This document shows, in pieces, positions 1-64,000 of a stretch of 64,000 nucleotides of DNA (position 1 is its first letter; the number at the start of each line of letters is the position of its first letter). The translations under genes were made by a program, and so were the position numbers. The DNA comes from Bacteroidaceae bacterium (GTDB taxonomy: Bacteria > Bacteroidota > Bacteroidia > Bacteroidales > Bacteroidaceae). The DNA is taken from the NCBI GenBank assembly GCA_017427065.1, contig JAFRTL010000008.1, forward strand, positions 50,180 through 114,179, read 5' to 3'. The notes below the pieces were generated by a model. It saw only the letters and a program-made list of their open reading frames with translations, was not told the origin of the DNA and made no database searches.

Positions 1-48
1 CAAGAGGAATCCGCATAGCAAGCTTTGGATGATAGTTCTAAGTCTCAT
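1..48 (-). CDS. Start of a truncated gene, probably an envelope protein (lytic transglycosylase?)
   Basis: Sixteen codons run off the left edge of the window, starting from the ATG whose complement is at 46-48. The peptide MRLRTIIQSLLCGFLL has two arginines followed by a hydrophobic stretch, so it reads like the beginning of a signal peptide. It starts 24 bp after the stop of the DUF5683 gene on the same strand and so probably belongs to the parA operon. In many Bacteroidales the gene after parB-DUF5683 is a MltD-like membrane-bound lytic transglycosylase; that identity is inferred from gene order only, because no catalytic region is visible. Confidence 0.5.
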   Translation of the reverse strand, partial: MRLRTIIQSLLCGFLL

Positions 49-72
49 ATTGGGTCTTTATTATTATCTAGT

Positions 73-789
73 TTAAAAAGTGAAACTGCATTGTACACCT
101 ACCGATTGCTTGGATTTGAAACCTGTTGCTCCATTCAGCAGAGTTGGTTCCAGTCTCATGCTCAAATCGGGCGATATGTCGAAATTCGACAGTTCCGCGT
201 CTATGTAGGCATCTACTACTGACAGCAGATAAACACCTACAAAAGCGAAAATACTGAGGTCTCTATATTTTCTGTACATATCTTTTCGTTTGCGAAGCAC
301 TTCTGTAATCTGATTGTGCGATGTACGTCTCAGATAACTGGCAGGCAGAAGGTCGGTAATGTTGCTTGAGCTCCAATTATTGTTCACGGCATCTTTATAA
401 GCATTGGCATAATCCTTATACATTCGATTATTCCAATTCAGTGCATATGTACATCCCACAAAGCCACCATAGAAAATAGGCAATTTCCAATATTTCCTGT
501 TGTATATTTGTCCACCTCCTGGAATGACAATAGCCAACCAAGTGGCTTTAGTAGGGTTAGGAATCCATACATTGCTATTGACACCCACTTTCTGTAGGCT
601 GTCTTCCAGCATCTGAGGACTGATGGGAGGAATTTCTGGAGTTAACAATGTGCTATCTGTCAGTGGACCTTGGAGTCTCCTTCGTTCTGCTCTTGGAATA
701 TCTTGCCCGTATGCATTGAGCATCAGTGCCTCTGTCAAACATAACAAGATAGCCATCAGCCATCGGTATGTGAATCCTTTCAACTTCAT
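73..789 (-). CDS. DUF5683 domain protein (predicted membrane protein)
   Basis: A 238-residue protein of unknown function. It begins with a signal-like segment (residues 10-28), has a disordered Pro-rich stretch (about 40-65), then the DUF5683 core with the pattern AIVIPGGGQIYNRKYWKLP around 86-104 and a hydrophobic segment near 178-195 (FAFVGVYLLSVVDAYID). The GGGQ-IYN-Y motif is typical of this Bacteroidetes-specific family and resembles the short membrane-hairpin motifs of TM2-type proteins. Its ATG overlaps the parB stop by ATGA, so the two are translationally coupled. The link to ParB is conserved in the order, but no function is known to me. Confidence 0.85.
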   Translation of the reverse strand: MKLKGFTYRWLMAILLCLTEALMLNAYGQDIPRAERRRLQGPLTDSTLLTPEIPPISPQMLEDSLQKVGVNSNVWIPNPTKATWLAIVIPGGGQIYNRKYWKLPIFYGGFVGCTYALNWNNRMYKDYANAYKDAVNNNWSSSNITDLLPASYLRRTSHNQITEVLRKRKDMYRKYRDLSIFAFVGVYLLSVVDAYIDAELSNFDISPDLSMRLEPTLLNGATGFKSKQSVGVQCSFTF

Positions 790-1661
790 TTTTTCTTCAT
801 CCCGTCAAAGAGTACCATGATTCTTTCAAGCTCTTCTTCATTATTGAAAGGGATAGTTATTTTACCTTTACCTTTCTCGGAACAAGTAAACTGTACATTG
901 GTTTGGAAGAATGCGGACAATTGCTGCTTCAGCAAATTGAACTCCTTAGGAAGCTTGGCTTGAGCTTTCGCATTTGGTTCATCACCATTTAGAAATGCTT
1001 TTACCAATTCCTCCACCTTACGCACGGAGTAATCACGGTTCAGTATATCTTCGTAGAGCTTCATCTGCTTTTTGGGATCATCCAATGCGAGAAGCGCGCG
1101 CGCATGTCCCATGTCAATCTGTTTGTTCTGCAAGCCCAACTGTATAGGAGCTGGAAGCTTGAGTAATCGCAGATAGTTGGCAATGGTTGCCCTTTTCTTT
1201 CCTACACGTTCGCTTAGTCGTTCTTGTGTCAATCCATACTGATCGAGCAAATGCTGATAAGCCAAGGCTATTTCCACAGAATTCAAATCCTCGCGTTGGA
1301 TGTTCTCTATCAATGCCATCTCCATCACATTTTCATCATCAGCGGTGCGGATGTAAGCAGGGATAGTGGTGAGATGAGCCATTTGTGAAGCTCGGAATCT
1401 ACGTTCTCCAGCAATAATTTGATATTCATCGTCAGAGAGTTTACGTAGCGTAATAGGCTGTATGATACCTATTTCTGTAATAGAATCTGCCAATTCTTGC
1501 AAAGCCACAGGATCGAATTCCCGACGTGGCTGATTAGGATTAACCTTGATCTTACTCAGTTCTATCTCATTGATGGAGGAAGACCCTTCTGTTTGGATAT
1601 TGTCCATATCGAGCAAGGCATCCAAACCTCTTCCCAATGCATTTCTCTGTTGTTTAGCCAT
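786..1661 (-). CDS. parB: Chromosome partitioning protein ParB
   Basis: ParB is the CTP-dependent clamp that loads at parS sites and spreads over the origin region; ParA moves the complex. The 291-residue protein has the usual order: an N-terminal RGLDALL tag for ParA contact (11-17), the ParB/Srx nucleotide-binding fold with GERRFR (85-90) and ENIQRED (119-125), a helix-turn-helix starting LTQERLSERVGKKRATI (about 144-160), and a C-terminal dimer domain. It begins 6 bp after the parA stop. I found no good parS palindrome in the window, so the sites must lie elsewhere. Length and motifs are those of chromosomal ParB. Confidence 0.96.
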   Translation of the reverse strand: MAKQQRNALGRGLDALLDMDNIQTEGSSSINEIELSKIKVNPNQPRREFDPVALQELADSITEIGIIQPITLRKLSDDEYQIIAGERRFRASQMAHLTTIPAYIRTADDENVMEMALIENIQREDLNSVEIALAYQHLLDQYGLTQERLSERVGKKRATIANYLRLLKLPAPIQLGLQNKQIDMGHARALLALDDPKKQMKLYEDILNRDYSVRKVEELVKAFLNGDEPNAKAQAKLPKEFNLLKQQLSAFFQTNVQFTCSEKGKGKITIPFNNEEELERIMVLFDGMKKK

Positions 1662-1667
1662 CTTGCT

Positions 1668-2441
1668 TTACTCCTTTCCTTCGTTTCTGCTGATAAGTTC
1701 CTTTGCCAATGCCATGTGGTTCTTCGCACCGTTAGAGTCAGCATCGTAGAGAATAGCGGGTACTCCGTAGCTAGGAGCCTCACTCAGTTTCACATTGCGC
1801 TGAATCACAGTGTTGAAGACCAATTCTTGGAAATGGCGTTTCACTTCATCGTAGATTTGATTGGCTTGACGAAGACGTGAATCGTACATAGTGAGAAGGA
1901 AGCCTTCAATCTCCAATGTGGGGTTCAGTCTCGACTTTATGATTTTGATGGTGTTCAAGAGCTTGCTGATACCCTCCAGCGCGAAATATTCTGCTTGAAC
2001 GGGAATAATGACAGAATTGGAGGCTGTTAGTGAATTCACAGTGATGAGTCCCAAAGAGGGAGAGCAATCTATCAGTATATAATCAAAATCGTCTTTCAAA
2101 GGTGCCAGCACATTACGCATGATTTTCTCGCGATTTGGCATGTTGAGCATCTCTATTTCTGCTCCTACCAAATTGATGTGTGAAGGGATTACTTTCAGTG
2201 TTTCTATTTCTGTGTCATGAATAGCCTCCTTCACATTAGCATTGTCAATCAAGCACTCGTAAATGGAGCATTCCACCTGCTTGATGTTGATGCCTAATCC
2301 TGAAGAAGCATTAGCCTGAGGGTCAGCGTCAACGACCAGCACTTTTTTTTCCAATGTGGCCAATGATGCTGCCAAATTAATGGTGGTAGTGGTCTTTCCC
2401 ACACCTCCCTTTTGGTTGGCTAAAGCGATAATTTTACCCAT
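1668..2441 (-). CDS. parA: Chromosome partitioning ATPase ParA (Soj)
   Basis: A 257-residue deviant Walker ATPase of the ParA/MinD superfamily that dimerises on DNA with ATP and drives segregation with ParB. The deviant P-loop KGGVGKTT is at residues 11-18, followed by VVDADPQANASSGLG (Walker A') and DYILIDCSPSLG (Walker B). It lacks an N-terminal helix-turn-helix, which fits the short chromosomal Soj type rather than the long plasmid type. It heads the parA-parB-DUF5683 unit. Its promoter (-7 box TATCTTTG, complement at 2473-2480) lies inside a repeated hairpin segment that also occurs at 4.77 kb. Confidence 0.96.
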   Translation of the reverse strand: MGKIIALANQKGGVGKTTTTINLAASLATLEKKVLVVDADPQANASSGLGINIKQVECSIYECLIDNANVKEAIHDTEIETLKVIPSHINLVGAEIEMLNMPNREKIMRNVLAPLKDDFDYILIDCSPSLGLITVNSLTASNSVIIPVQAEYFALEGISKLLNTIKIIKSRLNPTLEIEGFLLTMYDSRLRQANQIYDEVKRHFQELVFNTVIQRNVKLSEAPSYGVPAILYDADSNGAKNHMALAKELISRNEGKE

Positions 2442-2472
2442 AATAATCTATTTATACCTATATTATAAAATG

Positions 2473-2480
2473 CAAAGATA
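2473..2480 (-). promoter_or_regulatory. Predicted promoter -7 box for parA operon
   Basis: Read on the minus strand this is TATCTTTG, a match to the Bacteroidetes TAnnTTTG -7 element, 31 bp before the parA ATG. Half of the box lies in the stem of the palindrome at 2477-2500, so a protein or DNA structure on the palindrome would interfere with it. Confidence 0.7.
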
Positions 2481-2537
2481 GCACAATTCTTTGTGCTATC
2501 CTTATTTCAGCCTATTTTTTTGATTTTTTAAGGGCTG
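2473..2537. repeat. Promoter-hairpin repeat, copy 1
   Basis: Direct repeat of about 65 bp shared with 4765-4832. It contains a perfect 10-bp palindrome, GATAGCACAA at 2477-2486 and TTGTGCTATC at 2491-2500 with loop TTCT, then CTTATTTCAGCC and two T-runs and an AAGG(G)CTGT end. In the second copy the flanks keep their orientation but the loop is the reverse complement (AGAA). The copies differ otherwise only in T-run lengths and one G. The unit lies between the oxidoreductase stop and the parA start. Confidence 0.85.
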
Positions 2538-2573
2538 TGTGTATGGGAAAAGACGTAAAGGTTTAGAAGATTC

Positions 2574-3719
2574 TTATTTGATCGTTACCCATTGATTTCC
2601 ACCGTCAGCACTATCCACTACGGCATGAATAAACTTCACACCCATCACGCCGTCAGATATTGTTGGGAAATCGAAGCAAGAATAGTCTTTGCCGTGTTTC
2701 TTTGCATCCACGGCATTGAGAAATTCCCGATGAATATTCGCAAAAGCTACGAATAGTCCCTCAGGATGTCCTGATGGAATGCGTGCGAAGGCACCGGCCT
2801 TCTCGTGTATGGCTGGTGTACCTCGGTGTATGAGACGCATGGCCTCACCCTTTGGAGTATAACGCACCACCTCGGGATCCTCCTGCATCCATTCCAGAGC
2901 ACCTTTGTCACCATAAACGCGAACGACAAAACCATTGCAGTGACCTTCGGCAATCTGACTGCACCAATATGCTCCATGGGCACCATTGTCGTATTCCACA
3001 ATGATATTAGCATTCAGCTCTAGAGGCTGATTGTATTTATCACGAGTGGCAAGAAGCCGATGTATTTTAAGACCGGTGAGGTATGAAACATAGTTTTCGA
3101 TATGAGTGCCCAGATCACCTACGCAGTTGGTAATACCCGAGATAACGGGATCAGTGCGCCATACAGCCAGGCTCATGTCATTCTTGCTATCAGGATCAAG
3201 TATGTCGAGTAACCAGCCCTGCACATATTCTGCATTCACAGCTATGACCTTACCTATCTTGCCTTCAGCAATCATTTCCTTCATCACCTTACTCATGGTG
3301 TAGCCAGTATAACTATATCCTACGCCAAAGAGAAGGCCTGTAGACTTGACAATAGCCTCCAACTCCTCGGCTTGTGCCACGGTGAAGCATAAAGGTTTCT
3401 CGCAGAACACGTTGATGCCCGCCTCCAAGAAACATTTAGCTATCTCATAGTGTGTGATGTTGGGCGTAACTATGACCACGAAGTCGATGCCATCCTCGCG
3501 GGCTGCCTCGGCTTTAGCCATTGTCTTGTAGTCTGGATAGACACGGTCGGGATCCAAATCATAGGTTTTGCCAGTTTCTTGGTTCAAAGTTTCACGGGTG
3601 CTGAAACATCCGGCAACCAAGGCTGAACGGGGGTCAAACTGAAGCGCTTTGCGGTGCACGTCACCTATGAAGGCTTTGTTATGACCGCCTACCATTCCAT
3701 AACGAATTTCTCTTGCCAT
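2574..3719 (-). CDS. Gfo/Idh/MocA family NAD(P)-dependent oxidoreductase
   Basis: A 381-residue dehydrogenase of the glucose-fructose oxidoreductase/inositol dehydrogenase family. The N-terminal Rossmann part has GMVGG (8-12) and the family's EKP motif (CEKPLCF, 106-112) whose Lys takes part in catalysis; the C-terminal alpha/beta domain has GTHIENYVSYLTG, with the conserved His. No signal peptide is present, so it is cytosolic. It follows the isomerase gene by 20 bp, making a two-gene unit. Such pairs act on keto- or inositol-type sugars; the actual substrate cannot be read from the sequence. Confidence 0.9.
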   Translation of the reverse strand: MAREIRYGMVGGHNKAFIGDVHRKALQFDPRSALVAGCFSTRETLNQETGKTYDLDPDRVYPDYKTMAKAEAAREDGIDFVVIVTPNITHYEIAKCFLEAGINVFCEKPLCFTVAQAEELEAIVKSTGLLFGVGYSYTGYTMSKVMKEMIAEGKIGKVIAVNAEYVQGWLLDILDPDSKNDMSLAVWRTDPVISGITNCVGDLGTHIENYVSYLTGLKIHRLLATRDKYNQPLELNANIIVEYDNGAHGAYWCSQIAEGHCNGFVVRVYGDKGALEWMQEDPEVVRYTPKGEAMRLIHRGTPAIHEKAGAFARIPSGHPEGLFVAFANIHREFLNAVDAKKHGKDYSCFDFPTISDGVMGVKFIHAVVDSADGGNQWVTIK

Positions 3720-3739
3720 AATCTTATCCTTTTATATTG

Positions 3740-4735
3740 TTATTTATTGGATATTGCTTTGTCAAACTTAACGGCGGATGGTTTGAAGTCAACACGCCGT
3801 ACAAAGGCAGCAGCTTCGGTGGCTCCATCGATACGGTCCATGCCTGAATCCTCCCATTCCACAGACAGCGGTCCATCGTAGCCATAGGCATTGAGCACAC
3901 GTATTATCTCTTCGAAATTCACGTCACCATGACCTAGAGAGCGGAAATTCCAACCCCGGCGCAAATCACCGAAATCGATATGACTGCCCAGAATACCAGA
4001 GCGTCCGTCAAGGGTGACCGCAGCATCCTTCATGTGGACATGATATACGCGATCGATAAAGTCATTCAGGAACAGATGGGGCTTGATGCCTTGCCAGATC
4101 AGATGACTGGGGTCAAAATTCAGACCGAATTCTTTACGGTCGGCAAACTTCGCCAGCAGGCGTTTGGTGGAATAGTAATCGAATGCTATCTCGCCTGGAT
4201 GTACCTCAAGAGCGAATTTGACATCGCATTTCTTAAAGACGTCTAAAATGGGAGTCCAAAGTTCTACGATTCGGTTAAAACCTGCCTCAATCATCTCCTC
4301 AGTTGTCTGGGGGAAAGAATACATATACTTCCAGATGGGGGATCCGGTGAAACCAGTGACTACGTGGACGCCAAACTTTGCAGCGACGACTGGCACCTTC
4401 ATCATGGTATCGATGGCCCACTGCCTGATAGCCTCCGGATTATTGGCAAGGGCAGATGGTGCAAAATTGTTCAAACGTGGGTCTGGGTCGTCGCCCACGC
4501 ACTGGCCAATGATGTGAACAGCCAAGGCCGTCATGACCAGCCCGTTCTTCTTGAGGTTTTCCTTCATCCAGTTCACGTAACTCTCATCAGAGATTGCTCG
4601 GTCAACATCGATGCCGTTGCCCCAACAAGCCACTTCTAATCCGTCGTAACCCATTTTCTTGGCAAGCGTGCATAACTCATCAAATGGTATGTCTGCCCAT
4701 TGGATGGTGCATAGTGTAACAAGGTGCTTTCCCAT
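3740..4735 (-). CDS. Sugar phosphate isomerase/epimerase family protein
   Basis: A 331-residue AP endonuclease 2/xylose isomerase-like TIM barrel. The metal ligands of the fold are visible: EVHPGE (Glu), NFDPSHLIWQG (Asp and His), VYHVHMKDA (His) and SVEWEDSGMDR (Glu). There is no export signal. It is the first gene of a two-gene unit with the following oxidoreductase (20 bp gap); the pair probably interconverts an oxidised sugar, for example a keto-sugar or inositol derivative. Its promoter lies in copy 2 of the hairpin repeat, so this cassette is controlled by nearly the same DNA as parA. Confidence 0.88.
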   Translation of the reverse strand: MGKHLVTLCTIQWADIPFDELCTLAKKMGYDGLEVACWGNGIDVDRAISDESYVNWMKENLKKNGLVMTALAVHIIGQCVGDDPDPRLNNFAPSALANNPEAIRQWAIDTMMKVPVVAAKFGVHVVTGFTGSPIWKYMYSFPQTTEEMIEAGFNRIVELWTPILDVFKKCDVKFALEVHPGEIAFDYYSTKRLLAKFADRKEFGLNFDPSHLIWQGIKPHLFLNDFIDRVYHVHMKDAAVTLDGRSGILGSHIDFGDLRRGWNFRSLGHGDVNFEEIIRVLNAYGYDGPLSVEWEDSGMDRIDGATEAAAFVRRVDFKPSAVKFDKAISNK

Positions 4736-4764
4736 AATATTAGTATGTTTAAGTTTGATAAATA

Positions 4765-4772
4765 CAAAGATA
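4765..4772 (-). promoter_or_regulatory. Predicted promoter -7 box for the isomerase-oxidoreductase unit
   Basis: On the minus strand the box reads TATCTTTG, 29 bp before the isomerase ATG. As at parA, it overlaps one arm of a perfect 10-bp palindrome (4769-4792). Confidence 0.7.
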
Positions 4773-4832
4773 GCACAAAGAATTGTGCTATCCTTATTTC
4801 AGCCTATTTTTTTTGATTTTTTTTAAGGCTGT
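4765..4832. repeat. Promoter-hairpin repeat, copy 2 (loop flipped)
   Basis: Second copy of the segment at 2473-2537. Arms GATAGCACAA (4769-4778) and TTGTGCTATC (4783-4792) are identical, the loop is AGAA instead of TTCT, and the flank CTTATTTCAGCC plus T-runs is in the same direction. The 24-bp palindrome is thus the exact reverse complement of copy 1. The two copies bracket the two-gene sugar cassette as direct repeats. Confidence 0.85.
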
Positions 4833-4851
4833 CGGTATCTATAAAGGCTTG

Positions 4852-6117
4852 TTATTTGCCGTAATAGCCTATAAATACAGGAGTACCAGTACTACGCTCG
4901 TTAATGCTATAGAAGAACGGACGGTCGAACTTCAATTCACGTGGCTGTGGGGGCTCATGCAGATTGGCTCCTGCCCACATGATGTCTGTTACTGCTGCTG
5001 CTTCTACGCCTTCTTCATCCACTTTGATATAAGTCTTTTGCAAGATATTACCACCTTTCTCGCTTGGCAGCTTCTCCAACATGTTCACTCCTAAACTGGC
5101 AAAGTTGAGACTTGGATTGATGGCGTTAAGTGCCGTTGGAAGTGACTTGATGGTGTATTCCGATTCAAACTTGGGAAGCCACAACTGTAAGTCGTAAAGG
5201 TCGCCTTTCATCTGCTTATTCTTCAAACTCTCTATGGCTTCCGTGATGCTATGTCCCTTCTTTGGCAGGAAGAATGACATGCTGAAAGATAAAGAGTTAA
5301 ACGGTAGGGTGATATATTCTAAAGCCTCTGTTTCTGCCACTACCATCTCTGCATGTTTGTACATCATATCCACATCCTTCTTGCTTCCATCGGCATAGTG
5401 GAAGTCCTCTTTCTTGGTCTGCTTTTTATCAAACTGAGCCTCCCATTTGCCATAGAAGTAGAGGGCATTGATCAGGTGGAACAGATCCTCACTACTGGTA
5501 TTATCGAGCAGTTTCGGAATGAGCTTGTTGGTCTTTTCAGAGCACCATGCATTGATGGCATCCACCGTACTCTTCTTGCTGAAGTCCACTCTCTTTGTTT
5601 CGGCTTTATAAATGTCTCCAATGGTCTTAGTGAAACTGTCCACCACCTTATAGTTCTTGTTGTACCAGAAAGAGTTGGCGCTCTTGAACACCGCATGGCT
5701 GTCGTCTTGACTAAGTCCCTCCACCATCACACGGAAGTACTCGTTGATGTCGTTAATCTGATAGTCATTCAGATTCATGGTTTCTCGAAGCTTATCAAAG
5801 GATTCTTCGTCCAATCCATTGAGCAGCATTCCTAAATCCACGTTGAGACTGAAAGGTGAGATTAGGATATTCTCCCCTTTTTTCTTCAGTTGGTAAGTCT
5901 GTGAGAACAAGTCCCATGAAAACGAACTCAGTTGTTGTCCCATCATCCGTTGTGTTTCCGTCAGATTGATAGCTTCAAAACGTGTCCAAGCCTCGTCTGG
6001 ATTGATATTCGGCTCTGGATTCTCTGGACCATTATTGTTTGGGAACAATGGCTCCTCATTGTGGCAAGCACCTAATGTGAAGGCTGCCAACATCAGTGTA
6101 AAGAAGTGTTTTTTCAT
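4852..6117 (-). CDS. Serpin family protease inhibitor, lipoprotein
   Basis: A 421-residue serpin. A lipoprotein signal ends in LGAC (Cys18), and the acidic HNEE after it resembles Bacteroidetes surface-export signals, so it probably sits on the outer membrane. Core serpin blocks are clear (FHLINALYFYGKWE; KFDRPFFYSI near the C-terminus). The reactive loop hinge EEGVEAAAV (368-376) has the small residues needed for loop insertion, so it should be inhibitory; counting from the hinge puts P1 near Ala384, which would suit elastase- or subtilisin-like proteases. It stands alone on its own promoter. Confidence 0.93.
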   Translation of the reverse strand: MKKHFFTLMLAAFTLGACHNEEPLFPNNNGPENPEPNINPDEAWTRFEAINLTETQRMMGQQLSSFSWDLFSQTYQLKKKGENILISPFSLNVDLGMLLNGLDEESFDKLRETMNLNDYQINDINEYFRVMVEGLSQDDSHAVFKSANSFWYNKNYKVVDSFTKTIGDIYKAETKRVDFSKKSTVDAINAWCSEKTNKLIPKLLDNTSSEDLFHLINALYFYGKWEAQFDKKQTKKEDFHYADGSKKDVDMMYKHAEMVVAETEALEYITLPFNSLSFSMSFFLPKKGHSITEAIESLKNKQMKGDLYDLQLWLPKFESEYTIKSLPTALNAINPSLNFASLGVNMLEKLPSEKGGNILQKTYIKVDEEGVEAAAVTDIMWAGANLHEPPQPRELKFDRPFFYSINERSTGTPVFIGYYGK

Positions 6118-6149
6118 ATGAAAGCATTTTAATGTTTTCTATGTTAACG

Positions 6150-6157
6150 CAAAGTTA
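6150..6157 (-). promoter_or_regulatory. Predicted promoter -7 box for the serpin gene
   Basis: Minus-strand TAACTTTG fits TAnnTTTG and lies 32 bp before the serpin ATG. Confidence 0.6.
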
Positions 6158-6283
6158 TAGAATCCTTGCATCGAAGATTGTTAAAAGTTGTTAAGCGGTG
6201 TGATGAGGTGATTTTTATAAGTCTATCCAAATGTTTTTGATAGGATGTAAAAATAGAGAAGATGGTGAGATAAATTTATTTTT

Positions 6284-6410
6284 CTAGTTAGGAAAAAATA
6301 TTTTTCTAGTTAGCAAAAATAAAATCAAGGCTTATGATTGTTTAATCAAAGCCTTTAACTATGTAATCAGAGCTTATGATTATGTAATCAAAGGTTATGA
6401 TTTGATTTTA
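6284..6410. repeat. Intergenic array on a 21-22 bp register (array A)
   Basis: Two units starting CTAGTTAG lie 22 bp apart (6284, 6306), each followed by an A-run and T-run. They pass directly into four units of a different sequence, AATCAAAGCTTATGATT and variants, spaced 21 bp (6323, 6344, 6365, 6386). The array fills most of the divergent gap between the serpin and surE (6118-6558); the rest of that gap holds only the two promoters and A/T-rich DNA. Confidence 0.8.
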
Positions 6411-6531
6411 TCTGCTTAAAAAGATAATTATGTATCGTTGCTTTTCGGTTTTTGTTCCGTAAGATAATATATAATGTGTAGTTGTGTGCAGTTTTTTCAT
6501 TTCTTCATGCTTGAAACATGGCAAAATTTTG

Positions 6532-6539
6532 TATCTTCG
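6532..6539 (+). promoter_or_regulatory. Predicted promoter -7 box for surE-lpxB
   Basis: TATCTTCG, the common C variant of TAnnTTTG, lies 19 bp before the surE ATG, with a TTG at 6511-6513 at the usual -33 distance. Confidence 0.65.
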
Positions 6540-6558
6540 CGAATTATTTGAAAGAAGT

Positions 6559-7320
6559 ATGAAGAAAGATCGACCGCTGATATTGATTTCCAACGATGAT
6601 GGAGTGAACGCCAAAGGACTGAAGGAACTCATCCGTTTCCTCCGTCCTATGGGCGATTTGATAGTGATGGCTCCAGACGCCCCGCGCTCTGGTTTTGCAT
6701 GTTCCATCAGTTGCTATGTGCCAGTGAGTTACGAATTGGTACATGAAGAAGAAGGACTGGTCGTTTATAAGTGTTCTGGAACCCCGACGGATTGTACGAA
6801 ACTGGCGTTTTATTCCGTGCTTGATAGAAATCCTGATTTGGTGATAGGAGGTATCAATCATGGAGACAACTCATCGGTGAATGTGCATTATTCTGGTACG
6901 ATGGGGGTGGTTATCGAGGGTTGTTTGCGTGGTTTCCCTTCCATCGGCTTTTCACTTTGCGACCATGATCTGGACGCTGATTTTGCACCATTGGAGAGGT
7001 ATGTGCAACGCATTACAAAGAAAGTGCTTGAAGAAGGACTTCCCTCACTGACGTGTCTGAATGTGAATTTTCCAAAGGCCTCAACGTTTAAGGGCGTAAA
7101 GATTTGTCAGCAAGCTAAAGGACTTTGGATAAAAGAATGGATAAAGCGCGAAGATCAAGAGAGGCATGTGTTCGATATGGCTGGCGTATTCATGGATACA
7201 GATGCCGATTGTGAACTCAATGATCATTGGGCTTTGCGAAATGGCTATGTGGCCATCACGCCTACTACAGTGGATGCCACTGACTATGAGATGATTAAGC
7301 GGATGAACGACTGGTTTTAA
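6559..7320 (+). CDS. surE: 5'/3'-nucleotidase SurE
   Basis: A 253-residue metal-dependent phosphatase that removes phosphate from nucleoside monophosphates. The metal-binding ISNDDG is at residues 10-15 and [15 protein letters not shown] carries the conserved Asn/Ser ligand region. The ATG at 6559 is chosen because the protein then begins [15 protein letters not shown] as in the family and the -7 box lies just upstream; an ATG at 6484 would extend it upstream through the promoter. lpxB starts 4 bp after the stop, so the two genes form one unit. Confidence 0.95.
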
Positions 7321-7323
7321 GCA

Positions 7324-8496
7324 ATGAAATACTACTTGATAGTTGGAGAAGCCTCGGGCGACCTTCATGCATCCAATCTGATGAGGGCGTTAAAGGAGAT
7401 AGATGCGGAAGCAGACTTCCGTTTCTTTGGAGGCGACTTGATGGCTTCGGAGGGAGGAACCTTGGTGAAGCACTATCGAGAGTTGGCTTATATGGGTTTT
7501 ATCCCCGTTCTTTTGCATCTCCCCACGATCTTCAAGAACATGCGTTTCTGTAAGCAGGATATTGTGGAATGGGAACCGGATGCCTTGATTTTAGTGGATT
7601 ATCCTGGATTCAATTTGAAAATTGCAAAGTATATCCATCGCCATACTTCCATTCCTGTGTTCTACTATATTTCTCCGAAAATTTGGGCGTGGAAGGAGTA
7701 TCGCATTAAGAACATCAAGCGCGATGTGGATCAGCTGTATTCTATCCTCCCATTCGAAGTGGACTTTTATGAAGGTAAGCACCATTATCCTATTCATTAT
7801 GTAGGAAATCCAACACTTGATGAAGTGGCGCTTTACAAACATACTCATCCACAGAGTTTTGAGAGATTTGTTGCAGAAAATAACCTGTCAGAAAAACCTA
7901 TTATCGCCTTATTGGCAGGAAGTAGGAAACAGGAGATCAAGGACAACCTCTCACGAATGATAGAGGCCGCTTCTGTATTTGAGGACTTCCAATTAGTTTT
8001 GGCAGGTGCTCCAGGTATATCTCCTACATTCTATCAGGATTTCCTCCATGGAAAGAAGGTGAAGGTGGTCTTTGGAAAAACATATGAATTGCTTAACCAT
8101 GCCTCTTATGCTTTGGTAACCTCTGGAACAGCAACGTTAGAAACGGCATTGTTCCGTGTGCCACAAGTGGTTTGCTATTATACTCCTGTAGGAAAGTTCA
8201 TCTCCTTTATGCGAAAGTTGGTCCTGAGTGTCAAATACATCTCTTTAGTCAACTTAGTTGCAGGACATATGGTTGTTCAAGAATTGGTAGCAGATACGAT
8301 GACTGTGGAAAACATGCGCAACGAATTGGATCGTTTAATACATGATAAAACCTACAGACAACGAATGCTGGAAGGTTATTCGGAAGTTGCCCAAAAATTA
8401 GGAGCCACAGGAGCACCTCAACATGCTGCAAGTTTAATGACTGACTATTTGCTTAGAAAACGAAGCAGTACAGATAAATCACAGAAGCAGGGATAG
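7324..8496 (+). CDS. lpxB: Lipid-A-disaccharide synthase LpxB
   Basis: A 390-residue GT19 glycosyltransferase that joins UDP-diacylglucosamine and lipid X to give the lipid A disaccharide at the inner face of the inner membrane. The N-terminus VGEASGDLHASNL is the family signature; PKIWAWKEYRIKNI and LLAGSRKQEI and TSGTATLETAL mark the C-terminal UDP-binding half. It overlaps the end of the convergent cdsA by 44 nt, so the two mRNAs are complementary over at least that stretch. Presence of lpxB supports a normal lipid A outer membrane. Confidence 0.95.
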   Translation: MKYYLIVGEASGDLHASNLMRALKEIDAEADFRFFGGDLMASEGGTLVKHYRELAYMGFIPVLLHLPTIFKNMRFCKQDIVEWEPDALILVDYPGFNLKIAKYIHRHTSIPVFYYISPKIWAWKEYRIKNIKRDVDQLYSILPFEVDFYEGKHHYPIHYVGNPTLDEVALYKHTHPQSFERFVAENNLSEKPIIALLAGSRKQEIKDNLSRMIEAASVFEDFQLVLAGAPGISPTFYQDFLHGKKVKVVFGKTYELLNHASYALVTSGTATLETALFRVPQVVCYYTPVGKFISFMRKLVLSVKYISLVNLVAGHMVVQELVADTMTVENMRNELDRLIHDKTYRQRMLEGYSEVAQKLGATGAPQHAASLMTDYLLRKRSSTDKSQKQG

Positions 8497-9286
8497 CTAT
8501 AAGAGAACTGTCAAATCTGTCTAGTAAACCTCCATGTCCAGGTAAAAAGTTGCCAGAATCCTTCACTCCCAATTGACGTTTCATTAAGGATTCTACCAAA
8601 TCTCCCCAAGTGCCAAAGACAACAACTGTAAGCGCCAATCCTGCCCATTCCAGATAAGTCATAAATGGGAAGAAGTAACCCAAAGCAAAAGAAGCCGCAA
8701 GAGTCACTATTCCTCCACCAATACTGCCTTCCCATGATTTCTTTGGAGAAATACGTTCAAACAAACGATGTTTTCCTATTAAGCATCCCACACAATAAGC
8801 TCCTGTATCATTCAGCCATAAGAAAATGAAGACAGACAATGGGAAGATAGGATTATAAACAATGCCTTCTGTCAAACCATTCCTTTGGAATCCCAAAATA
8901 TTCAAAAGAGCAAAAGGCAAAGCTATATAAAGTTGGCTAAGCATAGAATATGCCCAGTTGCCTATAGGATTCTCACGTTTCTGATACAGTTCTTTGATTA
9001 AGATGAAAAGCAGAAACGCCAGATAAGGCATGAAGATGCGGATTCCCTCTACTTCCATAGAATAAGCCAAGAATGCCAAGAACAGAAACGCGGCTCCTAA
9101 AGATGTCAGGATTTTGCTAATGTAAACCTCCCCGCTCTGATTAACCAATTGTCCAAACTCAAACACAGTAAGCATACTGACAAGAGCAAACAGAAATCCG
9201 AAGGAAAGTGGATTGTACAAGATACAACCCACAATGATGACAACAAACAAAATACCTGTAATGGTACGTGTAATGAAGTTTTTCAT
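8453..9286 (-). CDS. cdsA: Phosphatidate cytidylyltransferase CdsA
   Basis: A 277-residue multi-pass membrane enzyme making CDP-diacylglycerol from phosphatidate and CTP, the branch point of phospholipid synthesis. About seven or eight hydrophobic segments are visible, and the CdsA signature appears as KDSGNFLPGHGGLLDRFDS near the C-terminus, with its Asp pair. The start overlaps the ftsH stop by ATGA, so it is the last gene of rsfS-ftsH-cdsA. Its 3' end overlaps lpxB on the other strand. Confidence 0.95.
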   Translation of the reverse strand: MKNFITRTITGILFVVIIVGCILYNPLSFGFLFALVSMLTVFEFGQLVNQSGEVYISKILTSLGAAFLFLAFLAYSMEVEGIRIFMPYLAFLLFILIKELYQKRENPIGNWAYSMLSQLYIALPFALLNILGFQRNGLTEGIVYNPIFPLSVFIFLWLNDTGAYCVGCLIGKHRLFERISPKKSWEGSIGGGIVTLAASFALGYFFPFMTYLEWAGLALTVVVFGTWGDLVESLMKRQLGVKDSGNFLPGHGGLLDRFDSSLIAIPASVIYLYCFVF

Positions 9287-11304
9287 TGTTTGTCCTCCTC
9301 TTTATCTTTTCCCTCTGTTGGTGGTTCCTTTTCTTTCTCAGCAGCTTCCTTGTATTCCTTGGAAATCTCGTTGGCACTCATAATCTCTTCGGAACGTGAA
9401 GCCCAAGGACGTTTCCCAAAGATATGCTCCACATCCTCTGCAAAGATGACTTCCTTCTCAATCAGTTGCTGTGCCAATTGATTATGTCCTTCTTGATGTT
9501 CGCGAAGGATGTTTTTGGCACGTTCATACTGCTCATTGATCATACGCTTCACTTCTTCATCTATCAGTTCTGCAGTCTTTTCGCTGTATGGTTTATTAAA
9601 GGCATACTCTTGGTTTGGATTGTAGTAGCACAAATTAGGAAGCTTGTCGCTCATACCCATGTAGGTAATCATGGCAAATGCCTGTTTTGTCACACGTTCC
9701 AAATCGTTCATGGCACCAGAGGATATGCGTCCGATAAACATCTCTTCTGCAGCACGACCTCCCAAAGTGGCGCACATTTCATCGAGCATCTGTTCCTTCG
9801 TTGTAATCTGGCGCTCTTCTGGAAGGTACCAAGCGGCTCCTAAAGCCCTTCCGCGAGGAACTATGGTCACTTTAATAAGAGGATTGGCATATTCCAACAG
9901 CCAAGAGATGGTGGCATGACCAGCTTCATGGATGGCAATGGAACGTCGTTCTTCCTCTGTTGTTATCTTGGTTTTCTTTTCCAAACCGCCCACTATACGA
10001 TCTACAGCATCCAAGAAATCCTGCTTCTCCACCACTTTCTTCTTATGCCGTGCAGCGATCAAAGCAGCTTCGTTGCAAACATTTGCGATATCTGCACCAG
10101 AGAAACCTGGAGTCTGACGTGCCAGAAGATCCACATCCACGTTTTTATCCATTTTAATCGGACGGAGATGTACTCCGAAAATGGCTTTACGTTCATTCAA
10201 ATCGGGTAAGTCCACATGAATTTGTCGATCAAAACGACCTGCACGAAGCAGTGCTTGATCAAGCACATCCACTCGGTTGGTTGCAGCAAGAATAATTACA
10301 CCACTGTTAGAACCGAATCCATCCATTTCAGTAAGCAACTGGTTGAGGGTGTTTTCACGCTCGTCATTTCCACCCATGGCAGCAGCTTTGGCACGTGCCC
10401 TTCCTACTGCATCAATCTCATCGATAAACACGATGCAAGGAGCTTTCTCCTTTGCTTGTCTAAAAAGGTCGCGTACACGTGAAGCGCCCACACCAACAAA
10501 CATTTCCACGAAGTCGGAACCAGCTAATGAGAAGAAAGGCACGTCTGCTTCGCCGGCTACTGCTTTGGCTAATAACGTCTTACCTGTTCCTGGAGGGCCC
10601 ACCAGTAATGCACCCTTAGGGATTTTACCTCCTAATTCTGTGTATTTTTGAGGTTCCTTCAGAAATTCTACAATTTCTTGAACTTCTTGTTTGGCTTCAG
10701 AAAGACCCGCGACATCTTTGAAAGTAACTTTCACAGAATTGTCTTTCTCAAATAACTGCGCTTTAGATTTTCCAACACTGAAAATACCGCCAGTACCACC
10801 AGCTCCACCACCCATTCTGCGGAATATCCAAATGAAGAAAAGCACTGTAAGTGCCAAAGGCCACAATTGCCAAAGTAAAGTTCCAAGCGTATTCTGACGC
10901 TTCTCATAGCTGATAGAACCGTCATAATGCATTTCGTCTTTTTCTTTTTGGATGAATTCTCCTAAACTTTCTCTGGAAGGAGCTTCTGTGGAGATTATAG
11001 GATTACGTTTCGCACGCTCAGCATCCTCCTTGAATACAGTGTTGATATAGTCTTGTTTGATGTAAGCCTCCACCGTATTGTCATCAAATCCAACGACTTT
11101 GCTCACGTATCCATTTCTTATGTATTGTTGGAATTCATCGTATGTGACTACCTTCGATGCTGTTCCGCCTTCACTAGATAACCAGAGCAAGATAAGCATT
11201 GTGGCGATAATAAGATAAAGCCAGCTCAAGTTGAACTTGGGCATGTTAATCTTATTATTTGACTTGTTGTCTCTATTATTATTGTTGTTCTTCTGTCTCT
11301 CCAT
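9283..11304 (-). CDS. ftsH: ATP-dependent zinc metalloprotease FtsH
   Basis: A 673-residue membrane-anchored AAA+ protease that degrades misfolded membrane proteins and regulators. Order: Asn-rich N-terminus, membrane segment about 28-44, periplasmic domain, second membrane segment about 147-162, Walker A GPPGTGKT (about 236-243), Walker [10 protein letters not shown] (about 291-299), arginine-finger region, and zinc motif HEAGH near 465. The run of Asn at residues 6-20 is encoded by a repetitive AAT/AAC tract and may vary in length. It lies 6 bp after rsfS. Confidence 0.97.
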
Positions 11305-11310
11305 AGCGTG

Positions 11311-11670
11311 TCAATCTAATTCAGGAACATGTTCCAGTTTTGCGTCTGCCCAAAGGTGTTCCAAGTCATAGAATTCTCTAATCTCAGGCAGGAAGATGTG
11401 AACAATTACATCGCCATAATCCATAGCAACCCATTGTGCATTTTGAACTCCAATGGTAGCTAAAGGCTTCAATCCCGTTTCCTTTTGTGCAGTTTCTTTC
11501 ACTGAGTCGGTTATTGCCAATAGTTGGGTAGGGGAGTTGCCTTGGCAGATAATGAAATAATTGCAGATAGTATCGTTAATGTCCGAAAGGTCTGCAACAA
11601 CGATGTGACTGCCCTTCTTGTCTTGTATTCCTTTAGTAATTTGACGTATTAACTCTTTGGATATGTTCAT
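11311..11670 (-). CDS. rsfS: Ribosomal silencing factor RsfS
   Basis: A 119-residue Iojap/RsfS protein that binds uL14 on the large subunit and blocks subunit joining when nutrients are short. Family features are DISDINDTICNYFIICQG-type text (here DLSDINDTICNYFIICQGN), the WVAMDYGDVIVHIF block and EFYDLEHLWADA at the end. It is the first gene of the rsfS-ftsH-cdsA unit, a common Bacteroidales arrangement. Confidence 0.95.
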   Translation of the reverse strand: MNISKELIRQITKGIQDKKGSHIVVADLSDINDTICNYFIICQGNSPTQLLAITDSVKETAQKETGLKPLATIGVQNAQWVAMDYGDVIVHIFLPEIREFYDLEHLWADAKLEHVPELD

Positions 11671-11703
11671 TCCTTTTTTAATTCTTTATAATTATAATGA
11701 GTG

Positions 11704-11711
11704 CAAAGATA
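11704..11711 (-). promoter_or_regulatory. Predicted promoter -7 box for rsfS-ftsH-cdsA
   Basis: Minus-strand TATCTTTG, 33 bp before the rsfS ATG, matching TAnnTTTG. Confidence 0.65.
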
Positions 11712-11825
11712 CATTATTATTCTCTTTCTTCCACTTCATTTATAGAAAAGTGCTACATTTTTTATTTTTTTTATGTTCTAGTCAATAACGAAGAAAGTTT
11801 TTTTGAAAAAATATCCAATAAAAAG

Positions 11826-11855
11826 TTTGCAATTAGAGTTTTCTTCGTACCTTTG
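11826..11855 (+). promoter_or_regulatory. Promoter of tRNA-Gln
   Basis: TTTG (11826-11829) and TACCTTTG (11848-11855) are separated by 18 bp, a close match to the Bacteroidetes -33/-7 promoter, 17 bp before the mature tRNA 5' end. Confidence 0.75.
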
Positions 11856-11872
11856 CAACCGCAAAACGGAAT

Positions 11873-11943
11873 TGGAGTATGGTGTAATGGTAACACTACA
11901 GATTCTGGTCCTGTCATTCCAGGTTCGAATCCTGGTACTCCAA
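11873..11943 (+). tRNA. tRNA-Gln (anticodon CTG)
   Basis: A complete cloverleaf: acceptor TGGAGTA/TACTCCA (7 bp, U1-A72 as usual for Gln), D stem GTG/CAC, anticodon loop TTCTGGT with CTG at positions 34-36, T stem CCAGG/CCTGG with loop TTCGAAT, discriminator A. The anticodon stem has one A-C mismatch at its base. CCA is not encoded. It stands alone with its own promoter and terminator between two minus-strand genes. Confidence 0.93.
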
Positions 11944-11947
11944 CTAT

Positions 11948-11976
11948 AAAGCCCTGACGATTGTCGGGGCTTTTTC
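11948..11976 (+). terminator. Rho-independent terminator of tRNA-Gln
   Basis: An 11-bp stem, AAAGCCCTGAC and GTCGGGGCTTT with loop GATT and one G-U pair, followed by a T-run, begins 4 bp after the tRNA. Confidence 0.9.
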
Positions 11977-11985
11977 TTATAAAAG

Positions 11986-12018
11986 AAATCCCTCAATTTT
12001 CATTAATTGGAGGGATTT
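11986..12018 (-). terminator. Terminator after the DUF349 gene
   Basis: Arms AAATCCCTC (11986-11994) and GAGGGATTT (12010-12018) pair over 9 bp; on the minus strand the hairpin is followed by a T-rich run. It lies 20 bp beyond the DUF349 stop. Confidence 0.75.
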
Positions 12019-12037
12019 CAATGATATTCGAATTATT

Positions 12038-13852
12038 TTATTCTTGTTCTTCTTGCTGCTCTAAGATATTCTTGTCCATTTCTCTGATTTTCTCTTCAGC
12101 CTCCTTGATATCCTCTTGCAGTTTTTCAACCTTTTTATTCAACTCATCCAGTAAACTGTTGCCTTTCTTTGAAGAAGCCGTGAGGAAACCTAAGTTGTTC
12201 TGATAAGTAATCAGTTCGCTCTTCATAGTTTCGTAGTTGCGTACCAATTTCTCGCGCTCCTTGTAAATGCTTTGTGCACCCTTATCCTGAGCATCCTTTA
12301 CCGCAGACTTGAAGTTGTTGAACTTCTTGCCTACACTACTCATGTTGAACTGCTTGAAAGCGTTGTCCACCAGTTCGTGATACTGCTTGTAAATTTTGTC
12401 TTTCTCTCTAAAAGGTACATGTCCTGTTTCATTCCACTCCTTCATCAAATCGCGTACCTTCTGTGCCACCTCAGAATCTTCTGCTTGTTGCTGCAGTTCC
12501 TGCAGTTGGCTGATGATAGCCTTCTTCTTTTCCAGATTGATCTGTTCTGTACTGCGTTGTGAAGAAGTAGCCTTTCCCTTCTGCTCGAAGAAATAATCGC
12601 AAGCGCCAATGAACTTTTTCCATATGGCATCAGAATATTTTCTGGCAACAGGACCGATCTCTTTCCACTCCTTCTGAAGTTTTACGAATTGTTCGCTGGT
12701 AGCTTTCCAGTCAGTGCTTTCCTTTAATGCCTCTGCCTTTTCTATCAGTGCACGTTTCTTCTCCAGATTCTGAGTCATCACATCCTTTGTCTCCTTGAAG
12801 AACTCAGCCTTTTTGTGGAAGAATTCATCGCAAGCTTTGCGGAAACGTTCGAATATCTTGGTATTCATTTTCTGAGGAGCAAAGCCTATGGTCTTCCACT
12901 TATTTTGCAAAGCGATGATTTCCTTTGTCTTGTTGTCCCAGTCAGAGAAGTTTTTCAGTTCGTTAAAGTCAATGCCCTCTACGATCTCGCAGATGACAGT
13001 CTTCTGATCCAAGTTCTGACGTTCCTGTTCCTTTAATTGCTCAAAGTGTTTCTGATGCCTACGGTTAACGATAGTAGAGGCATTCTTGAAACGTGTCCAG
13101 ATTTCCTCACGCAAGTCTTTTGCCACAGGACCCGTATCGCGGAACTCCTGATGTAACTTCTGCAACTGATGGAAAGCTGATACAACATCTTCTTCTTCGG
13201 TCAGACGTTCAGCAGCTTCGCACAGATGTATTTTGATGGCTTGGTTCTTCTTGAAGTCATATTCGCGGAACTCATTGTTCAGTTTCAGCAGATCATAGAA
13301 TTTCTCTACGTTAAGCTGGTAGTTTTTCCAAAGCTCGTTGGCTTTGCCTTGAGGAATCAGAGTAACTTCGTTCCACTGTTGTTGCAGACGCTTAAACTCA
13401 GCATAGTTTTTATTAGGATCTTCCGTAGATTCGATGAGGTCTTTCAGTTCCTCGATAATGGAAAGTTTTACCTGAAGATTCATCTCTTTCTGTTTCTCCA
13501 ACTCTGCATTAGTTTGGTTGCGCTTTTCTTTAATGGCTGACATGAGTTGCTTGAACTCCTCCTCCAAAGGATCGGGAGTAGGCAGGAAGTCGGCTTCTGC
13601 GCCACCGTTTGCGATGAACTGCTGCTTAGCTTCCTCAGCTTCAGAAACATGGATTTTGTAGAATGCCTGCTTCAGACCATCAATTTCTACTCTTGACGCG
13701 CTTTCCACGTCGTTTTCAATCTCTTTAAGCCTGTTCAAAATGTCTTCCTTGGTCAGTTTTTTCGCAGGTTCTGCGACAACTTCTTCCACTGGGCTTTCTA
13801 CAGGTGCATCCACTGGTTGTTCTGGGATGTTGTTTTTCTCAATGTCCGTCAT
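12038..13852 (-). CDS. DUF349 repeat protein (coiled-coil, unknown function)
   Basis: A 604-residue soluble, highly charged protein with several copies of the DUF349 three-helix repeat, recognised by W-K-x-I/T-G and FRKACDEFF-type segments (for example EWKEIGPVARKYSDAIWKKF near 395-415 and NKWKTIGFAPQKMNTKIFERF near 320). The N-terminus is acidic and Pro/Glu-rich, and the last 60 residues form a strong coiled coil. No enzyme motif is present. DUF349 proteins are widespread in Bacteroidetes and Actinobacteria, with no firm role. It is monocistronic. Confidence 0.88.
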   Translation of the reverse strand: MTDIEKNNIPEQPVDAPVESPVEEVVAEPAKKLTKEDILNRLKEIENDVESASRVEIDGLKQAFYKIHVSEAEEAKQQFIANGGAEADFLPTPDPLEEEFKQLMSAIKEKRNQTNAELEKQKEMNLQVKLSIIEELKDLIESTEDPNKNYAEFKRLQQQWNEVTLIPQGKANELWKNYQLNVEKFYDLLKLNNEFREYDFKKNQAIKIHLCEAAERLTEEEDVVSAFHQLQKLHQEFRDTGPVAKDLREEIWTRFKNASTIVNRRHQKHFEQLKEQERQNLDQKTVICEIVEGIDFNELKNFSDWDNKTKEIIALQNKWKTIGFAPQKMNTKIFERFRKACDEFFHKKAEFFKETKDVMTQNLEKKRALIEKAEALKESTDWKATSEQFVKLQKEWKEIGPVARKYSDAIWKKFIGACDYFFEQKGKATSSQRSTEQINLEKKKAIISQLQELQQQAEDSEVAQKVRDLMKEWNETGHVPFREKDKIYKQYHELVDNAFKQFNMSSVGKKFNNFKSAVKDAQDKGAQSIYKEREKLVRNYETMKSELITYQNNLGFLTASSKKGNSLLDELNKKVEKLQEDIKEAEEKIREMDKNILEQQEEQE

Positions 13853-13996
13853 CTTTCTTATGTTTATTTTTTTTAACGGTTATACGTGACCTTTTGCCAC
13901 AATCAGGCACAAATTAAAGGAATAAAAACGTTATTTCATACTTTTTTGTCATTTTTTTTCACTCTTGTCCCCCATTTTATGTTGAAAAGCATTATT

Positions 13997-15358
13997 CTAA
14001 GCCAATACGGCAGTAATAGCCATGTAAATCAACATGCCCACGATATCGTTAATAATGGTCACGAAAGGACCAGTAGCGATGGCTGGGTCTATTTTCAGTC
14101 TTTCCATAATCAATGGAACCATGGCGCCGAAGAGCGAAGCGAACATTACTACGCAGAACAAGCTCAGAGATACGGCATAAGTCACTGTGGCAGCGCCTCC
14201 AAAGACCACGAAGTTGTAGATATATACCAGCAAGGTGATGATGGTGGCATTGAGCAGTGCCACGGTCGTTTCCTTGGCCACTTGCTTCCAAGTGTCCTTG
14301 GTGGTCAGAGAGTTGTTGGCAAGACCCTGTACCACGATAGCAGATGACTGCGTACCTACGTTACCACCAGTACCACCGATCAGTGGAATGAAAAGGGCCA
14401 TCTCTGGATGCATGGCGAAAGTCTCGTCGAAGTTGCCAAGAATCAGTGAGTTGCCAATGCCACCAGCGATACCGATTAGCAACCATGGCAATCGTGCAGA
14501 AGTCTGTTTGATGATGCTGTCGTCGGTTTCAATGTCCTGAGAGATACCTGATGCCAACTGATAGTCGCGTTCCTGATGTTCACGCACTTGATCCATCACG
14601 TCGTCCACAGTAATCTGTCCAACAAGTCTGCCGATGCTGTCAATGACAGGAACGGCCACCAAGTCGTATTTCTCAATCACTTGTGCCACATCGTCCAGAG
14701 GACTGTCAGCATGCACGCAGATAGGATCTTTTTGCATTACGTATTTCACCTTAGAAACAGATGGTGAGGTAATCATCTTCTTCAATGGGAATACTCCTTG
14801 GAGGCGTTCATCGTCATCCACTACATAGACATAGTAGATTTCGTCCATATTCTCTGCTTGTTGGCGCATCTCACGCAGACATTCGGGCATACTCCAGTTC
14901 TCATTTACCGTCACCATTTCCGTCTGCATGATACCACCGGCAGTATCCTCATCATATTTCAGCAAGTCCACGATATCGCCTGCTTGGTCGATATCTTCCA
15001 GATGCGAGAGTACCTCTTCCTGTTTCTCTTCGTCGAGGTCACGAATCATGTCTACGGCATCATCCGTATCCATGTAGTCCACGAAGCGTTTGGCAATGAT
15101 TTCTGATGGCAGCTCCTCCAGAAAGTCCTTACGCTCATCTTCATCCATCTCTGCCAATACGTCGGCAGCAATCTCATTACCCAATTGTCGGAAGACGAAG
15201 ATTGCTTCATCCCTTTCCAGTTCATTGCAGATTTCAGCAATGTCGGCAGGATGCAAATCAGCAAGCAGAGCCCTCAGCGTCTCTGCATCTTTCTTTTCTG
15301 AAAGGAGTTTGACCTTGTCGATATACTCCTCCATGTTCTTGAAATCCTCGTTTTCCAT
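13997..15358 (-). CDS. mgtE: Magnesium transporter MgtE
   Basis: A 453-residue Mg2+ channel. Order: N-terminal MgtE helical domain (about 10-130, with LADLHPADIAEI), a CBS pair (about 135-260, with GQITVDDVMDQV), a plug helix and five membrane helices (about 290-453) with GGTGGNVGTQSSAIVVQGLA lining the pore and GPFVTIINDIVGMLIY at the end. The cytosolic domains close the pore when Mg2+ is high. It follows rsmA by 2 bp and shares its transcript. Length is normal for the family. Confidence 0.96.
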   Translation of the reverse strand: MENEDFKNMEEYIDKVKLLSEKKDAETLRALLADLHPADIAEICNELERDEAIFVFRQLGNEIAADVLAEMDEDERKDFLEELPSEIIAKRFVDYMDTDDAVDMIRDLDEEKQEEVLSHLEDIDQAGDIVDLLKYDEDTAGGIMQTEMVTVNENWSMPECLREMRQQAENMDEIYYVYVVDDDERLQGVFPLKKMITSPSVSKVKYVMQKDPICVHADSPLDDVAQVIEKYDLVAVPVIDSIGRLVGQITVDDVMDQVREHQERDYQLASGISQDIETDDSIIKQTSARLPWLLIGIAGGIGNSLILGNFDETFAMHPEMALFIPLIGGTGGNVGTQSSAIVVQGLANNSLTTKDTWKQVAKETTVALLNATIITLLVYIYNFVVFGGAATVTYAVSLSLFCVVMFASLFGAMVPLIMERLKIDPAIATGPFVTIINDIVGMLIYMAITAVLA

Positions 15359-15360
15359 AC

Positions 15361-16143
15361 TTACAACTGCGTTGCGACCAAGTTGGTCAGTTCTACAAAG
15401 TCCTGAACGCTCAGTTGTTCAGGGCGTTTATTGAATAAGGGCATCTCCGTGAGTGCGCACTTTTCTCCCAGCAGTGGCTTGATGCTGTTGCGCAGCGTCT
15501 TGCGTCGCTGATTGAAAGTGGTTTTCACTACCTGCTTGAAGAGAGCTTCATCACACCCTAAAGTGGTAGTGTCATTCCTTGTCATACGTATCACGGCACT
15601 CTTTACCTTTGGCGGTGGATTGAATACGTTTTCATTCACCGTGAAAAGGTATTCCACCGAGTACCAGGCCTGTATCAGTACACTCAATATTCCGAAAGCT
15701 TTCGTGCCGGGTTTGGCAGCGATGCGTTCGGCTACTTCCTTTTGTATCATACCCGTGCAACAGGGAATCAACTCCTTATTGTCCAGCATCTTGAAGAAGA
15801 TTTGGCTGGAGATATTATAAGGATAATTGCCCGTCAGCACGAAAGGTTTACCGTCAAACAGCCTCTGAAGGTCCATGCGCAGGAAGTCTTCCTCGATAAT
15901 ATCCTCATCCAATTCTGGAAAATGCTCATGCAGGTAGGCGATAGACTCAAAGTCCACCTCCACCACCTTCAATTCCCGAGGCTTCTGATTCAGAAACTGC
16001 GTCAGCACACCCATACCCGGTCCCACTTCTAATACAGGGATAGCAGGACAAGCATCCACCGTATCTGCGATGCGGCGGGCGATGTCTAGATCCTTCAGAA
16101 AGTGTTGACCTAAGAACTTTTTGGGTTTAACTGACTTGTACAT
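15361..16143 (-). CDS. rsmA: 16S rRNA (A1518/A1519-N6)-dimethyltransferase RsmA (KsgA)
   Basis: A 260-residue methyltransferase that dimethylates two adenosines in the last helix of 16S rRNA during small subunit maturation. Motifs: KKFLGQHFLKD (N-terminal Gln-His-Phe), SAM loop LEVGPGMGVLT (about 39-49), and the catalytic GNYPYNIS, with Tyr in place of the more common Leu in NLPY. It is the first gene of rsmA-mgtE. Confidence 0.96.
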   Translation of the reverse strand: MYKSVKPKKFLGQHFLKDLDIARRIADTVDACPAIPVLEVGPGMGVLTQFLNQKPRELKVVEVDFESIAYLHEHFPELDEDIIEEDFLRMDLQRLFDGKPFVLTGNYPYNISSQIFFKMLDNKELIPCCTGMIQKEVAERIAAKPGTKAFGILSVLIQAWYSVEYLFTVNENVFNPPPKVKSAVIRMTRNDTTTLGCDEALFKQVVKTTFNQRRKTLRNSIKPLLGEKCALTEMPLFNKRPEQLSVQDFVELTNLVATQL

Positions 16144-16155
16144 TGTTTTTTTCTA

Positions 16156-16163
16156 TATCTTTG
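16156..16163 (+). promoter_or_regulatory. Predicted promoter -7 box for the flippase-like gene
   Basis: TATCTTTG on the plus strand, 73 bp before the ATG at 16237, in the 93-bp divergent gap with rsmA. Confidence 0.5.
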
Positions 16164-16187
16164 CGCTTATTCTATCTATGTAACCTG

Positions 16188-16195
16188 CAAAAATA
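16188..16195 (-). promoter_or_regulatory. Predicted promoter -7 box for rsmA-mgtE
   Basis: Minus-strand TATTTTTG fits TAnnTTTG, 44 bp before the rsmA ATG. The divergent promoter lies downstream of it, so the two transcripts would overlap at their 5' ends. Confidence 0.5.
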
Positions 16196-16236
16196 GTTAT
16201 TTGTCACATTTTTGCAAAGAAAAGAGACGAAAAACG

Positions 16237-17217
16237 ATGAAGAGATTGTTCAGAAACACCCTACACTATGTGCTTCCGCTGCTTTTAGGAGCCTTTGTGT
16301 TCTATTGGGTTTACCGCGATTTCGATTTTCGTGAAGCGTGGAATGCCATGCTTTATGAAATGGATTGGGGATGGATGCTCTTTTCGCTCGTTTTTGGTAT
16401 TTTGGCTCCTTTATTCAGAGGTTTACGATGGAAACAGCTTTTGGAACCTATCAAAGCGGATGTACAATCTTTGGATTGCATCGATGCCGTGTATCTCACT
16501 TATGCAGCCAATCTGATTGTTCCACGTGCAGGAGAAGTGACGCGTTGCGGACTCTTGTCGCACAATGACGACGTACCATTTGCGCAAGCAGTTGGAACTG
16601 TGGTTACTGAGCGCTTGATTGATGTGCTTACCATGTTGGTGTTTTCTGCGTTGGTCTTCTTGCTCCAAATCCCTGTCTTTCTGGATTTCTTCCGCACTAC
16701 GGGTACCAAGATGGAGAGTATCCAACATCTGCTGACTACCCCATGGACTTACGTCACTCTGTTTTGCATTATTGGCATCATGGTGTTGTTGCACGTCTTG
16801 CTCCGCCGTTTGTCTATATATAATAAGGTGAGAGGCGTGGTATCAGGCATGCGCGAAGGCTTACTTTCCCTACGTGATGTGAAGAACAAACCCCTGTTCT
16901 GGCTTTATACCATTCTGATTTGGATGAGCTATTTTCTGCATTTTTACGTGGCATTCCATTGCTTTGGATTCTCTGAAAATCTAGGTGTGATGGCCGCTTT
17001 GGTGATGTTCGTTGCAGGTACCTTTGCCGTTATCGTTCCTACTCCCAATGGAGCAGGACCTTGGCATTTTGCTGTCATCACCATGATGATGCTCTATGGA
17101 GTAAGTGCGCATGATGCCAGCACCTTTGCCCTCCTCGTACATGGCATCCAGACACTGCTAGTAGTGCTTCTTGGCATCTATGGATGGATGAGCTACAGTA
17201 TCCGGAAAACCACATAA
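16237..17217 (+). CDS. Lysylphosphatidylglycerol synthase TM-region/UPF0104 flippase-like protein
   Basis: A 326-residue integral membrane protein with about eight helices of the AglD/MprF N-terminal (UPF0104, YbhN) family. Typical blocks are RGLRWKQLLEPI after the first helices, AANLIVPRAGEVTRCGLL (conserved Arg-Gly-Glu) and VPTPNGAGPWHFAV near the C-terminus. Related domains move lipids across the membrane; the substrate here is unknown. The start at 16237 (MKRLFRN) is preferred to the upstream 16201 start because the membrane segment then lies at the usual distance. Confidence 0.88.
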   Translation: MKRLFRNTLHYVLPLLLGAFVFYWVYRDFDFREAWNAMLYEMDWGWMLFSLVFGILAPLFRGLRWKQLLEPIKADVQSLDCIDAVYLTYAANLIVPRAGEVTRCGLLSHNDDVPFAQAVGTVVTERLIDVLTMLVFSALVFLLQIPVFLDFFRTTGTKMESIQHLLTTPWTYVTLFCIIGIMVLLHVLLRRLSIYNKVRGVVSGMREGLLSLRDVKNKPLFWLYTILIWMSYFLHFYVAFHCFGFSENLGVMAALVMFVAGTFAVIVPTPNGAGPWHFAVITMMMLYGVSAHDASTFALLVHGIQTLLVVLLGIYGWMSYSIRKTT

Positions 17218-17308
17218 GTCTAATATGTATGTTTATGCAGTTTCTGTAGATTTTTCTGCATATATATTCATCTCCTGAAATAGGCTCTAAAATAGGCATT
17301 TTATTTTT

Positions 17309-17373
17309 CTAACGCAGAAAAATTTTTATCCTCGTTAGAAAAATATTTTTTCTGTGCGTAGGAACAAAAAAGC
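17309..17373. repeat. Intergenic array on a 21-22 bp register (array B)
   Basis: Three diverged units start at 17309 (CTAACGCAG), 17331 (CTCGTTAG) and 17352 (CTGTGCGTAG), each followed by an A-rich run; the first two also carry a T-run. Spacing is 22 and 21 bp. The 330-bp gap between the flippase and pepD otherwise holds A/T-rich DNA and the pepD promoter. Confidence 0.65.
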
Positions 17374-17483
17374 TGTTCGATGGTTTTCCTTGAGAAATGT
17401 ATAAATATGCAATATTGCATTTCATTTCAATTATTTATAAAAATTGAGAAACACGATGCTTTCTGCGAAATAATCTTAATCAG

Positions 17484-17514
17484 TTGTGCGTATGAATTAT
17501 AATTGTTATATTTG
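17484..17514 (+). promoter_or_regulatory. Predicted promoter of pepD
   Basis: TTG at 17484-17486 and TATATTTG at 17507-17514, 20 bp apart, fit the -33/-7 consensus; the box ends 33 bp before the pepD ATG. Confidence 0.65.
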
Positions 17515-17547
17515 TTCCACAAAATAACTAACTATAAACAAAATACT

Positions 17548-18996
17548 ATGACTACAATTTTAGACCTTGCTCCACAAGCCGTGTGGAAGCATTTTCATGC
17601 GTTAACGCAAATCCCTCGTCCTTCTGGACATGTGGAGAAAGTAAGTGAATATTTGGTAAACTGGGCAAAAGACCTCGGCCTTGAGGCTTTCATAGATAAT
17701 GCCGGCAACGTGGTAATGCGTAAGGCAGCCACTCCCGGATGGGAAAACCATAAGATGGTGACACTGCAGGCGCACATGGATATGGTGCCTCAAAAGTTGG
17801 TGGATGTGGCACATGATTTTACAAAAGATCCTATTCAAACAGAGGTAGATGGCGAATGGGTACATGCCAAAGGTACTACATTGGGTGCCGATGATGGTAT
17901 GGGCGTGGCAGCCATCATGGCTGTGATGGAGAGTAACGATATCAAGCACGGACCGCTGGAAGCGCTGATTACCAAGGATGAGGAGACGGGCATGTATGGA
18001 GCCTTCGCTCTCAGTCCTGATACGCTGAAGGGTGAAATTTTGCTGAACCTTGATTCTGAAACTGAGGGTGAGTTGTATATTGGCTGTGCAGGTGGTGTCG
18101 ACATCGTTTCCGAATTGGAATACAAGGAAGAACCTGCTACTGAAGGATTTGTTGGTCGTAAGATTACCTTGAAGGGACTGCGTGGCGGTCATTCGGGTAT
18201 CGAAATCGATCAAGGACGCGCCAATGCCGTGAAGCTGATGGCACGTATCGTACATGATTTGTTGTTGGAATTCGACTGCCAGTTGGTTAGTCTTGCTGGT
18301 GGCAATATGCGCAACGCCATTCCTCGTGATGCAGAAGCAGTGCTCAACTTCAACCCTGAGGATATTGCAGATTTAGAGACCTACATCGCTGAGTATGAGG
18401 CTCAAATAGCCAGTGAATACAAACCTATCGAGAGTGGCATCTCCTTGAAAGCAGAAGAAGTGGCAGCTAGTGCTATGGTGGTTCCTGAGGAAATTCAAGA
18501 CAACTTGATCAATGCTCTTATGGCTTGTCAGGATGGCGTCACACGTATGATTCCTACAGTGCCAGATACCGTGGAGACTTCCTCAAACCTCGGCATCGTA
18601 TCTATTGGAGAAGGCAAGGCAAGGTTCCAAATCTTAGCACGAAGCTCTTGCGACACAATGAAGGATTGGTTGGCCGATAGCCTCACTGCTACCTTCAACA
18701 TGGCAGGTATGAAGACCACGTTGCTTGGTGGTTATAGTGGATGGCAACCCAATGTGGAGAGTCCTATACTCGCAGCTTTGAAGAAGGTATATAAGGAGAA
18801 ATTCGGTAAAGAACCAGAAGTGAAAGTCATCCATGCAGGCTTGGAGTGTGGCATTATCGGTGCCAACTATCCAAAGATGGACATGGTGTCCTTCGGTCCT
18901 ACGTTGGAAAGTCCGCATACACCAAGTGAGCGCGTTCACATCGAGAGCGTGAAGAAGTTCTATGATCTGATAGCCGCTGTATTGGAGCAAATTTAA
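17548..18996 (+). CDS. pepD: Aminoacyl-histidine dipeptidase (Xaa-His dipeptidase, M20 family)
   Basis: A 482-residue M20 metallopeptidase that cleaves dipeptides such as carnosine-type Xaa-His in the cytosol. Metal ligands are visible in LQAHMDMVPQK (His, Asp), GTTLGADDGMGVA (Asp), ITKDEETGMYGA (Glu catalytic/ligand) and the C-terminal FGPTLESPHTPSERVH (His). GLRGGHSGIEI marks the dimerisation domain. Start 17548 (MTTILDL) is chosen because the promoter box overlaps the longer alternative. It has its own promoter and is followed by the large macroglobulin gene after 61 bp. Confidence 0.95.
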   Translation: MTTILDLAPQAVWKHFHALTQIPRPSGHVEKVSEYLVNWAKDLGLEAFIDNAGNVVMRKAATPGWENHKMVTLQAHMDMVPQKLVDVAHDFTKDPIQTEVDGEWVHAKGTTLGADDGMGVAAIMAVMESNDIKHGPLEALITKDEETGMYGAFALSPDTLKGEILLNLDSETEGELYIGCAGGVDIVSELEYKEEPATEGFVGRKITLKGLRGGHSGIEIDQGRANAVKLMARIVHDLLLEFDCQLVSLAGGNMRNAIPRDAEAVLNFNPEDIADLETYIAEYEAQIASEYKPIESGISLKAEEVAASAMVVPEEIQDNLINALMACQDGVTRMIPTVPDTVETSSNLGIVSIGEGKARFQILARSSCDTMKDWLADSLTATFNMAGMKTTLLGGYSGWQPNVESPILAALKKVYKEKFGKEPEVKVIHAGLECGIIGANYPKMDMVSFGPTLESPHTPSERVHIESVKKFYDLIAAVLEQI

Positions 18997-19057
18997 CCTT
19001 TAATTAACGTTGATTCACGCAATGTCTTGACTTTTCGTTCATTCTTATAGAAAAAGA

Positions 19058-22000
19058 ATGCGTATGAAAAAGTATGTCCAACTAATAGTGGGGGCCTTCG
19101 TGGCCCTCTTCTATGCCCCGTTATTGCCTATGTTGTCAGCACAAAGTTATGATGACCTGTGGAAACAACTACAGGAAGCCGAGCGCAAGAGTCTGCCTCA
19201 AACCGTCATTAAATTGGCAGATCAGATTTATGAGAAGGCCCTGAAAGAGAAAAATGCAGGGCAACTCTTCAAGGCTTATCTCACGAAGGAAAGCCAACAG
19301 GAGGAACTTACTCCCGATAGTAGCTATGTGCGCTATTCGCATATGGAAGAGTGGGTAAAGTCGGAAACGGAGCCATTGAACAGGGCCGTGCTGCACTCGC
19401 TTTTGGCTGAAATGTATGCCGATTATCTGAACAGCAACGCTTATGCTCTGACAAGGCGGACCGATTTGGTGGATGAGGTTCCTGAGGATATCAGGGAATG
19501 GACTGCTAATATTTTCATACAACGAATTGATACCCATGCACAGGCTTCTTTGGAGGATGAAGCCTTATTGCTTCAAACCAAGACTGATACCTTTATACCT
19601 TTGGTGATTCAACGTGAAGGCAGTAAGTATTATGGGCACGACCTCTTTCACCTACTTTTGAAACGGGCACTGAATGCTTACGAACAGATGTCTGTAGAGG
19701 AGGCTGAAGACCTGAAGACAGAACGTGCAGAAGCCTTGCTTAATCGATTGATGAAAGCTTATGAACACAGCAGTGACGAGGCTTTTATCTTAGCCAAACT
19801 GGATTATTGGAACTGGCGCAGTGGGCAAACTGAAGAGACTTCGCTTTCTGAGCTTGATGCGCTGATAGCACAGCATGGTAAGAGCGAACTTTGTGCGGAA
19901 GTCTATTTGGAAAAGGCGCAACGCCTGCATAATAAGGGGAATTATAAAGAGGCGGATAAAGTATGTGATGAAGCCATCGGACGTTATCCGTCTTACCGTC
20001 GTATTGCAGCGTTGAAGAATCTGAAGCAACAATTGTATCAGCCATCGGTGAATGTACGTTATCCTCAATTTGGTCATCCATCAGAAGATGTCAAACTGCA
20101 ACTGCATTATGCCAATGTGCGAGGGGTAGATGTTTATGTCTATCAAACTTCACTTTCAAGTATCCCTGAGAATTATGAGCCTGATAAGATAGCTTATAAA
20201 AACTACAGCTTGTTAAAATCAGAACACTTTACTTTTACGGAGGCCGATTTAGTAAAGAAGGAGCCTGTTTTAGATAAGGATACTGTTCTGACACTGTCAG
20301 CTGTCGGCAAACCTGGAGTGTATTTGTTGCGTGTAGTGCCCATCGGAGAAACGGGCATGGTTAAGATGGACTATATGGCTACCACACGACTAAAACTGGT
20401 GTCCATGAATCTTGGCGAGGGTAAGTATGAATTGACAACCATTGATGGACAGAGTGGCCATCCTGTATCCGATGTGCAGGTTACTCTTTATACCGGTTAT
20501 GGACGTTCGCGCAAGTCGTTACAACAATTCCATACGGATAAAGAGGGTCGATATCTGGTTAAGTTGGATAAGAATGAACGCGTAAGTGCCTATAGCTTAA
20601 GCAAGGGTGATGATACTGTGTTGAAGAACCAATATCTGAATTTGCAAAGCTATTATCGTAATCCTTCTTCTCAAGAAGATAGGACAGAAGTGAGAGCATT
20701 CTTGTTGACAGATCGCTCTCTGTATCGTCCTGGTCAGACGATTTATATCAAGGGCATACTTTATAATCAGAAAGAAAGGGAAACGGAAGTAAAAACCGAT
20801 TTTAGCGATGAGTTGCTGTTGCTTGATGTCAATGGACAAGAAATCAGCCGTCAAAAGGTGAGTACAGGTGATTTTGGCTCTTTCCGTGCTGAGTTCATGC
20901 TTCCAACTGCTTGCCTCAATGGTGATTTCACCATTCGCCTCAGTGAAAATGGAATGACGACCAATGTGAAAGTAGAGGAATATAAACGACCTACTTTTGA
21001 GATTGGTTTTAATCCGATAACCACTGCATATCGTTTAGGCGACGAAGTTGTGCTGACGGGTTTTGCCAAGATGCTTAATGGGGTCTCTCTGCAAAATGTA
21101 CCTGTACATTATAACATAGTAAGGCAGGAAGAAGGTCGTTATTGGCGATGGGGAAAAGAAAAGCCTTTGGTAGCCGATAGTGTTATTATAGACAAAGCGG
21201 GCATCTTCAGCATTCCTTTGCATTTGCTGAAAGATGACATGCGCCCTCAAGTGAATACCTATCATTTTCATGTGAACGTTACTGTCACTGATGTAAATGG
21301 AGAAACTCAGGAAGCATCAACAACACTGACGGTATCACAGAAGGCGTTCTCAATCTATGCCGATATTCCAGGTGTTGTGGAGAAAGGAGATTCTTTGAAT
21401 TATACTATTCGTGTAGAGAATTTCCAAGGTGAGGATCAGGTAGAGAAAGTACGCTACCGCCTTTATCGCATTGAAAGCACTCAGCCTAATGAGCGTGAGG
21501 AAGTAAAGGTTTCTGAAGCTGTAGTAGATGCTGGACAGAAAGTGGATTTCTCTGCATGGAAATCATTACCATCTGCAAAGTATAAGTTGGAGACATCTCT
21601 TCCTTTGGAAGATGGCTTGGAAGAAGCCTTACGTGCCGTGAATACGATAGAGTTTATGCTCTATTCTGTATCTGACAATAAATTAGGTACGTTCTCGGAA
21701 GTGTTCTGTCCTACAACTGATTTGTCGTTTTCAGAGAAAGAGGAAGCAGCTATAATCTACGGAACCTCTTTTAAAGATGCCTATGTCTTCTTGGATATCT
21801 TCAAGGGAAATGAACGACTAGAAAGTCGGGTATTGAATCTGTCAGATGAATTGACCACCTTGCACATGCCTTATAAGTCGGCTTATGGTGAGGGCATCAC
21901 CTTGTTGTTTTTCTTCGTGAAGAACGGTGAAGCATATTCCCAAATGGTGACATTGAACAAAAAATACCCTGAAAAGGGATTGAGGTTCAAGTGGGAAGTA

Positions 22001-24823
22001 TTCCGTGACAAATTACAACCAGGACAGCAGGAAGAATGGAAACTGGTGATCAAAGATGCAGAAGGTAAACCTGCCATGGCAGAAATCTTGGCACTGATGT
22101 ATGATGAATCACTTGATAAGATCTATCATCGCAGTCAGGGTCTGTGGGTGAATTATCCGCACTATTACAGCTATGTAAACAAGCAGATGACAGGTCGAAT
22201 GGAGAATTCCCTGTATTTGCAGAAACTCATTCGTAGTCTTGATGTAGCGCCGATGCTGGATTTTGACTATTTTATGTCATTTTTCCATCGTTATTATTAT
22301 AATAATAGTGTGCGAATGTATGCTAGAAGTTTGGGAGCTGCAGCTCCTCAGATGAAGATGGGTGTGGCTAGGGCAGAGGCAGAAGATGGAATGGTGATGG
22401 AGGAGGCAGTTATGGAAACTGCTGCATTCGATGACATGAGTGACGCGTTTAATGAAGAGGATTCTGAATCTCTGGCACTGTCAGAAGCGAATGCTTCTTT
22501 GAGAACTAACTTCGCTGAAACGGCGTTCTTCTATCCACAACTTCGCACCAATGAGCAAGGTGAAGTGGTGATTTCATTTACAATTCCTGAGAGTCTGACA
22601 CGATGGAGTTTCGTGGGTTATGCACACAGCAAGGAGATGGAGACAGGTACACTGAAAGAAACTGTGACAACTGCCAAAGACTTTATGCTCAGACCTAATA
22701 TGCCTCGCTTCCTCAGGGTGGGGGATAAAACGCAGATAGCTGCTTCAGTACAGAATCTTAGTGAAAAACAAGTCGAAGGAACGGTGAACGTCATTTTGTT
22801 CAATCCTGTGGATAATCGTGTTTATTCTTCCCGAAAGTTGCCTTTCGATGTGAATGCAGGTGAAACGAGCAGCGTGAACTTCGACTTTACTGTTCCCGAG
22901 GACATCGACCTTATGGGCATCCGAATGATGGCAAATGCTGAGGAGTTCAGCGATGGAGAACAGCATGTGTTGGCCGTATTAAGCAATAAACAATATGTGA
23001 TAGAAAGCGTGGCCATGCCTATCCGTGGCAATCAAACTCGCATGTTCAGTTTGGAATCGCTATTTAATCATCATCATAGGAGTGCTACTCAGAAACGTCT
23101 GACAGTGGAATTTACAGGAAACCCTGCGTGGTATGCCGTTCAGGCATTACCATCGGTTAGTACTCCATTACATGACAATGCGATTGATTGGGCCATTTCA
23201 TATTATGTCAATACGTTAGCTAGTCATATTGCCAATAGTCAGCCTCGCATTCAGCAGGTGTTTAATCGCTGGAAGAATACTGATGCTGACAAAGAAACTT
23301 TTATCAGTCAACTTCAGAAGAATGCAGATCTAAAGGAAATCTTATTGAATGAATCGCCATGGGTATTGGAGGCACAGAGTGAAGCAGATCAGCGACAGCG
23401 TATCGCTGCGCTCTTCGATATTAATCAGATGAAGGATAAGCAGACCTCGGCTTTGGTAAAACTGCAAGGTCTGCAGAATGAGGATGGAGGCTGGAGTTGG
23501 TATAAGGGAATGCGAAGCAGTTGGTATACCACTACTTTCATTGTTGGGCAACTGGCGCGTATTCCTATACTTACACAGACGACTTTATCTCAGCAAAGTG
23601 AGCAGATGCAAGAAAAAGCATTTGGTTATCTGCATGATGAGGCTTTGGAAACATATAAGGAGATTCAACGTTGGATGAAGCGTGACAAACACTATAAGTA
23701 CGAGTACTTGTCAAATGATATGATGGATTACCTCTATCTGATTGCCATAACAGGAGCAGAAGTGCCTAGGCAGAACAAGGAAGCCTATGCTTTCTTCATG
23801 GAGCGTGTGCCGAATAATCTGACGAATGGATCTTTGACTTGTAAAGCCATGAGCGCTGTGATTCTAAAGAAGACAGGACAGCAGCAGAAAGCTGCTGAGT
23901 TTATTGCTTCTTTAAAAGAGCATTTAATAATAGAAGATGAACTTGGCGCTCATTTTGCCTTCCTTGATCAGCCTTTTGCTTGGGGTATGCTTCCCATTCC
24001 TACTCATGTAGCAGTGATGGAGGCTTTTGGTGAGTTCGAAGGTAATGAGTCTCTGATTGATGAAATGAAAATCTGGCTGCTAAAGCAGAAACAAACCCAT
24101 GCTTGGAGTAATAACGTAGCCACTGCCGATGCGGTGTATGCTTTATTGTGTACGGGAACAGACTTGCTGCAAAATAAAGGAGATGTACGAATAAGCATTG
24201 GAAATGAGGTCGTGGAGACATTGGCTCCTGCAAAGACAATTATTCCTGATTTGGGTTATGTGAAACAGAGTTTTACCGACAATAGAAAAGTACTGGATGC
24301 TCATGAGGCTTTGGTGGAGAAAAGAGATGCTGGTATTGCATGGGGAGCCGTTTATGCTCAATATCTCTCACCGATGACGAACATTGTACAACAAGGGTCA
24401 GAACTGAACATTGAACGTAAGTTTTATGTAGAGCGTGTGGATGAAAATGGGCGAAAGTCTTTGGAACAGGTGAATGATAAAGCAAAACTGAAAGTAGGGG
24501 ATATGATAGTGTCGCGCATTTCCATCAAGTTAGATCGAAGTATGGATTTCATACAACTGAAAGATCGTCTGGCTTCTTGTTTCGAACCACTCAATGTGTT
24601 GTCGGGTTATCGATGGAGTCAGGGTTTTGGATACTATGTAGAAAGTGAAGACATAGCCACCAACTTCTTTTTCGATGCTTTAGGTAAGGGTGTCTATGTT
24701 CTGGAAAGCAGATATCGTGTTTCAAGGGCAGGAACTTATCAAGTAGGCATCGCAAGTATGCAATGTGCCTATGCTCCAGAATATGTCTCTCACTCTTCTG
24801 GAATGACGATAGAAGTGGAGTGA
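19058..24823 (+). CDS. Alpha-2-macroglobulin family protein (MG2), no thioester
   Basis: A 1921-residue exported protein with an N-terminal signal (MKKYVQLIVGAFVALF; the ATG at 19064 is an alternative start) and cleavage near LSAQS. After an N-terminal helical region come a repeated macroglobulin set (MG2-like RSLYRPGQTIYIKGILYN near 555-572), the bait/A2M region with TRWSFVGYAHSKEMETG near 1187 and a terpenoid-cyclase-like toroid (NEDGGWSWYKGMRSSWYT near 1475). The Cys-x-Glu-Gln thioester of trap-type homologues is absent. Bacterial relatives guard the periplasm against proteases or sit on the cell surface. The usual partner gene pbpC is not next to it. Confidence 0.9.
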   Translation: MRMKKYVQLIVGAFVALFYAPLLPMLSAQSYDDLWKQLQEAERKSLPQTVIKLADQIYEKALKEKNAGQLFKAYLTKESQQEELTPDSSYVRYSHMEEWVKSETEPLNRAVLHSLLAEMYADYLNSNAYALTRRTDLVDEVPEDIREWTANIFIQRIDTHAQASLEDEALLLQTKTDTFIPLVIQREGSKYYGHDLFHLLLKRALNAYEQMSVEEAEDLKTERAEALLNRLMKAYEHSSDEAFILAKLDYWNWRSGQTEETSLSELDALIAQHGKSELCAEVYLEKAQRLHNKGNYKEADKVCDEAIGRYPSYRRIAALKNLKQQLYQPSVNVRYPQFGHPSEDVKLQLHYANVRGVDVYVYQTSLSSIPENYEPDKIAYKNYSLLKSEHFTFTEADLVKKEPVLDKDTVLTLSAVGKPGVYLLRVVPIGETGMVKMDYMATTRLKLVSMNLGEGKYELTTIDGQSGHPVSDVQVTLYTGYGRSRKSLQQFHTDKEGRYLVKLDKNERVSAYSLSKGDDTVLKNQYLNLQSYYRNPSSQEDRTEVRAFLLTDRSLYRPGQTIYIKGILYNQKERETEVKTDFSDELLLLDVNGQEISRQKVSTGDFGSFRAEFMLPTACLNGDFTIRLSENGMTTNVKVEEYKRPTFEIGFNPITTAYRLGDEVVLTGFAKMLNGVSLQNVPVHYNIVRQEEGRYWRWGKEKPLVADSVIIDKAGIFSIPLHLLKDDMRPQVNTYHFHVNVTVTDVNGETQEASTTLTVSQKAFSIYADIPGVVEKGDSLNYTIRVENFQGEDQVEKVRYRLYRIESTQPNEREEVKVSEAVVDAGQKVDFSAWKSLPSAKYKLETSLPLEDGLEEALRAVNTIEFMLYSVSDNKLGTFSEVFCPTTDLSFSEKEEAAIIYGTSFKDAYVFLDIFKGNERLESRVLNLSDELTTLHMPYKSAYGEGITLLFFFVKNGEAYSQMVTLNKKYPEKGLRFKWEVFRDKLQPGQQEEWKLVIKDAEGKPAMAEILALMYDESLDKIYHRSQGLWVNYPHYYSYVNKQMTGRMENSLYLQKLIRSLDVAPMLDFDYFMSFFHRYYYNNSVRMYARSLGAAAPQMKMGVARAEAEDGMVMEEAVMETAAFDDMSDAFNEEDSESLALSEANASLRTNFAETAFFYPQLRTNEQGEVVISFTIPESLTRWSFVGYAHSKEMETGTLKETVTTAKDFMLRPNMPRFLRVGDKTQIAASVQNLSEKQVEGTVNVILFNPVDNRVYSSRKLPFDVNAGETSSVNFDFTVPEDIDLMGIRMMANAEEFSDGEQHVLAVLSNKQYVIESVAMPIRGNQTRMFSLESLFNHHHRSATQKRLTVEFTGNPAWYAVQALPSVSTPLHDNAIDWAISYYVNTLASHIANSQPRIQQVFNRWKNTDADKETFISQLQKNADLKEILLNESPWVLEAQSEADQRQRIAALFDINQMKDKQTSALVKLQGLQNEDGGWSWYKGMRSSWYTTTFIVGQLARIPILTQTTLSQQSEQMQEKAFGYLHDEALETYKEIQRWMKRDKHYKYEYLSNDMMDYLYLIAITGAEVPRQNKEAYAFFMERVPNNLTNGSLTCKAMSAVILKKTGQQQKAAEFIASLKEHLIIEDELGAHFAFLDQPFAWGMLPIPTHVAVMEAFGEFEGNESLIDEMKIWLLKQKQTHAWSNNVATADAVYALLCTGTDLLQNKGDVRISIGNEVVETLAPAKTIIPDLGYVKQSFTDNRKVLDAHEALVEKRDAGIAWGAVYAQYLSPMTNIVQQGSELNIERKFYVERVDENGRKSLEQVNDKAKLKVGDMIVSRISIKLDRSMDFIQLKDRLASCFEPLNVLSGYRWSQGFGYYVESEDIATNFFFDALGKGVYVLESRYRVSRAGTYQVGIASMQCAYAPEYVSHSSGMTIEVE

Positions 24824-24880
24824 GTTTTTGCTTGAGGTAAGTCTTTCTGGATGAAATTAGGGTTTTTCAAATAAAAACTG

Positions 24881-24888
24881 TACTTTTG
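24881..24888 (+). promoter_or_regulatory. Predicted promoter -7 box for DUF1573-meaB-ATPase-DUF4435
   Basis: TACTTTTG fits TAnnTTTG, 22 bp before the DUF1573 ATG. No other promoter is obvious before the next three genes, whose gaps are 16, 19 and -4 bp. Confidence 0.65.
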
Positions 24889-24910
24889 TAGCATTAAAGC
24901 TATAATTGAG

Positions 24911-25978
24911 ATGAAACGTTTTTTACTCATCCTATATTTTTTGGTCATCGGGGTGGGCTGTGCGTTGTGTCAACCGCAGTTCAATCCGATAGCTACTTCT
25001 ATTGATCTTGGAAAAGTTGAATGGAAGAAACCAACTCAAATAAAATATACGATTACCAACTCTGGGAATGCTCCGTTGGTACTATCTGACGTAGAACCTG
25101 ATTGCTCTTGCACAGTGGCAGATTGGACACAGAGTCCCATAGCTCCTGGTGAAAGTGGACAGATTAACCTTACTTTTGAGGCTGAGACTTTGGGGCATTT
25201 CCAAAAGTCGGTAGCGGTGTGGACCAATACAGAACCTCATATCGCTTATCTGTCATTCAAAGGGCAGGTACTTCCAGAAGTGAAAGACTACACAGCATCA
25301 CATCCCTATCAGATAGGCGATATCCGATTGGATACCATGAATATTGATTTTCCTGAGGTACACATAGGTGAACGTCCTGTGTTTCATATGAGCTTGGCAA
25401 ATATGTCTCAAGAGAATTGGGAACCGGTCTTGATGCATCTTCCTCCTTATATGACAATCATGTCTACAAAGGAGATTCTAGCTCCAGAAGACAAGTGTGA
25501 TGTGGAACTGACTTTGGATTCTTACATGCTTCCTGACTATGGTCTTACACAGACATCAGTTTATCTGTCTCGCTTCCCAGGTGATAAGGTTGGCGCAGCT
25601 AATGAAATACCTGTTACTATCGTGTTGTTGCCAGATTTTTCTGGTCTTACAGAGAATGATCGCATGAATAGTCCGCATATTCAGATTTCAACTACAGAAA
25701 TAGACATGAGTACGGAATTACAAAGCAAATCGAAAGTAAGGCAAGACATCACCATCACGAATACAGGACATTCTTTACTTAGAATAGGAAAGTTGCAGGT
25801 TTTCAGCAGAGCCGTGAATGCTGATATTAAAAATACAAAAATAGCTCCTGGAGAATCAGTGCCATTGAGAGTTACTGTAAACAAAAAGGACATAAGACCA
25901 AGTAGTCGGATGAGCCTTCTGATTATTAGCAATGACCCTGATCATACGATGGAGATTATCAATATTAAGACAGAATAA
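24911..25978 (+). CDS. DUF1573 domain protein, exported
   Basis: A 355-residue protein with a signal peptide (hydrophobic 5-19, Cys-rich end) and two or three immunoglobulin-like ASH/DUF1573 folds. The first (about 30-120) has the family text ITNSGNAPLVLSDVEPDCSCT and PIAPGESGQINLTF. The last (about 255-350) is DITITNTGHSLLRIGKL. These domains are thought to bind protein or peptide partners in the periplasm; no enzyme motif is present. It is the first gene of a four-gene unit that otherwise encodes cytosolic proteins, which is odd. Confidence 0.88.
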   Translation: MKRFLLILYFLVIGVGCALCQPQFNPIATSIDLGKVEWKKPTQIKYTITNSGNAPLVLSDVEPDCSCTVADWTQSPIAPGESGQINLTFEAETLGHFQKSVAVWTNTEPHIAYLSFKGQVLPEVKDYTASHPYQIGDIRLDTMNIDFPEVHIGERPVFHMSLANMSQENWEPVLMHLPPYMTIMSTKEILAPEDKCDVELTLDSYMLPDYGLTQTSVYLSRFPGDKVGAANEIPVTIVLLPDFSGLTENDRMNSPHIQISTTEIDMSTELQSKSKVRQDITITNTGHSLLRIGKLQVFSRAVNADIKNTKIAPGESVPLRVTVNKKDIRPSSRMSLLIISNDPDHTMEIINIKTE

Positions 25979-25994
25979 CAGTAATGAAGATAGT

Positions 25995-27098
25995 ATGATG
26001 GATCATCCTGAAAATAATGAAGAATACAAAGGTCTGCAGGTAAATGCAGGAGTAGAAGGCGGTGTGTCTATTGTAAATCCATACCGCAAGAAGAATCCAC
26101 GTAAACCACAACCCTCAGTGTCTGAGTTTGTGGAAGGTATTGTGAAGGGTGACATAACCATGCTCAGTCGTGCTGTGACACTGGTAGAGAGTGTGAAGCC
26201 AGAGCATCAGGTAATTGCACAGGAAGTCATAGAGAAATGCTTACCATATTCTGGCAATTCTGTACGTGTAGGCATCAGCGGTGTACCTGGTGCAGGAAAG
26301 AGTACTTCCATCGATGTGTTCGGTACTTATGTACTTGAGAAAAAGGGAGGTAAATTGGCAGTATTAGCCATAGATCCGAGTAGTGAACGTACAAAAGGAA
26401 GTATCTTAGGTGACAAAACTCGTATGGAACACTTAGCTATTCATCCGAAGGCATTCATTCGTCCTAGCCCTTCTGCTGGTTCTTTGGGAGGTGTGGCACG
26501 GAAGACTCGCGAGACTATCGTGCTTTGCGAGGCCGCAGGATTTGACAAGATCTTTGTAGAGACTGTAGGCGTTGGACAGAGTGAGACTGCTTGTCATTCT
26601 ATGGTGGATTTCTTCTTGGTCATCCAGTTGGCTGGTACTGGTGATGAACTCCAAGGCATTAAGCGTGGAATCATGGAAATGGCAGATGGCATTGTCATCA
26701 ATAAAGCAGATGGTGATAATGTTGAGCGTGCAAAGCTTGCAGCAAGTCAATTCCGCTCAGCATTGCATATGTTCCCTGCACCAGAATCAGGTTGGACTCC
26801 TGAAGTGCATACCTACTCTGGTTTCTATAATCTTGGTGTAGATAAGGTTTGGGATATGATTTATCGTTACATCAATTTTGTAAAACAGAATGGCTACTTT
26901 GAATACCGCCGTAATGAGCAGAGCAAGTACTGGATGTATGAAAGTATCAATGAACAACTGCGCAATAGTTTCTATCAGAATGATCTAATAGAGCCAATGC
27001 TTGCTATGGAAGAGGCGAGGGTATTACAAGGCAAGGTCACTTCCTTTGTGGCAGCAAAGCATTTACTCGATACGTATTTTGATGAAATGAGGAAATAA
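25995..27098 (+). CDS. meaB: Methylmalonyl-CoA mutase-associated GTPase MeaB (ArgK family)
   Basis: A 367-residue G3E GTPase that loads and protects the cobalamin cofactor of methylmalonyl-CoA mutase, used by Bacteroidetes in the succinate-propionate route. P-loop GVPGAGKST lies at about 96-104, followed by VLAIDPSSERTKGSILGDKTRM, ETVGVGQSE and INKADGDN (NKxD). Start 25995 is chosen because the frame upstream lies inside the DUF1573 gene; an adjacent ATG at 25998 is equivalent. The mutase genes are not in this window. Confidence 0.94.
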   Translation: MMDHPENNEEYKGLQVNAGVEGGVSIVNPYRKKNPRKPQPSVSEFVEGIVKGDITMLSRAVTLVESVKPEHQVIAQEVIEKCLPYSGNSVRVGISGVPGAGKSTSIDVFGTYVLEKKGGKLAVLAIDPSSERTKGSILGDKTRMEHLAIHPKAFIRPSPSAGSLGGVARKTRETIVLCEAAGFDKIFVETVGVGQSETACHSMVDFFLVIQLAGTGDELQGIKRGIMEMADGIVINKADGDNVERAKLAASQFRSALHMFPAPESGWTPEVHTYSGFYNLGVDKVWDMIYRYINFVKQNGYFEYRRNEQSKYWMYESINEQLRNSFYQNDLIEPMLAMEEARVLQGKVTSFVAAKHLLDTYFDEMRK

Positions 27099-27117
27099 CA
27101 TTTAAAACTATAAGGTC

Positions 27118-27939
27118 ATGGATAAACAAGCCAATTATATCAAACGCATAGAGATCCCGAATCTATGGGATCGTTATCGCATTGCTTGGGACCTGCGCCC
27201 TGATGTGAACATCTTGGGGGGTATAAATGGTGTTGGGAAAACGACCATATTGAATCGATCTATCGATTATCTGGAACAAACCTCGGGTCATGTGAAGAAT
27301 GATGAGAAGAATGGTGTCAAGGTATTTTTTGATGACCCCGAAGCAACGTTCATACCATACGATGTGATTCGTAGCTATGACCGTCCACTCGTGCAGGGAG
27401 AGTTCACTGCACGTATGGCAGATCCGCAAGTGCGTTCGGAACTAGATTGGCAAATTTATCTTCTCCAACGACGTTACTTGAATTATCAAGTCAATATAGG
27501 GAATCGCATGATTGAATTGTTGGGTGGAGACGATGAAGATCGAATAAATGCCACTAAAGTGTCTGAGCCAAAGCGTAAGTTCCAACGACTCATTGATGAC
27601 CTTTTCAGTTATACTAAAAAGAAGATAGATCGTAAAAGCAATGAAATTATTTTCTATCAAGGTCGTGAACGTCTCACTCCCTATCAACTTTCTGCTGGAG
27701 AGAAACATGTGTTGGTAATTCTGCTCACCGTTTTGGTGCGAGAAGGTGAGCACAGCGTGCTTTTCATGGATGAACCTGAAGCTTCTTTGCATATAGAATG
27801 GCAGCAGCGACTTATCAGTATGATTAGAGAACTGAATCCCAATATGCAGTTGATCCTTACCACACATTCTCCTGCTGTCATCATGGATGGTTGGATGGAT
27901 GCTGTTACCGAAGTCAGTGAGATAGCAACAGAGTTATGA
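27118..27939 (+). CDS. ABC-type AAA ATPase, partner of DUF4435 (AriA-like)
   Basis: A 273-residue ATPase with the ABC/SMC layout: Walker A GGINGVGKTT (34-43), signature LSAGEK (191-196), Walker B VLFMDEPE (214-221) and switch His TTHSPA (248-253). A short insert (about 85-180) replaces the long coiled coil of SMC/RecF proteins. It has no membrane partner, so it is not a transporter. The DUF4435 gene overlaps its stop by ATGA, implying fixed stoichiometry. The combination is that of PARIS AriA-AriB, but this ATPase is much shorter than the AriA proteins I know of. Function is not established. Confidence 0.85.
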   Translation: MDKQANYIKRIEIPNLWDRYRIAWDLRPDVNILGGINGVGKTTILNRSIDYLEQTSGHVKNDEKNGVKVFFDDPEATFIPYDVIRSYDRPLVQGEFTARMADPQVRSELDWQIYLLQRRYLNYQVNIGNRMIELLGGDDEDRINATKVSEPKRKFQRLIDDLFSYTKKKIDRKSNEIIFYQGRERLTPYQLSAGEKHVLVILLTVLVREGEHSVLFMDEPEASLHIEWQQRLISMIRELNPNMQLILTTHSPAVIMDGWMDAVTEVSEIATEL

Positions 27940-28943
27940 GCCTTTCTCTTCGAAATAACCTATCTTCCCAATACCTGGAGGCTGCATCTAAGCTTAGTCC
28001 CAGGCAGAAGCGTCGTCGCATCGTGGCTTACGTAGAAAGCTATGACGATATCTTTTTTTGGCGGAGCATCTTATCAGAGTTTGAGAATGAGACGCGTTAT
28101 TTCCGTGTGATGTTGCCTTCTAATTCGTCTCTTTCCAAAGGCAAAAAAATGGTGCTTACCAGCTGCTTGCGTAGTACCCAACTTGGAAAGAACCTTATTG
28201 CATGTGTGGACAGTGATTATGACTACTTGCTTCAAGATTCTACAGATATTTCTAGGGAAATGAATACGAATCCGTACATTTTCCAGACTTATACATACGC
28301 TATAGAAAATTATCAATGTTATGCCGAAAATCTTCATGACATCTGTGTGGAATCTACGTTAAATGATCATCAGATATTCAATTTTCCAGCTTATATGCGT
28401 GAATATTCTGAGATTGTTTGGCCTCTTTTTGTATGGAACATCCTACTTTATCGTCATCACATGAACAATAGCTTTCCTATGAATGTCTTTTGTAATATTA
28501 CTATTCCACCTACGATTGACATTCGAAAGCCTAAATTCAGTCTCGATGCCCTCCGTTTGCAGGTGGAAAGGAAGATGGACGAGTTGGCCACACGACTACC
28601 TCAGTTTGTGGATAAACTCGAAGGGATGGATGAAGAACTGCAAAGATTGGGAGTAACTCCACAGTACACTTATCTTTTCATGAAAGGTCATCATATAAAG
28701 GAGAATGTCGTGATGAAACTTGTCACTCCTGTGTGTATTCAGTTACGTCGCGAACGCGAAGAACAAATCCGGCGTTTGGCTCAACATCGCAAACAATATG
28801 AAAATGAACTCTCTGGTTACAATAACAGCGCATCTCCTGTTGAAGTCATTATGCGCAAGAACGACAATTATAAGGACCTTTTCCTCTATGAATGGATACG
28901 TGAGGACATAAAGCAGTTCTTGGAGGAGTGCGAAAAGAAGTAG
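27936..28943 (+). CDS. DUF4435 protein with Toprim-like catalytic residues (AriB-like)
   Basis: A 335-residue protein starting inside the ATPase stop codon. Toprim-type acidic residues are visible: Glu34 in AYVESYDDIFFW and Asp92/Asp94 in IACVDSDYDYLL, then the DUF4435 block YAIENYQCYAENL (about 121-133). The C-terminal third is helical and charged. In PARIS the equivalent AriB is a nuclease (tRNA cleavage) released from the ATPase on infection; here the catalytic set looks intact, so nuclease activity is a reasonable inference. The gene is convergent with trkH with only 9 bp between. Confidence 0.82.
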   Translation: MSLSLRNNLSSQYLEAASKLSPRQKRRRIVAYVESYDDIFFWRSILSEFENETRYFRVMLPSNSSLSKGKKMVLTSCLRSTQLGKNLIACVDSDYDYLLQDSTDISREMNTNPYIFQTYTYAIENYQCYAENLHDICVESTLNDHQIFNFPAYMREYSEIVWPLFVWNILLYRHHMNNSFPMNVFCNITIPPTIDIRKPKFSLDALRLQVERKMDELATRLPQFVDKLEGMDEELQRLGVTPQYTYLFMKGHHIKENVVMKLVTPVCIQLRREREEQIRRLAQHRKQYENELSGYNNSASPVEVIMRKNDNYKDLFLYEWIREDIKQFLEECEKK

Positions 28944-28952
28944 TCGCGTTTT

Positions 28953-30404
28953 CTAATTGCGATTCCAGAAATGGGGGTTGAATAGTATAAGTATGGTGAA
29001 TAATTCTAGACGACCCAGCAACATCAAGAATGAAACCAACCATTTCCCTGCATCAGGAAGTAAATTCCATTGAAATTCATGTCCTGTGGAGCTAAGTCCG
29101 GGTCCCATATTGCTGAGAGGAGAAACAACGCATCCTACTGCTTCAATGAATGGCAATCCCATAACCATGAAAATGAGTGTACATATTACCACGATAATGA
29201 AATAAAGCATGGTAAATCCCATTACAGTGCTGATAAGCTGTGGTGCTACCGCTTGTTTGTTTATACGAACAGGTAATACGGCATAAGGATGCAGGATATG
29301 ACGGAATTCGTTTTTCACAGTTTTCATAAGTACAACCCAGCGTATCATCTTCATACCACCGCTGGTACTTCCTGCACATGCACCTATCATCATGGGGATA
29401 ATAAGTAATCCCCATCCTACAGCTGGCCAAGTCATAATATCACTGGTGGCAAGACCGCTGGAAGTGTGTAATGAGACTACCTGGAAGAGTGCTTTACGGA
29501 ATGATTCTTCACCACCCATGCCTGTACGGGCAAACAGTATCAGTGTGATAATCAGCGTTAGAACAATAACAGAACATAAGTAGAATCGTAACTCTGTATC
29601 ATCGGAAAATTTGCGAAACTTTCGCTGTAGGAACATCAATTGCAAGTTGAAGTTAATTCCGCAGATAAACATGAAAAGTGTGATGACATATTCAATATAG
29701 GCAGAGTGATAGTATCCTATGCTTTCTTGATGGGTAGAGAAACCGCCAGTACCAGTTGTAGAGAATGCATGGCAGATGCTGTCGAAAGGACTCATGCCCC
29801 CTAATAAAAGAAGTCCGAAGACAATAATGGTGAAACCCGCGTAAAGCGACCACAGCCATTTAGCAGTGACACCAATGCGAGGAGTGACTTTGCTACGAGT
29901 AGGTCCACTCACCTCTGCAGCAAAAACCTGTAAACTCCTACTTCCGAAGATAGGAAGTATGGCAAGGGTAAACATCAATATGCCCAATCCACCAAGCCAT
30001 TGTGTGAAACAGCGCCAGAAAAGAAGTCCATGCGGCATGGAATCGATGTCCATCAATATCGTACTTCCTGTACTGGTGATGCCACTCATAGATTCAAAGA
30101 ATGCATCTGAAACGTTAGGAATATGTCCGCCAATAAGATAGGGAAGGGTTCCAAAGATAGTAAATGATAACCATGAAAAAGTCACCAATACGTAACCGTC
30201 ACGTCTAGTAAACTGACGAGGTGCCTTATGGCCAATAAAGAACAGCGTCAGTCCTGCAACAAGAGTGATTAGTGTAGAGATAAGGAAACTATGTAGGGCA
30301 TCGTCTTGATAATAGTATGACACGCCTGCACTAATAGCAAGCATCAGTGATTCTATTCCTAGCAATACACCTACTAACCTCAATATGGTTTTGAACCTTA
30401 TCAT
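28953..30404 (-). CDS. trkH: Trk potassium uptake system, channel subunit TrkH
   Basis: A 483-residue K+ channel subunit with ten or so membrane helices and four selectivity-filter loops, seen in FESMSGITSTGSTIL, FSTTGTGGFSTHQESIGY, HTSSGLATSDIMTW and VSPLSNMGPGLSS. GACAGSTSGGMKMIRWVVL is the family intramembrane gate loop. It overlaps trkA by ATGA and is the third gene of dxs-trkA-trkH. Together with TrkA it imports K+ using the membrane potential. Confidence 0.95.
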   Translation of the reverse strand: MIRFKTILRLVGVLLGIESLMLAISAGVSYYYQDDALHSFLISTLITLVAGLTLFFIGHKAPRQFTRRDGYVLVTFSWLSFTIFGTLPYLIGGHIPNVSDAFFESMSGITSTGSTILMDIDSMPHGLLFWRCFTQWLGGLGILMFTLAILPIFGSRSLQVFAAEVSGPTRSKVTPRIGVTAKWLWSLYAGFTIIVFGLLLLGGMSPFDSICHAFSTTGTGGFSTHQESIGYYHSAYIEYVITLFMFICGINFNLQLMFLQRKFRKFSDDTELRFYLCSVIVLTLIITLILFARTGMGGEESFRKALFQVVSLHTSSGLATSDIMTWPAVGWGLLIIPMMIGACAGSTSGGMKMIRWVVLMKTVKNEFRHILHPYAVLPVRINKQAVAPQLISTVMGFTMLYFIIVVICTLIFMVMGLPFIEAVGCVVSPLSNMGPGLSSTGHEFQWNLLPDAGKWLVSFLMLLGRLELFTILILFNPHFWNRN

Positions 30405-31741
30405 TTGAAAAACTTCTCGATTTTCTGAATCATACTGCTAAGACAGAACACCATCACGTGGTCGCCCTTTTCAATCTGGGTGTTGCCGTTCACCACCATA
30501 CCTTCCCCTCGACGTACCAGTCCTCCAATGGTTGTTCCTTTAGGCAGACCTAAATCTTTCACCTTGTCCTTCGTGATTCGAGAGCCTTCCTTGACGATGA
30601 ACTCTGCTACATCAGCATCAGCAAAGGTGAGGCATTTCACATTCTCTACGTCAGCATCAAGCATCATCTGATAGATACGACTGGCTGCAATCTTCTTTTT
30701 ATTGATGACCGTTCCAATATCCAGACTTTCAGCCATAGATATGTAGTCGATATTCTCAACTTCAGCCACAGATTTTTGCACACCATAGCGTTTAGTCGCC
30801 ATACAAGCAAGAATATTGGTCTCAGCATTTCCAGTCAAAGCGATGAAAGCATCCGTATTCTCCAGTCCCTCATTGAGCAACATTTCTGTGTCGCGTCCAT
30901 CTCCTCCAATGACAAGCACGTTTCCTGATAACACATTATTCAATCGAGCAATACGGTCAGGATCTTGCTCGATGATCTTCACATTCATATAGTCGGGAAC
31001 GTACATGGCTGTACGGATAGCAATGCGGCTCCCACCCATTATCATTACATTACGAACATCAGGATAATCTTCCTTTCCTGCTATTTTACGAATATACGGT
31101 ACATATTTACGCGTGGTGGTAAAATAGACGATGTCTCCAAGACGGATGAAGTCATCACCACGAGGAATGAGCGTTTCACTTCCTCGCTTAATCGCCACCA
31201 CATGATAAGGAAGGTTGGGATCGCCCAATGTCTTTAACTGCACATTGAGAATCTCTGCTTTCTCACGCATTTTTACTCCTACAAGGATAAGGGCACCATC
31301 ACAGATTTCCCACCATTGTCGCACCCAACTCATCTTAATGGCAGAGACGATTTCCTTCGCTGCCAAATGCTCTGGATAAATCAGAGAGCCTACTCCCATC
31401 TTTCGGAAGAACTCTTGTGCATGAGGGTCTAAGTATTCATAGTTATCAATACGTGCCACAGTCTTGCGGGCACCTAAATCTGCAGCAAACATGCAGGAAG
31501 TAAGGTTACGGCTCTCGTCGGGTGTTACAGCAATAAAGAGATCAGCCTTGCCAGCTCCTACATCCTTCAGTGTATGGATACTGCTTGGACTGCCCACCAC
31601 CGTCATAAGGTCGAAGTTGCTGCTAAGTGCACTGAGTTTCTCCTCATTCTCATCAATGAGGGTAATGTCTTGATTCTCGCGCGAAAGCATCTTGGCGAGA
31701 TGGGTTCCTACGGCTCCTGCGCCAGCGATAACGATTTTCAT
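30401..31741 (-). CDS. trkA: Trk potassium uptake system, NAD-binding subunit TrkA
   Basis: A 446-residue peripheral regulator made of two RCK_N-RCK_C halves. The first nucleotide fold begins MKIVIAGAGAVGTHLAKML with Asp31-type acidic end LIDENEE, the second MIMGGSRIAIRTAMY near 230. Both RCK_C parts follow (ISALKM region and about 370-446 with GLPKGTTIGGLVRRGE). NAD(H)/ATP binding to the ring gates TrkH. It is located 3 bp after dxs and overlaps trkH. Confidence 0.95.
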   Translation of the reverse strand: MKIVIAGAGAVGTHLAKMLSRENQDITLIDENEEKLSALSSNFDLMTVVGSPSSIHTLKDVGAGKADLFIAVTPDESRNLTSCMFAADLGARKTVARIDNYEYLDPHAQEFFRKMGVGSLIYPEHLAAKEIVSAIKMSWVRQWWEICDGALILVGVKMREKAEILNVQLKTLGDPNLPYHVVAIKRGSETLIPRGDDFIRLGDIVYFTTTRKYVPYIRKIAGKEDYPDVRNVMIMGGSRIAIRTAMYVPDYMNVKIIEQDPDRIARLNNVLSGNVLVIGGDGRDTEMLLNEGLENTDAFIALTGNAETNILACMATKRYGVQKSVAEVENIDYISMAESLDIGTVINKKKIAASRIYQMMLDADVENVKCLTFADADVAEFIVKEGSRITKDKVKDLGLPKGTTIGGLVRRGEGMVVNGNTQIEKGDHVMVFCLSSMIQKIEKFFK

Positions 31742-31744
31742 TCC

Positions 31745-33649
31745 TTATAAGTTTTTTGACAAGCACTTAGCTATACCTTCCACATCGATACCGCAGATGT
31801 GATAAAGCTCAGTCACTTTTCCATGTTCGATGAATTGATCAGGAATACCCAAACGTTCTACTAGTGGATGAAATCCATGTAAGTCCATCCATTCCAAGAC
31901 TGCACTTCCCATACCGCCAGTAACCGCTCCGTCTTCGATGGTTACGATGCATTGGAAGCGCTTTCCTATTTCCATCAACATCTCCTCATCCAGAGGTTTT
32001 AAGAATCGAAGGTCATAGTGAGCGATACTTTTCCCTGTTTCTGCTTCTACTTGCTTGATGGCTTCTGAAGCCAGATTCCCTATAGGGCCGATACTCACTA
32101 CTGCCAAATCTTTTCCTTCTTTCAGCATCTGCCCCTTTCCAACAGGTATTTCTTCCAAAGGACAATGCCAATCTGCCAATACTCCTCGACCTCTTGGATA
32201 GCGGATGACGAACGGACCTTTATCTGGCAGTTGTGCCGTATACATTAGTCGTCGAAGTTCATGCTCATTCAGTGGAGAGGCGATGGTCAGATGTGGTACT
32301 GTACGGAGGATAGCCATATCAAGCATTCCATGATGTGTAGGACCATCTTCGCCTACCAATCCTGCTCTATCTAAGCAGATTACTACAGGAAGACGTAACA
32401 GAGCTATGTCATGTACGATATTGTCAAAAGCTCGTTGCATGAACGATGAATAGATGCTTAGGAACGGCTGCAAACCTTCTTTTGCCAAACCTCCAGAGAA
32501 AGTGGCAGCATGTCCCTCTGCAATACCCACATCGAAAGCCCTGTCGGGCATCGCTTCCATCAGTTTGTTCATCGAACTGCCTGATGGCATCGCAGGTGTA
32601 ATGCCTACAATACGTGGATTCTGCTTTGCCAGTTCTATCAATGTCTCTCCAAATACATCTTGATATTTCAGTGGGAGCTCCTGATGACTTTCCTTTTTCT
32701 GCTCTCCTGTTTGAGGATCGAATCCTCCTGCTGCATGCCAAGCTGTTGGATCCTTCTCTGCAGGTTCGAAGCCTTTGCCTTTCTTGGTATGCAGATGCAG
32801 CAACTTTGGCCCCTTCATCTCCTTCAGTTGTTTGAGCACACGCACCAAGTTTAGCACATCGTGCCCATTGATAGGACCGAAGTAGCGGATATTCAAGCCT
32901 TCGAAAATGTTCTGCTGTTGGGCAATGGTACTTTTCAAACTGTTGCCCAAACGGATGAGGCTCTTTCTGCGATCATCATTCATCAATCCCATTTTCTTCA
33001 GCACCTTCGATGCTTTATCACGAAGGTTGTTATAGCCTTCCGACGTATGCAGATTGGCCAGATATTCTTTCATGCCACCTACACTGTTGTCTATCGACAT
33101 GTCGTTATCGTTCAGGATAATCAGCAGGTCATTTGGAGTGGTCGACACGTTGTTCAATCCTTCGAATGCCAATCCGCCACTCATACTGCCATCGCCGATC
33201 ACTGCCACTACATGACGGTCTTTTTCTCCTTTCAGTTGGGCAGCTACAGCCATTCCAAGCGCAGCGGAAATGGAGTTTGATGCATGTCCGCATGCAAACG
33301 TATCATACTCACTTTCCTGCGGAGAAGGGAAGGGACGGATACCTCCCAATTTACGATTAGTGGAAAAAGTCTGGCGTCTTCCTGTCAGTATCTTATGTCC
33401 GTATGCTTGATGACCCACATCCCACACGATACGGTCGTATGGTGTCTGGAACACATAGTGCAGTGCTACAGTCAGTTCAACGGTTCCAAGACTGGCTGCA
33501 AAATGCCCAGGATTGCAAGAAACCTCCTTGATGATGTCATGGCGAAGTTCCTTACACAACTCTGGCAACTGATTTATATCCAATTTGCGCAGGTCGTCTG
33601 GAATATTTATATCATTCAGCAATTGCTGCTGTTCTGTATCTTGATTCAT
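31745..33649 (-). CDS. dxs: 1-deoxy-D-xylulose-5-phosphate synthase
   Basis: A 634-residue thiamine-diphosphate enzyme that joins pyruvate and glyceraldehyde 3-phosphate, the first step of the MEP isoprenoid route. Visible are [15 protein letters not shown], the ThDP motif [17 protein letters not shown] through [25 protein letters not shown] and the transketolase part with [17 protein letters not shown]. The ATG at 33649 (MNQDTEQ) is preferred; the longer frame would need a TTG at 33664. It heads dxs-trkA-trkH. Confidence 0.96.
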
Positions 33650-33672
33650 ATTATTGCAAATCAATTATGCTG

Positions 33673-33680
33673 CGAAGATA
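33673..33680 (-). promoter_or_regulatory. Predicted promoter -7 box for dxs-trkA-trkH
   Basis: Minus-strand TATCTTCG, 23 bp before the dxs ATG. Confidence 0.6.
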
Positions 33681-33740
33681 ATAAAAAAAAAGATACTTGG
33701 AGAGATATTCGTATTTTTACTACGTGTAGTCATTTTTTTT

Positions 33741-33894
33741 CTTGTGCACAGCAACATTTTTTCTTACACACAGCAACAAATACTCTCACGAGTAAAAATT
33801 ATATTTCTAGTTAGGAAAAATTTTTTTCCTAGTTAGAAAAAAAGATTTTGCCAGTTTTTTAATTTTTCTATCCTAATTGAGAAGAAATGAAAGA
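33741..33894. repeat. Intergenic array, seven 22-bp units in strict register (array C)
   Basis: Units start exactly 22 bp apart at 33741, 33763, 33785, 33807, 33829, 33851 and 33873, each with a C. Units 1 and 2 share CACAGCAACA, units 4 and 5 share CTAGTTAG plus A- and T-runs, and units 3, 6 and 7 are more diverged. The array fills the divergent gap between dxs and the GSCFA gene; the remainder of the gap holds the two promoters. Confidence 0.8.
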
Positions 33895-33923
33895 TGTAAG
33901 TCTATCATGTGAAAAAAATGCAT

Positions 33924-33931
33924 TATCTTTG
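33924..33931 (+). promoter_or_regulatory. Predicted promoter -7 box for the GSCFA gene
   Basis: TATCTTTG, 29 bp before the ATG at 33961 and just beyond array C. Confidence 0.65.
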
Positions 33932-33960
33932 TCCGATAATATGCAAAAACTTGATGCCTT

Positions 33961-34950
33961 ATGCTGAAACTCTGCACTGCTGTGGAAAAGCCTGTCTCCA
34001 TGCCTGCACTGCATTATGGAGAAGATATGCTGATGCTGGGTTCATGCTTTGCCGACCAAATGGGGAAACGCCTGATGAATATGAAGTTCGCTTGCGATGT
34101 GAATCCCTACGGGACATTGTATAATCCGTGTTCTATCAGCAGGGCTTTGCGCGAAATCATAGAGGGAAAAGAGTATTTGGCACAAGATTTGTACTTTTAT
34201 AATGGATGTTGGCACAGTGCGATGCATCACGGAGATTTCTCTAAAGTGCAACAAGCTGAAACCCTGCGACTTATAAACGAACGTATCAGTAAGGCCCACC
34301 AACATCTTAGCTCATTGAAACACTTGTTCATCACTTTTGGCACTGCTTGGGTGTATGAAGCGGATAATTGTGTCGTGTCAAATTGTCATAAACGCCAAGA
34401 ATCTGACTTCGTTAGAAGGCGCTTGAGTGTGGAAGAAATAGTTGACGATTATGGTAAATTGATGGATCAAATGCTTGCGGAGTGTCCTGACATGGATGTA
34501 ACATTTTCTGTCAGTCCTATTCGCCATATTCGCGACGGTTTGCATGAGAATCAACTTAGTAAGGCCACATTGCTGATAGCCATCGACACTTTGAGGAAAA
34601 ATCTACATTCGGAAAGGATTCATTATTTTCCTGCTTATGAGTTGATGATGGATGAATTGAGAGACTATCGATTCTATGCAGCCGATATGGCGCATCCATC
34701 TGAAGTGGCGGAGCAGTTGATTTGGGAGCGTTTTCTGGAATACACCATGAATGCAGCCACTAAAGAGCAGATGAAAGAAGTGGAGAATGTGGAGCGCATG
34801 TTGTGCCATCGGCCTCTACATGAGGATACGGAGGCCAACAAACAGTTTTTGAAACAATTAATACAGAAGATAGACCAACTCACGGACAAATATCCGCAGC
34901 TGGATTTTAAAGAGGAAAGGAAAGAATGCCTTACGAAATTGGAAAAATAG
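33961..34950 (+). CDS. GSCFA domain protein (SGNH-like hydrolase family)
   Basis: A 329-residue cytosolic protein with the motif that names the family: LGSCFADQMGKRL at about 27-39, the Ser lying where GDSL/SGNH esterases have their nucleophile. Later blocks are FITFGTAWVYE and the C-terminal AADMAHPSEVAEQLIWERF, whose Asp-x-x-His supplies the remaining catalytic dyad. Substrates of GSCFA proteins are not known. Its end overlaps the murF-alr start by 25 nt, which ties it to cell-wall synthesis by position only. Confidence 0.9.
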   Translation: MLKLCTAVEKPVSMPALHYGEDMLMLGSCFADQMGKRLMNMKFACDVNPYGTLYNPCSISRALREIIEGKEYLAQDLYFYNGCWHSAMHHGDFSKVQQAETLRLINERISKAHQHLSSLKHLFITFGTAWVYEADNCVVSNCHKRQESDFVRRRLSVEEIVDDYGKLMDQMLAECPDMDVTFSVSPIRHIRDGLHENQLSKATLLIAIDTLRKNLHSERIHYFPAYELMMDELRDYRFYAADMAHPSEVAEQLIWERFLEYTMNAATKEQMKEVENVERMLCHRPLHEDTEANKQFLKQLIQKIDQLTDKYPQLDFKEERKECLTKLEK

Positions 34951-37424
34951 CGCATATCATTGGTGCTCGAAGATTGGGCGATTCTACGCAGCAGATAACA
35001 TGGCTGCTGACTGACAGTCGTTCTCTGACGACCAATCCCGAGCAGACTTTATTCTTTGCCCTTCAGACGGCAAGGAATAATGGTGCGCGATTCATTCCCC
35101 AGCTTTATGATAGAGGAGTGAGAAACTTTGTGTTGAACGAAGAAGGTCTTAGTAAATTGGATACTGCCCTTCTGAAAGATGCCAATCTGTTAGTGGTCAA
35201 TCATCCGTTGCAAGCATTGCAGACTTTAGCAGAGCATCATCGCCGTCGTTTTCAATGTCCTGTGGTGGGCATTACTGGCAGTAATGGAAAGACAGTGGCG
35301 AAAGAATGGCTTTATCAGTTGCTCAGTAAGGGTGGCCATAAAGTGGTGCGCTCTCCACGCAGCTATAATTCGCAAGTGGGTGTCCCTCTCTCCGTATGGG
35401 GACTCGATGAGGATACAGAAGTCGGCATTTTTGAGGCAGGCATCTCCAAACCTGGTGAGATGGATGCGTTGGCAGATATTATCAAGCCTACCATTGGTGT
35501 ACTGACGAATATTGGAGGGGCCCATCAGGAAAACTTCACTAATATGCGTCAGAAATGTCTGGAAAAACTCAAACTTTTCCGTGAAAGTGACGTGATTATC
35601 TTCAATGCTGACGACGAACTTATTAACAGTTGTGTACAGGAAACTATCTTGCCTACTCGCCAAATGGCTTGGAGTAGAAAGGATCCAGAAGCGCTCTTAT
35701 ATATTAATGAAATAGTAAAGGGAGAGCAATCTACAAAAGTAAGGTTTACCTACCTACATGATTTTATGGCAGGTTTCAATCTGCCTTTCATCGATGATGC
35801 CTCTATAGAAAACTCACTTCACTGTCTGGCAGTTTATTTGTTCCTACTTCGCGAGATACCAGAAGGTCTGCTGAAAGGTCTGGAAACTTTGGAACCAGTA
35901 GCCATGCGTCTGGAAGTGAAGGAAGGCAAGGATGGCTGTTTGCTTATCAACGATAGTTACAACAGTGACTTAGGCTCGTTGGACATTGCTTTGGATTTCT
36001 TAGGCCGTCGTTCAGAAAGTCACCAATTAAAGCGCACTCTGATACTAAGTGATATGCTGGAAACGGGATGGTCATCGAGTACGCTGTATAAGAAAGTGGC
36101 AAAGTTGGCAGAGACGTATGCAGTAGAGCGTATGGTAGGCGTGGGACATGAGATCAGTAAGGCTGCCTCTTGTTTTGAAAAGATAAAGGAAAGTCAATTC
36201 TACGAGAATACTGCAGAATTGTTGGATGCCATTAATCATCACCAGTTGGAACTGCGGAATGAAATCATTCTGATTAAGGGAGCAAGAAAGTTTGGCTTTG
36301 ATGCTTTGACAGAACTATTGGAGAAGAAAGTTCATGAAACGATATTGGAAGTTAACCTTGGTGCCATGATTGCCAATCTGAATCACTATCGTAGTTTCCT
36401 GAAACCTGAAACCAAGATGGTTTGTATGGTGAAGGCCTCTGCGTATGGAGCTGGTTCTTATGAAGTGGCGAAAACATTACAGGAACATCGGGTAGATTAT
36501 CTAGCTGTGGCAGTGGCAGATGAGGGCTCGGAACTTCGAAAGGCAGGCATTACTGCCAATATATTGATTATGAATCCGGAACTCACGGCATTCAAAACCA
36601 TGTTCGACTATCATCTGGAGCCCGAAGTATACAGCTTCCATTTATTGGATGAATTGGTAAAGGCTGCAGAGAAAGAGGGTGTGACGAATTTCCCTATTCA
36701 TATCAAATTGGATACAGGTATGCATCGTTTGGGCTTCTTGCCAGATGAGATTCCTACATTGATTACCCGTCTGAAAGCACAGAATGCAGTAATGCCTCGT
36801 TCTGTATTCTCTCATTTCGTAGGAAGTGACTCTCCTCAATTTGATGCCTTTACGCATCACCAGATTGCTGTGTTTGATAAAGCTTCGAATGAATTGCAGG
36901 CGGCTTTCCCGCATAAGATTCTGCGTCATATCTGCAATACGGCGGGCATAGAGCGATTCCCTGAAGCGCAGTATGATATGGTGCGTTTGGGCTTGGGACT
37001 CTATGGTATCAATCCTATTAATAATGGGACGCTACATAACATCAGTACACTGAAAACCACTATCCTCCAGATTCATGAGGTTCCTGCTGATGAAACTGTC
37101 GGGTATAGTCGTAGAGGTGAATTGAAACGGACTTCACGTATTGCTGCCATTCCTATTGGCTATGCTGATGGATTGAATCGTCACTTGGGTAGGGGAAATG
37201 CTTATTGTTTGGTGAATGGCCAGAAAGCAAAATATGTAGGTAACATCTGCATGGATGTTTGCATGATAGATGTGACAGACATTGACTGTAAGGAAGGAGA
37301 TCAAGTTGAGATTTTTGGCGACCACCTTCCTGTGCATGTGCTAAGTGATGCGTTGGACACTATACCTTATGAGGTACTGACAGGCATCAGCAACCGTGTG
37401 AAGAGAGTGTATTATCAAGATTAA
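34926..37424 (+). CDS. MurF-alanine racemase fusion
   Basis: An 832-residue two-enzyme chain known in Bacteroidetes. Residues 1 to about 450 are a MurF ligase adding D-Ala-D-Ala to the UDP-MurNAc tripeptide: ATP loop GITGSNGKTVAKEW (about 113-126), NIGGAHQENF, and INDSYNSD. Residues about 470-832 are a PLP alanine racemase: MVKASAYGAGSYEVA carries the PLP Lys (near 500), TGMHRLGF follows, and GYSRRGE supplies the catalytic Tyr. The fusion links production of D-Ala with use of D-Ala-D-Ala. Confidence 0.95.
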   Translation: MPYEIGKIAHIIGARRLGDSTQQITWLLTDSRSLTTNPEQTLFFALQTARNNGARFIPQLYDRGVRNFVLNEEGLSKLDTALLKDANLLVVNHPLQALQTLAEHHRRRFQCPVVGITGSNGKTVAKEWLYQLLSKGGHKVVRSPRSYNSQVGVPLSVWGLDEDTEVGIFEAGISKPGEMDALADIIKPTIGVLTNIGGAHQENFTNMRQKCLEKLKLFRESDVIIFNADDELINSCVQETILPTRQMAWSRKDPEALLYINEIVKGEQSTKVRFTYLHDFMAGFNLPFIDDASIENSLHCLAVYLFLLREIPEGLLKGLETLEPVAMRLEVKEGKDGCLLINDSYNSDLGSLDIALDFLGRRSESHQLKRTLILSDMLETGWSSSTLYKKVAKLAETYAVERMVGVGHEISKAASCFEKIKESQFYENTAELLDAINHHQLELRNEIILIKGARKFGFDALTELLEKKVHETILEVNLGAMIANLNHYRSFLKPETKMVCMVKASAYGAGSYEVAKTLQEHRVDYLAVAVADEGSELRKAGITANILIMNPELTAFKTMFDYHLEPEVYSFHLLDELVKAAEKEGVTNFPIHIKLDTGMHRLGFLPDEIPTLITRLKAQNAVMPRSVFSHFVGSDSPQFDAFTHHQIAVFDKASNELQAAFPHKILRHICNTAGIERFPEAQYDMVRLGLGLYGINPINNGTLHNISTLKTTILQIHEVPADETVGYSRRGELKRTSRIAAIPIGYADGLNRHLGRGNAYCLVNGQKAKYVGNICMDVCMIDVTDIDCKEGDQVEIFGDHLPVHVLSDALDTIPYEVLTGISNRVKRVYYQD

Positions 37425-37469
37425 AACAATAAAAATTAGAATAGTAGAAACATTTAAAATTCAGAGATT

Positions 37470-37697
37470 ATGGAAAACTTGATTTTATTTGGAATGCCTA
37501 CGGGCTCCGAGTGGATTATTATCCTCGTGATTGTATTGTTGCTCTTTGGTGGAAAGAAGATTCCTGAGCTGATGAAGGGTTTAGGTAAGGGTGTTAAGAT
37601 GTTCAAGGACGGTGTGAACGAAGCTAAGGCTGAGATCGATGATGCCGCTAAGGAACTGGAAAAGAAGGATGCAGAAGAGAAGAAGACTGAGAAGTAA
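37470..37697 (+). CDS. tatA: Twin-arginine translocase subunit TatA/E
   Basis: A 75-residue protein with one N-terminal membrane helix (about 14-26) and the hinge FGGKKIPEL before an amphipathic helix and a charged tail rich in Lys/Glu. TatA oligomers form the variable pore for folded proteins. tatC follows after 31 bp; no separate tatB is present here, as is usual in minimal Tat systems. Confidence 0.95.
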
Positions 37698-37728
37698 TTT
37701 TTTTAGGAATTCCTGACAATAAGAACAC

Positions 37729-39468
37729 ATGGGAATCGTTAAGCAAATCATAGAAGAGAGAGAACTGAGTTTTTGGGACCACTTGGATGTCTTGCGTTGG
37801 CTGTTGTTCCGAGTAATCTGTGCATGGGTGATATTGGCTGTGGGCTTCTTCATCATTATGCCCGATTTCTTCGACAAGATTATTTTGGCTCCTTGTTACA
37901 ACGACTTTGTCTTCTATGATTTCTTACGATGGATAGGACTGCAGTTGCATCTCAACGACCCGTTCTTCACACAAGACGAGTTTGAGGTTCACTTGCAGAA
38001 CATTAATCTGGCTTCCCAGTTCTTTACGCACATCACCACCTCTTTCCTCATGGCTGTGGTGGTTACGGCTCCTTATCTGGTTTATGAGATTTGGCGCTTT
38101 GTGCGTCCTGCCCTCTATCCTAATGAATTGAAGGGAGTACGTAAGGCTTTCTCTTTGGGTACTGTCTTTTTCTTCTTAGGAGTGGCTGTGGGTTATTTCA
38201 TGATTTTCCCACTTGCGCTGCGTTTCCTCTCTACCTATCAGTTGAGTGTAGCCATTGAGAATGAGATTTCACTGACTTCCTACATTGACAACTTCATGAT
38301 GCTGGTACTCATGATGGGTGTGGCATTTGAACTTCCGTTGGTTACTTGGTTGCTTTCTCTCATTGGATTGGTGACACGCAGTTTCTTGCGCGAGTATCGT
38401 AAGCATGCTTTCTTGTTGATAGTTATTTTTGCTGCTGTTATTACTCCTACTGGTGATCCATTTACGCTTTCCGCCGTATCTCTTCCACTTTACCTTCTCT
38501 ATGAACTAAGTATTTTCATGGTAAAGGAAGATAAGGATGAGGACGAAGAGGAAGAAGAAACAGAAAAAGAAGAACCTAAGACTTCTGAAGGCAAAGAAAA
38601 TAAGTTGGTAGAAAACAAGGCAGAAGAAACAAAAGCTTTGCCTTCTAAAGATGAAGACGAAACTACTAAGGAAAAAGATTCTTCTCTTGTTGATGCAGAG
38701 AATAATTCTGAGGCTGATACTACAGAAGAAGTGAAAGCAGAAACTCCTGCACCTACAACGATGGAATTCCCTGAAGAGAGTGAGTTTACACCTGAGAGTG
38801 AGGGACCTAATCTCGCTGCTCCAGAGATGGTGGAATATGAGGATGAATATTATATGGAGAACGATATGGTTCAAGTTCGTCAGGTACCAAAAGAGAAGCC
38901 TGTCGATCCTGCCCCTGTCGAGGAAGCTGCAAATACCGTTGAAACAACTCCTGTTGATGAAGTTGGAAAAACTGTAGAGGCAACTTCTACTGAAGCTACG
39001 ACGAAAGTATATGATGATGGCGTGGCTCCTTATGAGAAACTCTATGTACGTCCAGAAGATCAGTTTGTTGATGGTGGAGATGAGTCTGGCTATATGTTCC
39101 CAGGAACTCCTCCTATTGATCCTTACGCTCCTTATAAGGAAATTGTTGAGCATCCCGCTACTGTCTCCTATGTAGCACCACAGGCATTGGAAGGTTTGGA
39201 TTATTTGGAAGCTGCTCGCGTGGAAGCGCGGGCCGCGCAGAAAGCGGCTGACACTGCTGCGCAGATGGCGCAGAATGCAGCTAAAGAAGCTATGGAAGCC
39301 GCAAAGCGTGCTACTGAGGCAGCAGAAGAAGCTATCCGTAAGGCTGAGGCAGTGCTGAAGGAGATGGAACGTCGTAAAGAGGAAGAGGAACTGAAGAAAG
39401 CCATCAAGCCCATCATCGATGTGAGCAAGATCCGTTATGACATAGACAGTCTGCCTCCAAAAGCGTGA
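37729..39468 (+). CDS. tatC: Tat translocase subunit TatC with 315-residue C-terminal tail
   Basis: Residues 1 to about 264 are a normal TatC with six membrane helices; SFWDHLDVLRW is the twin-arginine-reading N-terminus, and FVRPALYPNELKGVRKA and ITPTGDPFT are typical loops. The rest (about 265-579) is not found in model TatC: first an acidic Glu/Lys/Asp run, then Pro/Thr/Glu-rich disordered text, a Tyr/Pro-rich part (about 440-490), and an Ala-rich helix (about 492-550) ending in a Lys/Glu helix. The tail must lie in the cytosol. The next gene begins at a GTG overlapping its stop. Confidence 0.93.
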   Translation: MGIVKQIIEERELSFWDHLDVLRWLLFRVICAWVILAVGFFIIMPDFFDKIILAPCYNDFVFYDFLRWIGLQLHLNDPFFTQDEFEVHLQNINLASQFFTHITTSFLMAVVVTAPYLVYEIWRFVRPALYPNELKGVRKAFSLGTVFFFLGVAVGYFMIFPLALRFLSTYQLSVAIENEISLTSYIDNFMMLVLMMGVAFELPLVTWLLSLIGLVTRSFLREYRKHAFLLIVIFAAVITPTGDPFTLSAVSLPLYLLYELSIFMVKEDKDEDEEEEETEKEEPKTSEGKENKLVENKAEETKALPSKDEDETTKEKDSSLVDAENNSEADTTEEVKAETPAPTTMEFPEESEFTPESEGPNLAAPEMVEYEDEYYMENDMVQVRQVPKEKPVDPAPVEEAANTVETTPVDEVGKTVEATSTEATTKVYDDGVAPYEKLYVRPEDQFVDGGDESGYMFPGTPPIDPYAPYKEIVEHPATVSYVAPQALEGLDYLEAARVEARAAQKAADTAAQMAQNAAKEAMEAAKRATEAAEEAIRKAEAVLKEMERRKEEEELKKAIKPIIDVSKIRYDIDSLPPKA

Positions 39469-42400
39469 AACCACAGGACTACTACGACATTCTTTTGGCT
39501 GCGGCCTTATGTAGGGAGGATGAGCTGAAAATAGCCTATAGGCAGTTGCGTGAACTCCTTGAGGAATGTTGCAAATCACAGTTAGACGAAACAACGTTTC
39601 AAAAAGCTGATTTAGCTGCTAGTATCAATTATGTGGCAGTAAAGCTTAATATCGATAATGTAGCACAGCATAGATTGCATACGTTTCGTCTAACTTCCAA
39701 TGCCATCTTAAATAATCAAGAGGAACCTACTAGAGATTCTTTACTTAGGGATGTCAAAACCTTGGCATTCTTTGTGCGACTTATATCCGACCAACCCATT
39801 CCTCCTTCACTGCTTCACTTGCTTCCACAAGCTGATGCCACTTATACCGCTTCTCCTTCCTTTGTAGGCAAGGAAAAGCGTATGCGTGTGTCTTTCCTTT
39901 ATAAAGATGATCAGTATTTATACGTTCAATCACTGGATAAGTCTTTTGAAGCACCTTTGAAAGTAAGATATGGCATAGAGGAAGTTAATGCTGAGTTTGC
40001 AGAAACATGCTCCTTGCTATGGTGCCAAGCTGTCTTGAATCTATTGGATGTCGGCATTGATGCTGAAGGTGTCCTTACCCCTGCAATTATCGTACTTGAA
40101 CCAGATTATCTTTTGGATATCAGTTCTTTGGCAGAGTGCTATAAGGAGTATGGCCATCATCCAGCTAATTACCTGTTTAATCGACTTTCTCCTTCACAGA
40201 ATACCTCTGCCATGCTTCTTGGAAACATTGCCAATCTTTTCTTGGATGAATGGATTTATGCAGCAGAGACTCCCAATTATCAGAAATGCATGCAGAAAGC
40301 ATTTCGTAGGTATGCATTGGAACTGGTTGCTTGTGACGAATTGAATGATCCAGCGAAGGCTAGGACTTTCTTCAAACAATGTGAGCAGCAGTTCCTGAAT
40401 TTGAAGCAAACGGTGGAGAAGACTTTTCAGGCTGAAGGGTATAAACTTAAGAAAGAGGATGCCGTATTGGAGCCTAGCTTTATTTGTGAGGCCTTAGGTG
40501 TGCAAGGTCGTTTGGACTATATGCAGCGTGACATGAGCTCTTTCATTGAGATGAAATCAGGCAAAGCAGAGGAGTTTAAGTCCAAAGGACATTTACTATT
40601 GAAGGAAAACCACCAAGTGCAGATGCAGCTCTATCAGGCAGTACTGGAGTATTCCATGGGGAAAGACCATAGGCATACAAAGGCCTACCTGCTCTATTCA
40701 CGTTATCCCTTCCTTTATCCGGCACGTCCATCGTGGGCATTGCTGCGTAGAGTCATCAATGTGCGGAATCAGATTGTGGCAACGGAGTATGATGTGCAGC
40801 AACAGCATTCCGAGGAGTTTACGGCCAATTGTCTAGCTGCGATTAATCCTGAGCTGATGAAGCAACAGGAGGTAAACGATAGGTTTTGGGATAGTTATCT
40901 GAAACCTCAAATAGCCAGTTTTGGCGTAAAATTGCAGGCTCTTAATTCGTTGGAACGCTCTTATTTTTATACACTATATCAATTCGTCACAACAGAACTC
41001 TATACCTCCAAGGCTGGTGGAGGTGCGTATGATTTTCAACGTGGAGCAGCTTCGCTATGGCTTTCTACGTTGGAAGAAAAGGAAGAAGCTGGAGAAATTG
41101 TATATGACCTTCAATTGGTTGATAATCAAAGTGCTTCGGAGCAAAAACCTTTTGTGGTATTGAAAAGAAAAGTAACTTCGTCCATGCAGCCAAATTTCCG
41201 TGCAGGTGATGCAGTAGTGCTTTATAAACGGAATAAACCAATCGACAATGTAACTTGCCAACAAATATTCAAAGGGAATGTGGAGGATATCGGGAGTGAA
41301 CGACTAGTGATTCGTTTGCGAATGTCACAACGGAATCCACGAGTACTTCCATCTGATAGTCTTTATGCCGTAGAGCGTGACTACATGGATACTTCGTATA
41401 TCACAATGTTCAAGGGTTTGGCAACTTTCCTTTCGGCAAGTGGTGATCGCAGGGCTTTGCTCTTGGGACAGCAGTTACCTCGTTATGATTCTGCTTATGA
41501 TGAACGAATATCTGCAGAGAAGGATGACTTCAAACGCATATCTCTCAAGGCGCAAGCAGCAAAGGATTATTTCCTTTTGATAGGTCCTCCTGGTACGGGG
41601 AAGACTTCTCGTGCTTTGCGAACTATGGTGGAAGATTTTCTTAATAAAGAAAAACAAATGCTCCTTCTTTCCTATACTAATCGTGCAGTGGATGAAATCT
41701 GCAAAATGTTGGAAAACATAGGACCTGTACCTGACTATATTCGTATAGGTAGTGAGTTGAATTGTGAGGAATCCTACCGTCCTCATTTGTTGGAGAATAT
41801 ATTGGATGGACTGACCAATCGGCGTGAAGTGCGCGAGCGTATGGAGCGTTGCCATATCTTAGTGGGTACTGTTTCCACCATCTCTTCCAAACCTGAACTC
41901 TTCCACATAAAACAATTCGATGTGGCGCTCATTGATGAGGCAACACAGATTTTAGAACCTCAGTTGCTAGGTATCCTTTGTGCACAAACTCCCGAAGGAA
42001 AAGACGCAGTCGGAAAGTTTGTACTGATAGGTGACCACAAGCAGTTGCCTGCCGTTGTACAGCAAGCAACTCAATTATCTGAGGTAAAAAATGAGCAATT
42101 GAGAAACATCGGTTTGCTCAACCTTCGGGATTCTCTTTTTGAGCGACTATACCGAAACCTGACCGATGAACACTGTTTTGATATGCTTTGCCGCCAAGGG
42201 CGAATGCATGATGAGGTTTCAGCCTTTTCCAACGAAACCTTTTATGAGAAACGCCTTATACCAGTAGGTTTGCCACATCAGCTTGATACGCTTTCTGTAG
42301 CCCCTGGCCTTCAAGGCATCGATTTGGCATATTTGCTGGACCGTCGTGTAGCTTTCTTGCCATCGATACCTGAACCTCCTTTAGCTTCCAGCAAGCGCAA

Positions 42401-42827
42401 TGCCTCTGAAGCCCGTTTGGTAGCTCGCTTGGCACATTCTCTTTTCAAACAATATGTTATCATGGATGATTTCAATCCCTTGCAGACGCTTGGTGTGATT
42501 ACGCCTTACCGAAGCCAGATAGCCTTAATTCGGCAGGAATTATCAGCTTTAGGCATTCCTGCCTTGAAGGAGATTACGGTTGATACCGTGGAGCGTTATC
42601 AAGGTAGTGAGCGTGATGTCATTATCTACTCCTGCTGCTTGAATCGTCCTTGCCAGTTAGAGCAGCTCTCCTGTCTTACCGAAGACCATGGCGTACAGAT
42701 AGATCGTAAACTGAACGTAGCTCTCACGCGTGCTCGCCGTCAGCTTTTCATCATTGGAGAGCCCGAGATTATGGCACAGAGTCCACTATATGCCCGATTG
42801 ATGCATTGGGCAGCATCTTATTTATAA
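39465..42827 (+). CDS. Dna2-like nuclease-helicase (PD-(D/E)XK plus SF1 helicase)
   Basis: A 1120-residue protein. The middle has a Cas4/RecB-type nuclease: GRLDY then FIEMKSGKA (about 345-370) give the Asp and Glu-x-Lys of the active site. The C-terminal half is an SF1 helicase of the DNA2/NAM7 group: [13 protein letters not shown] (about 705-717), DVALIDEATQI, VLIGDHKQLPAV, VITPYRSQI, TVERYQGSERDVII and NVALTRARRQLFI. The start is GTG at 39465, overlapping the tatC stop as GTGA. The organisation suggests end processing in repair or replication. No partner nuclease gene is near. Confidence 0.88.
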   Translation: MKPQDYYDILLAAALCREDELKIAYRQLRELLEECCKSQLDETTFQKADLAASINYVAVKLNIDNVAQHRLHTFRLTSNAILNNQEEPTRDSLLRDVKTLAFFVRLISDQPIPPSLLHLLPQADATYTASPSFVGKEKRMRVSFLYKDDQYLYVQSLDKSFEAPLKVRYGIEEVNAEFAETCSLLWCQAVLNLLDVGIDAEGVLTPAIIVLEPDYLLDISSLAECYKEYGHHPANYLFNRLSPSQNTSAMLLGNIANLFLDEWIYAAETPNYQKCMQKAFRRYALELVACDELNDPAKARTFFKQCEQQFLNLKQTVEKTFQAEGYKLKKEDAVLEPSFICEALGVQGRLDYMQRDMSSFIEMKSGKAEEFKSKGHLLLKENHQVQMQLYQAVLEYSMGKDHRHTKAYLLYSRYPFLYPARPSWALLRRVINVRNQIVATEYDVQQQHSEEFTANCLAAINPELMKQQEVNDRFWDSYLKPQIASFGVKLQALNSLERSYFYTLYQFVTTELYTSKAGGGAYDFQRGAASLWLSTLEEKEEAGEIVYDLQLVDNQSASEQKPFVVLKRKVTSSMQPNFRAGDAVVLYKRNKPIDNVTCQQIFKGNVEDIGSERLVIRLRMSQRNPRVLPSDSLYAVERDYMDTSYITMFKGLATFLSASGDRRALLLGQQLPRYDSAYDERISAEKDDFKRISLKAQAAKDYFLLIGPPGTGKTSRALRTMVEDFLNKEKQMLLLSYTNRAVDEICKMLENIGPVPDYIRIGSELNCEESYRPHLLENILDGLTNRREVRERMERCHILVGTVSTISSKPELFHIKQFDVALIDEATQILEPQLLGILCAQTPEGKDAVGKFVLIGDHKQLPAVVQQATQLSEVKNEQLRNIGLLNLRDSLFERLYRNLTDEHCFDMLCRQGRMHDEVSAFSNETFYEKRLIPVGLPHQLDTLSVAPGLQGIDLAYLLDRRVAFLPSIPEPPLASSKRNASEARLVARLAHSLFKQYVIMDDFNPLQTLGVITPYRSQIALIRQELSALGIPALKEITVDTVERYQGSERDVIIYSCCLNRPCQLEQLSCLTEDHGVQIDRKLNVALTRARRQLFIIGEPEIMAQSPLYARLMHWAASYL

Positions 42828-43519
42828 ATAAGGAAGATGCATGGCTGTTTCGTGAGGTCAGGAACATGGCCTCTCCACTCTTTTAGCGTTCGCGTCATGA
42901 TGAACTCCTCATCACAGGTGATGTTGGCAGCAATACAGAGTCGTGTCTGCGGACGACAGGTGGCAAGGATATCCTCCACCAGTCGGTTGTTCCGGTACGG
43001 GGTCTCGATAAAAATCTGGGTCTGTTGCTCTGTGTAGGCACGTTGTTCCAATAACTTCAGACGTTTGGCTCGGTCGGCAGCCTCGATGGGTAGATAGCCA
43101 TTGAAGGCGAAACTTTGTCCGTTGAAACCAGCCCCCATCACAGAGAGAAAAATGCTCGAAGGACCTACCAGTGGTATCACCTTTAAGTGTTTGCGTTGTG
43201 CTAGTGCCACCACATCGGCTCCGGGATCGGCCACAGCTGGGCATCCAGCTTCGGAAATCACTCCCATGGAATGTCCTTCTTCCAATGGTTTAAGGTAGCC
43301 ACTGATTTCTTCGGGTGAGGTATGCTTATTTAGCGGATAAAACAGCGAACCATCTATATCGAAATCCTTGTCCACTTTTTTAAGGAAGCGGCGGGCAGAG
43401 CGTACGTCCTCCACAATGAAGTGGCGGATACTCCGTACCACTTCTTGATTATAGGCTGGCAATACGCGTTCCAAAGCAGTATCACCCAGCAATACAGGTA
43501 TTAGGTAGAGTGCTGCCAT
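42818..43519 (-). CDS. RsmI-like SAM-dependent tetrapyrrole-fold methyltransferase
   Basis: A 233-residue enzyme of the TP-methylase family closest to RsmI, which 2'-O-methylates C1402 of 16S rRNA. GVISEAGCPAVADPGADVV and VIPLVGPSSIFLSVMGAGF are the SAM-binding blocks and FIETPYRNNRLVEDIL is an RsmI hallmark. The frame could be opened six codons earlier by a TTG, but that codon lies in the promoter box; the ATG at 43519 is used. Its end overlaps the convergent helicase gene by 10 bp. Confidence 0.9.
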   Translation of the reverse strand: MAALYLIPVLLGDTALERVLPAYNQEVVRSIRHFIVEDVRSARRFLKKVDKDFDIDGSLFYPLNKHTSPEEISGYLKPLEEGHSMGVISEAGCPAVADPGADVVALAQRKHLKVIPLVGPSSIFLSVMGAGFNGQSFAFNGYLPIEAADRAKRLKLLEQRAYTEQQTQIFIETPYRNNRLVEDILATCRPQTRLCIAANITCDEEFIMTRTLKEWRGHVPDLTKQPCIFLIYK

Positions 43520-43534
43520 ATTTCTTGTTTTTTG

Positions 43535-43555
43535 CAAAGATAGTGCTTATCTTTG
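43535..43555. promoter_or_regulatory. Perfectly palindromic divergent promoter pair
   Basis: CAAAGATA (43535-43542), five bases GTGCT, and TATCTTTG (43548-43555) form a mirror-image pair of -7 boxes: the left serves the rsmI-like gene (15 bp to its ATG), the right the hemolysin III gene (19 bp). The two promoters share the same 21 bp, so RNA polymerase can occupy only one at a time. Confidence 0.75.
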
Positions 43556-43574
43556 TAATCACAAAATCAGAGTT

Positions 43575-44222
43575 ATGATCAAACGCTATACACATAAGGA
43601 AGAACTGTGGAACTCGTGGTCACACGTCGGCGGCATTGTCCTGGGCGTAGTTTTCGGTTTTATCTTTTTGTATTGGTGTTTCTCTGAGAAAAACAACTGG
43701 GCTTCAGCTGGGGTTATTCTCTACCTTTTTGGTATGCTGATGTCCTATATCGCTTCGGTAGTTTATCATGCGCTGCCTGTAGGCAATTGGAAAGAACATT
43801 TACGTAAGTGGGATCATGCCGCCATTTATTGGCACATTGCTGGTTCTTATTCTCCCATTACTTTAGTTGCTATGCGTGAGCAGGGCTATTGGGGATGGAG
43901 CATCTTCTGCTTCATTTGGATTTGTGCTATAGTGGGTACGGTAATGAGTTTTGTTAGACTTCAGGAACATAGTCATCTGGAAACCCTCTGCTTCGTGGGA
44001 ATGGGGCTCTCAGTGCTGGTGGCTTTCAAACCGCTGATGGACTGTGTATCGACTACAGCTATTGCCTGGATCATTGCTGAGGGCGTGTGCTACATCACAG
44101 GGGCCTTATTCTATAGTTTGCGCAAGCGCAAGTATATGCACACGGTGTTTCACTTTTTCGTACTTCTTGGCTCTCTTTGTCACATCATTGCGGTGTGGGA
44201 TGTCCTGATCCAATATGTCTGA
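43575..44222 (+). CDS. Hemolysin III/PAQR family membrane protein
   Basis: A 215-residue protein with seven membrane helices. The conserved PAQR residues are present: the first block ELWNSWSHVGG, SVVYHALP with Ser/His, DHAAIYWHIAGSYSP with Asp, and the last-helix pair FHFFVLLGSLCHIIAV with two His. These form a zinc site in the family, which acts as ceramidase-like hydrolase or sensor in eukaryotes; bacterial roles are uncertain, and haemolysis is a historical label. It overlaps lipA at the 3' end by 38 bp, convergently. Confidence 0.92.
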   Translation: MIKRYTHKEELWNSWSHVGGIVLGVVFGFIFLYWCFSEKNNWASAGVILYLFGMLMSYIASVVYHALPVGNWKEHLRKWDHAAIYWHIAGSYSPITLVAMREQGYWGWSIFCFIWICAIVGTVMSFVRLQEHSHLETLCFVGMGLSVLVAFKPLMDCVSTTAIAWIIAEGVCYITGALFYSLRKRKYMHTVFHFFVLLGSLCHIIAVWDVLIQYV

Positions 44223-45063
44223 TGTGTTTCTCCGCATGATAGGATGAGCGTACTAGAGGACCACTTTCCACTTGCTGAAACCCTTTCTTCAAACCTATTT
44301 CTCGATAGACGGCAAACTGCTCAGGAGTGACGTATTCCTGTACAGGATAGTGCCTATGGGTTGGTTGCAGATATTGCCCTATGGTCAGGATTTGACACCC
44401 CATAGTCAGCAAGTCGTCCATCACTTCTTCCACTTCTTGAAGTGTTTCACCAAGTCCAACCATAATGCCGCTTTTAGCTGTAATGCTGTAATGTGCAATG
44501 GTCTTGATGACTTCAAGACTTCTCTCGTATGTCGCTACGCTGCGCACCACAGGGGTGAGTCGTCGCACGGTTTCCATGTTGTGCGAGATAATCTCGGGAT
44601 GGGTGGCTGCCACCATCCCTACCAATTCCATATGTCCCTGAAAGTCGGGTATCAGTACTTCTAACGTGGTTTCTGGATTTACCTGCTTAATGGTTTTAAT
44701 AGTATTAACCCAGTGAGTTGCTCCGAAATCGGGCAGGTCATCACGATCCACCGAGGTAACTACTGCGTGTTTCAACTTCATTAATCTGATGCTCTGTGCT
44801 ACTTGTACTGGTTCCTCTTCATTCAATGGTAAAGGCTTGCCACTGCGAGTATTGCAGAACTTGCAGGCACGTGTACAGATATCACCGCCTATCATGAAAG
44901 TGGCAGTACCCTTCCCCCAGCATTCCCCTATATTGGGGCAGCGTCCACTGCTGCAGATAGTGTGCAGGTGGTGGTTGTCCACTATCTTTTTGGTTTCTGC
45001 ATAGTGCTCATTGGCACCTATAGATACTTTCAGCCACTCAGGCTTTCTCAGATGGTTTGTCAT
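44185..45063 (-). CDS. lipA: Lipoyl synthase LipA
   Basis: A 292-residue radical SAM enzyme that inserts two sulfurs into octanoyl groups on lipoyl domains. The auxiliary cluster motif CSSGRCPNIGEC (Cx4Cx5C) and the radical SAM motif CTRACKFC (Cx3Cx2C) are both intact, and the C-terminal RSSYHAE gives the Ser ligand. It overlaps the DPP IV stop by ATGA, so the two genes are coupled even though their functions are unrelated. Confidence 0.96.
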   Translation of the reverse strand: MTNHLRKPEWLKVSIGANEHYAETKKIVDNHHLHTICSSGRCPNIGECWGKGTATFMIGGDICTRACKFCNTRSGKPLPLNEEEPVQVAQSIRLMKLKHAVVTSVDRDDLPDFGATHWVNTIKTIKQVNPETTLEVLIPDFQGHMELVGMVAATHPEIISHNMETVRRLTPVVRSVATYERSLEVIKTIAHYSITAKSGIMVGLGETLQEVEEVMDDLLTMGCQILTIGQYLQPTHRHYPVQEYVTPEQFAVYREIGLKKGFQQVESGPLVRSSYHAEKHIRHIGSGHPTPQ

Positions 45064-47273
45064 TTTAACTCACGATTGAAGAATTCCGTCAGTCGGGTGT
45101 AAAGGTGATTACGAGTATTGCCTCCGAAGATACTATGATTACGATTGGTATAAACTTGCATCTCGAACTGCTTGCCTACTTGTACCAACTTCTCTGCATA
45201 CTCTGCCGTGTTTTGGAAGTGCACATTGTCATCTGCCATTCCATGAACGATAAGTAGACGACCACTGAGTTTGTCGGCACGCTCCATGCATGAGGAGGCC
45301 TTGTATCCGTCGAAGTTCTGCTGTGGCGTTCGCATGAAGCGTTCTCCATACACGGTATCGTAGTAGTTCCAATCAGTTACGGGAGCAACAGCTACTCCGG
45401 CCTTGAATACAGGTGTTCCCTCACTCATGGCCATTAGGGTCATGTATCCACCGAAGCTCCATCCCCAGATACCTATCTTACTGCTGTCCACATAGGGGAG
45501 TGAACCCAAATATTGTGCGGCAGCCACTTGATCTTGAGCTTCTTTCACTCCTAGTTGCATGTAGGTACATTTCTCAAAGTCAGTACCTCTTCCACCAGTA
45601 CCACGTCCGTCAACACAAGCAACCACGAAGCCCTGTGCTGCCATGAAGGTTTCCCAATCCACTCCTCCAAAGGAGTCGAGCACTTCCTGTGAACCCGGGC
45701 CGCTGTATTGTGTCATCAGTACGGGATATTTCTGTGAAGGATTGAAGTTGGCCGGACGCATAATCCATCCGTTCAGTTCATCGCCGCGCTGGGTAGTAAA
45801 GGTAAAGAACTCCTTGGTAGGCAGATTGTATTCCGCCAGTCGCTGTACCAGTTCTTTATTGTCCACCAGTGTGCGAAGCTCCTTGCCGTTATTGTCGTGT
45901 ACGGTAATGATAGTTGGTGTGCTGAGGTTACTATAGCGATTCACAAAGTACTTCATGTCGCTGCTGAATTGGGCACTGTTAGTGCCTTCACGTGGCGTGA
46001 GACATGTCTTTTTCCCTTTCTTATCTACTTTATAGATGGCTTTGCGCAGAGGACTGCCTTCATTGCTCTGGAAATAGAAAGCTCCTTCTGTTGGCGCATA
46101 TCCCAGGAAATTGGTAATCTCATAATTACCATCAGTGATCTGCTTTTGAAGTTCGCCGTTCAGATTATACCAATACAGATGATTATGGCCATTACGTTCG
46201 CTCATGAAAGTGAATCCATCGGTGAAGAACTGAATATTGTCCAAAATGTCTTCCTTAATGTAAGTATCTGTCTCATCACGAAGGATAAGTCGGCAGTTGG
46301 TACTGCGAGGATTGCACATGTAAAGATCGAACTGGTTTTGTTGACGGTTCAATGTCATGATGGCCAGTTGGTCAGCATTCTTTGTGAAGCGTATGCGAGG
46401 GATATAGCTGTCCTCATTGATGGGCACTTCCATCTTGCGTGTCACACGACTCTGGATATCAAACGTATGAACGCTCACCTTGCTGTTGGCTTCTCCTGTC
46501 TTCGGATACTTGTACACATAGCTTCCAGGGTATTTCTCAAGGTCGGCATTATGTGGGGCCAAACCTGCAAAGAGTGGAAATTCATATTGTTTCACGCCGC
46601 TTTCATCAAACTTGATGTAAGCCAGCATCTGACTGTCGGAACTGAATTCCAAAGCGCGATTGAAACTGAATTCCTCCTCATAAACCCAGTCGGGAATACC
46701 ATTGATGATTTCGTTTCGCTTGCCATCAGTGGTCACTTGACTCTCGCTGTTATTATAGAGCAACTTCACGAGGAAGATGTTGTTGTCGCGTACAAAAGCC
46801 ACCATCGTGCCATCTGGAGAGAACACTGGACTTTGCTGTGGACCACCATCACTGAGCCGTTGGACGGCATTGCGAATTTGTCCCGCAGTATTGCGTCTGA
46901 GACTATAAAGGTAATACACGGCAGTGAAAGAACGACGGTAGATTGATTGACTCTCTGTAGCAATGAGCAAGTAATTGCCGTCAGGTGAAAATTCATAGCT
47001 GTCGAAACGCTCGAATGGACAGTCGCGTGCCGTTTTTACATCAAAAAGCACTTCCACTTGTTCGCCAGTCTTGTAGCTGTACTTCACTACTTGGCCGTCG
47101 CGCGTCATCTGTGTGAAGTGTTCTCCGTCGCCAGGTATGGGCGTCATGCCACTGATGCCTCTGGCACTGAAAGTTCCCTGCATTACATCGCTGAACTGTA
47201 TCTCTTTCTTGCCTTGAGCTGCCAATGCCAATGTGCAAAGCGCGCAAAGCATTATCAATGTAAATCTTTTCAT
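45060..47273 (-). CDS. Dipeptidyl peptidase IV (S9B), exported
   Basis: A 737-residue serine peptidase removing Xaa-Pro dipeptides from peptides, with signal peptide MKRFTLIMLCALCTLALAAQG. An N-terminal beta-propeller carries the Glu-Glu substrate motif (YEEEFSFNRALEFS), and the alpha/beta-hydrolase has the nucleophile GWSFGGYM, then DDNVHF (Asp) and NRNHSIFGG (His). An ATG at 47279 two codons upstream is equally possible. It feeds peptide use, as does pepD at 17.5 kb. In oral and gut relatives this enzyme is periplasmic or surface-bound. Confidence 0.94.
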   Translation of the reverse strand: MKRFTLIMLCALCTLALAAQGKKEIQFSDVMQGTFSARGISGMTPIPGDGEHFTQMTRDGQVVKYSYKTGEQVEVLFDVKTARDCPFERFDSYEFSPDGNYLLIATESQSIYRRSFTAVYYLYSLRRNTAGQIRNAVQRLSDGGPQQSPVFSPDGTMVAFVRDNNIFLVKLLYNNSESQVTTDGKRNEIINGIPDWVYEEEFSFNRALEFSSDSQMLAYIKFDESGVKQYEFPLFAGLAPHNADLEKYPGSYVYKYPKTGEANSKVSVHTFDIQSRVTRKMEVPINEDSYIPRIRFTKNADQLAIMTLNRQQNQFDLYMCNPRSTNCRLILRDETDTYIKEDILDNIQFFTDGFTFMSERNGHNHLYWYNLNGELQKQITDGNYEITNFLGYAPTEGAFYFQSNEGSPLRKAIYKVDKKGKKTCLTPREGTNSAQFSSDMKYFVNRYSNLSTPTIITVHDNNGKELRTLVDNKELVQRLAEYNLPTKEFFTFTTQRGDELNGWIMRPANFNPSQKYPVLMTQYSGPGSQEVLDSFGGVDWETFMAAQGFVVACVDGRGTGGRGTDFEKCTYMQLGVKEAQDQVAAAQYLGSLPYVDSSKIGIWGWSFGGYMTLMAMSEGTPVFKAGVAVAPVTDWNYYDTVYGERFMRTPQQNFDGYKASSCMERADKLSGRLLIVHGMADDNVHFQNTAEYAEKLVQVGKQFEMQVYTNRNHSIFGGNTRNHLYTRLTEFFNRELK

Positions 47274-47300
47274 AATCATTGTTCTTTAGTTTTATGGATG

Positions 47301-47308
47301 CAAAGATA
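47301..47308 (-). promoter_or_regulatory. Predicted promoter -7 box for DPP IV-lipA
   Basis: Minus-strand TATCTTTG, 27 bp before the DPP IV ATG. Confidence 0.65.
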
Positions 47309-47371
47309 ATATATTTCTTTTCAGATTGCAATATTTTTACGGCATCTTGTGGGATGGTTGCACCGATGTGA

Positions 47372-47459
47372 CAGTACACCATTTTTTATTTCTCTAGTTA
47401 GAAAAATATTTTTTCCTAGTTAGAGAAATCGTTTTCACTAGTTAAAGGAGATGGCGCTT
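47372..47459. repeat. Intergenic array on a 22-bp register (array D)
   Basis: CTAGTTAG at 47394 and 47416 and CTAGTTAAA at 47438 are spaced exactly 22 bp; the first two carry A- and T-runs. A more diverged unit (CAGTACACC then T-run) starts at 47372. The array lies in the divergent gap of DPP IV and the radical SAM gene and ends 6 bp before the latter's -7 box. Confidence 0.8.
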
Positions 47460-47464
47460 TTTTA

Positions 47465-47472
47465 TATCTTTG
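47465..47472 (+). promoter_or_regulatory. Promoter -7 box of the radical SAM gene, 4 bp from the ATG
   Basis: TATCTTTG ends only 4 bp before the ATG at 47477. With start sites normally a few bases after this box, the mRNA should be leaderless or nearly so. Confidence 0.7.
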
Positions 47473-47476
47473 CAAC

Positions 47477-48484
47477 ATGATTGTACAGACACCATATCGT
47501 AAATATGCCGACTTGCTGGCTGAGTATTTTCCTTATAAAGTACAGAAACTGCCAGTAGACGGTGGCTTCACTTGTCCCAATCGTGACGGAACAAAGGGTA
47601 GGGGAGGTTGTACGTATTGTCTGAATAGTTCCTTTCATCCAGCTTATGGGCCCTCGTCCCTTTCTATTACGGAGCAGTTGGAACAAGGCAAACGCTTTTT
47701 TGCAGGACAATATCCCAATATAAAGTATCTGGCTTACTTCCAGTCGTTTACCAATACTTATGCTCCGTTGGCAGAGCTAAAACTTAAGTACGAAGAAGCA
47801 TTGCGAGCACCCGATGTGGTGGGATTGGTCATCTCTACACGTCCTGATTGCCTTTCCGATGAGGTACTTAACTATATACAACAACTCCATAAGCGCTCTT
47901 TCGTGATGCTTGAGATAGGAGTGGAGAGTACAGACGACCAGATTCTGAAAGCGGTAAACCGCTGTCACACTTTTTCTGAATCAGAAGATGCCATCGGGAG
48001 GGCAGTGGCACTAGGTATTCCTGTTTGTGCGCACATAATCCTCGGTTTGTCGCATTTTGGTACATATACGGCACGTGAAGAAGCTCTACGTTTGTCAAAA
48101 ACGCCGATTTCATCGGTAAAAATCCATCAACTACAAATTCTACGTGGCACAAAAATAGCACATCTTTATGATGAAGCCCAGCGAAAACAGACGAGTGAGC
48201 CAACTTGTTGTCAACAAATGTTCCTATGCCTCTCTCTTTCAAAATACATCGATGAATTGGGCATTTTTATATCTCATTTGCGCCCAGATATTGCTATCGA
48301 ACGACTAGTATCACAATCACCATCTGAACTGTTGATAGCTCCACGGTGGGGGATGAAACCGGAAGCTTTCCAGTTGCTCTTTGAAAAGTATCTTATCGAT
48401 AACAATCTATTTCAAGGAAAGTTTTATGATTCTTTTCTTTGCGAAGTGGCAAATAAAAGAACAAATAACGATAAACAATATTAA
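47477..48484 (+). CDS. TIGR01212/YhcC-type radical SAM protein
   Basis: A 335-residue radical SAM protein. The N-terminus KLPVDGGFTCPNRDG and the cluster motif CPNRDGTKGRGGCTYC (Cys-x14-Cys-x2-Cys, the expanded spacing of this family) are clear, followed by YFQSFTNTYAP and GVESTDDQILKAVNRCHT as in Elp3-like enzymes. Family members have no confirmed reaction to my knowledge; tRNA or protein modification is suspected. It has its own promoter. Confidence 0.92.
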   Translation: MIVQTPYRKYADLLAEYFPYKVQKLPVDGGFTCPNRDGTKGRGGCTYCLNSSFHPAYGPSSLSITEQLEQGKRFFAGQYPNIKYLAYFQSFTNTYAPLAELKLKYEEALRAPDVVGLVISTRPDCLSDEVLNYIQQLHKRSFVMLEIGVESTDDQILKAVNRCHTFSESEDAIGRAVALGIPVCAHIILGLSHFGTYTAREEALRLSKTPISSVKIHQLQILRGTKIAHLYDEAQRKQTSEPTCCQQMFLCLSLSKYIDELGIFISHLRPDIAIERLVSQSPSELLIAPRWGMKPEAFQLLFEKYLIDNNLFQGKFYDSFLCEVANKRTNNDKQY

Positions 48485-48494
48485 AAAAAATCAC

Positions 48495-48502
48495 TATCTT
48501 CG
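48495..48502 (+). promoter_or_regulatory. Predicted promoter -7 box of the FprA gene
   Basis: TATCTTCG, 25 bp before the FprA ATG and 10 bp after the preceding stop. Confidence 0.6.
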
Positions 48503-48527
48503 CCCCATTAAAATTAAAACGTGCATT

Positions 48528-49715
48528 ATGAACAAGACATTGATTAAAGGAAAGATTCATTACGTAGGTGTCAACGATCGCAACAAGCATTTGTTTGAAA
48601 ATATGTTGCCGTTGCCTTATGGTGTATCTTATAATAGCTACCTTATTGATGATGAGCAAGTTACTCTGGTTGATACTGTGGAAGTCAGCTTCTTTGAAGT
48701 GTTCCTGCAGAAAATTCATCGCCTCATTGGTAACAAGCCCATCAAATACCTTGTCATCAACCATATGGAACCCGATCACTCTGGCTCCATCCGACTGATA
48801 AAGCAGGAATATCCTGATATCACCATTGTGGGCAATGCCAAGACCTTCGGAATGATAGAAGGATATTATGGCGTTCAAGGCAACCAGTTGGTTGTGAAGG
48901 AAGGGGATACGCTGGATTTAGGTTACCATAAATTGACTTTCTACATGGCTCCAATGGTACATTGGCCAGAGGTCATGGTCAGTTACGACAGCACAGAACA
49001 GGTGCTCTTTAGCGCAGATGCTTTCGGATGTTTCGGTACCCTTGATGGTGGTTTCCTTGATACCCGTATCAACCTTGATAAATATTGGTATGAGATGGTA
49101 CGTTACTATAGCAATATCGTTGGCAAATATGGCGCTCCTGTTCAACGTGCTTTGGCAAAGCTTGGTACCCTCCCTATTCAGGCCATTTGTTCTACACATG
49201 GTCCTGTGTGGACAGAAAATATCCAGAAGGTAGTAGGTATTTATGACCGTCTCTCACGCTACGATGCCGATGAGGGTGTAGTTATTGCTTATGGTACGAT
49301 GTACGGCCATAATGAGCAGATGGCAGAGGAGATTGCTTCCGAACTCTCTGCTCGAGGAGTAAAGAACATTGTGTTGCACAATGTGAGCAAGAGTGATCCT
49401 TCCGATATCATTGCGGATATCTTCCGCTATAAAGGATTGATTATTGGTTCGCCAACATACAATGCCAATCTCTATCCAGGTATCGAGGCATTGCTTAGCA
49501 AGATTTTGCTTCGTGAGGTTAAGGGTCGTTTCTTCGGCTATTTCGGCTCTTTCACATGGGCAGGTATGGCAGTGAAGAAGATGGCAGAGTTTGTGGAGAA
49601 GAGCAAGTTCGAGTTGGTAGGTGAGCCTATAGAATTCAAACAAGCCATGAAAGGTGATGATTTTGAGAAGGCTGCTGTACTGGCAGAGGCAATGGCAAAG
49701 GCTTTAGGACATTAA
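48528..49715 (+). CDS. FprA family A-type flavoprotein (flavodiiron protein)
   Basis: A 395-residue oxygen- or NO-reducing enzyme that protects anaerobes. Residues 1-250 are a metallo-beta-lactamase-like di-iron domain with NHMEPDHSG (His-x-Glu-x-Asp-His), HWPEVMVSY, SADAFG and CSTHGPVW ligands. Residues about 255-395 are a flavodoxin with IAYGTMYGHNEQMAEEI and the FMN loops IIGSPTYNANLYPG and FGSFTWAGMAVKKM. Start 48528 is used because the longer frame runs through the preceding gene and the promoter. Confidence 0.94.
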   Translation: MNKTLIKGKIHYVGVNDRNKHLFENMLPLPYGVSYNSYLIDDEQVTLVDTVEVSFFEVFLQKIHRLIGNKPIKYLVINHMEPDHSGSIRLIKQEYPDITIVGNAKTFGMIEGYYGVQGNQLVVKEGDTLDLGYHKLTFYMAPMVHWPEVMVSYDSTEQVLFSADAFGCFGTLDGGFLDTRINLDKYWYEMVRYYSNIVGKYGAPVQRALAKLGTLPIQAICSTHGPVWTENIQKVVGIYDRLSRYDADEGVVIAYGTMYGHNEQMAEEIASELSARGVKNIVLHNVSKSDPSDIIADIFRYKGLIIGSPTYNANLYPGIEALLSKILLREVKGRFFGYFGSFTWAGMAVKKMAEFVEKSKFELVGEPIEFKQAMKGDDFEKAAVLAEAMAKALGH

Positions 49716-49777
49716 AATGGCATAGTATTGCTAAGAATTGAGATTTTATATAAATAGTAAACTTAAAACTAAACAAA

Positions 49778-50590
49778 ATGAGAGTAATTATTGAACCCGA
49801 CTACAAGACATTGTCACGCTGGGCTGCTTGCTATGTAGCTTCACGTATCAATGCTGCGAAACCTACAGAAGAAAAACCATTTGTATTGGGTTGCCCAACA
49901 GGTTCTTCACCACTAGGCATGTATAGTGAACTGATTAAGCTGAACAAGGAAGGCAAGGTTTCCTTCAAGCATGTTGTGACATTCAACATGGACGAGTATG
50001 TAGGCTTGCCAAAAGAACATCCTGAAAGCTACTATAGCTTCATGTGGAACAACTTCTTCAGCCATATTGATATTAAGCCAGAGAATACCAACATTCTGAA
50101 TGGTAATGCGCCCGACTTAGCGGCTGAGTGCTCCCGTTTTGAAGAGAAAATCAAGCGCTATGGTGGCGTAGATCTGTTCATGGGTGGTATTGGCCCTGAT
50201 GGACATATCGCTTTCAACGAGCCAGGTAGTTCCTTGACATCACGTACCCGTCAGAAGACGCTGACCACAGATACCATCATCGCCAATTCTCGTTTCTTCG
50301 ATAATGACGTAAATAAAGTTCCAAAGACAGCCTTGACTGTTGGTGTTGGTACAGTGATGGATGCCAAGGAAGTGATGATACTGGTTAATGGACATGGTAA
50401 GGCTCGTGCCTTGAAACACGGTATTGAAGGCGCTGTCACACAGATGTGGACCATCAGTGCATTGCAGATGCATCCAAAAGGCATCATTGTCTGCGATGAT
50501 GCTGCTACCGATGAACTGAAAGTAGGAACTTACCGCTACTTCAAGGATATTGAGGCTGCAAACCTTGATCCAGATAATATGCTTGAATGA
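49778..50590 (+). CDS. nagB: Glucosamine-6-phosphate deaminase NagB
   Basis: A 270-residue enzyme turning glucosamine 6-phosphate into fructose 6-phosphate and ammonia. Motifs are [13 protein letters not shown] (phosphate loop), [17 protein letters not shown] (with catalytic Asp), [16 protein letters not shown] (with His) and the allosteric type length. It starts the coupled run nagB-HAD-pif1-yciO. In gut bacteria it supports use of amino sugars from mucin or peptidoglycan. Confidence 0.96.
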
Positions 50591-51381
50591 TAAAAGCACT
50601 TTTTTTTGATATAGATGGGACTTTGGTGAGTTTCAAGACTCACCAAATCCCTTTGTCCACGTTGCAGGCGCTAGAAGAAGCGAAGCAGCGTGGTATCTAT
50701 ATCTTTATCTCTACAGGCCGACCTAAAGTACTTATCACCGTGCTGGGAGAGATGGAAAAGCGAGGATTGATAGATGGCTTCATCACCATGAACGGTGCTT
50801 ATTGCTTCATTGGCGATAAGATAGTGAATAAGAAAGCCATTGATAAGGCAGAAGTGAAGAGCATCATGTCTTACTGTGAACAACGGGATATTCCCTGTAT
50901 GGTGGTAGGAGAGCATGATATTTGTATCTGCCAACCAGATAAGCTTTATGAGAGTCTGTTCTATGGACAACTTCAAGTAGGCATTCATATCCCAGAGAGA
51001 ACCACGGCAGCTGTATTAGAAGAAACGAAGGATGTGCTACAGTTGACGGCCTTCCTTACTGTGGAACAAGAGGCGGAGATAAAACCCTCTGCAAATAAGG
51101 TGGAATATGGGCGTTGGCATCCTGCTTTTGCCGACATTACACCACAGGGAGTCACCAAGCACCAAGGTATCGATGTGTTTTGCAAATACTTTGGTATACA
51201 ACTAAATGAAACCATGGCGTTTGGCGATGGGGGAAACGACATTCCCATGCTCTGTCATGCAGGCATTGGAGTGGCGATGGGGAATGCCATTGATGAAGCA
51301 AAGGAGGCTGCCGATTATGTGACTACTGATATCGATGACGGTGGAGTGGCACATGCATTAAGACACTTTCAAGTAATCTGA
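50587..51381 (+). CDS. Cof-type HAD-IIB phosphatase
   Basis: A 264-residue HAD hydrolase. Motif [12 protein letters not shown] (Asp nucleophile at about 7 and 9), motif II ISTGRP, and motif [21 protein letters not shown] with the C2B cap between (about 85-190) class it with Cof/YbiV sugar-phosphate phosphatases. It overlaps the nagB stop by ATGA, so a sugar-phosphate substrate is plausible. pif1 follows 3 bp later. Confidence 0.92.
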
Positions 51382-51384
51382 ACC

Positions 51385-53130
51385 ATGGAGTTTGCACCCG
51401 ATAAATCCAACAAAGAGTTTCAGGATGCGCTGAACATGATTCAGTACACCCGCCGCTCGCTTTTCTTGACGGGCAAGGCTGGTACGGGAAAAAGTACATT
51501 CCTACGTTATGTGTCAGAACATACCAAGAAGAAGCATGTAGTGCTGGCACCAACGGGCATTGCTGCCATCAATGCAGGAGGAAGTACGCTGCATAGTTTT
51601 TTCAAATTGCCTTTTTATCCCTTGTTGCCCGATGATCCCAACTTCAGCGTTCAGAAAGGACGTATTTTCGAGTTTTTCAAATACAACCGACAGACGCGCA
51701 AATTGCTTGAGGAACTGGAACTCATCATCATCGATGAGATTTCCATGGTGCGTGCAGATATCATTGATGCTGTGGATCGTATCCTGCGCGTGTTTTCACA
51801 TAACTTGCGAGAGCCTTTCGGAGGTAAACAGTTGCTCTTGGTGGGTGATGTTTATCAGTTGGAACCTGTTGTCAAAGCTGATGAACGTGACATCTTGAAC
51901 CGTTTCTATCCTAATCCCTTCTTCTTCTCTGCCAGAGCGTTTCAGGAATTGTCATTGGTCTCCATAGAGCTGCAGAAAGTTTATCGTCAGACTGATGCTC
52001 AGTTTGTGAATATACTGGACCATATTCGCAAGAATACGGTAAGTGGCATGGATTTGCAGCTGCTTAATAATCGCTATGAGGCCGAATCCACTGAAGACGG
52101 AGAAATGCGCATTACTTTGGCTACTCGTCGCGATCAGGTGGATTATATCAACGAGCGCAAATTGGCAGAACTACCTGGCGATCCTGCCATCTTCCAAGGA
52201 GAGATTATGGGTGACTTTCCCGACAGTAGTCTGCCTACCACGAAAGACCTTCTTTTGAAACCAGGGGCACAGGTTATCTTTGTGCGCAATGATTTCGATC
52301 GTCGATGGGTGAATGGCACTATTGGTGTGGTGGAAGGCTTTGATGTGGAAGAGGAAACACTCTATATTATTACGGAAGCAGGTGAACAATACGATGTTAA
52401 ACTAGAAACCTGGCGTAACATTCGCTATACTTATAACGAAGAGAAGAAACAGATAGAGGAAGAAGAACTGGGCACTTTCACACAATTCCCTGTGCGCTTG
52501 GCATGGGCTATCACCGTACATAAGAGTCAGGGACTTACGTTCAACAACGTTGTTATCGATTTTACGGGAGGCGCCTTTGCAGCGGGCCAGACCTATGTGG
52601 CATTGAGCCGTTGTCGCTCTATGCAAGGCATTGAACTTAAGACTCCATTGAGTCGAAGCGATGTTTTTGTGCGCCCAGAGATTGTGCAGTTCTCCCAGCG
52701 TTTCAATAATCAGCAAGATCTGGATAGAGCCATGCGAGAGGCACAGGCCGACCTCTCTTATGCTGCAGCCAATGAAGCGTTCGAGAAAGGAGATTTTGAG
52801 GCATTCTTCCCTCATTTCTTTAAGGCCATTCATGCTCGATACGACATTGAAAAACCAGCTGTGGTGCGTCTGATGCGTAGGAAACTAAATGTTATCAACG
52901 AACTGAAGAAAGAGATCGAAGCCTTGAAACAGGCTGAGAAAGACAAGAACAAAGCATTGATGCGCTATGCCAGGGAGTATGTGGTCATGGGCGATGAGTG
53001 TCTGAAACACGGCATGATGGAGGCTGCCCTTAAAAACTACGATAAGGCTGTCACTCTTTGTCCCACATACAAGGAAGCCTGGAAGAAAATTCGTAAAACA
53101 GAAAAAGAACTATTAGGAAGACAACAATGA
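51385..53130 (+). CDS. Pif1-like SF1B helicase with C-terminal TPR
   Basis: A 581-residue helicase. Motifs: FLTGKAGTGKSTFLRYV (about 27-43), VLAPTGIAAINAGGSTLHSFF, IIIDEISMVRADI, LVGDVYQLEPV, and the C-terminal AWAITVHKSQGLTF and YVALSRCRSMQGI. This set is that of Pif1/RecD-like helicases that clear protein blocks and G-quadruplexes. Residues about 530-575 form one tetratricopeptide repeat (GDECLKHGMMEAALKNYDKA), an addition that could bind a protein partner. It is coupled to yciO by ATGA. Confidence 0.9.
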   Translation: MEFAPDKSNKEFQDALNMIQYTRRSLFLTGKAGTGKSTFLRYVSEHTKKKHVVLAPTGIAAINAGGSTLHSFFKLPFYPLLPDDPNFSVQKGRIFEFFKYNRQTRKLLEELELIIIDEISMVRADIIDAVDRILRVFSHNLREPFGGKQLLLVGDVYQLEPVVKADERDILNRFYPNPFFFSARAFQELSLVSIELQKVYRQTDAQFVNILDHIRKNTVSGMDLQLLNNRYEAESTEDGEMRITLATRRDQVDYINERKLAELPGDPAIFQGEIMGDFPDSSLPTTKDLLLKPGAQVIFVRNDFDRRWVNGTIGVVEGFDVEEETLYIITEAGEQYDVKLETWRNIRYTYNEEKKQIEEEELGTFTQFPVRLAWAITVHKSQGLTFNNVVIDFTGGAFAAGQTYVALSRCRSMQGIELKTPLSRSDVFVRPEIVQFSQRFNNQQDLDRAMREAQADLSYAAANEAFEKGDFEAFFPHFFKAIHARYDIEKPAVVRLMRRKLNVINELKKEIEALKQAEKDKNKALMRYAREYVVMGDECLKHGMMEAALKNYDKAVTLCPTYKEAWKKIRKTEKELLGRQQ

Positions 53131-53738
53131 TACTTAAACTTTACACAAAAAACAACGCACCTGCCGTTTTACAGCAGATAGTTGACACGCTCAATGATGG
53201 TGGCATCGTGATCTATCCTACTGATAGCCGTTATGCCATTGGTTGTCATGCTTTGAAAGAACGCGCTATCGAGCAGGTCTGTCGTCTTAAGGGCATAGAT
53301 CCTAAGAAAAGTCATCTTTCCGTGATTTGCTATGACCTCAGCACTGTGAGCGAGTACGCTAAGGTAGATAACAACACCTTCAAGTTGATGAAACGCCATT
53401 TGCCTGGTCCTTTCACCTTTATTCTGGAAGCATCTAGTCGTTTGCCTAAGATTTTCAAGGGAAGAAAGGAAGTGGGGATACGCATGCCCGATAATGCCAT
53501 CGTCAGCGAGATTGCCCAGTTGTTGGGAGCACCAATTCTTACAACCTCTCTGCCTTACGATGAAGACGAAGACATTGCCTACCTTATTGATCCTGAACTT
53601 ATTGCGGAGAAATGGGAAGATCAGGTAGATATATTTATTGATGGGGGCATGGGAGGTGCAGACCTTACTACGGTAGTTGATTGTACAGAAGGTTCGCCAG
53701 AGATTATCCGACAAGGTATCGGGGAACTTGATGTCTAA
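53127..53738 (+). CDS. Sua5/YciO/YrdC family protein
   Basis: A 203-residue YrdC-fold protein. IVIYPTDSRYAIGCHA and KKSHLSVICYDLSTVSEYA correspond to the threonine/bicarbonate- and ATP-binding loops; GPFTFILEAS and VGIRMPDNAI are standard. It is closest in form to YciO, a relative of the TsaC/Sua5 enzyme that makes threonylcarbamoyl-AMP for tRNA t6A; whether this copy does so cannot be decided. It is the last gene in the nagB run. Confidence 0.88.
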   Translation: MILKLYTKNNAPAVLQQIVDTLNDGGIVIYPTDSRYAIGCHALKERAIEQVCRLKGIDPKKSHLSVICYDLSTVSEYAKVDNNTFKLMKRHLPGPFTFILEASSRLPKIFKGRKEVGIRMPDNAIVSEIAQLLGAPILTTSLPYDEDEDIAYLIDPELIAEKWEDQVDIFIDGGMGGADLTTVVDCTEGSPEIIRQGIGELDV

Positions 53739-53765
53739 TCTCATAACTATTATCGAAAAAAAGTG

Positions 53766-53773
53766 TATCTTTG
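53766..53773 (+). promoter_or_regulatory. Predicted promoter -7 box of the Rid/chorismatase-like gene
   Basis: TATCTTTG, 21 bp before the ATG at 53795; the box includes the TTG that could open a longer frame, which argues for the shorter start. Confidence 0.7.
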
Positions 53774-53794
53774 CGCCGCATTTCAAAGGTTGGT

Positions 53795-54943
53795 ATGAGC
53801 AACAGACAGTTTATAGCGTTTGATAAAGCTTATGTGGAACTTAGCAGTTTCCAGATAGAAGGTGGTGTTTCTGAATGCCACCTTATGGTGCATGTCACTG
53901 ATGCTATGCTACCTTTCACTGCTCAGCTCGATGCCCTTTTTGCAGCCTATGATACATTACAGAAAGGTGTCTTAAAGGATGCTCAACCCGCTTTTAAGCG
54001 ATATTTCCTCAGTGATGCTGCCAATCAAGCGTCTCTTTTACAAGAAAAGATTGTTGAAGGTTCCGATGGTGCTGTGTCAATTGTCCAACAGGCTCCTTTA
54101 AACGGAACAAAAGTGGCTCTCTGGTGCTATTTGATTGAAGGAGCTATAGGCAGGATGTGCTCCGATGGTATGTATGAAGTGCAACATGGAGGTTATCGTG
54201 ACCTCTGGTCTATGGGTAACCTTAATCGTGCTGCTAATTCAGAATCCCAAACCCGTCTCTTGTTCGATGATTATGCGCAGAAGCTCAATGAGCAAGGCCT
54301 TAAGTTGGCTGCTAATTGTATTCGCACGTGGCTCTTTGTGAAAGACATCGACCATAACTATGCTGGCGTGGTACGTGCTCGCAATCAGGTTTTTCAGACA
54401 CAAAACCTTACTTCTGACACTCATTTCATTGCCAGTACTGGCATTGGAGGCGGAAATCCACAGTTGGATTCTCTCGTACAGTTTGATGCCTTTGCTGTTG
54501 ACGGCTTGAAACCTGGTCAGGTACACTACCTTTATGCACCCACCCATCTCAATCCTACCTATGAGTATGGAGTAAGCTTCGAACGTGGCACCTATGTGGA
54601 TTATGGCGATCGTCGCAAGGTCTATATCTCGGGCACTGCCAGCATTAACAATAAGGGAGAAATCATGTATGCAGGTGATATCCGCAAGCAGGCTGCCCGC
54701 ATGATAGAGAACGTGGAGATGCTCTTAAAAGAAGCCGATTGTACATACGATGATGTAGATCAGATGGTGATCTATTTGCGCGATCCAGCCGACTATTTGG
54801 TGGTGCGTGACATTTTTCAGCAACGTTTCTCCTCTATCCCCAAAGTTATTGTTAACGCCTACGTTTGTCGTCCTGGTTGGCTGATAGAGATGGAGTGCAT
54901 GGCAACCAAGTTGCTCTCCAATCCTTCGTTTGCCAAATTCTAA
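53795..54943 (+). CDS. Tandem Rid/YjgF-fold protein, chorismatase-like
   Basis: A 382-residue cytosolic protein. The C-terminal half is a YjgF/Rid fold (VYISGTASINNKGEIMYAGD at about 278-297, then CRPGWLIEMECMA at about 362-374 with the conserved Arg and Glu). The N-terminal half looks like a degenerate second Rid fold, a layout known from chorismate-hydrolysing FkbO/Hyg5 enzymes, which also share HYLYAPTHLNP-like text before the second domain. A chorismate substrate is only a suggestion. It is monocistronic and followed by the large gene-free region. Confidence 0.7.
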   Translation: MSNRQFIAFDKAYVELSSFQIEGGVSECHLMVHVTDAMLPFTAQLDALFAAYDTLQKGVLKDAQPAFKRYFLSDAANQASLLQEKIVEGSDGAVSIVQQAPLNGTKVALWCYLIEGAIGRMCSDGMYEVQHGGYRDLWSMGNLNRAANSESQTRLLFDDYAQKLNEQGLKLAANCIRTWLFVKDIDHNYAGVVRARNQVFQTQNLTSDTHFIASTGIGGGNPQLDSLVQFDAFAVDGLKPGQVHYLYAPTHLNPTYEYGVSFERGTYVDYGDRRKVYISGTASINNKGEIMYAGDIRKQAARMIENVEMLLKEADCTYDDVDQMVIYLRDPADYLVVRDIFQQRFSSIPKVIVNAYVCRPGWLIEMECMATKLLSNPSFAKF

Positions 54944-54982
54944 GTTTGATCCTTTTATATTTTTTATGTAACACTTTGTGTC

Positions 54983-55085
54983 CTTCATAGTCAGTCATGG
55001 CTATGACTGAGCTAAGTCCTAACCTTGACTGAGCTAAATCACCGTGATGAAAGTTCTAAGTCACCGTAATGACTGAGCAATATGG
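54983..55085. repeat. Intergenic array on a 22-bp register (array F, different sequence)
   Basis: Units start at 55005, 55027, 55049 and 55071, exactly 22 bp apart, with the shared text GACTGAGCTAAGTCACCG in mixed states; a partial unit precedes them. The sequence is unlike CTAGTTAG but the period is the same as in arrays A-E. Confidence 0.8.
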
Positions 55086-55105
55086 TGTGCGTAAGCGTTA
55101 CAAAT

Positions 55106-55343
55106 GAATTTATGCCAAAACACCTCACACCTCACCTTTGCTTAGTTACCTCATGATAGATATTCATTTTCCGTGGTGAGGTGTTATCATGACACCTCAC
55201 CACTCCTCACCACTCCTCACCAAGTTGTATGCATAGAGGTGATATGTGGTGAGGTGTTGTTTCAACACCTCACCTTTGTTAATATAAATGAATCAATAAT
55301 TATTTCGCGCAAAGTGAGGTGTGAGGTGTTTTTGCATAAATTC
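55106..55343. repeat. Palindromic element 1 (CACCTCAC boxes)
   Basis: The ends, 55106-55140 and 55310-55343, are inverted repeats with one mismatch and one 1-bp gap. Inside are two perfect 12-bp hairpins: GTGGTGAGGTGT (55173-55184) with its complement at 55192-55203, and GGTGAGGTGTTG (55248-55259) with its complement at 55263-55274, loop TTT. Between them CCTCACCACT is repeated at 10-bp steps (about 55195-55222). The box ACCTCAC occurs many times on both strands. Confidence 0.85.
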
Positions 55344-55373
55344 GTAAATAAAAAAAGAGGACGAATTTAAAAA

Positions 55374-55643
55374 TAGATTTCACACTTCACGCGAGATCAG
55401 AAAGTGAATGTTCTATATTGTTTTTCTTAGTAGAATTGGTTCTAGAGACTTCACAAGACTTCACACAGACTTCACATGGGATTTTTGTCATATATTGTTT
55501 GTAGATAGAGAATGAAAATCATAATAATACAAGGAATAAATGTGTGAAGTCTACGTGAAGTCTTGTGAAGTCTTATTCTATCAATTTATAATATAAGTGC
55601 CTGATAAACAAATTTTTATAAACGAGATGTGAAGCGCGAAGTC
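55374..55643. repeat. Palindromic element 2 (GACTTCAC boxes)
   Basis: Three GACTTCAC boxes at 10-11 bp steps (55447-55476) are mirrored by three on the other strand (55543-55572), 28 of 30 positions matching. An outer, weaker inverted pair lies at about 55376-55395 and 55623-55643. The box differs from that of element 1 only by C to T (ACYTCAC), so both elements probably descend from one design. Confidence 0.8.
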
Positions 55644-55737
55644 TAAAAATAAAAATACGTTTTAAAAGATTGAATACAAAACAGATGTACGATTTTGTCA
55701 ACTGTGAAAAATTTGTTCGTCGTTTTGTTGAAAAAAT

Positions 55738-55769
55738 AAGAAGTTAGAAAATCAAGTCTCTAACTTCTT
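55738..55769 (-). terminator. Terminator of tRNA-Met
   Basis: Arms AAGAAGTTAGA (55738-55748) and TCTAACTTCTT (55759-55769) pair over 11 bp; on the minus strand the hairpin is followed by TATTTTTTC, 21 bp after the tRNA 3' end. Confidence 0.85.
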
Positions 55770-55790
55770 ATAATTTAGTGGGTTAAATTG

Positions 55791-55864
55791 TAGCGGGAGG
55801 GGGGCATGATCCCTCGACCTCATGATTATGAATCATGCGCTCTAACCAGCTGAGCTATCCCGCC
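55791..55864 (-). tRNA. tRNA-Met (anticodon CAT)
   Basis: Minus-strand cloverleaf: acceptor GGCGGGA/TCCCGCT (last pair G-U), T8 A9, D stem GCTC/GAGC, anticodon stem CATGA/TCATG with loop TTCATAA (CAT at 34-36), T stem GAGGG/CCCCC with one A-C mismatch and a non-standard T loop ATCATGC, discriminator A. The acceptor is fully paired, so it is elongator-like rather than initiator; a lysidine-modified tRNA-Ile reading AUA cannot be excluded by sequence alone. Confidence 0.85.
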
Positions 55865-55882
55865 ATCGCTGTTTAGCGGGTG

Positions 55883-55890
55883 CAAAGATA
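55883..55890 (-). promoter_or_regulatory. Predicted promoter -7 box of tRNA-Met
   Basis: Minus-strand TATCTTTG, 18 bp before the tRNA 5' end. Confidence 0.7.
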
Positions 55891-55997
55891 GGTACTTTAT
55901 TTAAATCTGCCAAACTTTATGTAATTTTTTTGCGCAAATGTTTTCTGCTTTCGATAAAAGTATCTAATATTGCACCGCATTTGCAAACAGTAAGTTT

Positions 55998-56393
55998 ATG
56001 GAAACGATGGAACGAAAAAAGATACAACTTCAATATCAACTGAAACCTACATCTGAGATGATCTTATGGGATGCCATCAGTACACCTTCGGGCTTGGAAT
56101 CGTGGTTTGCCGACAAGGTGATTATGACAAACAATCGTGAAGTGACATTCAGATGGGCAGATGAGGAAAAACACGCCAAGGTGGTGGGATTTAGGAGTTT
56201 TTCATACATCCGTTTCAGGTGGGCAGATAGCGAATTTCCACGAGAGTACTTTGAGATAAAGATGGCGCATGATGAACTGACTAGCGATTTTACATTGGTG
56301 ATCACCGACTTTGCGGATGTGGCTGAGGCGGAGGATTATACCCTATTATGGGACCATCAGGTACAAACTTTGTGCAGAAATTACGGCTTTTAG
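55998..56393 (+). CDS. START-like/SRPBCC domain protein
   Basis: A 131-residue soluble protein with the helix-grip pattern of the AHSA1/SRPBCC families: ISTPSGLESWFADKV at about 26-40, VTFRWADEEKHAKVVGF and YIRFRWAD in the sheet, and the long C-terminal helix LLWDHQVQTLCRNYGF. Proteins of this size in Bacteroidetes are annotated as START-like with no known ligand. lptF/G follows after 70 bp from its own promoter. Confidence 0.82.
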   Translation: METMERKKIQLQYQLKPTSEMILWDAISTPSGLESWFADKVIMTNNREVTFRWADEEKHAKVVGFRSFSYIRFRWADSEFPREYFEIKMAHDELTSDFTLVITDFADVAEAEDYTLLWDHQVQTLCRNYGF

Positions 56394-56437
56394 GAAACTT
56401 TCTCATATTTTATACCCCTTGCAAACCGATTTTATGC

Positions 56438-56445
56438 TATCTTCG
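56438..56445 (+). promoter_or_regulatory. Predicted promoter -7 box of lptF/G-ribBA
   Basis: TATCTTCG, 18 bp before the permease ATG, with TTG at 56419-56421. Confidence 0.6.
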
Positions 56446-56463
56446 CAGCGAAATTGGTAAAGT

Positions 56464-58440
56464 ATGCTCCGAATAAAGAAACTAGACATATTTATTCTGA
56501 AAAGTTTCTGCCTGTTGTTCACGGGCACCTTCTTCATCTGTCTCTTTATCTTCATGATGCAGTTTCTGTGGAAATATGTGGACCAGATGGTGGGAAAGGG
56601 ATTGGATATATCGGTGTTGGCACAGTTTTTCATCTATGCTGGACTGACGTTGGTACCTGCTTCCTTACCGTTGGCGGTACTTCTTGCTGCATTGATTACT
56701 TTTGGAAACTTTGGAGAGCGTTTTGAACTGATGGCCATGAAGGCCGCAGGAGTCTCGCTTGTGCAGATATTACGTCCTCTGGTGGTCTTCATCGCTTTCA
56801 TCTGTGTCGTCTCGTTTTATTTCCAGAATGTTGTAGGACCTTACGCACAGTCGAAATTATGGACATTGGTACTTTCCATGAAGCAGAAATCTCCTGAACT
56901 TGATATTCCAGAAGGGGCTTTCTATGACCAGATTCCAGGTTATAATATCTATGTGGGGTATAAGAACCGGGATACTGGCGGACTCTTCGATGTGTTGATT
57001 TATAATTTTCAGAATGGATTTGACAATGCGCAGATTATTTATGCTGACTCTGCGCACATGGAATTGACATCGGATAAGCAACATTTATATCTGCATCTCT
57101 ACAATGGGGAGGAGTTCGAGAACCTCCGCTCACAGTCGGTTAGTCAGGAGAGTGTGCCTTACAGAAGAGAGAGTTTCGTGGAGAAGCATGCGCTGATAGA
57201 GTTTGATTCCAACTTCAACATGATGGATGAGGGTATCATGGATAATCAGTCTATCAGCAAGAACATGGCTCAGTTGGAGGCGGATGCTGACTCAATGATG
57301 CAGGTGGTTGATAGTTTGGGCAGCATGAACTTTCATGATGTGGTGGATCGGGTGTATCTGCCCGTTGGTATGGAACCAAAGTTGCTTGTAAGGGGAGAAC
57401 TGAATACCAAGACGGAAGAGGAAACAGCAGAAGAGGAGAAGAAGGAATATATGACCAGCGCTAAGGACTTGACGCACATCACTTCGACTACCTATGTGAA
57501 TGTAGACAGCATCTATAATACTGCCAGTTTGGATGACAGAGAGAAGATTGTTGGGGATGCTTTTGCGGAAGTGGCGCAAGTGCAGGGTGACTGGATGAAC
57601 AAGGATACGAACATGAAGATTGTGATTGGTAACATGCGTCGCCATCAGACGGCTTGGCACGAGAAGTTGACGCTTTCGCTGGCTTGTATGATCTTCCTCT
57701 TTATCGGGGTGGCCTTGGGTGGCATCATCCGTAAAGGTGGGTTGGGTATGCCAGTAGTAATCTCTGTCATTATCTTCATTTTCTACTATATAGTGAACAA
57801 TACGGGATTCAAGATGGCGAGGGAAGGAAAGTGGCTGATATGGTCGGGCATGTGGCTGAGTACGGCAGTGCTGGCACCTATTGGGGCGTTCTTGACTTAC
57901 AAGAGCAACAATGACTCGGTGGTGATCAATATGGATCAAGTGACGGCTGCTGTGAAAAAATTCTTCGGCATTAGAAGTAAACGCAATTTAGTACGCAAAG
58001 ATGTAATCATCGATGATCCTGACTATCCTACATTGCCAGAGCGTCTGGAGGCCTTGAGTGCGGAATGTGCTGATTATATGGCACTGAAGAATCTGAAACA
58101 TGCGCCTAACTACTATACGCTTTGGACTAGTACGGAGAATGATGTGGAGGCAGAGAATATTAATGAACAATTGGAGGCTTTGATAGAGGAAATGTCTAAT
58201 ACGCGTTCTGGATATCTGCTGAATGCGTTGAACAACTACCCTGTGTTATCTACCAATGCTCATGTGAGACCATTTAATAACCGTTGGCTGAATTTAGCTT
58301 GCGGAATATTTTTCCCTTTGGGATTATTTTTCTATATTCGTATCTGGATTTATAGATTGCGATTGCAGAAAGATCTGGAACGCGTGGTAGAGGTTGATAA
58401 TGAAGCCATTAACGTAGTTAAAGGCATTTTGACGGAATAA
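56464..58440 (+). CDS. LptF/LptG family permease (YjgP/YjgQ)
   Basis: A 658-residue inner-membrane subunit of the lipopolysaccharide export machine. N-terminal helices (about 10-30, 50-75, 95-115) with VGKGLDISVLAQFFIYAG and ELMAMKAAGVSLVQILRP, a periplasmic beta-jellyroll (about 120-390), then C-terminal helices with FIGVALGGIIRKGGLGMP (about 413-430). It is longer than Proteobacterial LptF or LptG (near 360) because of an extended middle part and a C-terminal cytosolic region (about 485-610) before a last hydrophobic segment. ribBA follows 9 bp later. Confidence 0.92.
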   Translation: MLRIKKLDIFILKSFCLLFTGTFFICLFIFMMQFLWKYVDQMVGKGLDISVLAQFFIYAGLTLVPASLPLAVLLAALITFGNFGERFELMAMKAAGVSLVQILRPLVVFIAFICVVSFYFQNVVGPYAQSKLWTLVLSMKQKSPELDIPEGAFYDQIPGYNIYVGYKNRDTGGLFDVLIYNFQNGFDNAQIIYADSAHMELTSDKQHLYLHLYNGEEFENLRSQSVSQESVPYRRESFVEKHALIEFDSNFNMMDEGIMDNQSISKNMAQLEADADSMMQVVDSLGSMNFHDVVDRVYLPVGMEPKLLVRGELNTKTEEETAEEEKKEYMTSAKDLTHITSTTYVNVDSIYNTASLDDREKIVGDAFAEVAQVQGDWMNKDTNMKIVIGNMRRHQTAWHEKLTLSLACMIFLFIGVALGGIIRKGGLGMPVVISVIIFIFYYIVNNTGFKMAREGKWLIWSGMWLSTAVLAPIGAFLTYKSNNDSVVINMDQVTAAVKKFFGIRSKRNLVRKDVIIDDPDYPTLPERLEALSAECADYMALKNLKHAPNYYTLWTSTENDVEAENINEQLEALIEEMSNTRSGYLLNALNNYPVLSTNAHVRPFNNRWLNLACGIFFPLGLFFYIRIWIYRLRLQKDLERVVEVDNEAINVVKGILTE

Positions 58441-58449
58441 ACTTATAGG

Positions 58450-59664
58450 ATGTCTATGGATAAGATAAAGTTGGATACAATAGAGGAAGCATTAAAAGAT
58501 TTTGCCAAGGGTAAGTTCGTGATTGTGGTAGATGATGAGGACAGGGAGAACGAAGGTGACTTGATCGTTGCTGCTGAGAAAATCACTCCTGAGCAGGTCA
58601 ACTTTATGTTGAAGAATGCCAGAGGTGTACTTTGTGCACCTATTACCATTTCTCGTTGTAGGGAATTGGACCTTCCTCGTCAGGTATCTGACAATACCTC
58701 TGTATTGGGTACTCCTTTCACTGTAACTGTGGATAAGTTGGAAGGATGCACGACGGGGGTATCTGCCAAAGACAGAGCAGCTACCATTCGCGCATTGGCA
58801 GATCCTACGTCTACACCTACCACTTTTGGTAGGCCAGGGCATGTAAATCCATTGTATGCGCAAGACAAAGGTGTGCTTCGCAGAGCTGGTCATACAGAGG
58901 CTACTATTGACTTGGCCCGTTTGGCAGGACTCTATCCTGCGGGGGCGTTAATGGAAATTATGAACGAAGATGGTACTATGGCACGACTGCCGGAACTTCG
59001 TAGGATGGCCGATGAATGGGGCTTGAAACTCATCTCTATTCACGACTTGATAGCTTTTCGTCTTAACCAGGAATCTATGGTTGAAAAGGGTGATGAGGTG
59101 AGTATGCCTACAGCCTTTGGTGATTTCCGTCTGATTCCTTTCCGTCAGAAATCCAACGGATTGGAACATATCGCACTTTTCAAAGGCTCTTGGGAATCTG
59201 ATGAACCTGTGTTGGTAAGGGTGCATTCTTCTTGTGCAACTGGAGATATCTTTGCTTCTAAGCGTTGTGACTGTGGCGAGCAGTTGCATAAGGCCATGCA
59301 GATGATAGAAAAGGCTGGAAAAGGCGTGATAGTTTATCTGATTCAAGAGGGGCGTGGCATAGGATTGATGGACAAAATCCGGGCTTATAAGTTGCAAGAG
59401 GAAGGTATGGATACGGTGGAGGCTAATCTCTGCCAAGGGCATTTGGCGGATGAACGTGATTATGGCGTGGGAGCTCAGATTTTGCGTGAACTGGGGGTGC
59501 ATAAGATGCGTCTGATTACCAATAACCCTGTAAAACGAGTGGGTTTGGAAGCCTATGGTTTGCAAATTACAGAGAATGTGCCTATAGAAATTGCTCCTAA
59601 TGAATACAATCAGCGCTATCTGCGTACAAAGAAAGAGCGTATGGGCCACAACCTTCATTTATAG
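58450..59664 (+). CDS. ribBA: Bifunctional DHBP synthase/GTP cyclohydrolase II RibBA
   Basis: A 404-residue fusion feeding riboflavin synthesis. Residues 1 to about 205 make 3,4-dihydroxy-2-butanone 4-phosphate ([11 protein letters not shown], with metal ligand Glu; [14 protein letters not shown]). Residues about 210-404 open the GTP ring: [18 protein letters not shown] holds the zinc cysteines, and [18 protein letters not shown] the GTP-binding loop. All catalytic parts are present. It is probably co-transcribed with lptF/G. Confidence 0.96.
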
Positions 59665-59701
59665 TAGAAAAAGTATTAATTATTCATAATTCATCATTGA
59701 T

Positions 59702-60895
59702 ATGAACCAGTTATCCAATCGTTTGAACAGCCTGTCTCCATCGGCTACGTTGGCGATGTCGCAGAAGAGTGCTGAACTGAAAGCACAAGGTGTAGATGTG
59801 ATTAATCTGAGTGTGGGAGAGCCAGACTTCAACACTCCCGACCATATTAAGGAAGCTGCTAAGAGGGCTATAGATGATAATTATTCACGTTATTCTCCTG
59901 TGCCAGGATATCCAGACCTGCGGAATGCCATTGTGAAGAAGTTGAAAAACGAAAATGGTTTGGATTTCACAGCTGCCCAGATCTCTTGTGGCAATGGTGC
60001 GAAGCAGTGTGTTTGCAATGCTGTGCTTGTCTTGGTGAATCCTGGGGATGAAGTGATCGTTCCTGCACCTTATTGGGTAAGTTATACAGAGATGGTGAAA
60101 CTGGCAGAAGGTACTCCTGTTATTGTTCATGCGGGGATAGAACAGGATTTCAAGATCACTCCTGCTCAATTGGAGGCTGCTATCACGCCTAAGTCGAAAG
60201 CACTGATTCTATGTTCTCCTTCTAATCCAACTGGTTCTGTGTATAGCAAGGAAGAACTGGCAGGTTTGGCTGCAGTGTTGGCAAAACATCCTCAGGTGTT
60301 TGTCATTGCTGATGAAATTTATGAACACATTAATTATGTGGGTAAACATGAGAGTATAGCTCAGTTCGCTGAGATAAGAGATCGGGTGGTAATCATCAAT
60401 GGTGTTTCCAAGGCTTATGCGATGACGGGATGGCGTATAGGTTTTGTGGCAGGTGCAGAATGGATAGTAAAGGCTGTGAATAAATTGCAAGGTCAGTATA
60501 CATCAGGACCTTGCTCTGTGTCTCAAAAAGCTGCAGAAGCTGCGTACAACGGACCTCAGGAACCAGTAGAGGAGATGCGTCAGGCATTTGAACGTAGACG
60601 AGACTTGATTGTAAAACTGACAAAGGAGGTGCCTGGCTTAGAAGTGAATGTTCCAGACGGTGCATTCTATCTTTTCCCTAAATGCAGTTCTTTCTTTGGC
60701 AAATCATTTGGTTCAAGGAGAATCAATAATGCGGATGACTTGGCAATGTATTTGCTGGAGGAAGGGCATGTGGCTTGTGTAAGTGGGGCGGCATTTGGCG
60801 ATCCTAACTGTTTCCGTATGAGTTATGCCACAAGTGATGAGAATATCGTTGAGGCGATACGCCGAATTAAAGAAGCTTTAGAAAAGCTGAAATAA
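59702..60895 (+). CDS. Class I pyridoxal-phosphate aminotransferase
   Basis: A 397-residue aspartate aminotransferase-like enzyme (subgroup I-gamma). NLSVGEPDFNTPDHIKEAA, CSPSNPTGSVYSKEEL, ADEIYEHINY and NGVSKAYAMTGWRIGFVAGAEW (Lys near 235 binds PLP) are all standard, and the C-terminal Arg is in FRMSYATSD. The most likely substrate pair is aspartate/glutamate, with related activity on prephenate possible. A strong terminator follows. Confidence 0.93.
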   Translation: MNQLSNRLNSLSPSATLAMSQKSAELKAQGVDVINLSVGEPDFNTPDHIKEAAKRAIDDNYSRYSPVPGYPDLRNAIVKKLKNENGLDFTAAQISCGNGAKQCVCNAVLVLVNPGDEVIVPAPYWVSYTEMVKLAEGTPVIVHAGIEQDFKITPAQLEAAITPKSKALILCSPSNPTGSVYSKEELAGLAAVLAKHPQVFVIADEIYEHINYVGKHESIAQFAEIRDRVVIINGVSKAYAMTGWRIGFVAGAEWIVKAVNKLQGQYTSGPCSVSQKAAEAAYNGPQEPVEEMRQAFERRRDLIVKLTKEVPGLEVNVPDGAFYLFPKCSSFFGKSFGSRRINNADDLAMYLLEEGHVACVSGAAFGDPNCFRMSYATSDENIVEAIRRIKEALEKLK

Positions 60896-60913
60896 GGATT
60901 TGATGAAAATAAT

Positions 60914-60944
60914 AAAGCCCGGCTTTTTTAAAGTCGGGCTTTTA
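60914..60944. terminator. Bidirectional terminator between the aminotransferase and ferredoxin genes
   Basis: A 13-bp stem based on AAAGCCCG and CGGGCTTT, flanked by T-run on one side and A-run on the other, serves both convergent units. Confidence 0.9.
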
Positions 60945-60961
60945 TTATTTTAGAAGTGTGA

Positions 60962-61135
60962 TTACTCTGGTAAAGAAATAGCCTCATTAGGGCATGCACC
61001 AGCGCAAGTGCCACATTCTACACAGCTATCAGGGTCGATCTCGTAGTGAGAAGCGCCTTCTGATATTGCTCCTACTGGACACTCATCTACGCAAGTTCCG
61101 CAGGAAATACAATCGTCACTAATTACGTAAGCCAT
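60962..61135 (-). CDS. 2[4Fe-4S] ferredoxin, 57 residues
   Basis: A small gene read on the minus strand from the ATG at 61133-61135. The protein begins MAYVISDDCISCGTC and has two clostridial-type cluster motifs, CISCGTCVDECP (residues 9-20) and CVECGTCAGACP (38-49), each Cx2Cx2CxxxCP. It carries electrons at low potential for anaerobic oxidoreductases. It stands alone, with a terminator behind it and its own promoter. Confidence 0.95.
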   Translation of the reverse strand: MAYVISDDCISCGTCVDECPVGAISEGASHYEIDPDSCVECGTCAGACPNEAISLPE

Positions 61136-61169
61136 TTTATTAAGAATTAAATTGTTAAAAAATGCTCGA

Positions 61170-61177
61170 CAAAAATA
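61170..61177 (-). promoter_or_regulatory. Predicted promoter -7 box of the ferredoxin gene
   Basis: Minus-strand TATTTTTG, 34 bp before the ferredoxin ATG. Confidence 0.55.
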
Positions 61178-61247
61178 CGTCTTTTATTCTTTCCTTGTAT
61201 CGGTTTAAAGGGTTAAATATTCAATTTATATATCTTCTAAATAAGTT

Positions 61248-63026
61248 TTAACTGGAAAATTCAAGAGCAAACTCATTTTTTAAATCCAGAAGTGTGTGAT
61301 TTTTTTCTGCCATTTCTTGGAATCGTTCTGTCTTGGTGAAAGCTTTGGGTTGTTCTTTACTTTCATTGATAGTGATGATTATCTCAAGAAGGTCATTATG
61401 TAGAGTTTTATGTAAGTATTGCTCTATATCTGGTAATATGGCTTGGTAATCATTGGCTGCTAATTTGTTGTCCACCTTGATTTCGATTTTCGACTCATCG
61501 AGTAGATCGATTGGGGTATTGAGCATTTTTTTTGCCATTGCCACTTGTTCAAAAGGCAGGTTGTTGGCATATTGCTCCCATTTGCTCTTTAAGTCATTTA
61601 AACTGATTGGCTGTTTTTCCAAAGTGGTAGCAGAGGCACTTTCTTTGGGCGCCTGTGTTGTCTCTTTGGAAGCGTCTTTAGACCGTTTCGTAATGGAAAT
61701 ACTCAAAGAGGATATGTCTTTTATCTTCTTTACCTTATGTTCTTCTGTTTTAAGAGGTTGTGGGTAACTTACTCCCCCATTGGCAGTAACCTTCTCTGAT
61801 GCTTTCTCTGAGGGATGGACAGATGATGTTACTGGCTTATTGGGAGTAGCCGAGGCATTATTAGATGCCTGCTTATTGAATATGGGTTTTATAGTCGTCT
61901 TAGGGCTAAGCCCCCCCGACGGTTCTTCTTCGCTGCCAGTAAGTTGGGCTAACTGGATAAGCGTCAGCTCTACCAAAAAACGCTTGTTCTTGCTTAGTCG
62001 GTAACTTAAATCACAGTCGTTACAAAGTTTCATGGCTTTGTAAAGGAACGGCAACTGACATTTCTTGGCTTGTTCCTTATAACGATCTCTTATGCTGGCA
62101 CCAACTTCCAAGAGTGAAGTAGTGGCTTCGTCTTTGCTGACAAGTACGTCACGGAAGTGGGAACCTAATCCTGTAATGAAATTACCTGCATCAAACCCTT
62201 TGTTGATGACATCGTTGAGTAATAGTAAGCTCTCCGTAACTTTTCCTGCCAACAGATAATCTGTAAGATTGAAATAGTATTCATAATCCAGTACATTGAG
62301 GTTTTCCAAAACTTGCTGGTAGGTAATGTTCCCTTTGGTGAAGCTTGTCACTTGATCAAAGATGGAAAGAGCATCACGCATGCCTCCATCTGCTTTTAAA
62401 GCAATGACATTCAACGCTTCCGGTTCCGCATGAATGCCTTCTTTGGCAGCTACTCTAGCAAGATGTGCCACAATGTCTTCCACTCCTATGCGATTGAAAT
62501 CGTAAATTTGGCAACGCGACAAGATGGTGGGTAATATCTTATGTTTTTCTGTTGTGGCAAGAATGAAGATGGCATGACGAGGTGGTTCTTCCAGAGTCTT
62601 TAAGAAGGCATTAAAGGCAGATGTAGAGAGCATGTGTACCTCGTCAATGATGTATACCTTATATTTACCGATTTGAGGTGGTATGTGGACCTGCTCTACT
62701 AATTGTCGAATGTTATCAACGGAATTGTTTGACGCGGCATCCAACTCAAAAATGTTGAAAGAACGTTGCTCATTAAAGGCTTTGCATGATTCGCATTCAT
62801 TGCAGGCCTCTCCGTCTTCATGTGGATTCAGACAATTGATGGTCTTGGCAAAGATACGGGCGCAAGTGGTTTTTCCAACGCCTCGAGGACCACAGAACAA
62901 ATAGGCTTGTGCCAATTTTCCCGTAGCTATGGCATTCTTAAGCGTAGTAGTCAGTGCCTCTTGTCCCACGACGGACTCAAAAGTGGTGGGACGGTATTTT
63001 CGTGCGGATACGATATAATTCTCCAT
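61248..63026 (-). CDS. dnaX: DNA polymerase III subunits gamma/tau
   Basis: A 592-residue clamp-loader ATPase. P-loop FCGPRGVGKTTCARIF (about 44-59), zinc cysteines in CLNPHEDGEACNECESC, Walker B YIIDEVHMLS and sensor ILATTEKHKILPTILSRC give a complete AAA+ domain (1-240), then the collar domain (about 245-370) and a Ser/Thr/Lys-rich linker with a C-terminal domain (about 470-592). A run of eight A in the mRNA at codons near 497-500 is a possible slippage point (complement at 61526-61533). Confidence 0.95.
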   Translation of the reverse strand: MENYIVSARKYRPTTFESVVGQEALTTTLKNAIATGKLAQAYLFCGPRGVGKTTCARIFAKTINCLNPHEDGEACNECESCKAFNEQRSFNIFELDAASNNSVDNIRQLVEQVHIPPQIGKYKVYIIDEVHMLSTSAFNAFLKTLEEPPRHAIFILATTEKHKILPTILSRCQIYDFNRIGVEDIVAHLARVAAKEGIHAEPEALNVIALKADGGMRDALSIFDQVTSFTKGNITYQQVLENLNVLDYEYYFNLTDYLLAGKVTESLLLLNDVINKGFDAGNFITGLGSHFRDVLVSKDEATTSLLEVGASIRDRYKEQAKKCQLPFLYKAMKLCNDCDLSYRLSKNKRFLVELTLIQLAQLTGSEEEPSGGLSPKTTIKPIFNKQASNNASATPNKPVTSSVHPSEKASEKVTANGGVSYPQPLKTEEHKVKKIKDISSLSISITKRSKDASKETTQAPKESASATTLEKQPISLNDLKSKWEQYANNLPFEQVAMAKKMLNTPIDLLDESKIEIKVDNKLAANDYQAILPDIEQYLHKTLHNDLLEIIITINESKEQPKAFTKTERFQEMAEKNHTLLDLKNEFALEFSS

Positions 63027-63046
63027 AAAAAGTGTCTTTTCTCATG

Positions 63047-63054
63047 CAAAAGTA
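63047..63054 (-). promoter_or_regulatory. Predicted promoter -7 box of dnaX
   Basis: Minus-strand TACTTTTG, 20 bp before the dnaX ATG and 12 bp from the box of the divergent divIC gene. Confidence 0.6.
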
Positions 63055-63066
63055 ACAAAAAAATCC

Positions 63067-63074
63067 TATCTTTG
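63067..63074 (+). promoter_or_regulatory. Predicted promoter -7 box of the DivIC/FtsB gene
   Basis: TATCTTTG, 23 bp before the ATG at 63098. Confidence 0.65.
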
Positions 63075-63097
63075 CAAACAATATTAAGTCAGAGTGC

Positions 63098-63406
63098 ATG
63101 GACAGGTTTTCTTCTATTCTTCGTTTCTTTGGAAGGTATAAGTATATTATTACGCTTCTCATCTTCGGGGTCATCATCGTCTTCCTCGATGAGAACAGCA
63201 TTTTGCGTAGGATGGAAGTGGCAAACGAGGCTCGAAATACGCGTAATGAAATAGAAAAGTATCGCAAAGATTTTGAGGAAAGCACGTTGAGACTGAATGA
63301 GCTTGATGCTGATTCCAACTCTATCGAGCGCATTGCACGTGAGAAATATCTGATGAAGAAGCCCAACGAAGATGTGTATGTTTTTGAGGAGGATTTGGTG
63401 AAATGA
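63098..63406 (+). CDS. Septum formation initiator DivIC/FtsB
   Basis: A 102-residue bitopic protein: short cytosolic N-terminus, membrane helix about 17-31, a periplasmic coiled coil (about 34-72) and the family end IERIAREKYLMKKPNEDVYVF. FtsB/DivIC links FtsL and FtsQ at the division septum. The following small membrane protein overlaps by ATGA. Confidence 0.92.
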   Translation: MDRFSSILRFFGRYKYIITLLIFGVIIVFLDENSILRRMEVANEARNTRNEIEKYRKDFEESTLRLNELDADSNSIERIAREKYLMKKPNEDVYVFEEDLVK

Positions 63407-63735
63407 AACGATTGGTTCAACCATTAATGCTCGTCGGTGCTGTGCTCGCATTGGTGGGAGTAACATTTTATATCACGCATTGGTCTCTTTCTCCTTATAT
63501 GTATACGATCGGTGCAACGATGGTGGCATTGGCGCAAATAAATTCTCCTATTAAGACAGATAATCTCACTTTAAAGAGACTGCGTGCGCAGCAAATTATA
63601 GGAGCTATCTTGCTTGTTGTAACGGGTGCACTGATGTTTTTCACTCATCGGAACGAGTGGATTGTCTGCTTATCTGTAGCTGCTATTCTTGAACTTTATA
63701 CGGCTTTTAGAATCCCTCAGGAGTTAGAAAAATAA
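63403..63735 (+). CDS. Small four-helix membrane protein, unknown
   Basis: A 110-residue hydrophobic protein with four predicted membrane segments (about 6-24, 30-46, 62-82, 86-103) and both termini in the cytosol. I do not recognise the family. Its ATGA coupling to DivIC suggests a role near division or the envelope. The last codons, GAGTTAGAAAAATAA, read as a unit of the intergenic array that follows, so the array reaches up to the stop codon. Confidence 0.8.
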   Translation: MKRLVQPLMLVGAVLALVGVTFYITHWSLSPYMYTIGATMVALAQINSPIKTDNLTLKRLRAQQIIGAILLVVTGALMFFTHRNEWIVCLSVAAILELYTAFRIPQELEK

Positions 63736-63806
63736 CTTTCCTAGTTAGAGAAATATTTTTTGCTAGTTAGCAAAATAAAATTTCTTAGTTAGCTGAAATA
63801 ATTCTT
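63722..63806. repeat. Intergenic array on a 22-bp register (array E)
   Basis: CTAGTTAG at 63741 and 63763 and TTAGTTAG at 63785 are spaced exactly 22 bp, with A- and T-runs between. A fourth, looser unit (GAGTTAGAAAAATAAC) overlaps the end of the preceding gene. From here to the window end there is A/T-rich DNA and the promoter at 63931. Confidence 0.8.
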
Positions 63807-63914
63807 CTCCTCTCCCTTTTTATATAATATAATAAGGTGTCTTCTCTTTAATTTTGCCGGGATTTGAAAATTTTTGCATCTTTTGGTAAAAATTCCCCTT
63901 AAAATATTTTGCGG

Positions 63915-63938
63915 TTGTGCAAAAAGTGCTTACCTTTG
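63915..63938 (+). promoter_or_regulatory. Strong predicted promoter at the right edge
   Basis: TTG (63915-63917) and TACCTTTG (63931-63938) resemble the tRNA-Gln promoter. The leader that follows can fold CCCGCTTTC (63941-63949) against GAAACGGGG (63955-63963) with one bulge. Confidence 0.65.
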
Positions 63939-63978
63939 CACCCGCTTTCCGAGAGAAACGGGGAGTTCGTCCAATAAA

Positions 63979-64000
63979 ATGCTTACAATGAACAGAAACA
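63979..64000 (+). CDS. First codons of a truncated gene
   Basis: An ATG at 63979 (MLTMNRN) or at 63988 (MNRN) opens a frame that leaves the window. It lies 40-49 bp behind a strong promoter. The product cannot be told from so few residues. Confidence 0.35.

Follow-up and report, generated by a model that had tools for sequence, protein, structure and literature searches.

What holds short intergenic repeats of differing sequence to a common spacing? The window analysed here, 64,000 nucleotides from a Bacteroidaceae bacterium (G000:C5:50180-114179; genome G000 is a 2.5 Mb draft in 27 contigs, 83% complete), contains six intergenic arrays (Table 1) for which a preliminary description had claimed a shared register of 21–22 bp, in places built on sequences other than the main core, CTAGTTAG. 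Both points held: the period was recovered in 6/6 regions (the best lag was 21 in A and B and 22 in the other four) and was reached by 0/500 mononucleotide shuffles in A, C, D, E and F (p 0.006 in B). It also runs through array F and those stretches of A and C that have other sequences, as well as through B, where the cores have diverged. Exactly eight copies of CTAGTTAG occur in the window, all on the plus strand and none on the minus strand, and they form four pairs, each spaced exactly 22 bp.

Table 1. The six arrays of the window. Array coordinates and core positions are window positions; array strand is not assigned (.).
Array	Position	Strand	Units	Gene context
A	6262..6410	.	exact CTAGTTAG at 6284 and 6306, A/T spacer between cores; diverged unit upstream; about three more 21–22 bp units of TTATGATTATGTAATCA type	divergent gap, serpin gene (-) / surE (+)
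B	17295..17385	.	diverged cores CTAACGCA (17309), CTCGTTAG (17331) and CTGTGCGTAG (~17352)	tandem gap
C	33705..33860	.	mosaic: CTTGTGCACAG and CTTACACACAG units, CTCACGAG, exact CTAGTTAG at 33807 and 33829	divergent gap, DXP synthase (-) / GSCFA protein gene (+)
D	47380..47450	.	exact CTAGTTAG at 47394 and 47416; CTAGTTAA at 47438	divergent gap, DPP IV-like peptidase gene (-) / radical SAM gene (+)
F	54985..55090	.	TGACTGAGCTAA-type units of 22 bp, lacking a CTAGTTAG core	between + gene and - strand tRNA
E	63715..63795	.	exact CTAGTTAG at 63741 and 63763; TTAGTTAG at 63785	begins directly past stop codon of upstream + ORF

In an 852-kb sample made up of the window and stretches of contigs C2, C4, C7, C14 and C26 (about one third of G000), CTAGTTAG ranked first among intergenic 8-mers by enrichment, and TATCTTTG boxes ranked second among intergenic words. 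Fifty-seven of its 63 copies were intergenic and only six lay in predicted genes, though genes, predicted by a simple ORF rule, cover 91% of the sequence; a location mainly inside genes, which the preliminary description had named as a refuting outcome, was not observed. Intergenic pieces taken with 20-bp margins held 59 copies, against 1.3 expected. Autocorrelation of intergenic DNA had peaks at lags 21–22 and 42–44, and that of genes showed the codon period only. The claim of a new-looking intergenic family with a period of two helical turns thus stands, and no description of the G000 arrays was found in the open-access literature searched.

In extended form the core reads TTTTTYYCTA-GT-TAGRRAAAAA, a palindrome about an asymmetric centre, with T at position -3 in 57/57 copies, A at +10 in 93%, and TAGRRAAA as its half-site in G000. 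The centre of intergenic CTANNTAG was GT/AC in 57 cases, AT in 4 and GC in 0, and the spacers of the G000 arrays are A/T rich. Array elements are near-palindromic, ~45–95 bp long, and consist of two to five quasi-palindromic units at 22-bp steps. More than one unit type was present in 21/41 clusters, where CTCGTGAG, CTAGTGAG, TCCATAGTTATGGA and CTGTGCGTAG types adjoin CTAGTTAG in a single register. When sites of five unit types were compared, 67/75 spacings deviated by no more than 1 bp from a multiple of 22, as did 41/47 of those separating sites of unlike type, counts that are favoured by the choice of unit types by eye from arrays already seen. A core-like neighbour lay precisely 22 bp away in 9 and 14 of 35 arrays; any other shift gave 0–3. 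Spacer positions were symmetric in kind (R on the left, Y on the right), mostly with no compensatory change, which would be expected of half-sites rather than of a paired stem; some compensation was detected at pairs 2-13 (p 0.026) and 4-11 (p 0.006), and a shifted control pair gave p 0.013.

The preliminary description had placed the core on one strand throughout and had proposed, from two helical turns per unit with A/T tracts in phase, either curved DNA or a site for an architectural or strand-reading protein, with an orienting role to be supported if strand bias switched at origin and terminus. The one-strand rule was true of the window but not of the genome: exact core pairs over the whole of G000 divided into 7 forward and 8 reverse, and both orientations alternated within single arrays of the 852-kb sample, where cores 22 bp apart were arranged ++ in 6 cases, -- in 6, +- in 5 and -+ in 4 (12 same-direction vs 9 inverted pairs). 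Core strand agreed with gene strand in 31/57 cases, that is, the two were unrelated. A weak link to local GC skew was present in G000 (39/57 cores, p 0.008; 20/27 arrays, p 0.019; 16/23 arrays minus the window, p 0.09), but it was not repeated in the relative G095, whose 43 listed arrays showed no strand runs (27 runs vs 22.8 shuffled) and whose net strand agreed with local skew in 3/11 cases, the skew there being noisy, as it was taken from 10-kb pieces. Strand or replichore guidance was rejected on the balanced orientations in G000 and the lack of strand runs in G095, the GC-skew signal in G000 being weakly contrary, and the strand part of the proposal is largely refuted. Curvature itself was partly supported: the value predicted from wedge angles was 69.8 degrees vs 42.5 for dinucleotide shuffles of the same windows and lay above them in 28/35 arrays. 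However, A/T tracts are not general, because a family with the same core and period in genomes G039 and G059 has a G+C-rich spacer, TTCACCGCGGTGAA. Taken together, a curved or strand-reading site is very improbable.

Gene context was equally neutral. Within the window the divergent (A, C and D) and tandem (B) gaps of the preliminary description were present, and 0/6 arrays lay in a plainly convergent gap, a type it had also listed. For the 32 of 35 core-bearing clusters that were assignable, gaps were divergent in 12, tandem in 16 and convergent in 4, compared with 10.0, 18.2 and 3.9 expected by length; this proportionality to gap length agrees with the earlier view that the arrays do not make up a single class of promoter or terminator. 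Promoter-linked operators were rejected because 5′ gaps were not preferred (12 divergent vs 10.0 expected), and intrinsic terminators, which would lie downstream of genes with a G+C-rich stem followed by a T run, on the neutral gap types and the A/T-rich spacers. Long-dyad density was dropped as a measure because most long dyads in G000 resemble ordinary terminators.

Comparison with G023, the nearest relative found among 158 genomes (87% identical over a test stretch), indicated which parts of the arrays last. Fetched pieces of G023, selected for having arrays, contained 30 core clusters; 11 could be mapped to the G000 sample, and exact cores were in the same place in 10 of them. The eleventh occupies the place of array B, where the G000 units have diverged and G023 holds other cores, one an exact CTAACTAG. 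Arrays A and F are conserved in G023, all eight cores of A, C, D and E are retained there, and the register of array D is kept in G114 as well (flank 78% identical). Of 19 aligned cores, 15 were identical, two had flipped from GT to AC, one read CTAATTAG and one ATAGTGAG. Changes affected 2/114 bases in arms, 5/38 in centres, 23/125 in spacers and 229/960 in flanks; arrays showed a modest deficit of indels (1 in 278 columns vs 14 in 1190), and B, C and C2:141846 had undergone changes of unit type in place. That centres flip and unit types change hints at palindromic template switching or at copies exchanging sequence with one another. Conservation at 87% identity can in part be plain inheritance.

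Farther afield the distribution is patchy. Exact core pairs were present in 9/149 same-genus genomes, and a core pair with one mismatch in 28/301 genomes of the family, from 9/30 genera, the control giving one match. Several of the single matches in family genomes have unlike spacers and are possibly due to chance. An order-level scan at 22-bp spacing returned 4/198 genomes (G000, G039 and two with one match each), and 21-bp spacing across the phylum (296 genomes) returned G000 itself and two single matches; a contig scan at 21-bp spacing found three units in L031 (Prevotella sp. RUI435) and 11.4 units of 21 bp in L032 (Bacteroidetes bacterium). Array A was unmatched in E. coli. The form of G095 (100% complete, 10 contigs), CCAGTTAG, matched at 31 sites in forward and 28 in reverse orientation when ≤2 mismatches were allowed. 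In the 12 G095 arrays read, which had been selected for a same-direction core pair, there were three units in 10 and four in 2, the outer cores were inverted in 9/12, and 36/36 exact cores were intergenic.

G039 and G059 carry a putative sister family of the G000 arrays, in which the core array sits inside an element of ~160 bp with conserved flanks (20/20 elements intergenic). The element yielded 43 and 69 BLAST matches, several of which were the two halves of one hairpin. That the G039 element came from a phage or plasmid was rejected: there was no match, and its unit had 0 matches in viral contigs. The bare core pair did occur in viral contigs, in 10 stretches that by eye were short-period or unrelated. 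In a related interior from G059, a 27-bp hairpin showed compensatory change at 12/27 pairs across 18 distinct sequences (0/500 shuffles reached 12 pairs; slid controls ≤3); its loop octamer occurred in both orientations, as AGCGGGCA in 2 copies and as the reverse complement TGCCCGCT in 6 of 21. The spacer palindrome of the single unit in G039 showed no covariation. A covarying hairpin in an element with the same core favours a single-strand structure there and counts against the protein reading preferred below. An element working at the RNA level, as transcribed tandem or nested hairpins that act on mRNA ends or stability, would fit this stem, the location of 8/20 of these elements between convergent genes, and the folding of array A (z -5.1) and, mildly, of C (z -2.7), D (z -2.0) and E (z -2.5). 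It is nevertheless improbable for the family as a whole, since G000 arrays occupy divergent gaps as often as length predicts, core strand ignores gene strand, pairs in the same direction and inverted pairs occur about equally often, and Rfam returned no family over five G039/G059 elements and only two tRNAs in the window, with nothing at the arrays.

Could spread alone account for the arrays? Some of them lie within dispersed copies of 299–369 bp, and for these spread alone may explain their presence: C26:70303 and C7:110370 share 369 bp at 80%, and C2:223235 and C4:116852 share 299 bp at 75%, with ~27-bp inverted ends at C4:116852. A purely selfish repeat of REP or MITE kind, in which a small palindrome that encloses a 22-bp minisatellite and does nothing for the host is mobilised in trans and owes its perfect arms and flipped loops to template switching in replication, is a serious possibility, if on balance a doubtful one. 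It would account for dispersed intergenic copies with unrelated flanks in G000 and G095, for the larger copies, for the numerous matches of the G039/G059 element, for the two loop orientations, and for centre flips in 2/19 orthologous cores; template switching is described as homogenising arms and inverting spacers (PMC8604942) and as maintaining hairpins (PMC8794818). Such products are mutational footprints that arise in any hairpin, and a fixed 22-bp register is left unexplained. The near-frozen arms and strict phase of old orthologous copies, and the several unit types in one register, also argue against selfish spread alone. A non-systematic look found no common terminal repeats or target duplications, and most G000 loci share no flank beyond the array itself, though a few arrays lie within larger repeats, one of which has inverted ends. 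The Y1/RAYT transposase (PF01797) was not found in G000 (83% complete), G029, G129, G039 and G059, below cut-off in G023, and present in G095, G114 and G136, and a RAYT/REP system was rejected.

Of the published systems located, the BrickBuilt MITE of Porphyromonas gingivalis comes closest, the likeness being one of description. According to Klein et al. 2015 (PMC4596501), BrickBuilt is strictly intergenic and dispersed in ~20 copies per genome, carries a 23-nt tandem minisatellite with dyad symmetry and predicted long stem-loops, has some places conserved in a sister species, and frames ≤22.8 head-to-tail copies of one unit type with a leader and a tail that bear IS5-like terminal inverted repeats; 22-nt tandem repeats are mentioned for strain W83. 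The arrays are alike in belonging to Bacteroidota, in their dispersed intergenic copies (57/63 cores in G000, 36/36 in G095, 20/20 elements in G039/G059), in a near-identical tandem period and in dyad symmetry. They differ in having a period of 22 (sometimes 21) rather than 23 nt, two to five units of several types that are randomly flipped, and no shared leader or tail at most G000 loci, conserved flanks being confined to the G039/G059 element. REP/BIME sequences with RAYT (PMC3733652) are likewise dispersed intergenic quasi-palindromes in mosaic clusters of both orientations, but the phase of the present arrays is fixed at 22 bp and the GTAG/GGAG foot was not seen by eye in the G000 output.

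The reading that we tentatively prefer, at a confidence somewhat short of even, is a dispersed family of intergenic palindromes, akin to REP or BrickBuilt, whose phasing would be held by an abundant dimeric DNA-binding protein. Palindromes spaced by two turns along a single face of the helix also make up the tandem operators of dimeric repressors or nucleoid proteins, although here there are tens of loci, no promoter preference and no match to a known regulator. Units of 22 bp, equal to two helical turns, would set all dyads on one side of the helix, where a nucleoid-associated or global protein might sit on adjacent dyads; its occupancy would select arm sequence and phase rather than strand or gene context, with possible effects on the chromosome or on expression, while template switching at palindromes or inter-copy exchange would change centres and unit types. 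What is observed is the period, the register shared by mosaic units, the random strand of the cores, the neutrality towards gap type, the conservation of place, arms that hardly change and centres that flip. The evidence points two ways: protein occupancy on one helix face is suggested by strict phasing, by degeneracy mostly of the half-site kind, by the near-invariant arms and by the indifference of the arrays to gene context and strand, and a spreading repeat family rewritten by template switching or exchange is suggested by flips, mosaics and larger copies. Protein occupancy and a spreading family may both apply together. Against the protein reading, neither a protein nor a footprint nor a co-occurring gene emerged from this sequence analysis.

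A wider reading, which we consider unlikely, is that a 22-bp ruler operates at many loci in several same-genus genomes, each array comprising 2–5 dyad units whose sequence varies by locus and genome and whose spacing is always 22 bp. With ~200 kb sampled in each of the other same-genus genomes, lag-22 arrays occupied 8/73 gaps in G021 (0.35 on average and at most 2 at the other lags, with 8 again at lag 44), so that lag 22 stands out even though the G021 sample contains no CTAGTTAG. They occupied 9/92 gaps in G059 (other lags 0.68) and 32/301 in G000 (2.7), a weak 3/74 in G029, 4/71 in G040, where lags 23 and 46 are not distinct from it, and 0/83 in E. coli K-12. Arrays in the other same-genus genomes have different sequences, and many contain dyads or long hairpins: dyads with p up to 0.05 were present in 8/17 lag-22 arrays of G021 and G059 combined, vs 3/49 control arrays and 11/96 random pieces, and in 5/32 of those in G000, a weak enrichment.

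Such a ruler, if true, would imply an architectural protein that reads symmetry or shape, or the copying of dyads with a fixed two-turn step, independent of any one sequence. Intergenic repeats of Bacteroidota have so far been little described. In these arrays unit sequence varies while phase and symmetry stay, which offers a direct test of a helical register kept for an architectural protein; and orthologous palindromes, by allowing a count of flipped centres and altered arms, would let selection be separated from template switching.

A second class of intergenic repeat occurred in the 852-kb sample of the window's own genome (G000): heptamer arrays (AATTCTC, AATGTTC and TAAACTC), often inverted about a short insert carrying TCCGGATG. 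In the same genome, at C4:116742-117060 (L068), a larger repeat enclosed one of the arrays of 22-bp units; it had inverted ends of about 27 bp, AACTGTATACTGTACACCTGTATAC, and resembled C2:223235. Within the window, positions 55109-55330, between array F and a tRNA, contained many copies of CACCTCAC / GTGAGGTG, both direct and inverted.

Further repeats were found in other genomes (see table). The longer array in L032 had CTAACTAG cores and a higher order of 42/84 bp, and the hairpin element of two related genomes, G059 and G039, showed strong covariation, with both loop orientations occurring among its copies.

Coordinates of additional repeats
Feature	Location	Source
Heptamer arrays, examples	C2:45811, C4:33015, C4:36027	G000 sample
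Longer 21-bp array, 11.4 units	L032:6644-6904	Bacteroidetes bacterium record
Hairpin element	L182:16976-17039 and 20 further copies (L223-L242)	G059/G039

Near position 79500 of G000 contig C14 (L081), a segment adjoining an array lay in the opposite orientation to that in the nearest relative found, G023 (L140), bordered by inverted ATAACAGTTAG/CTAACTGTTAT; this segment is perhaps an invertible switch.
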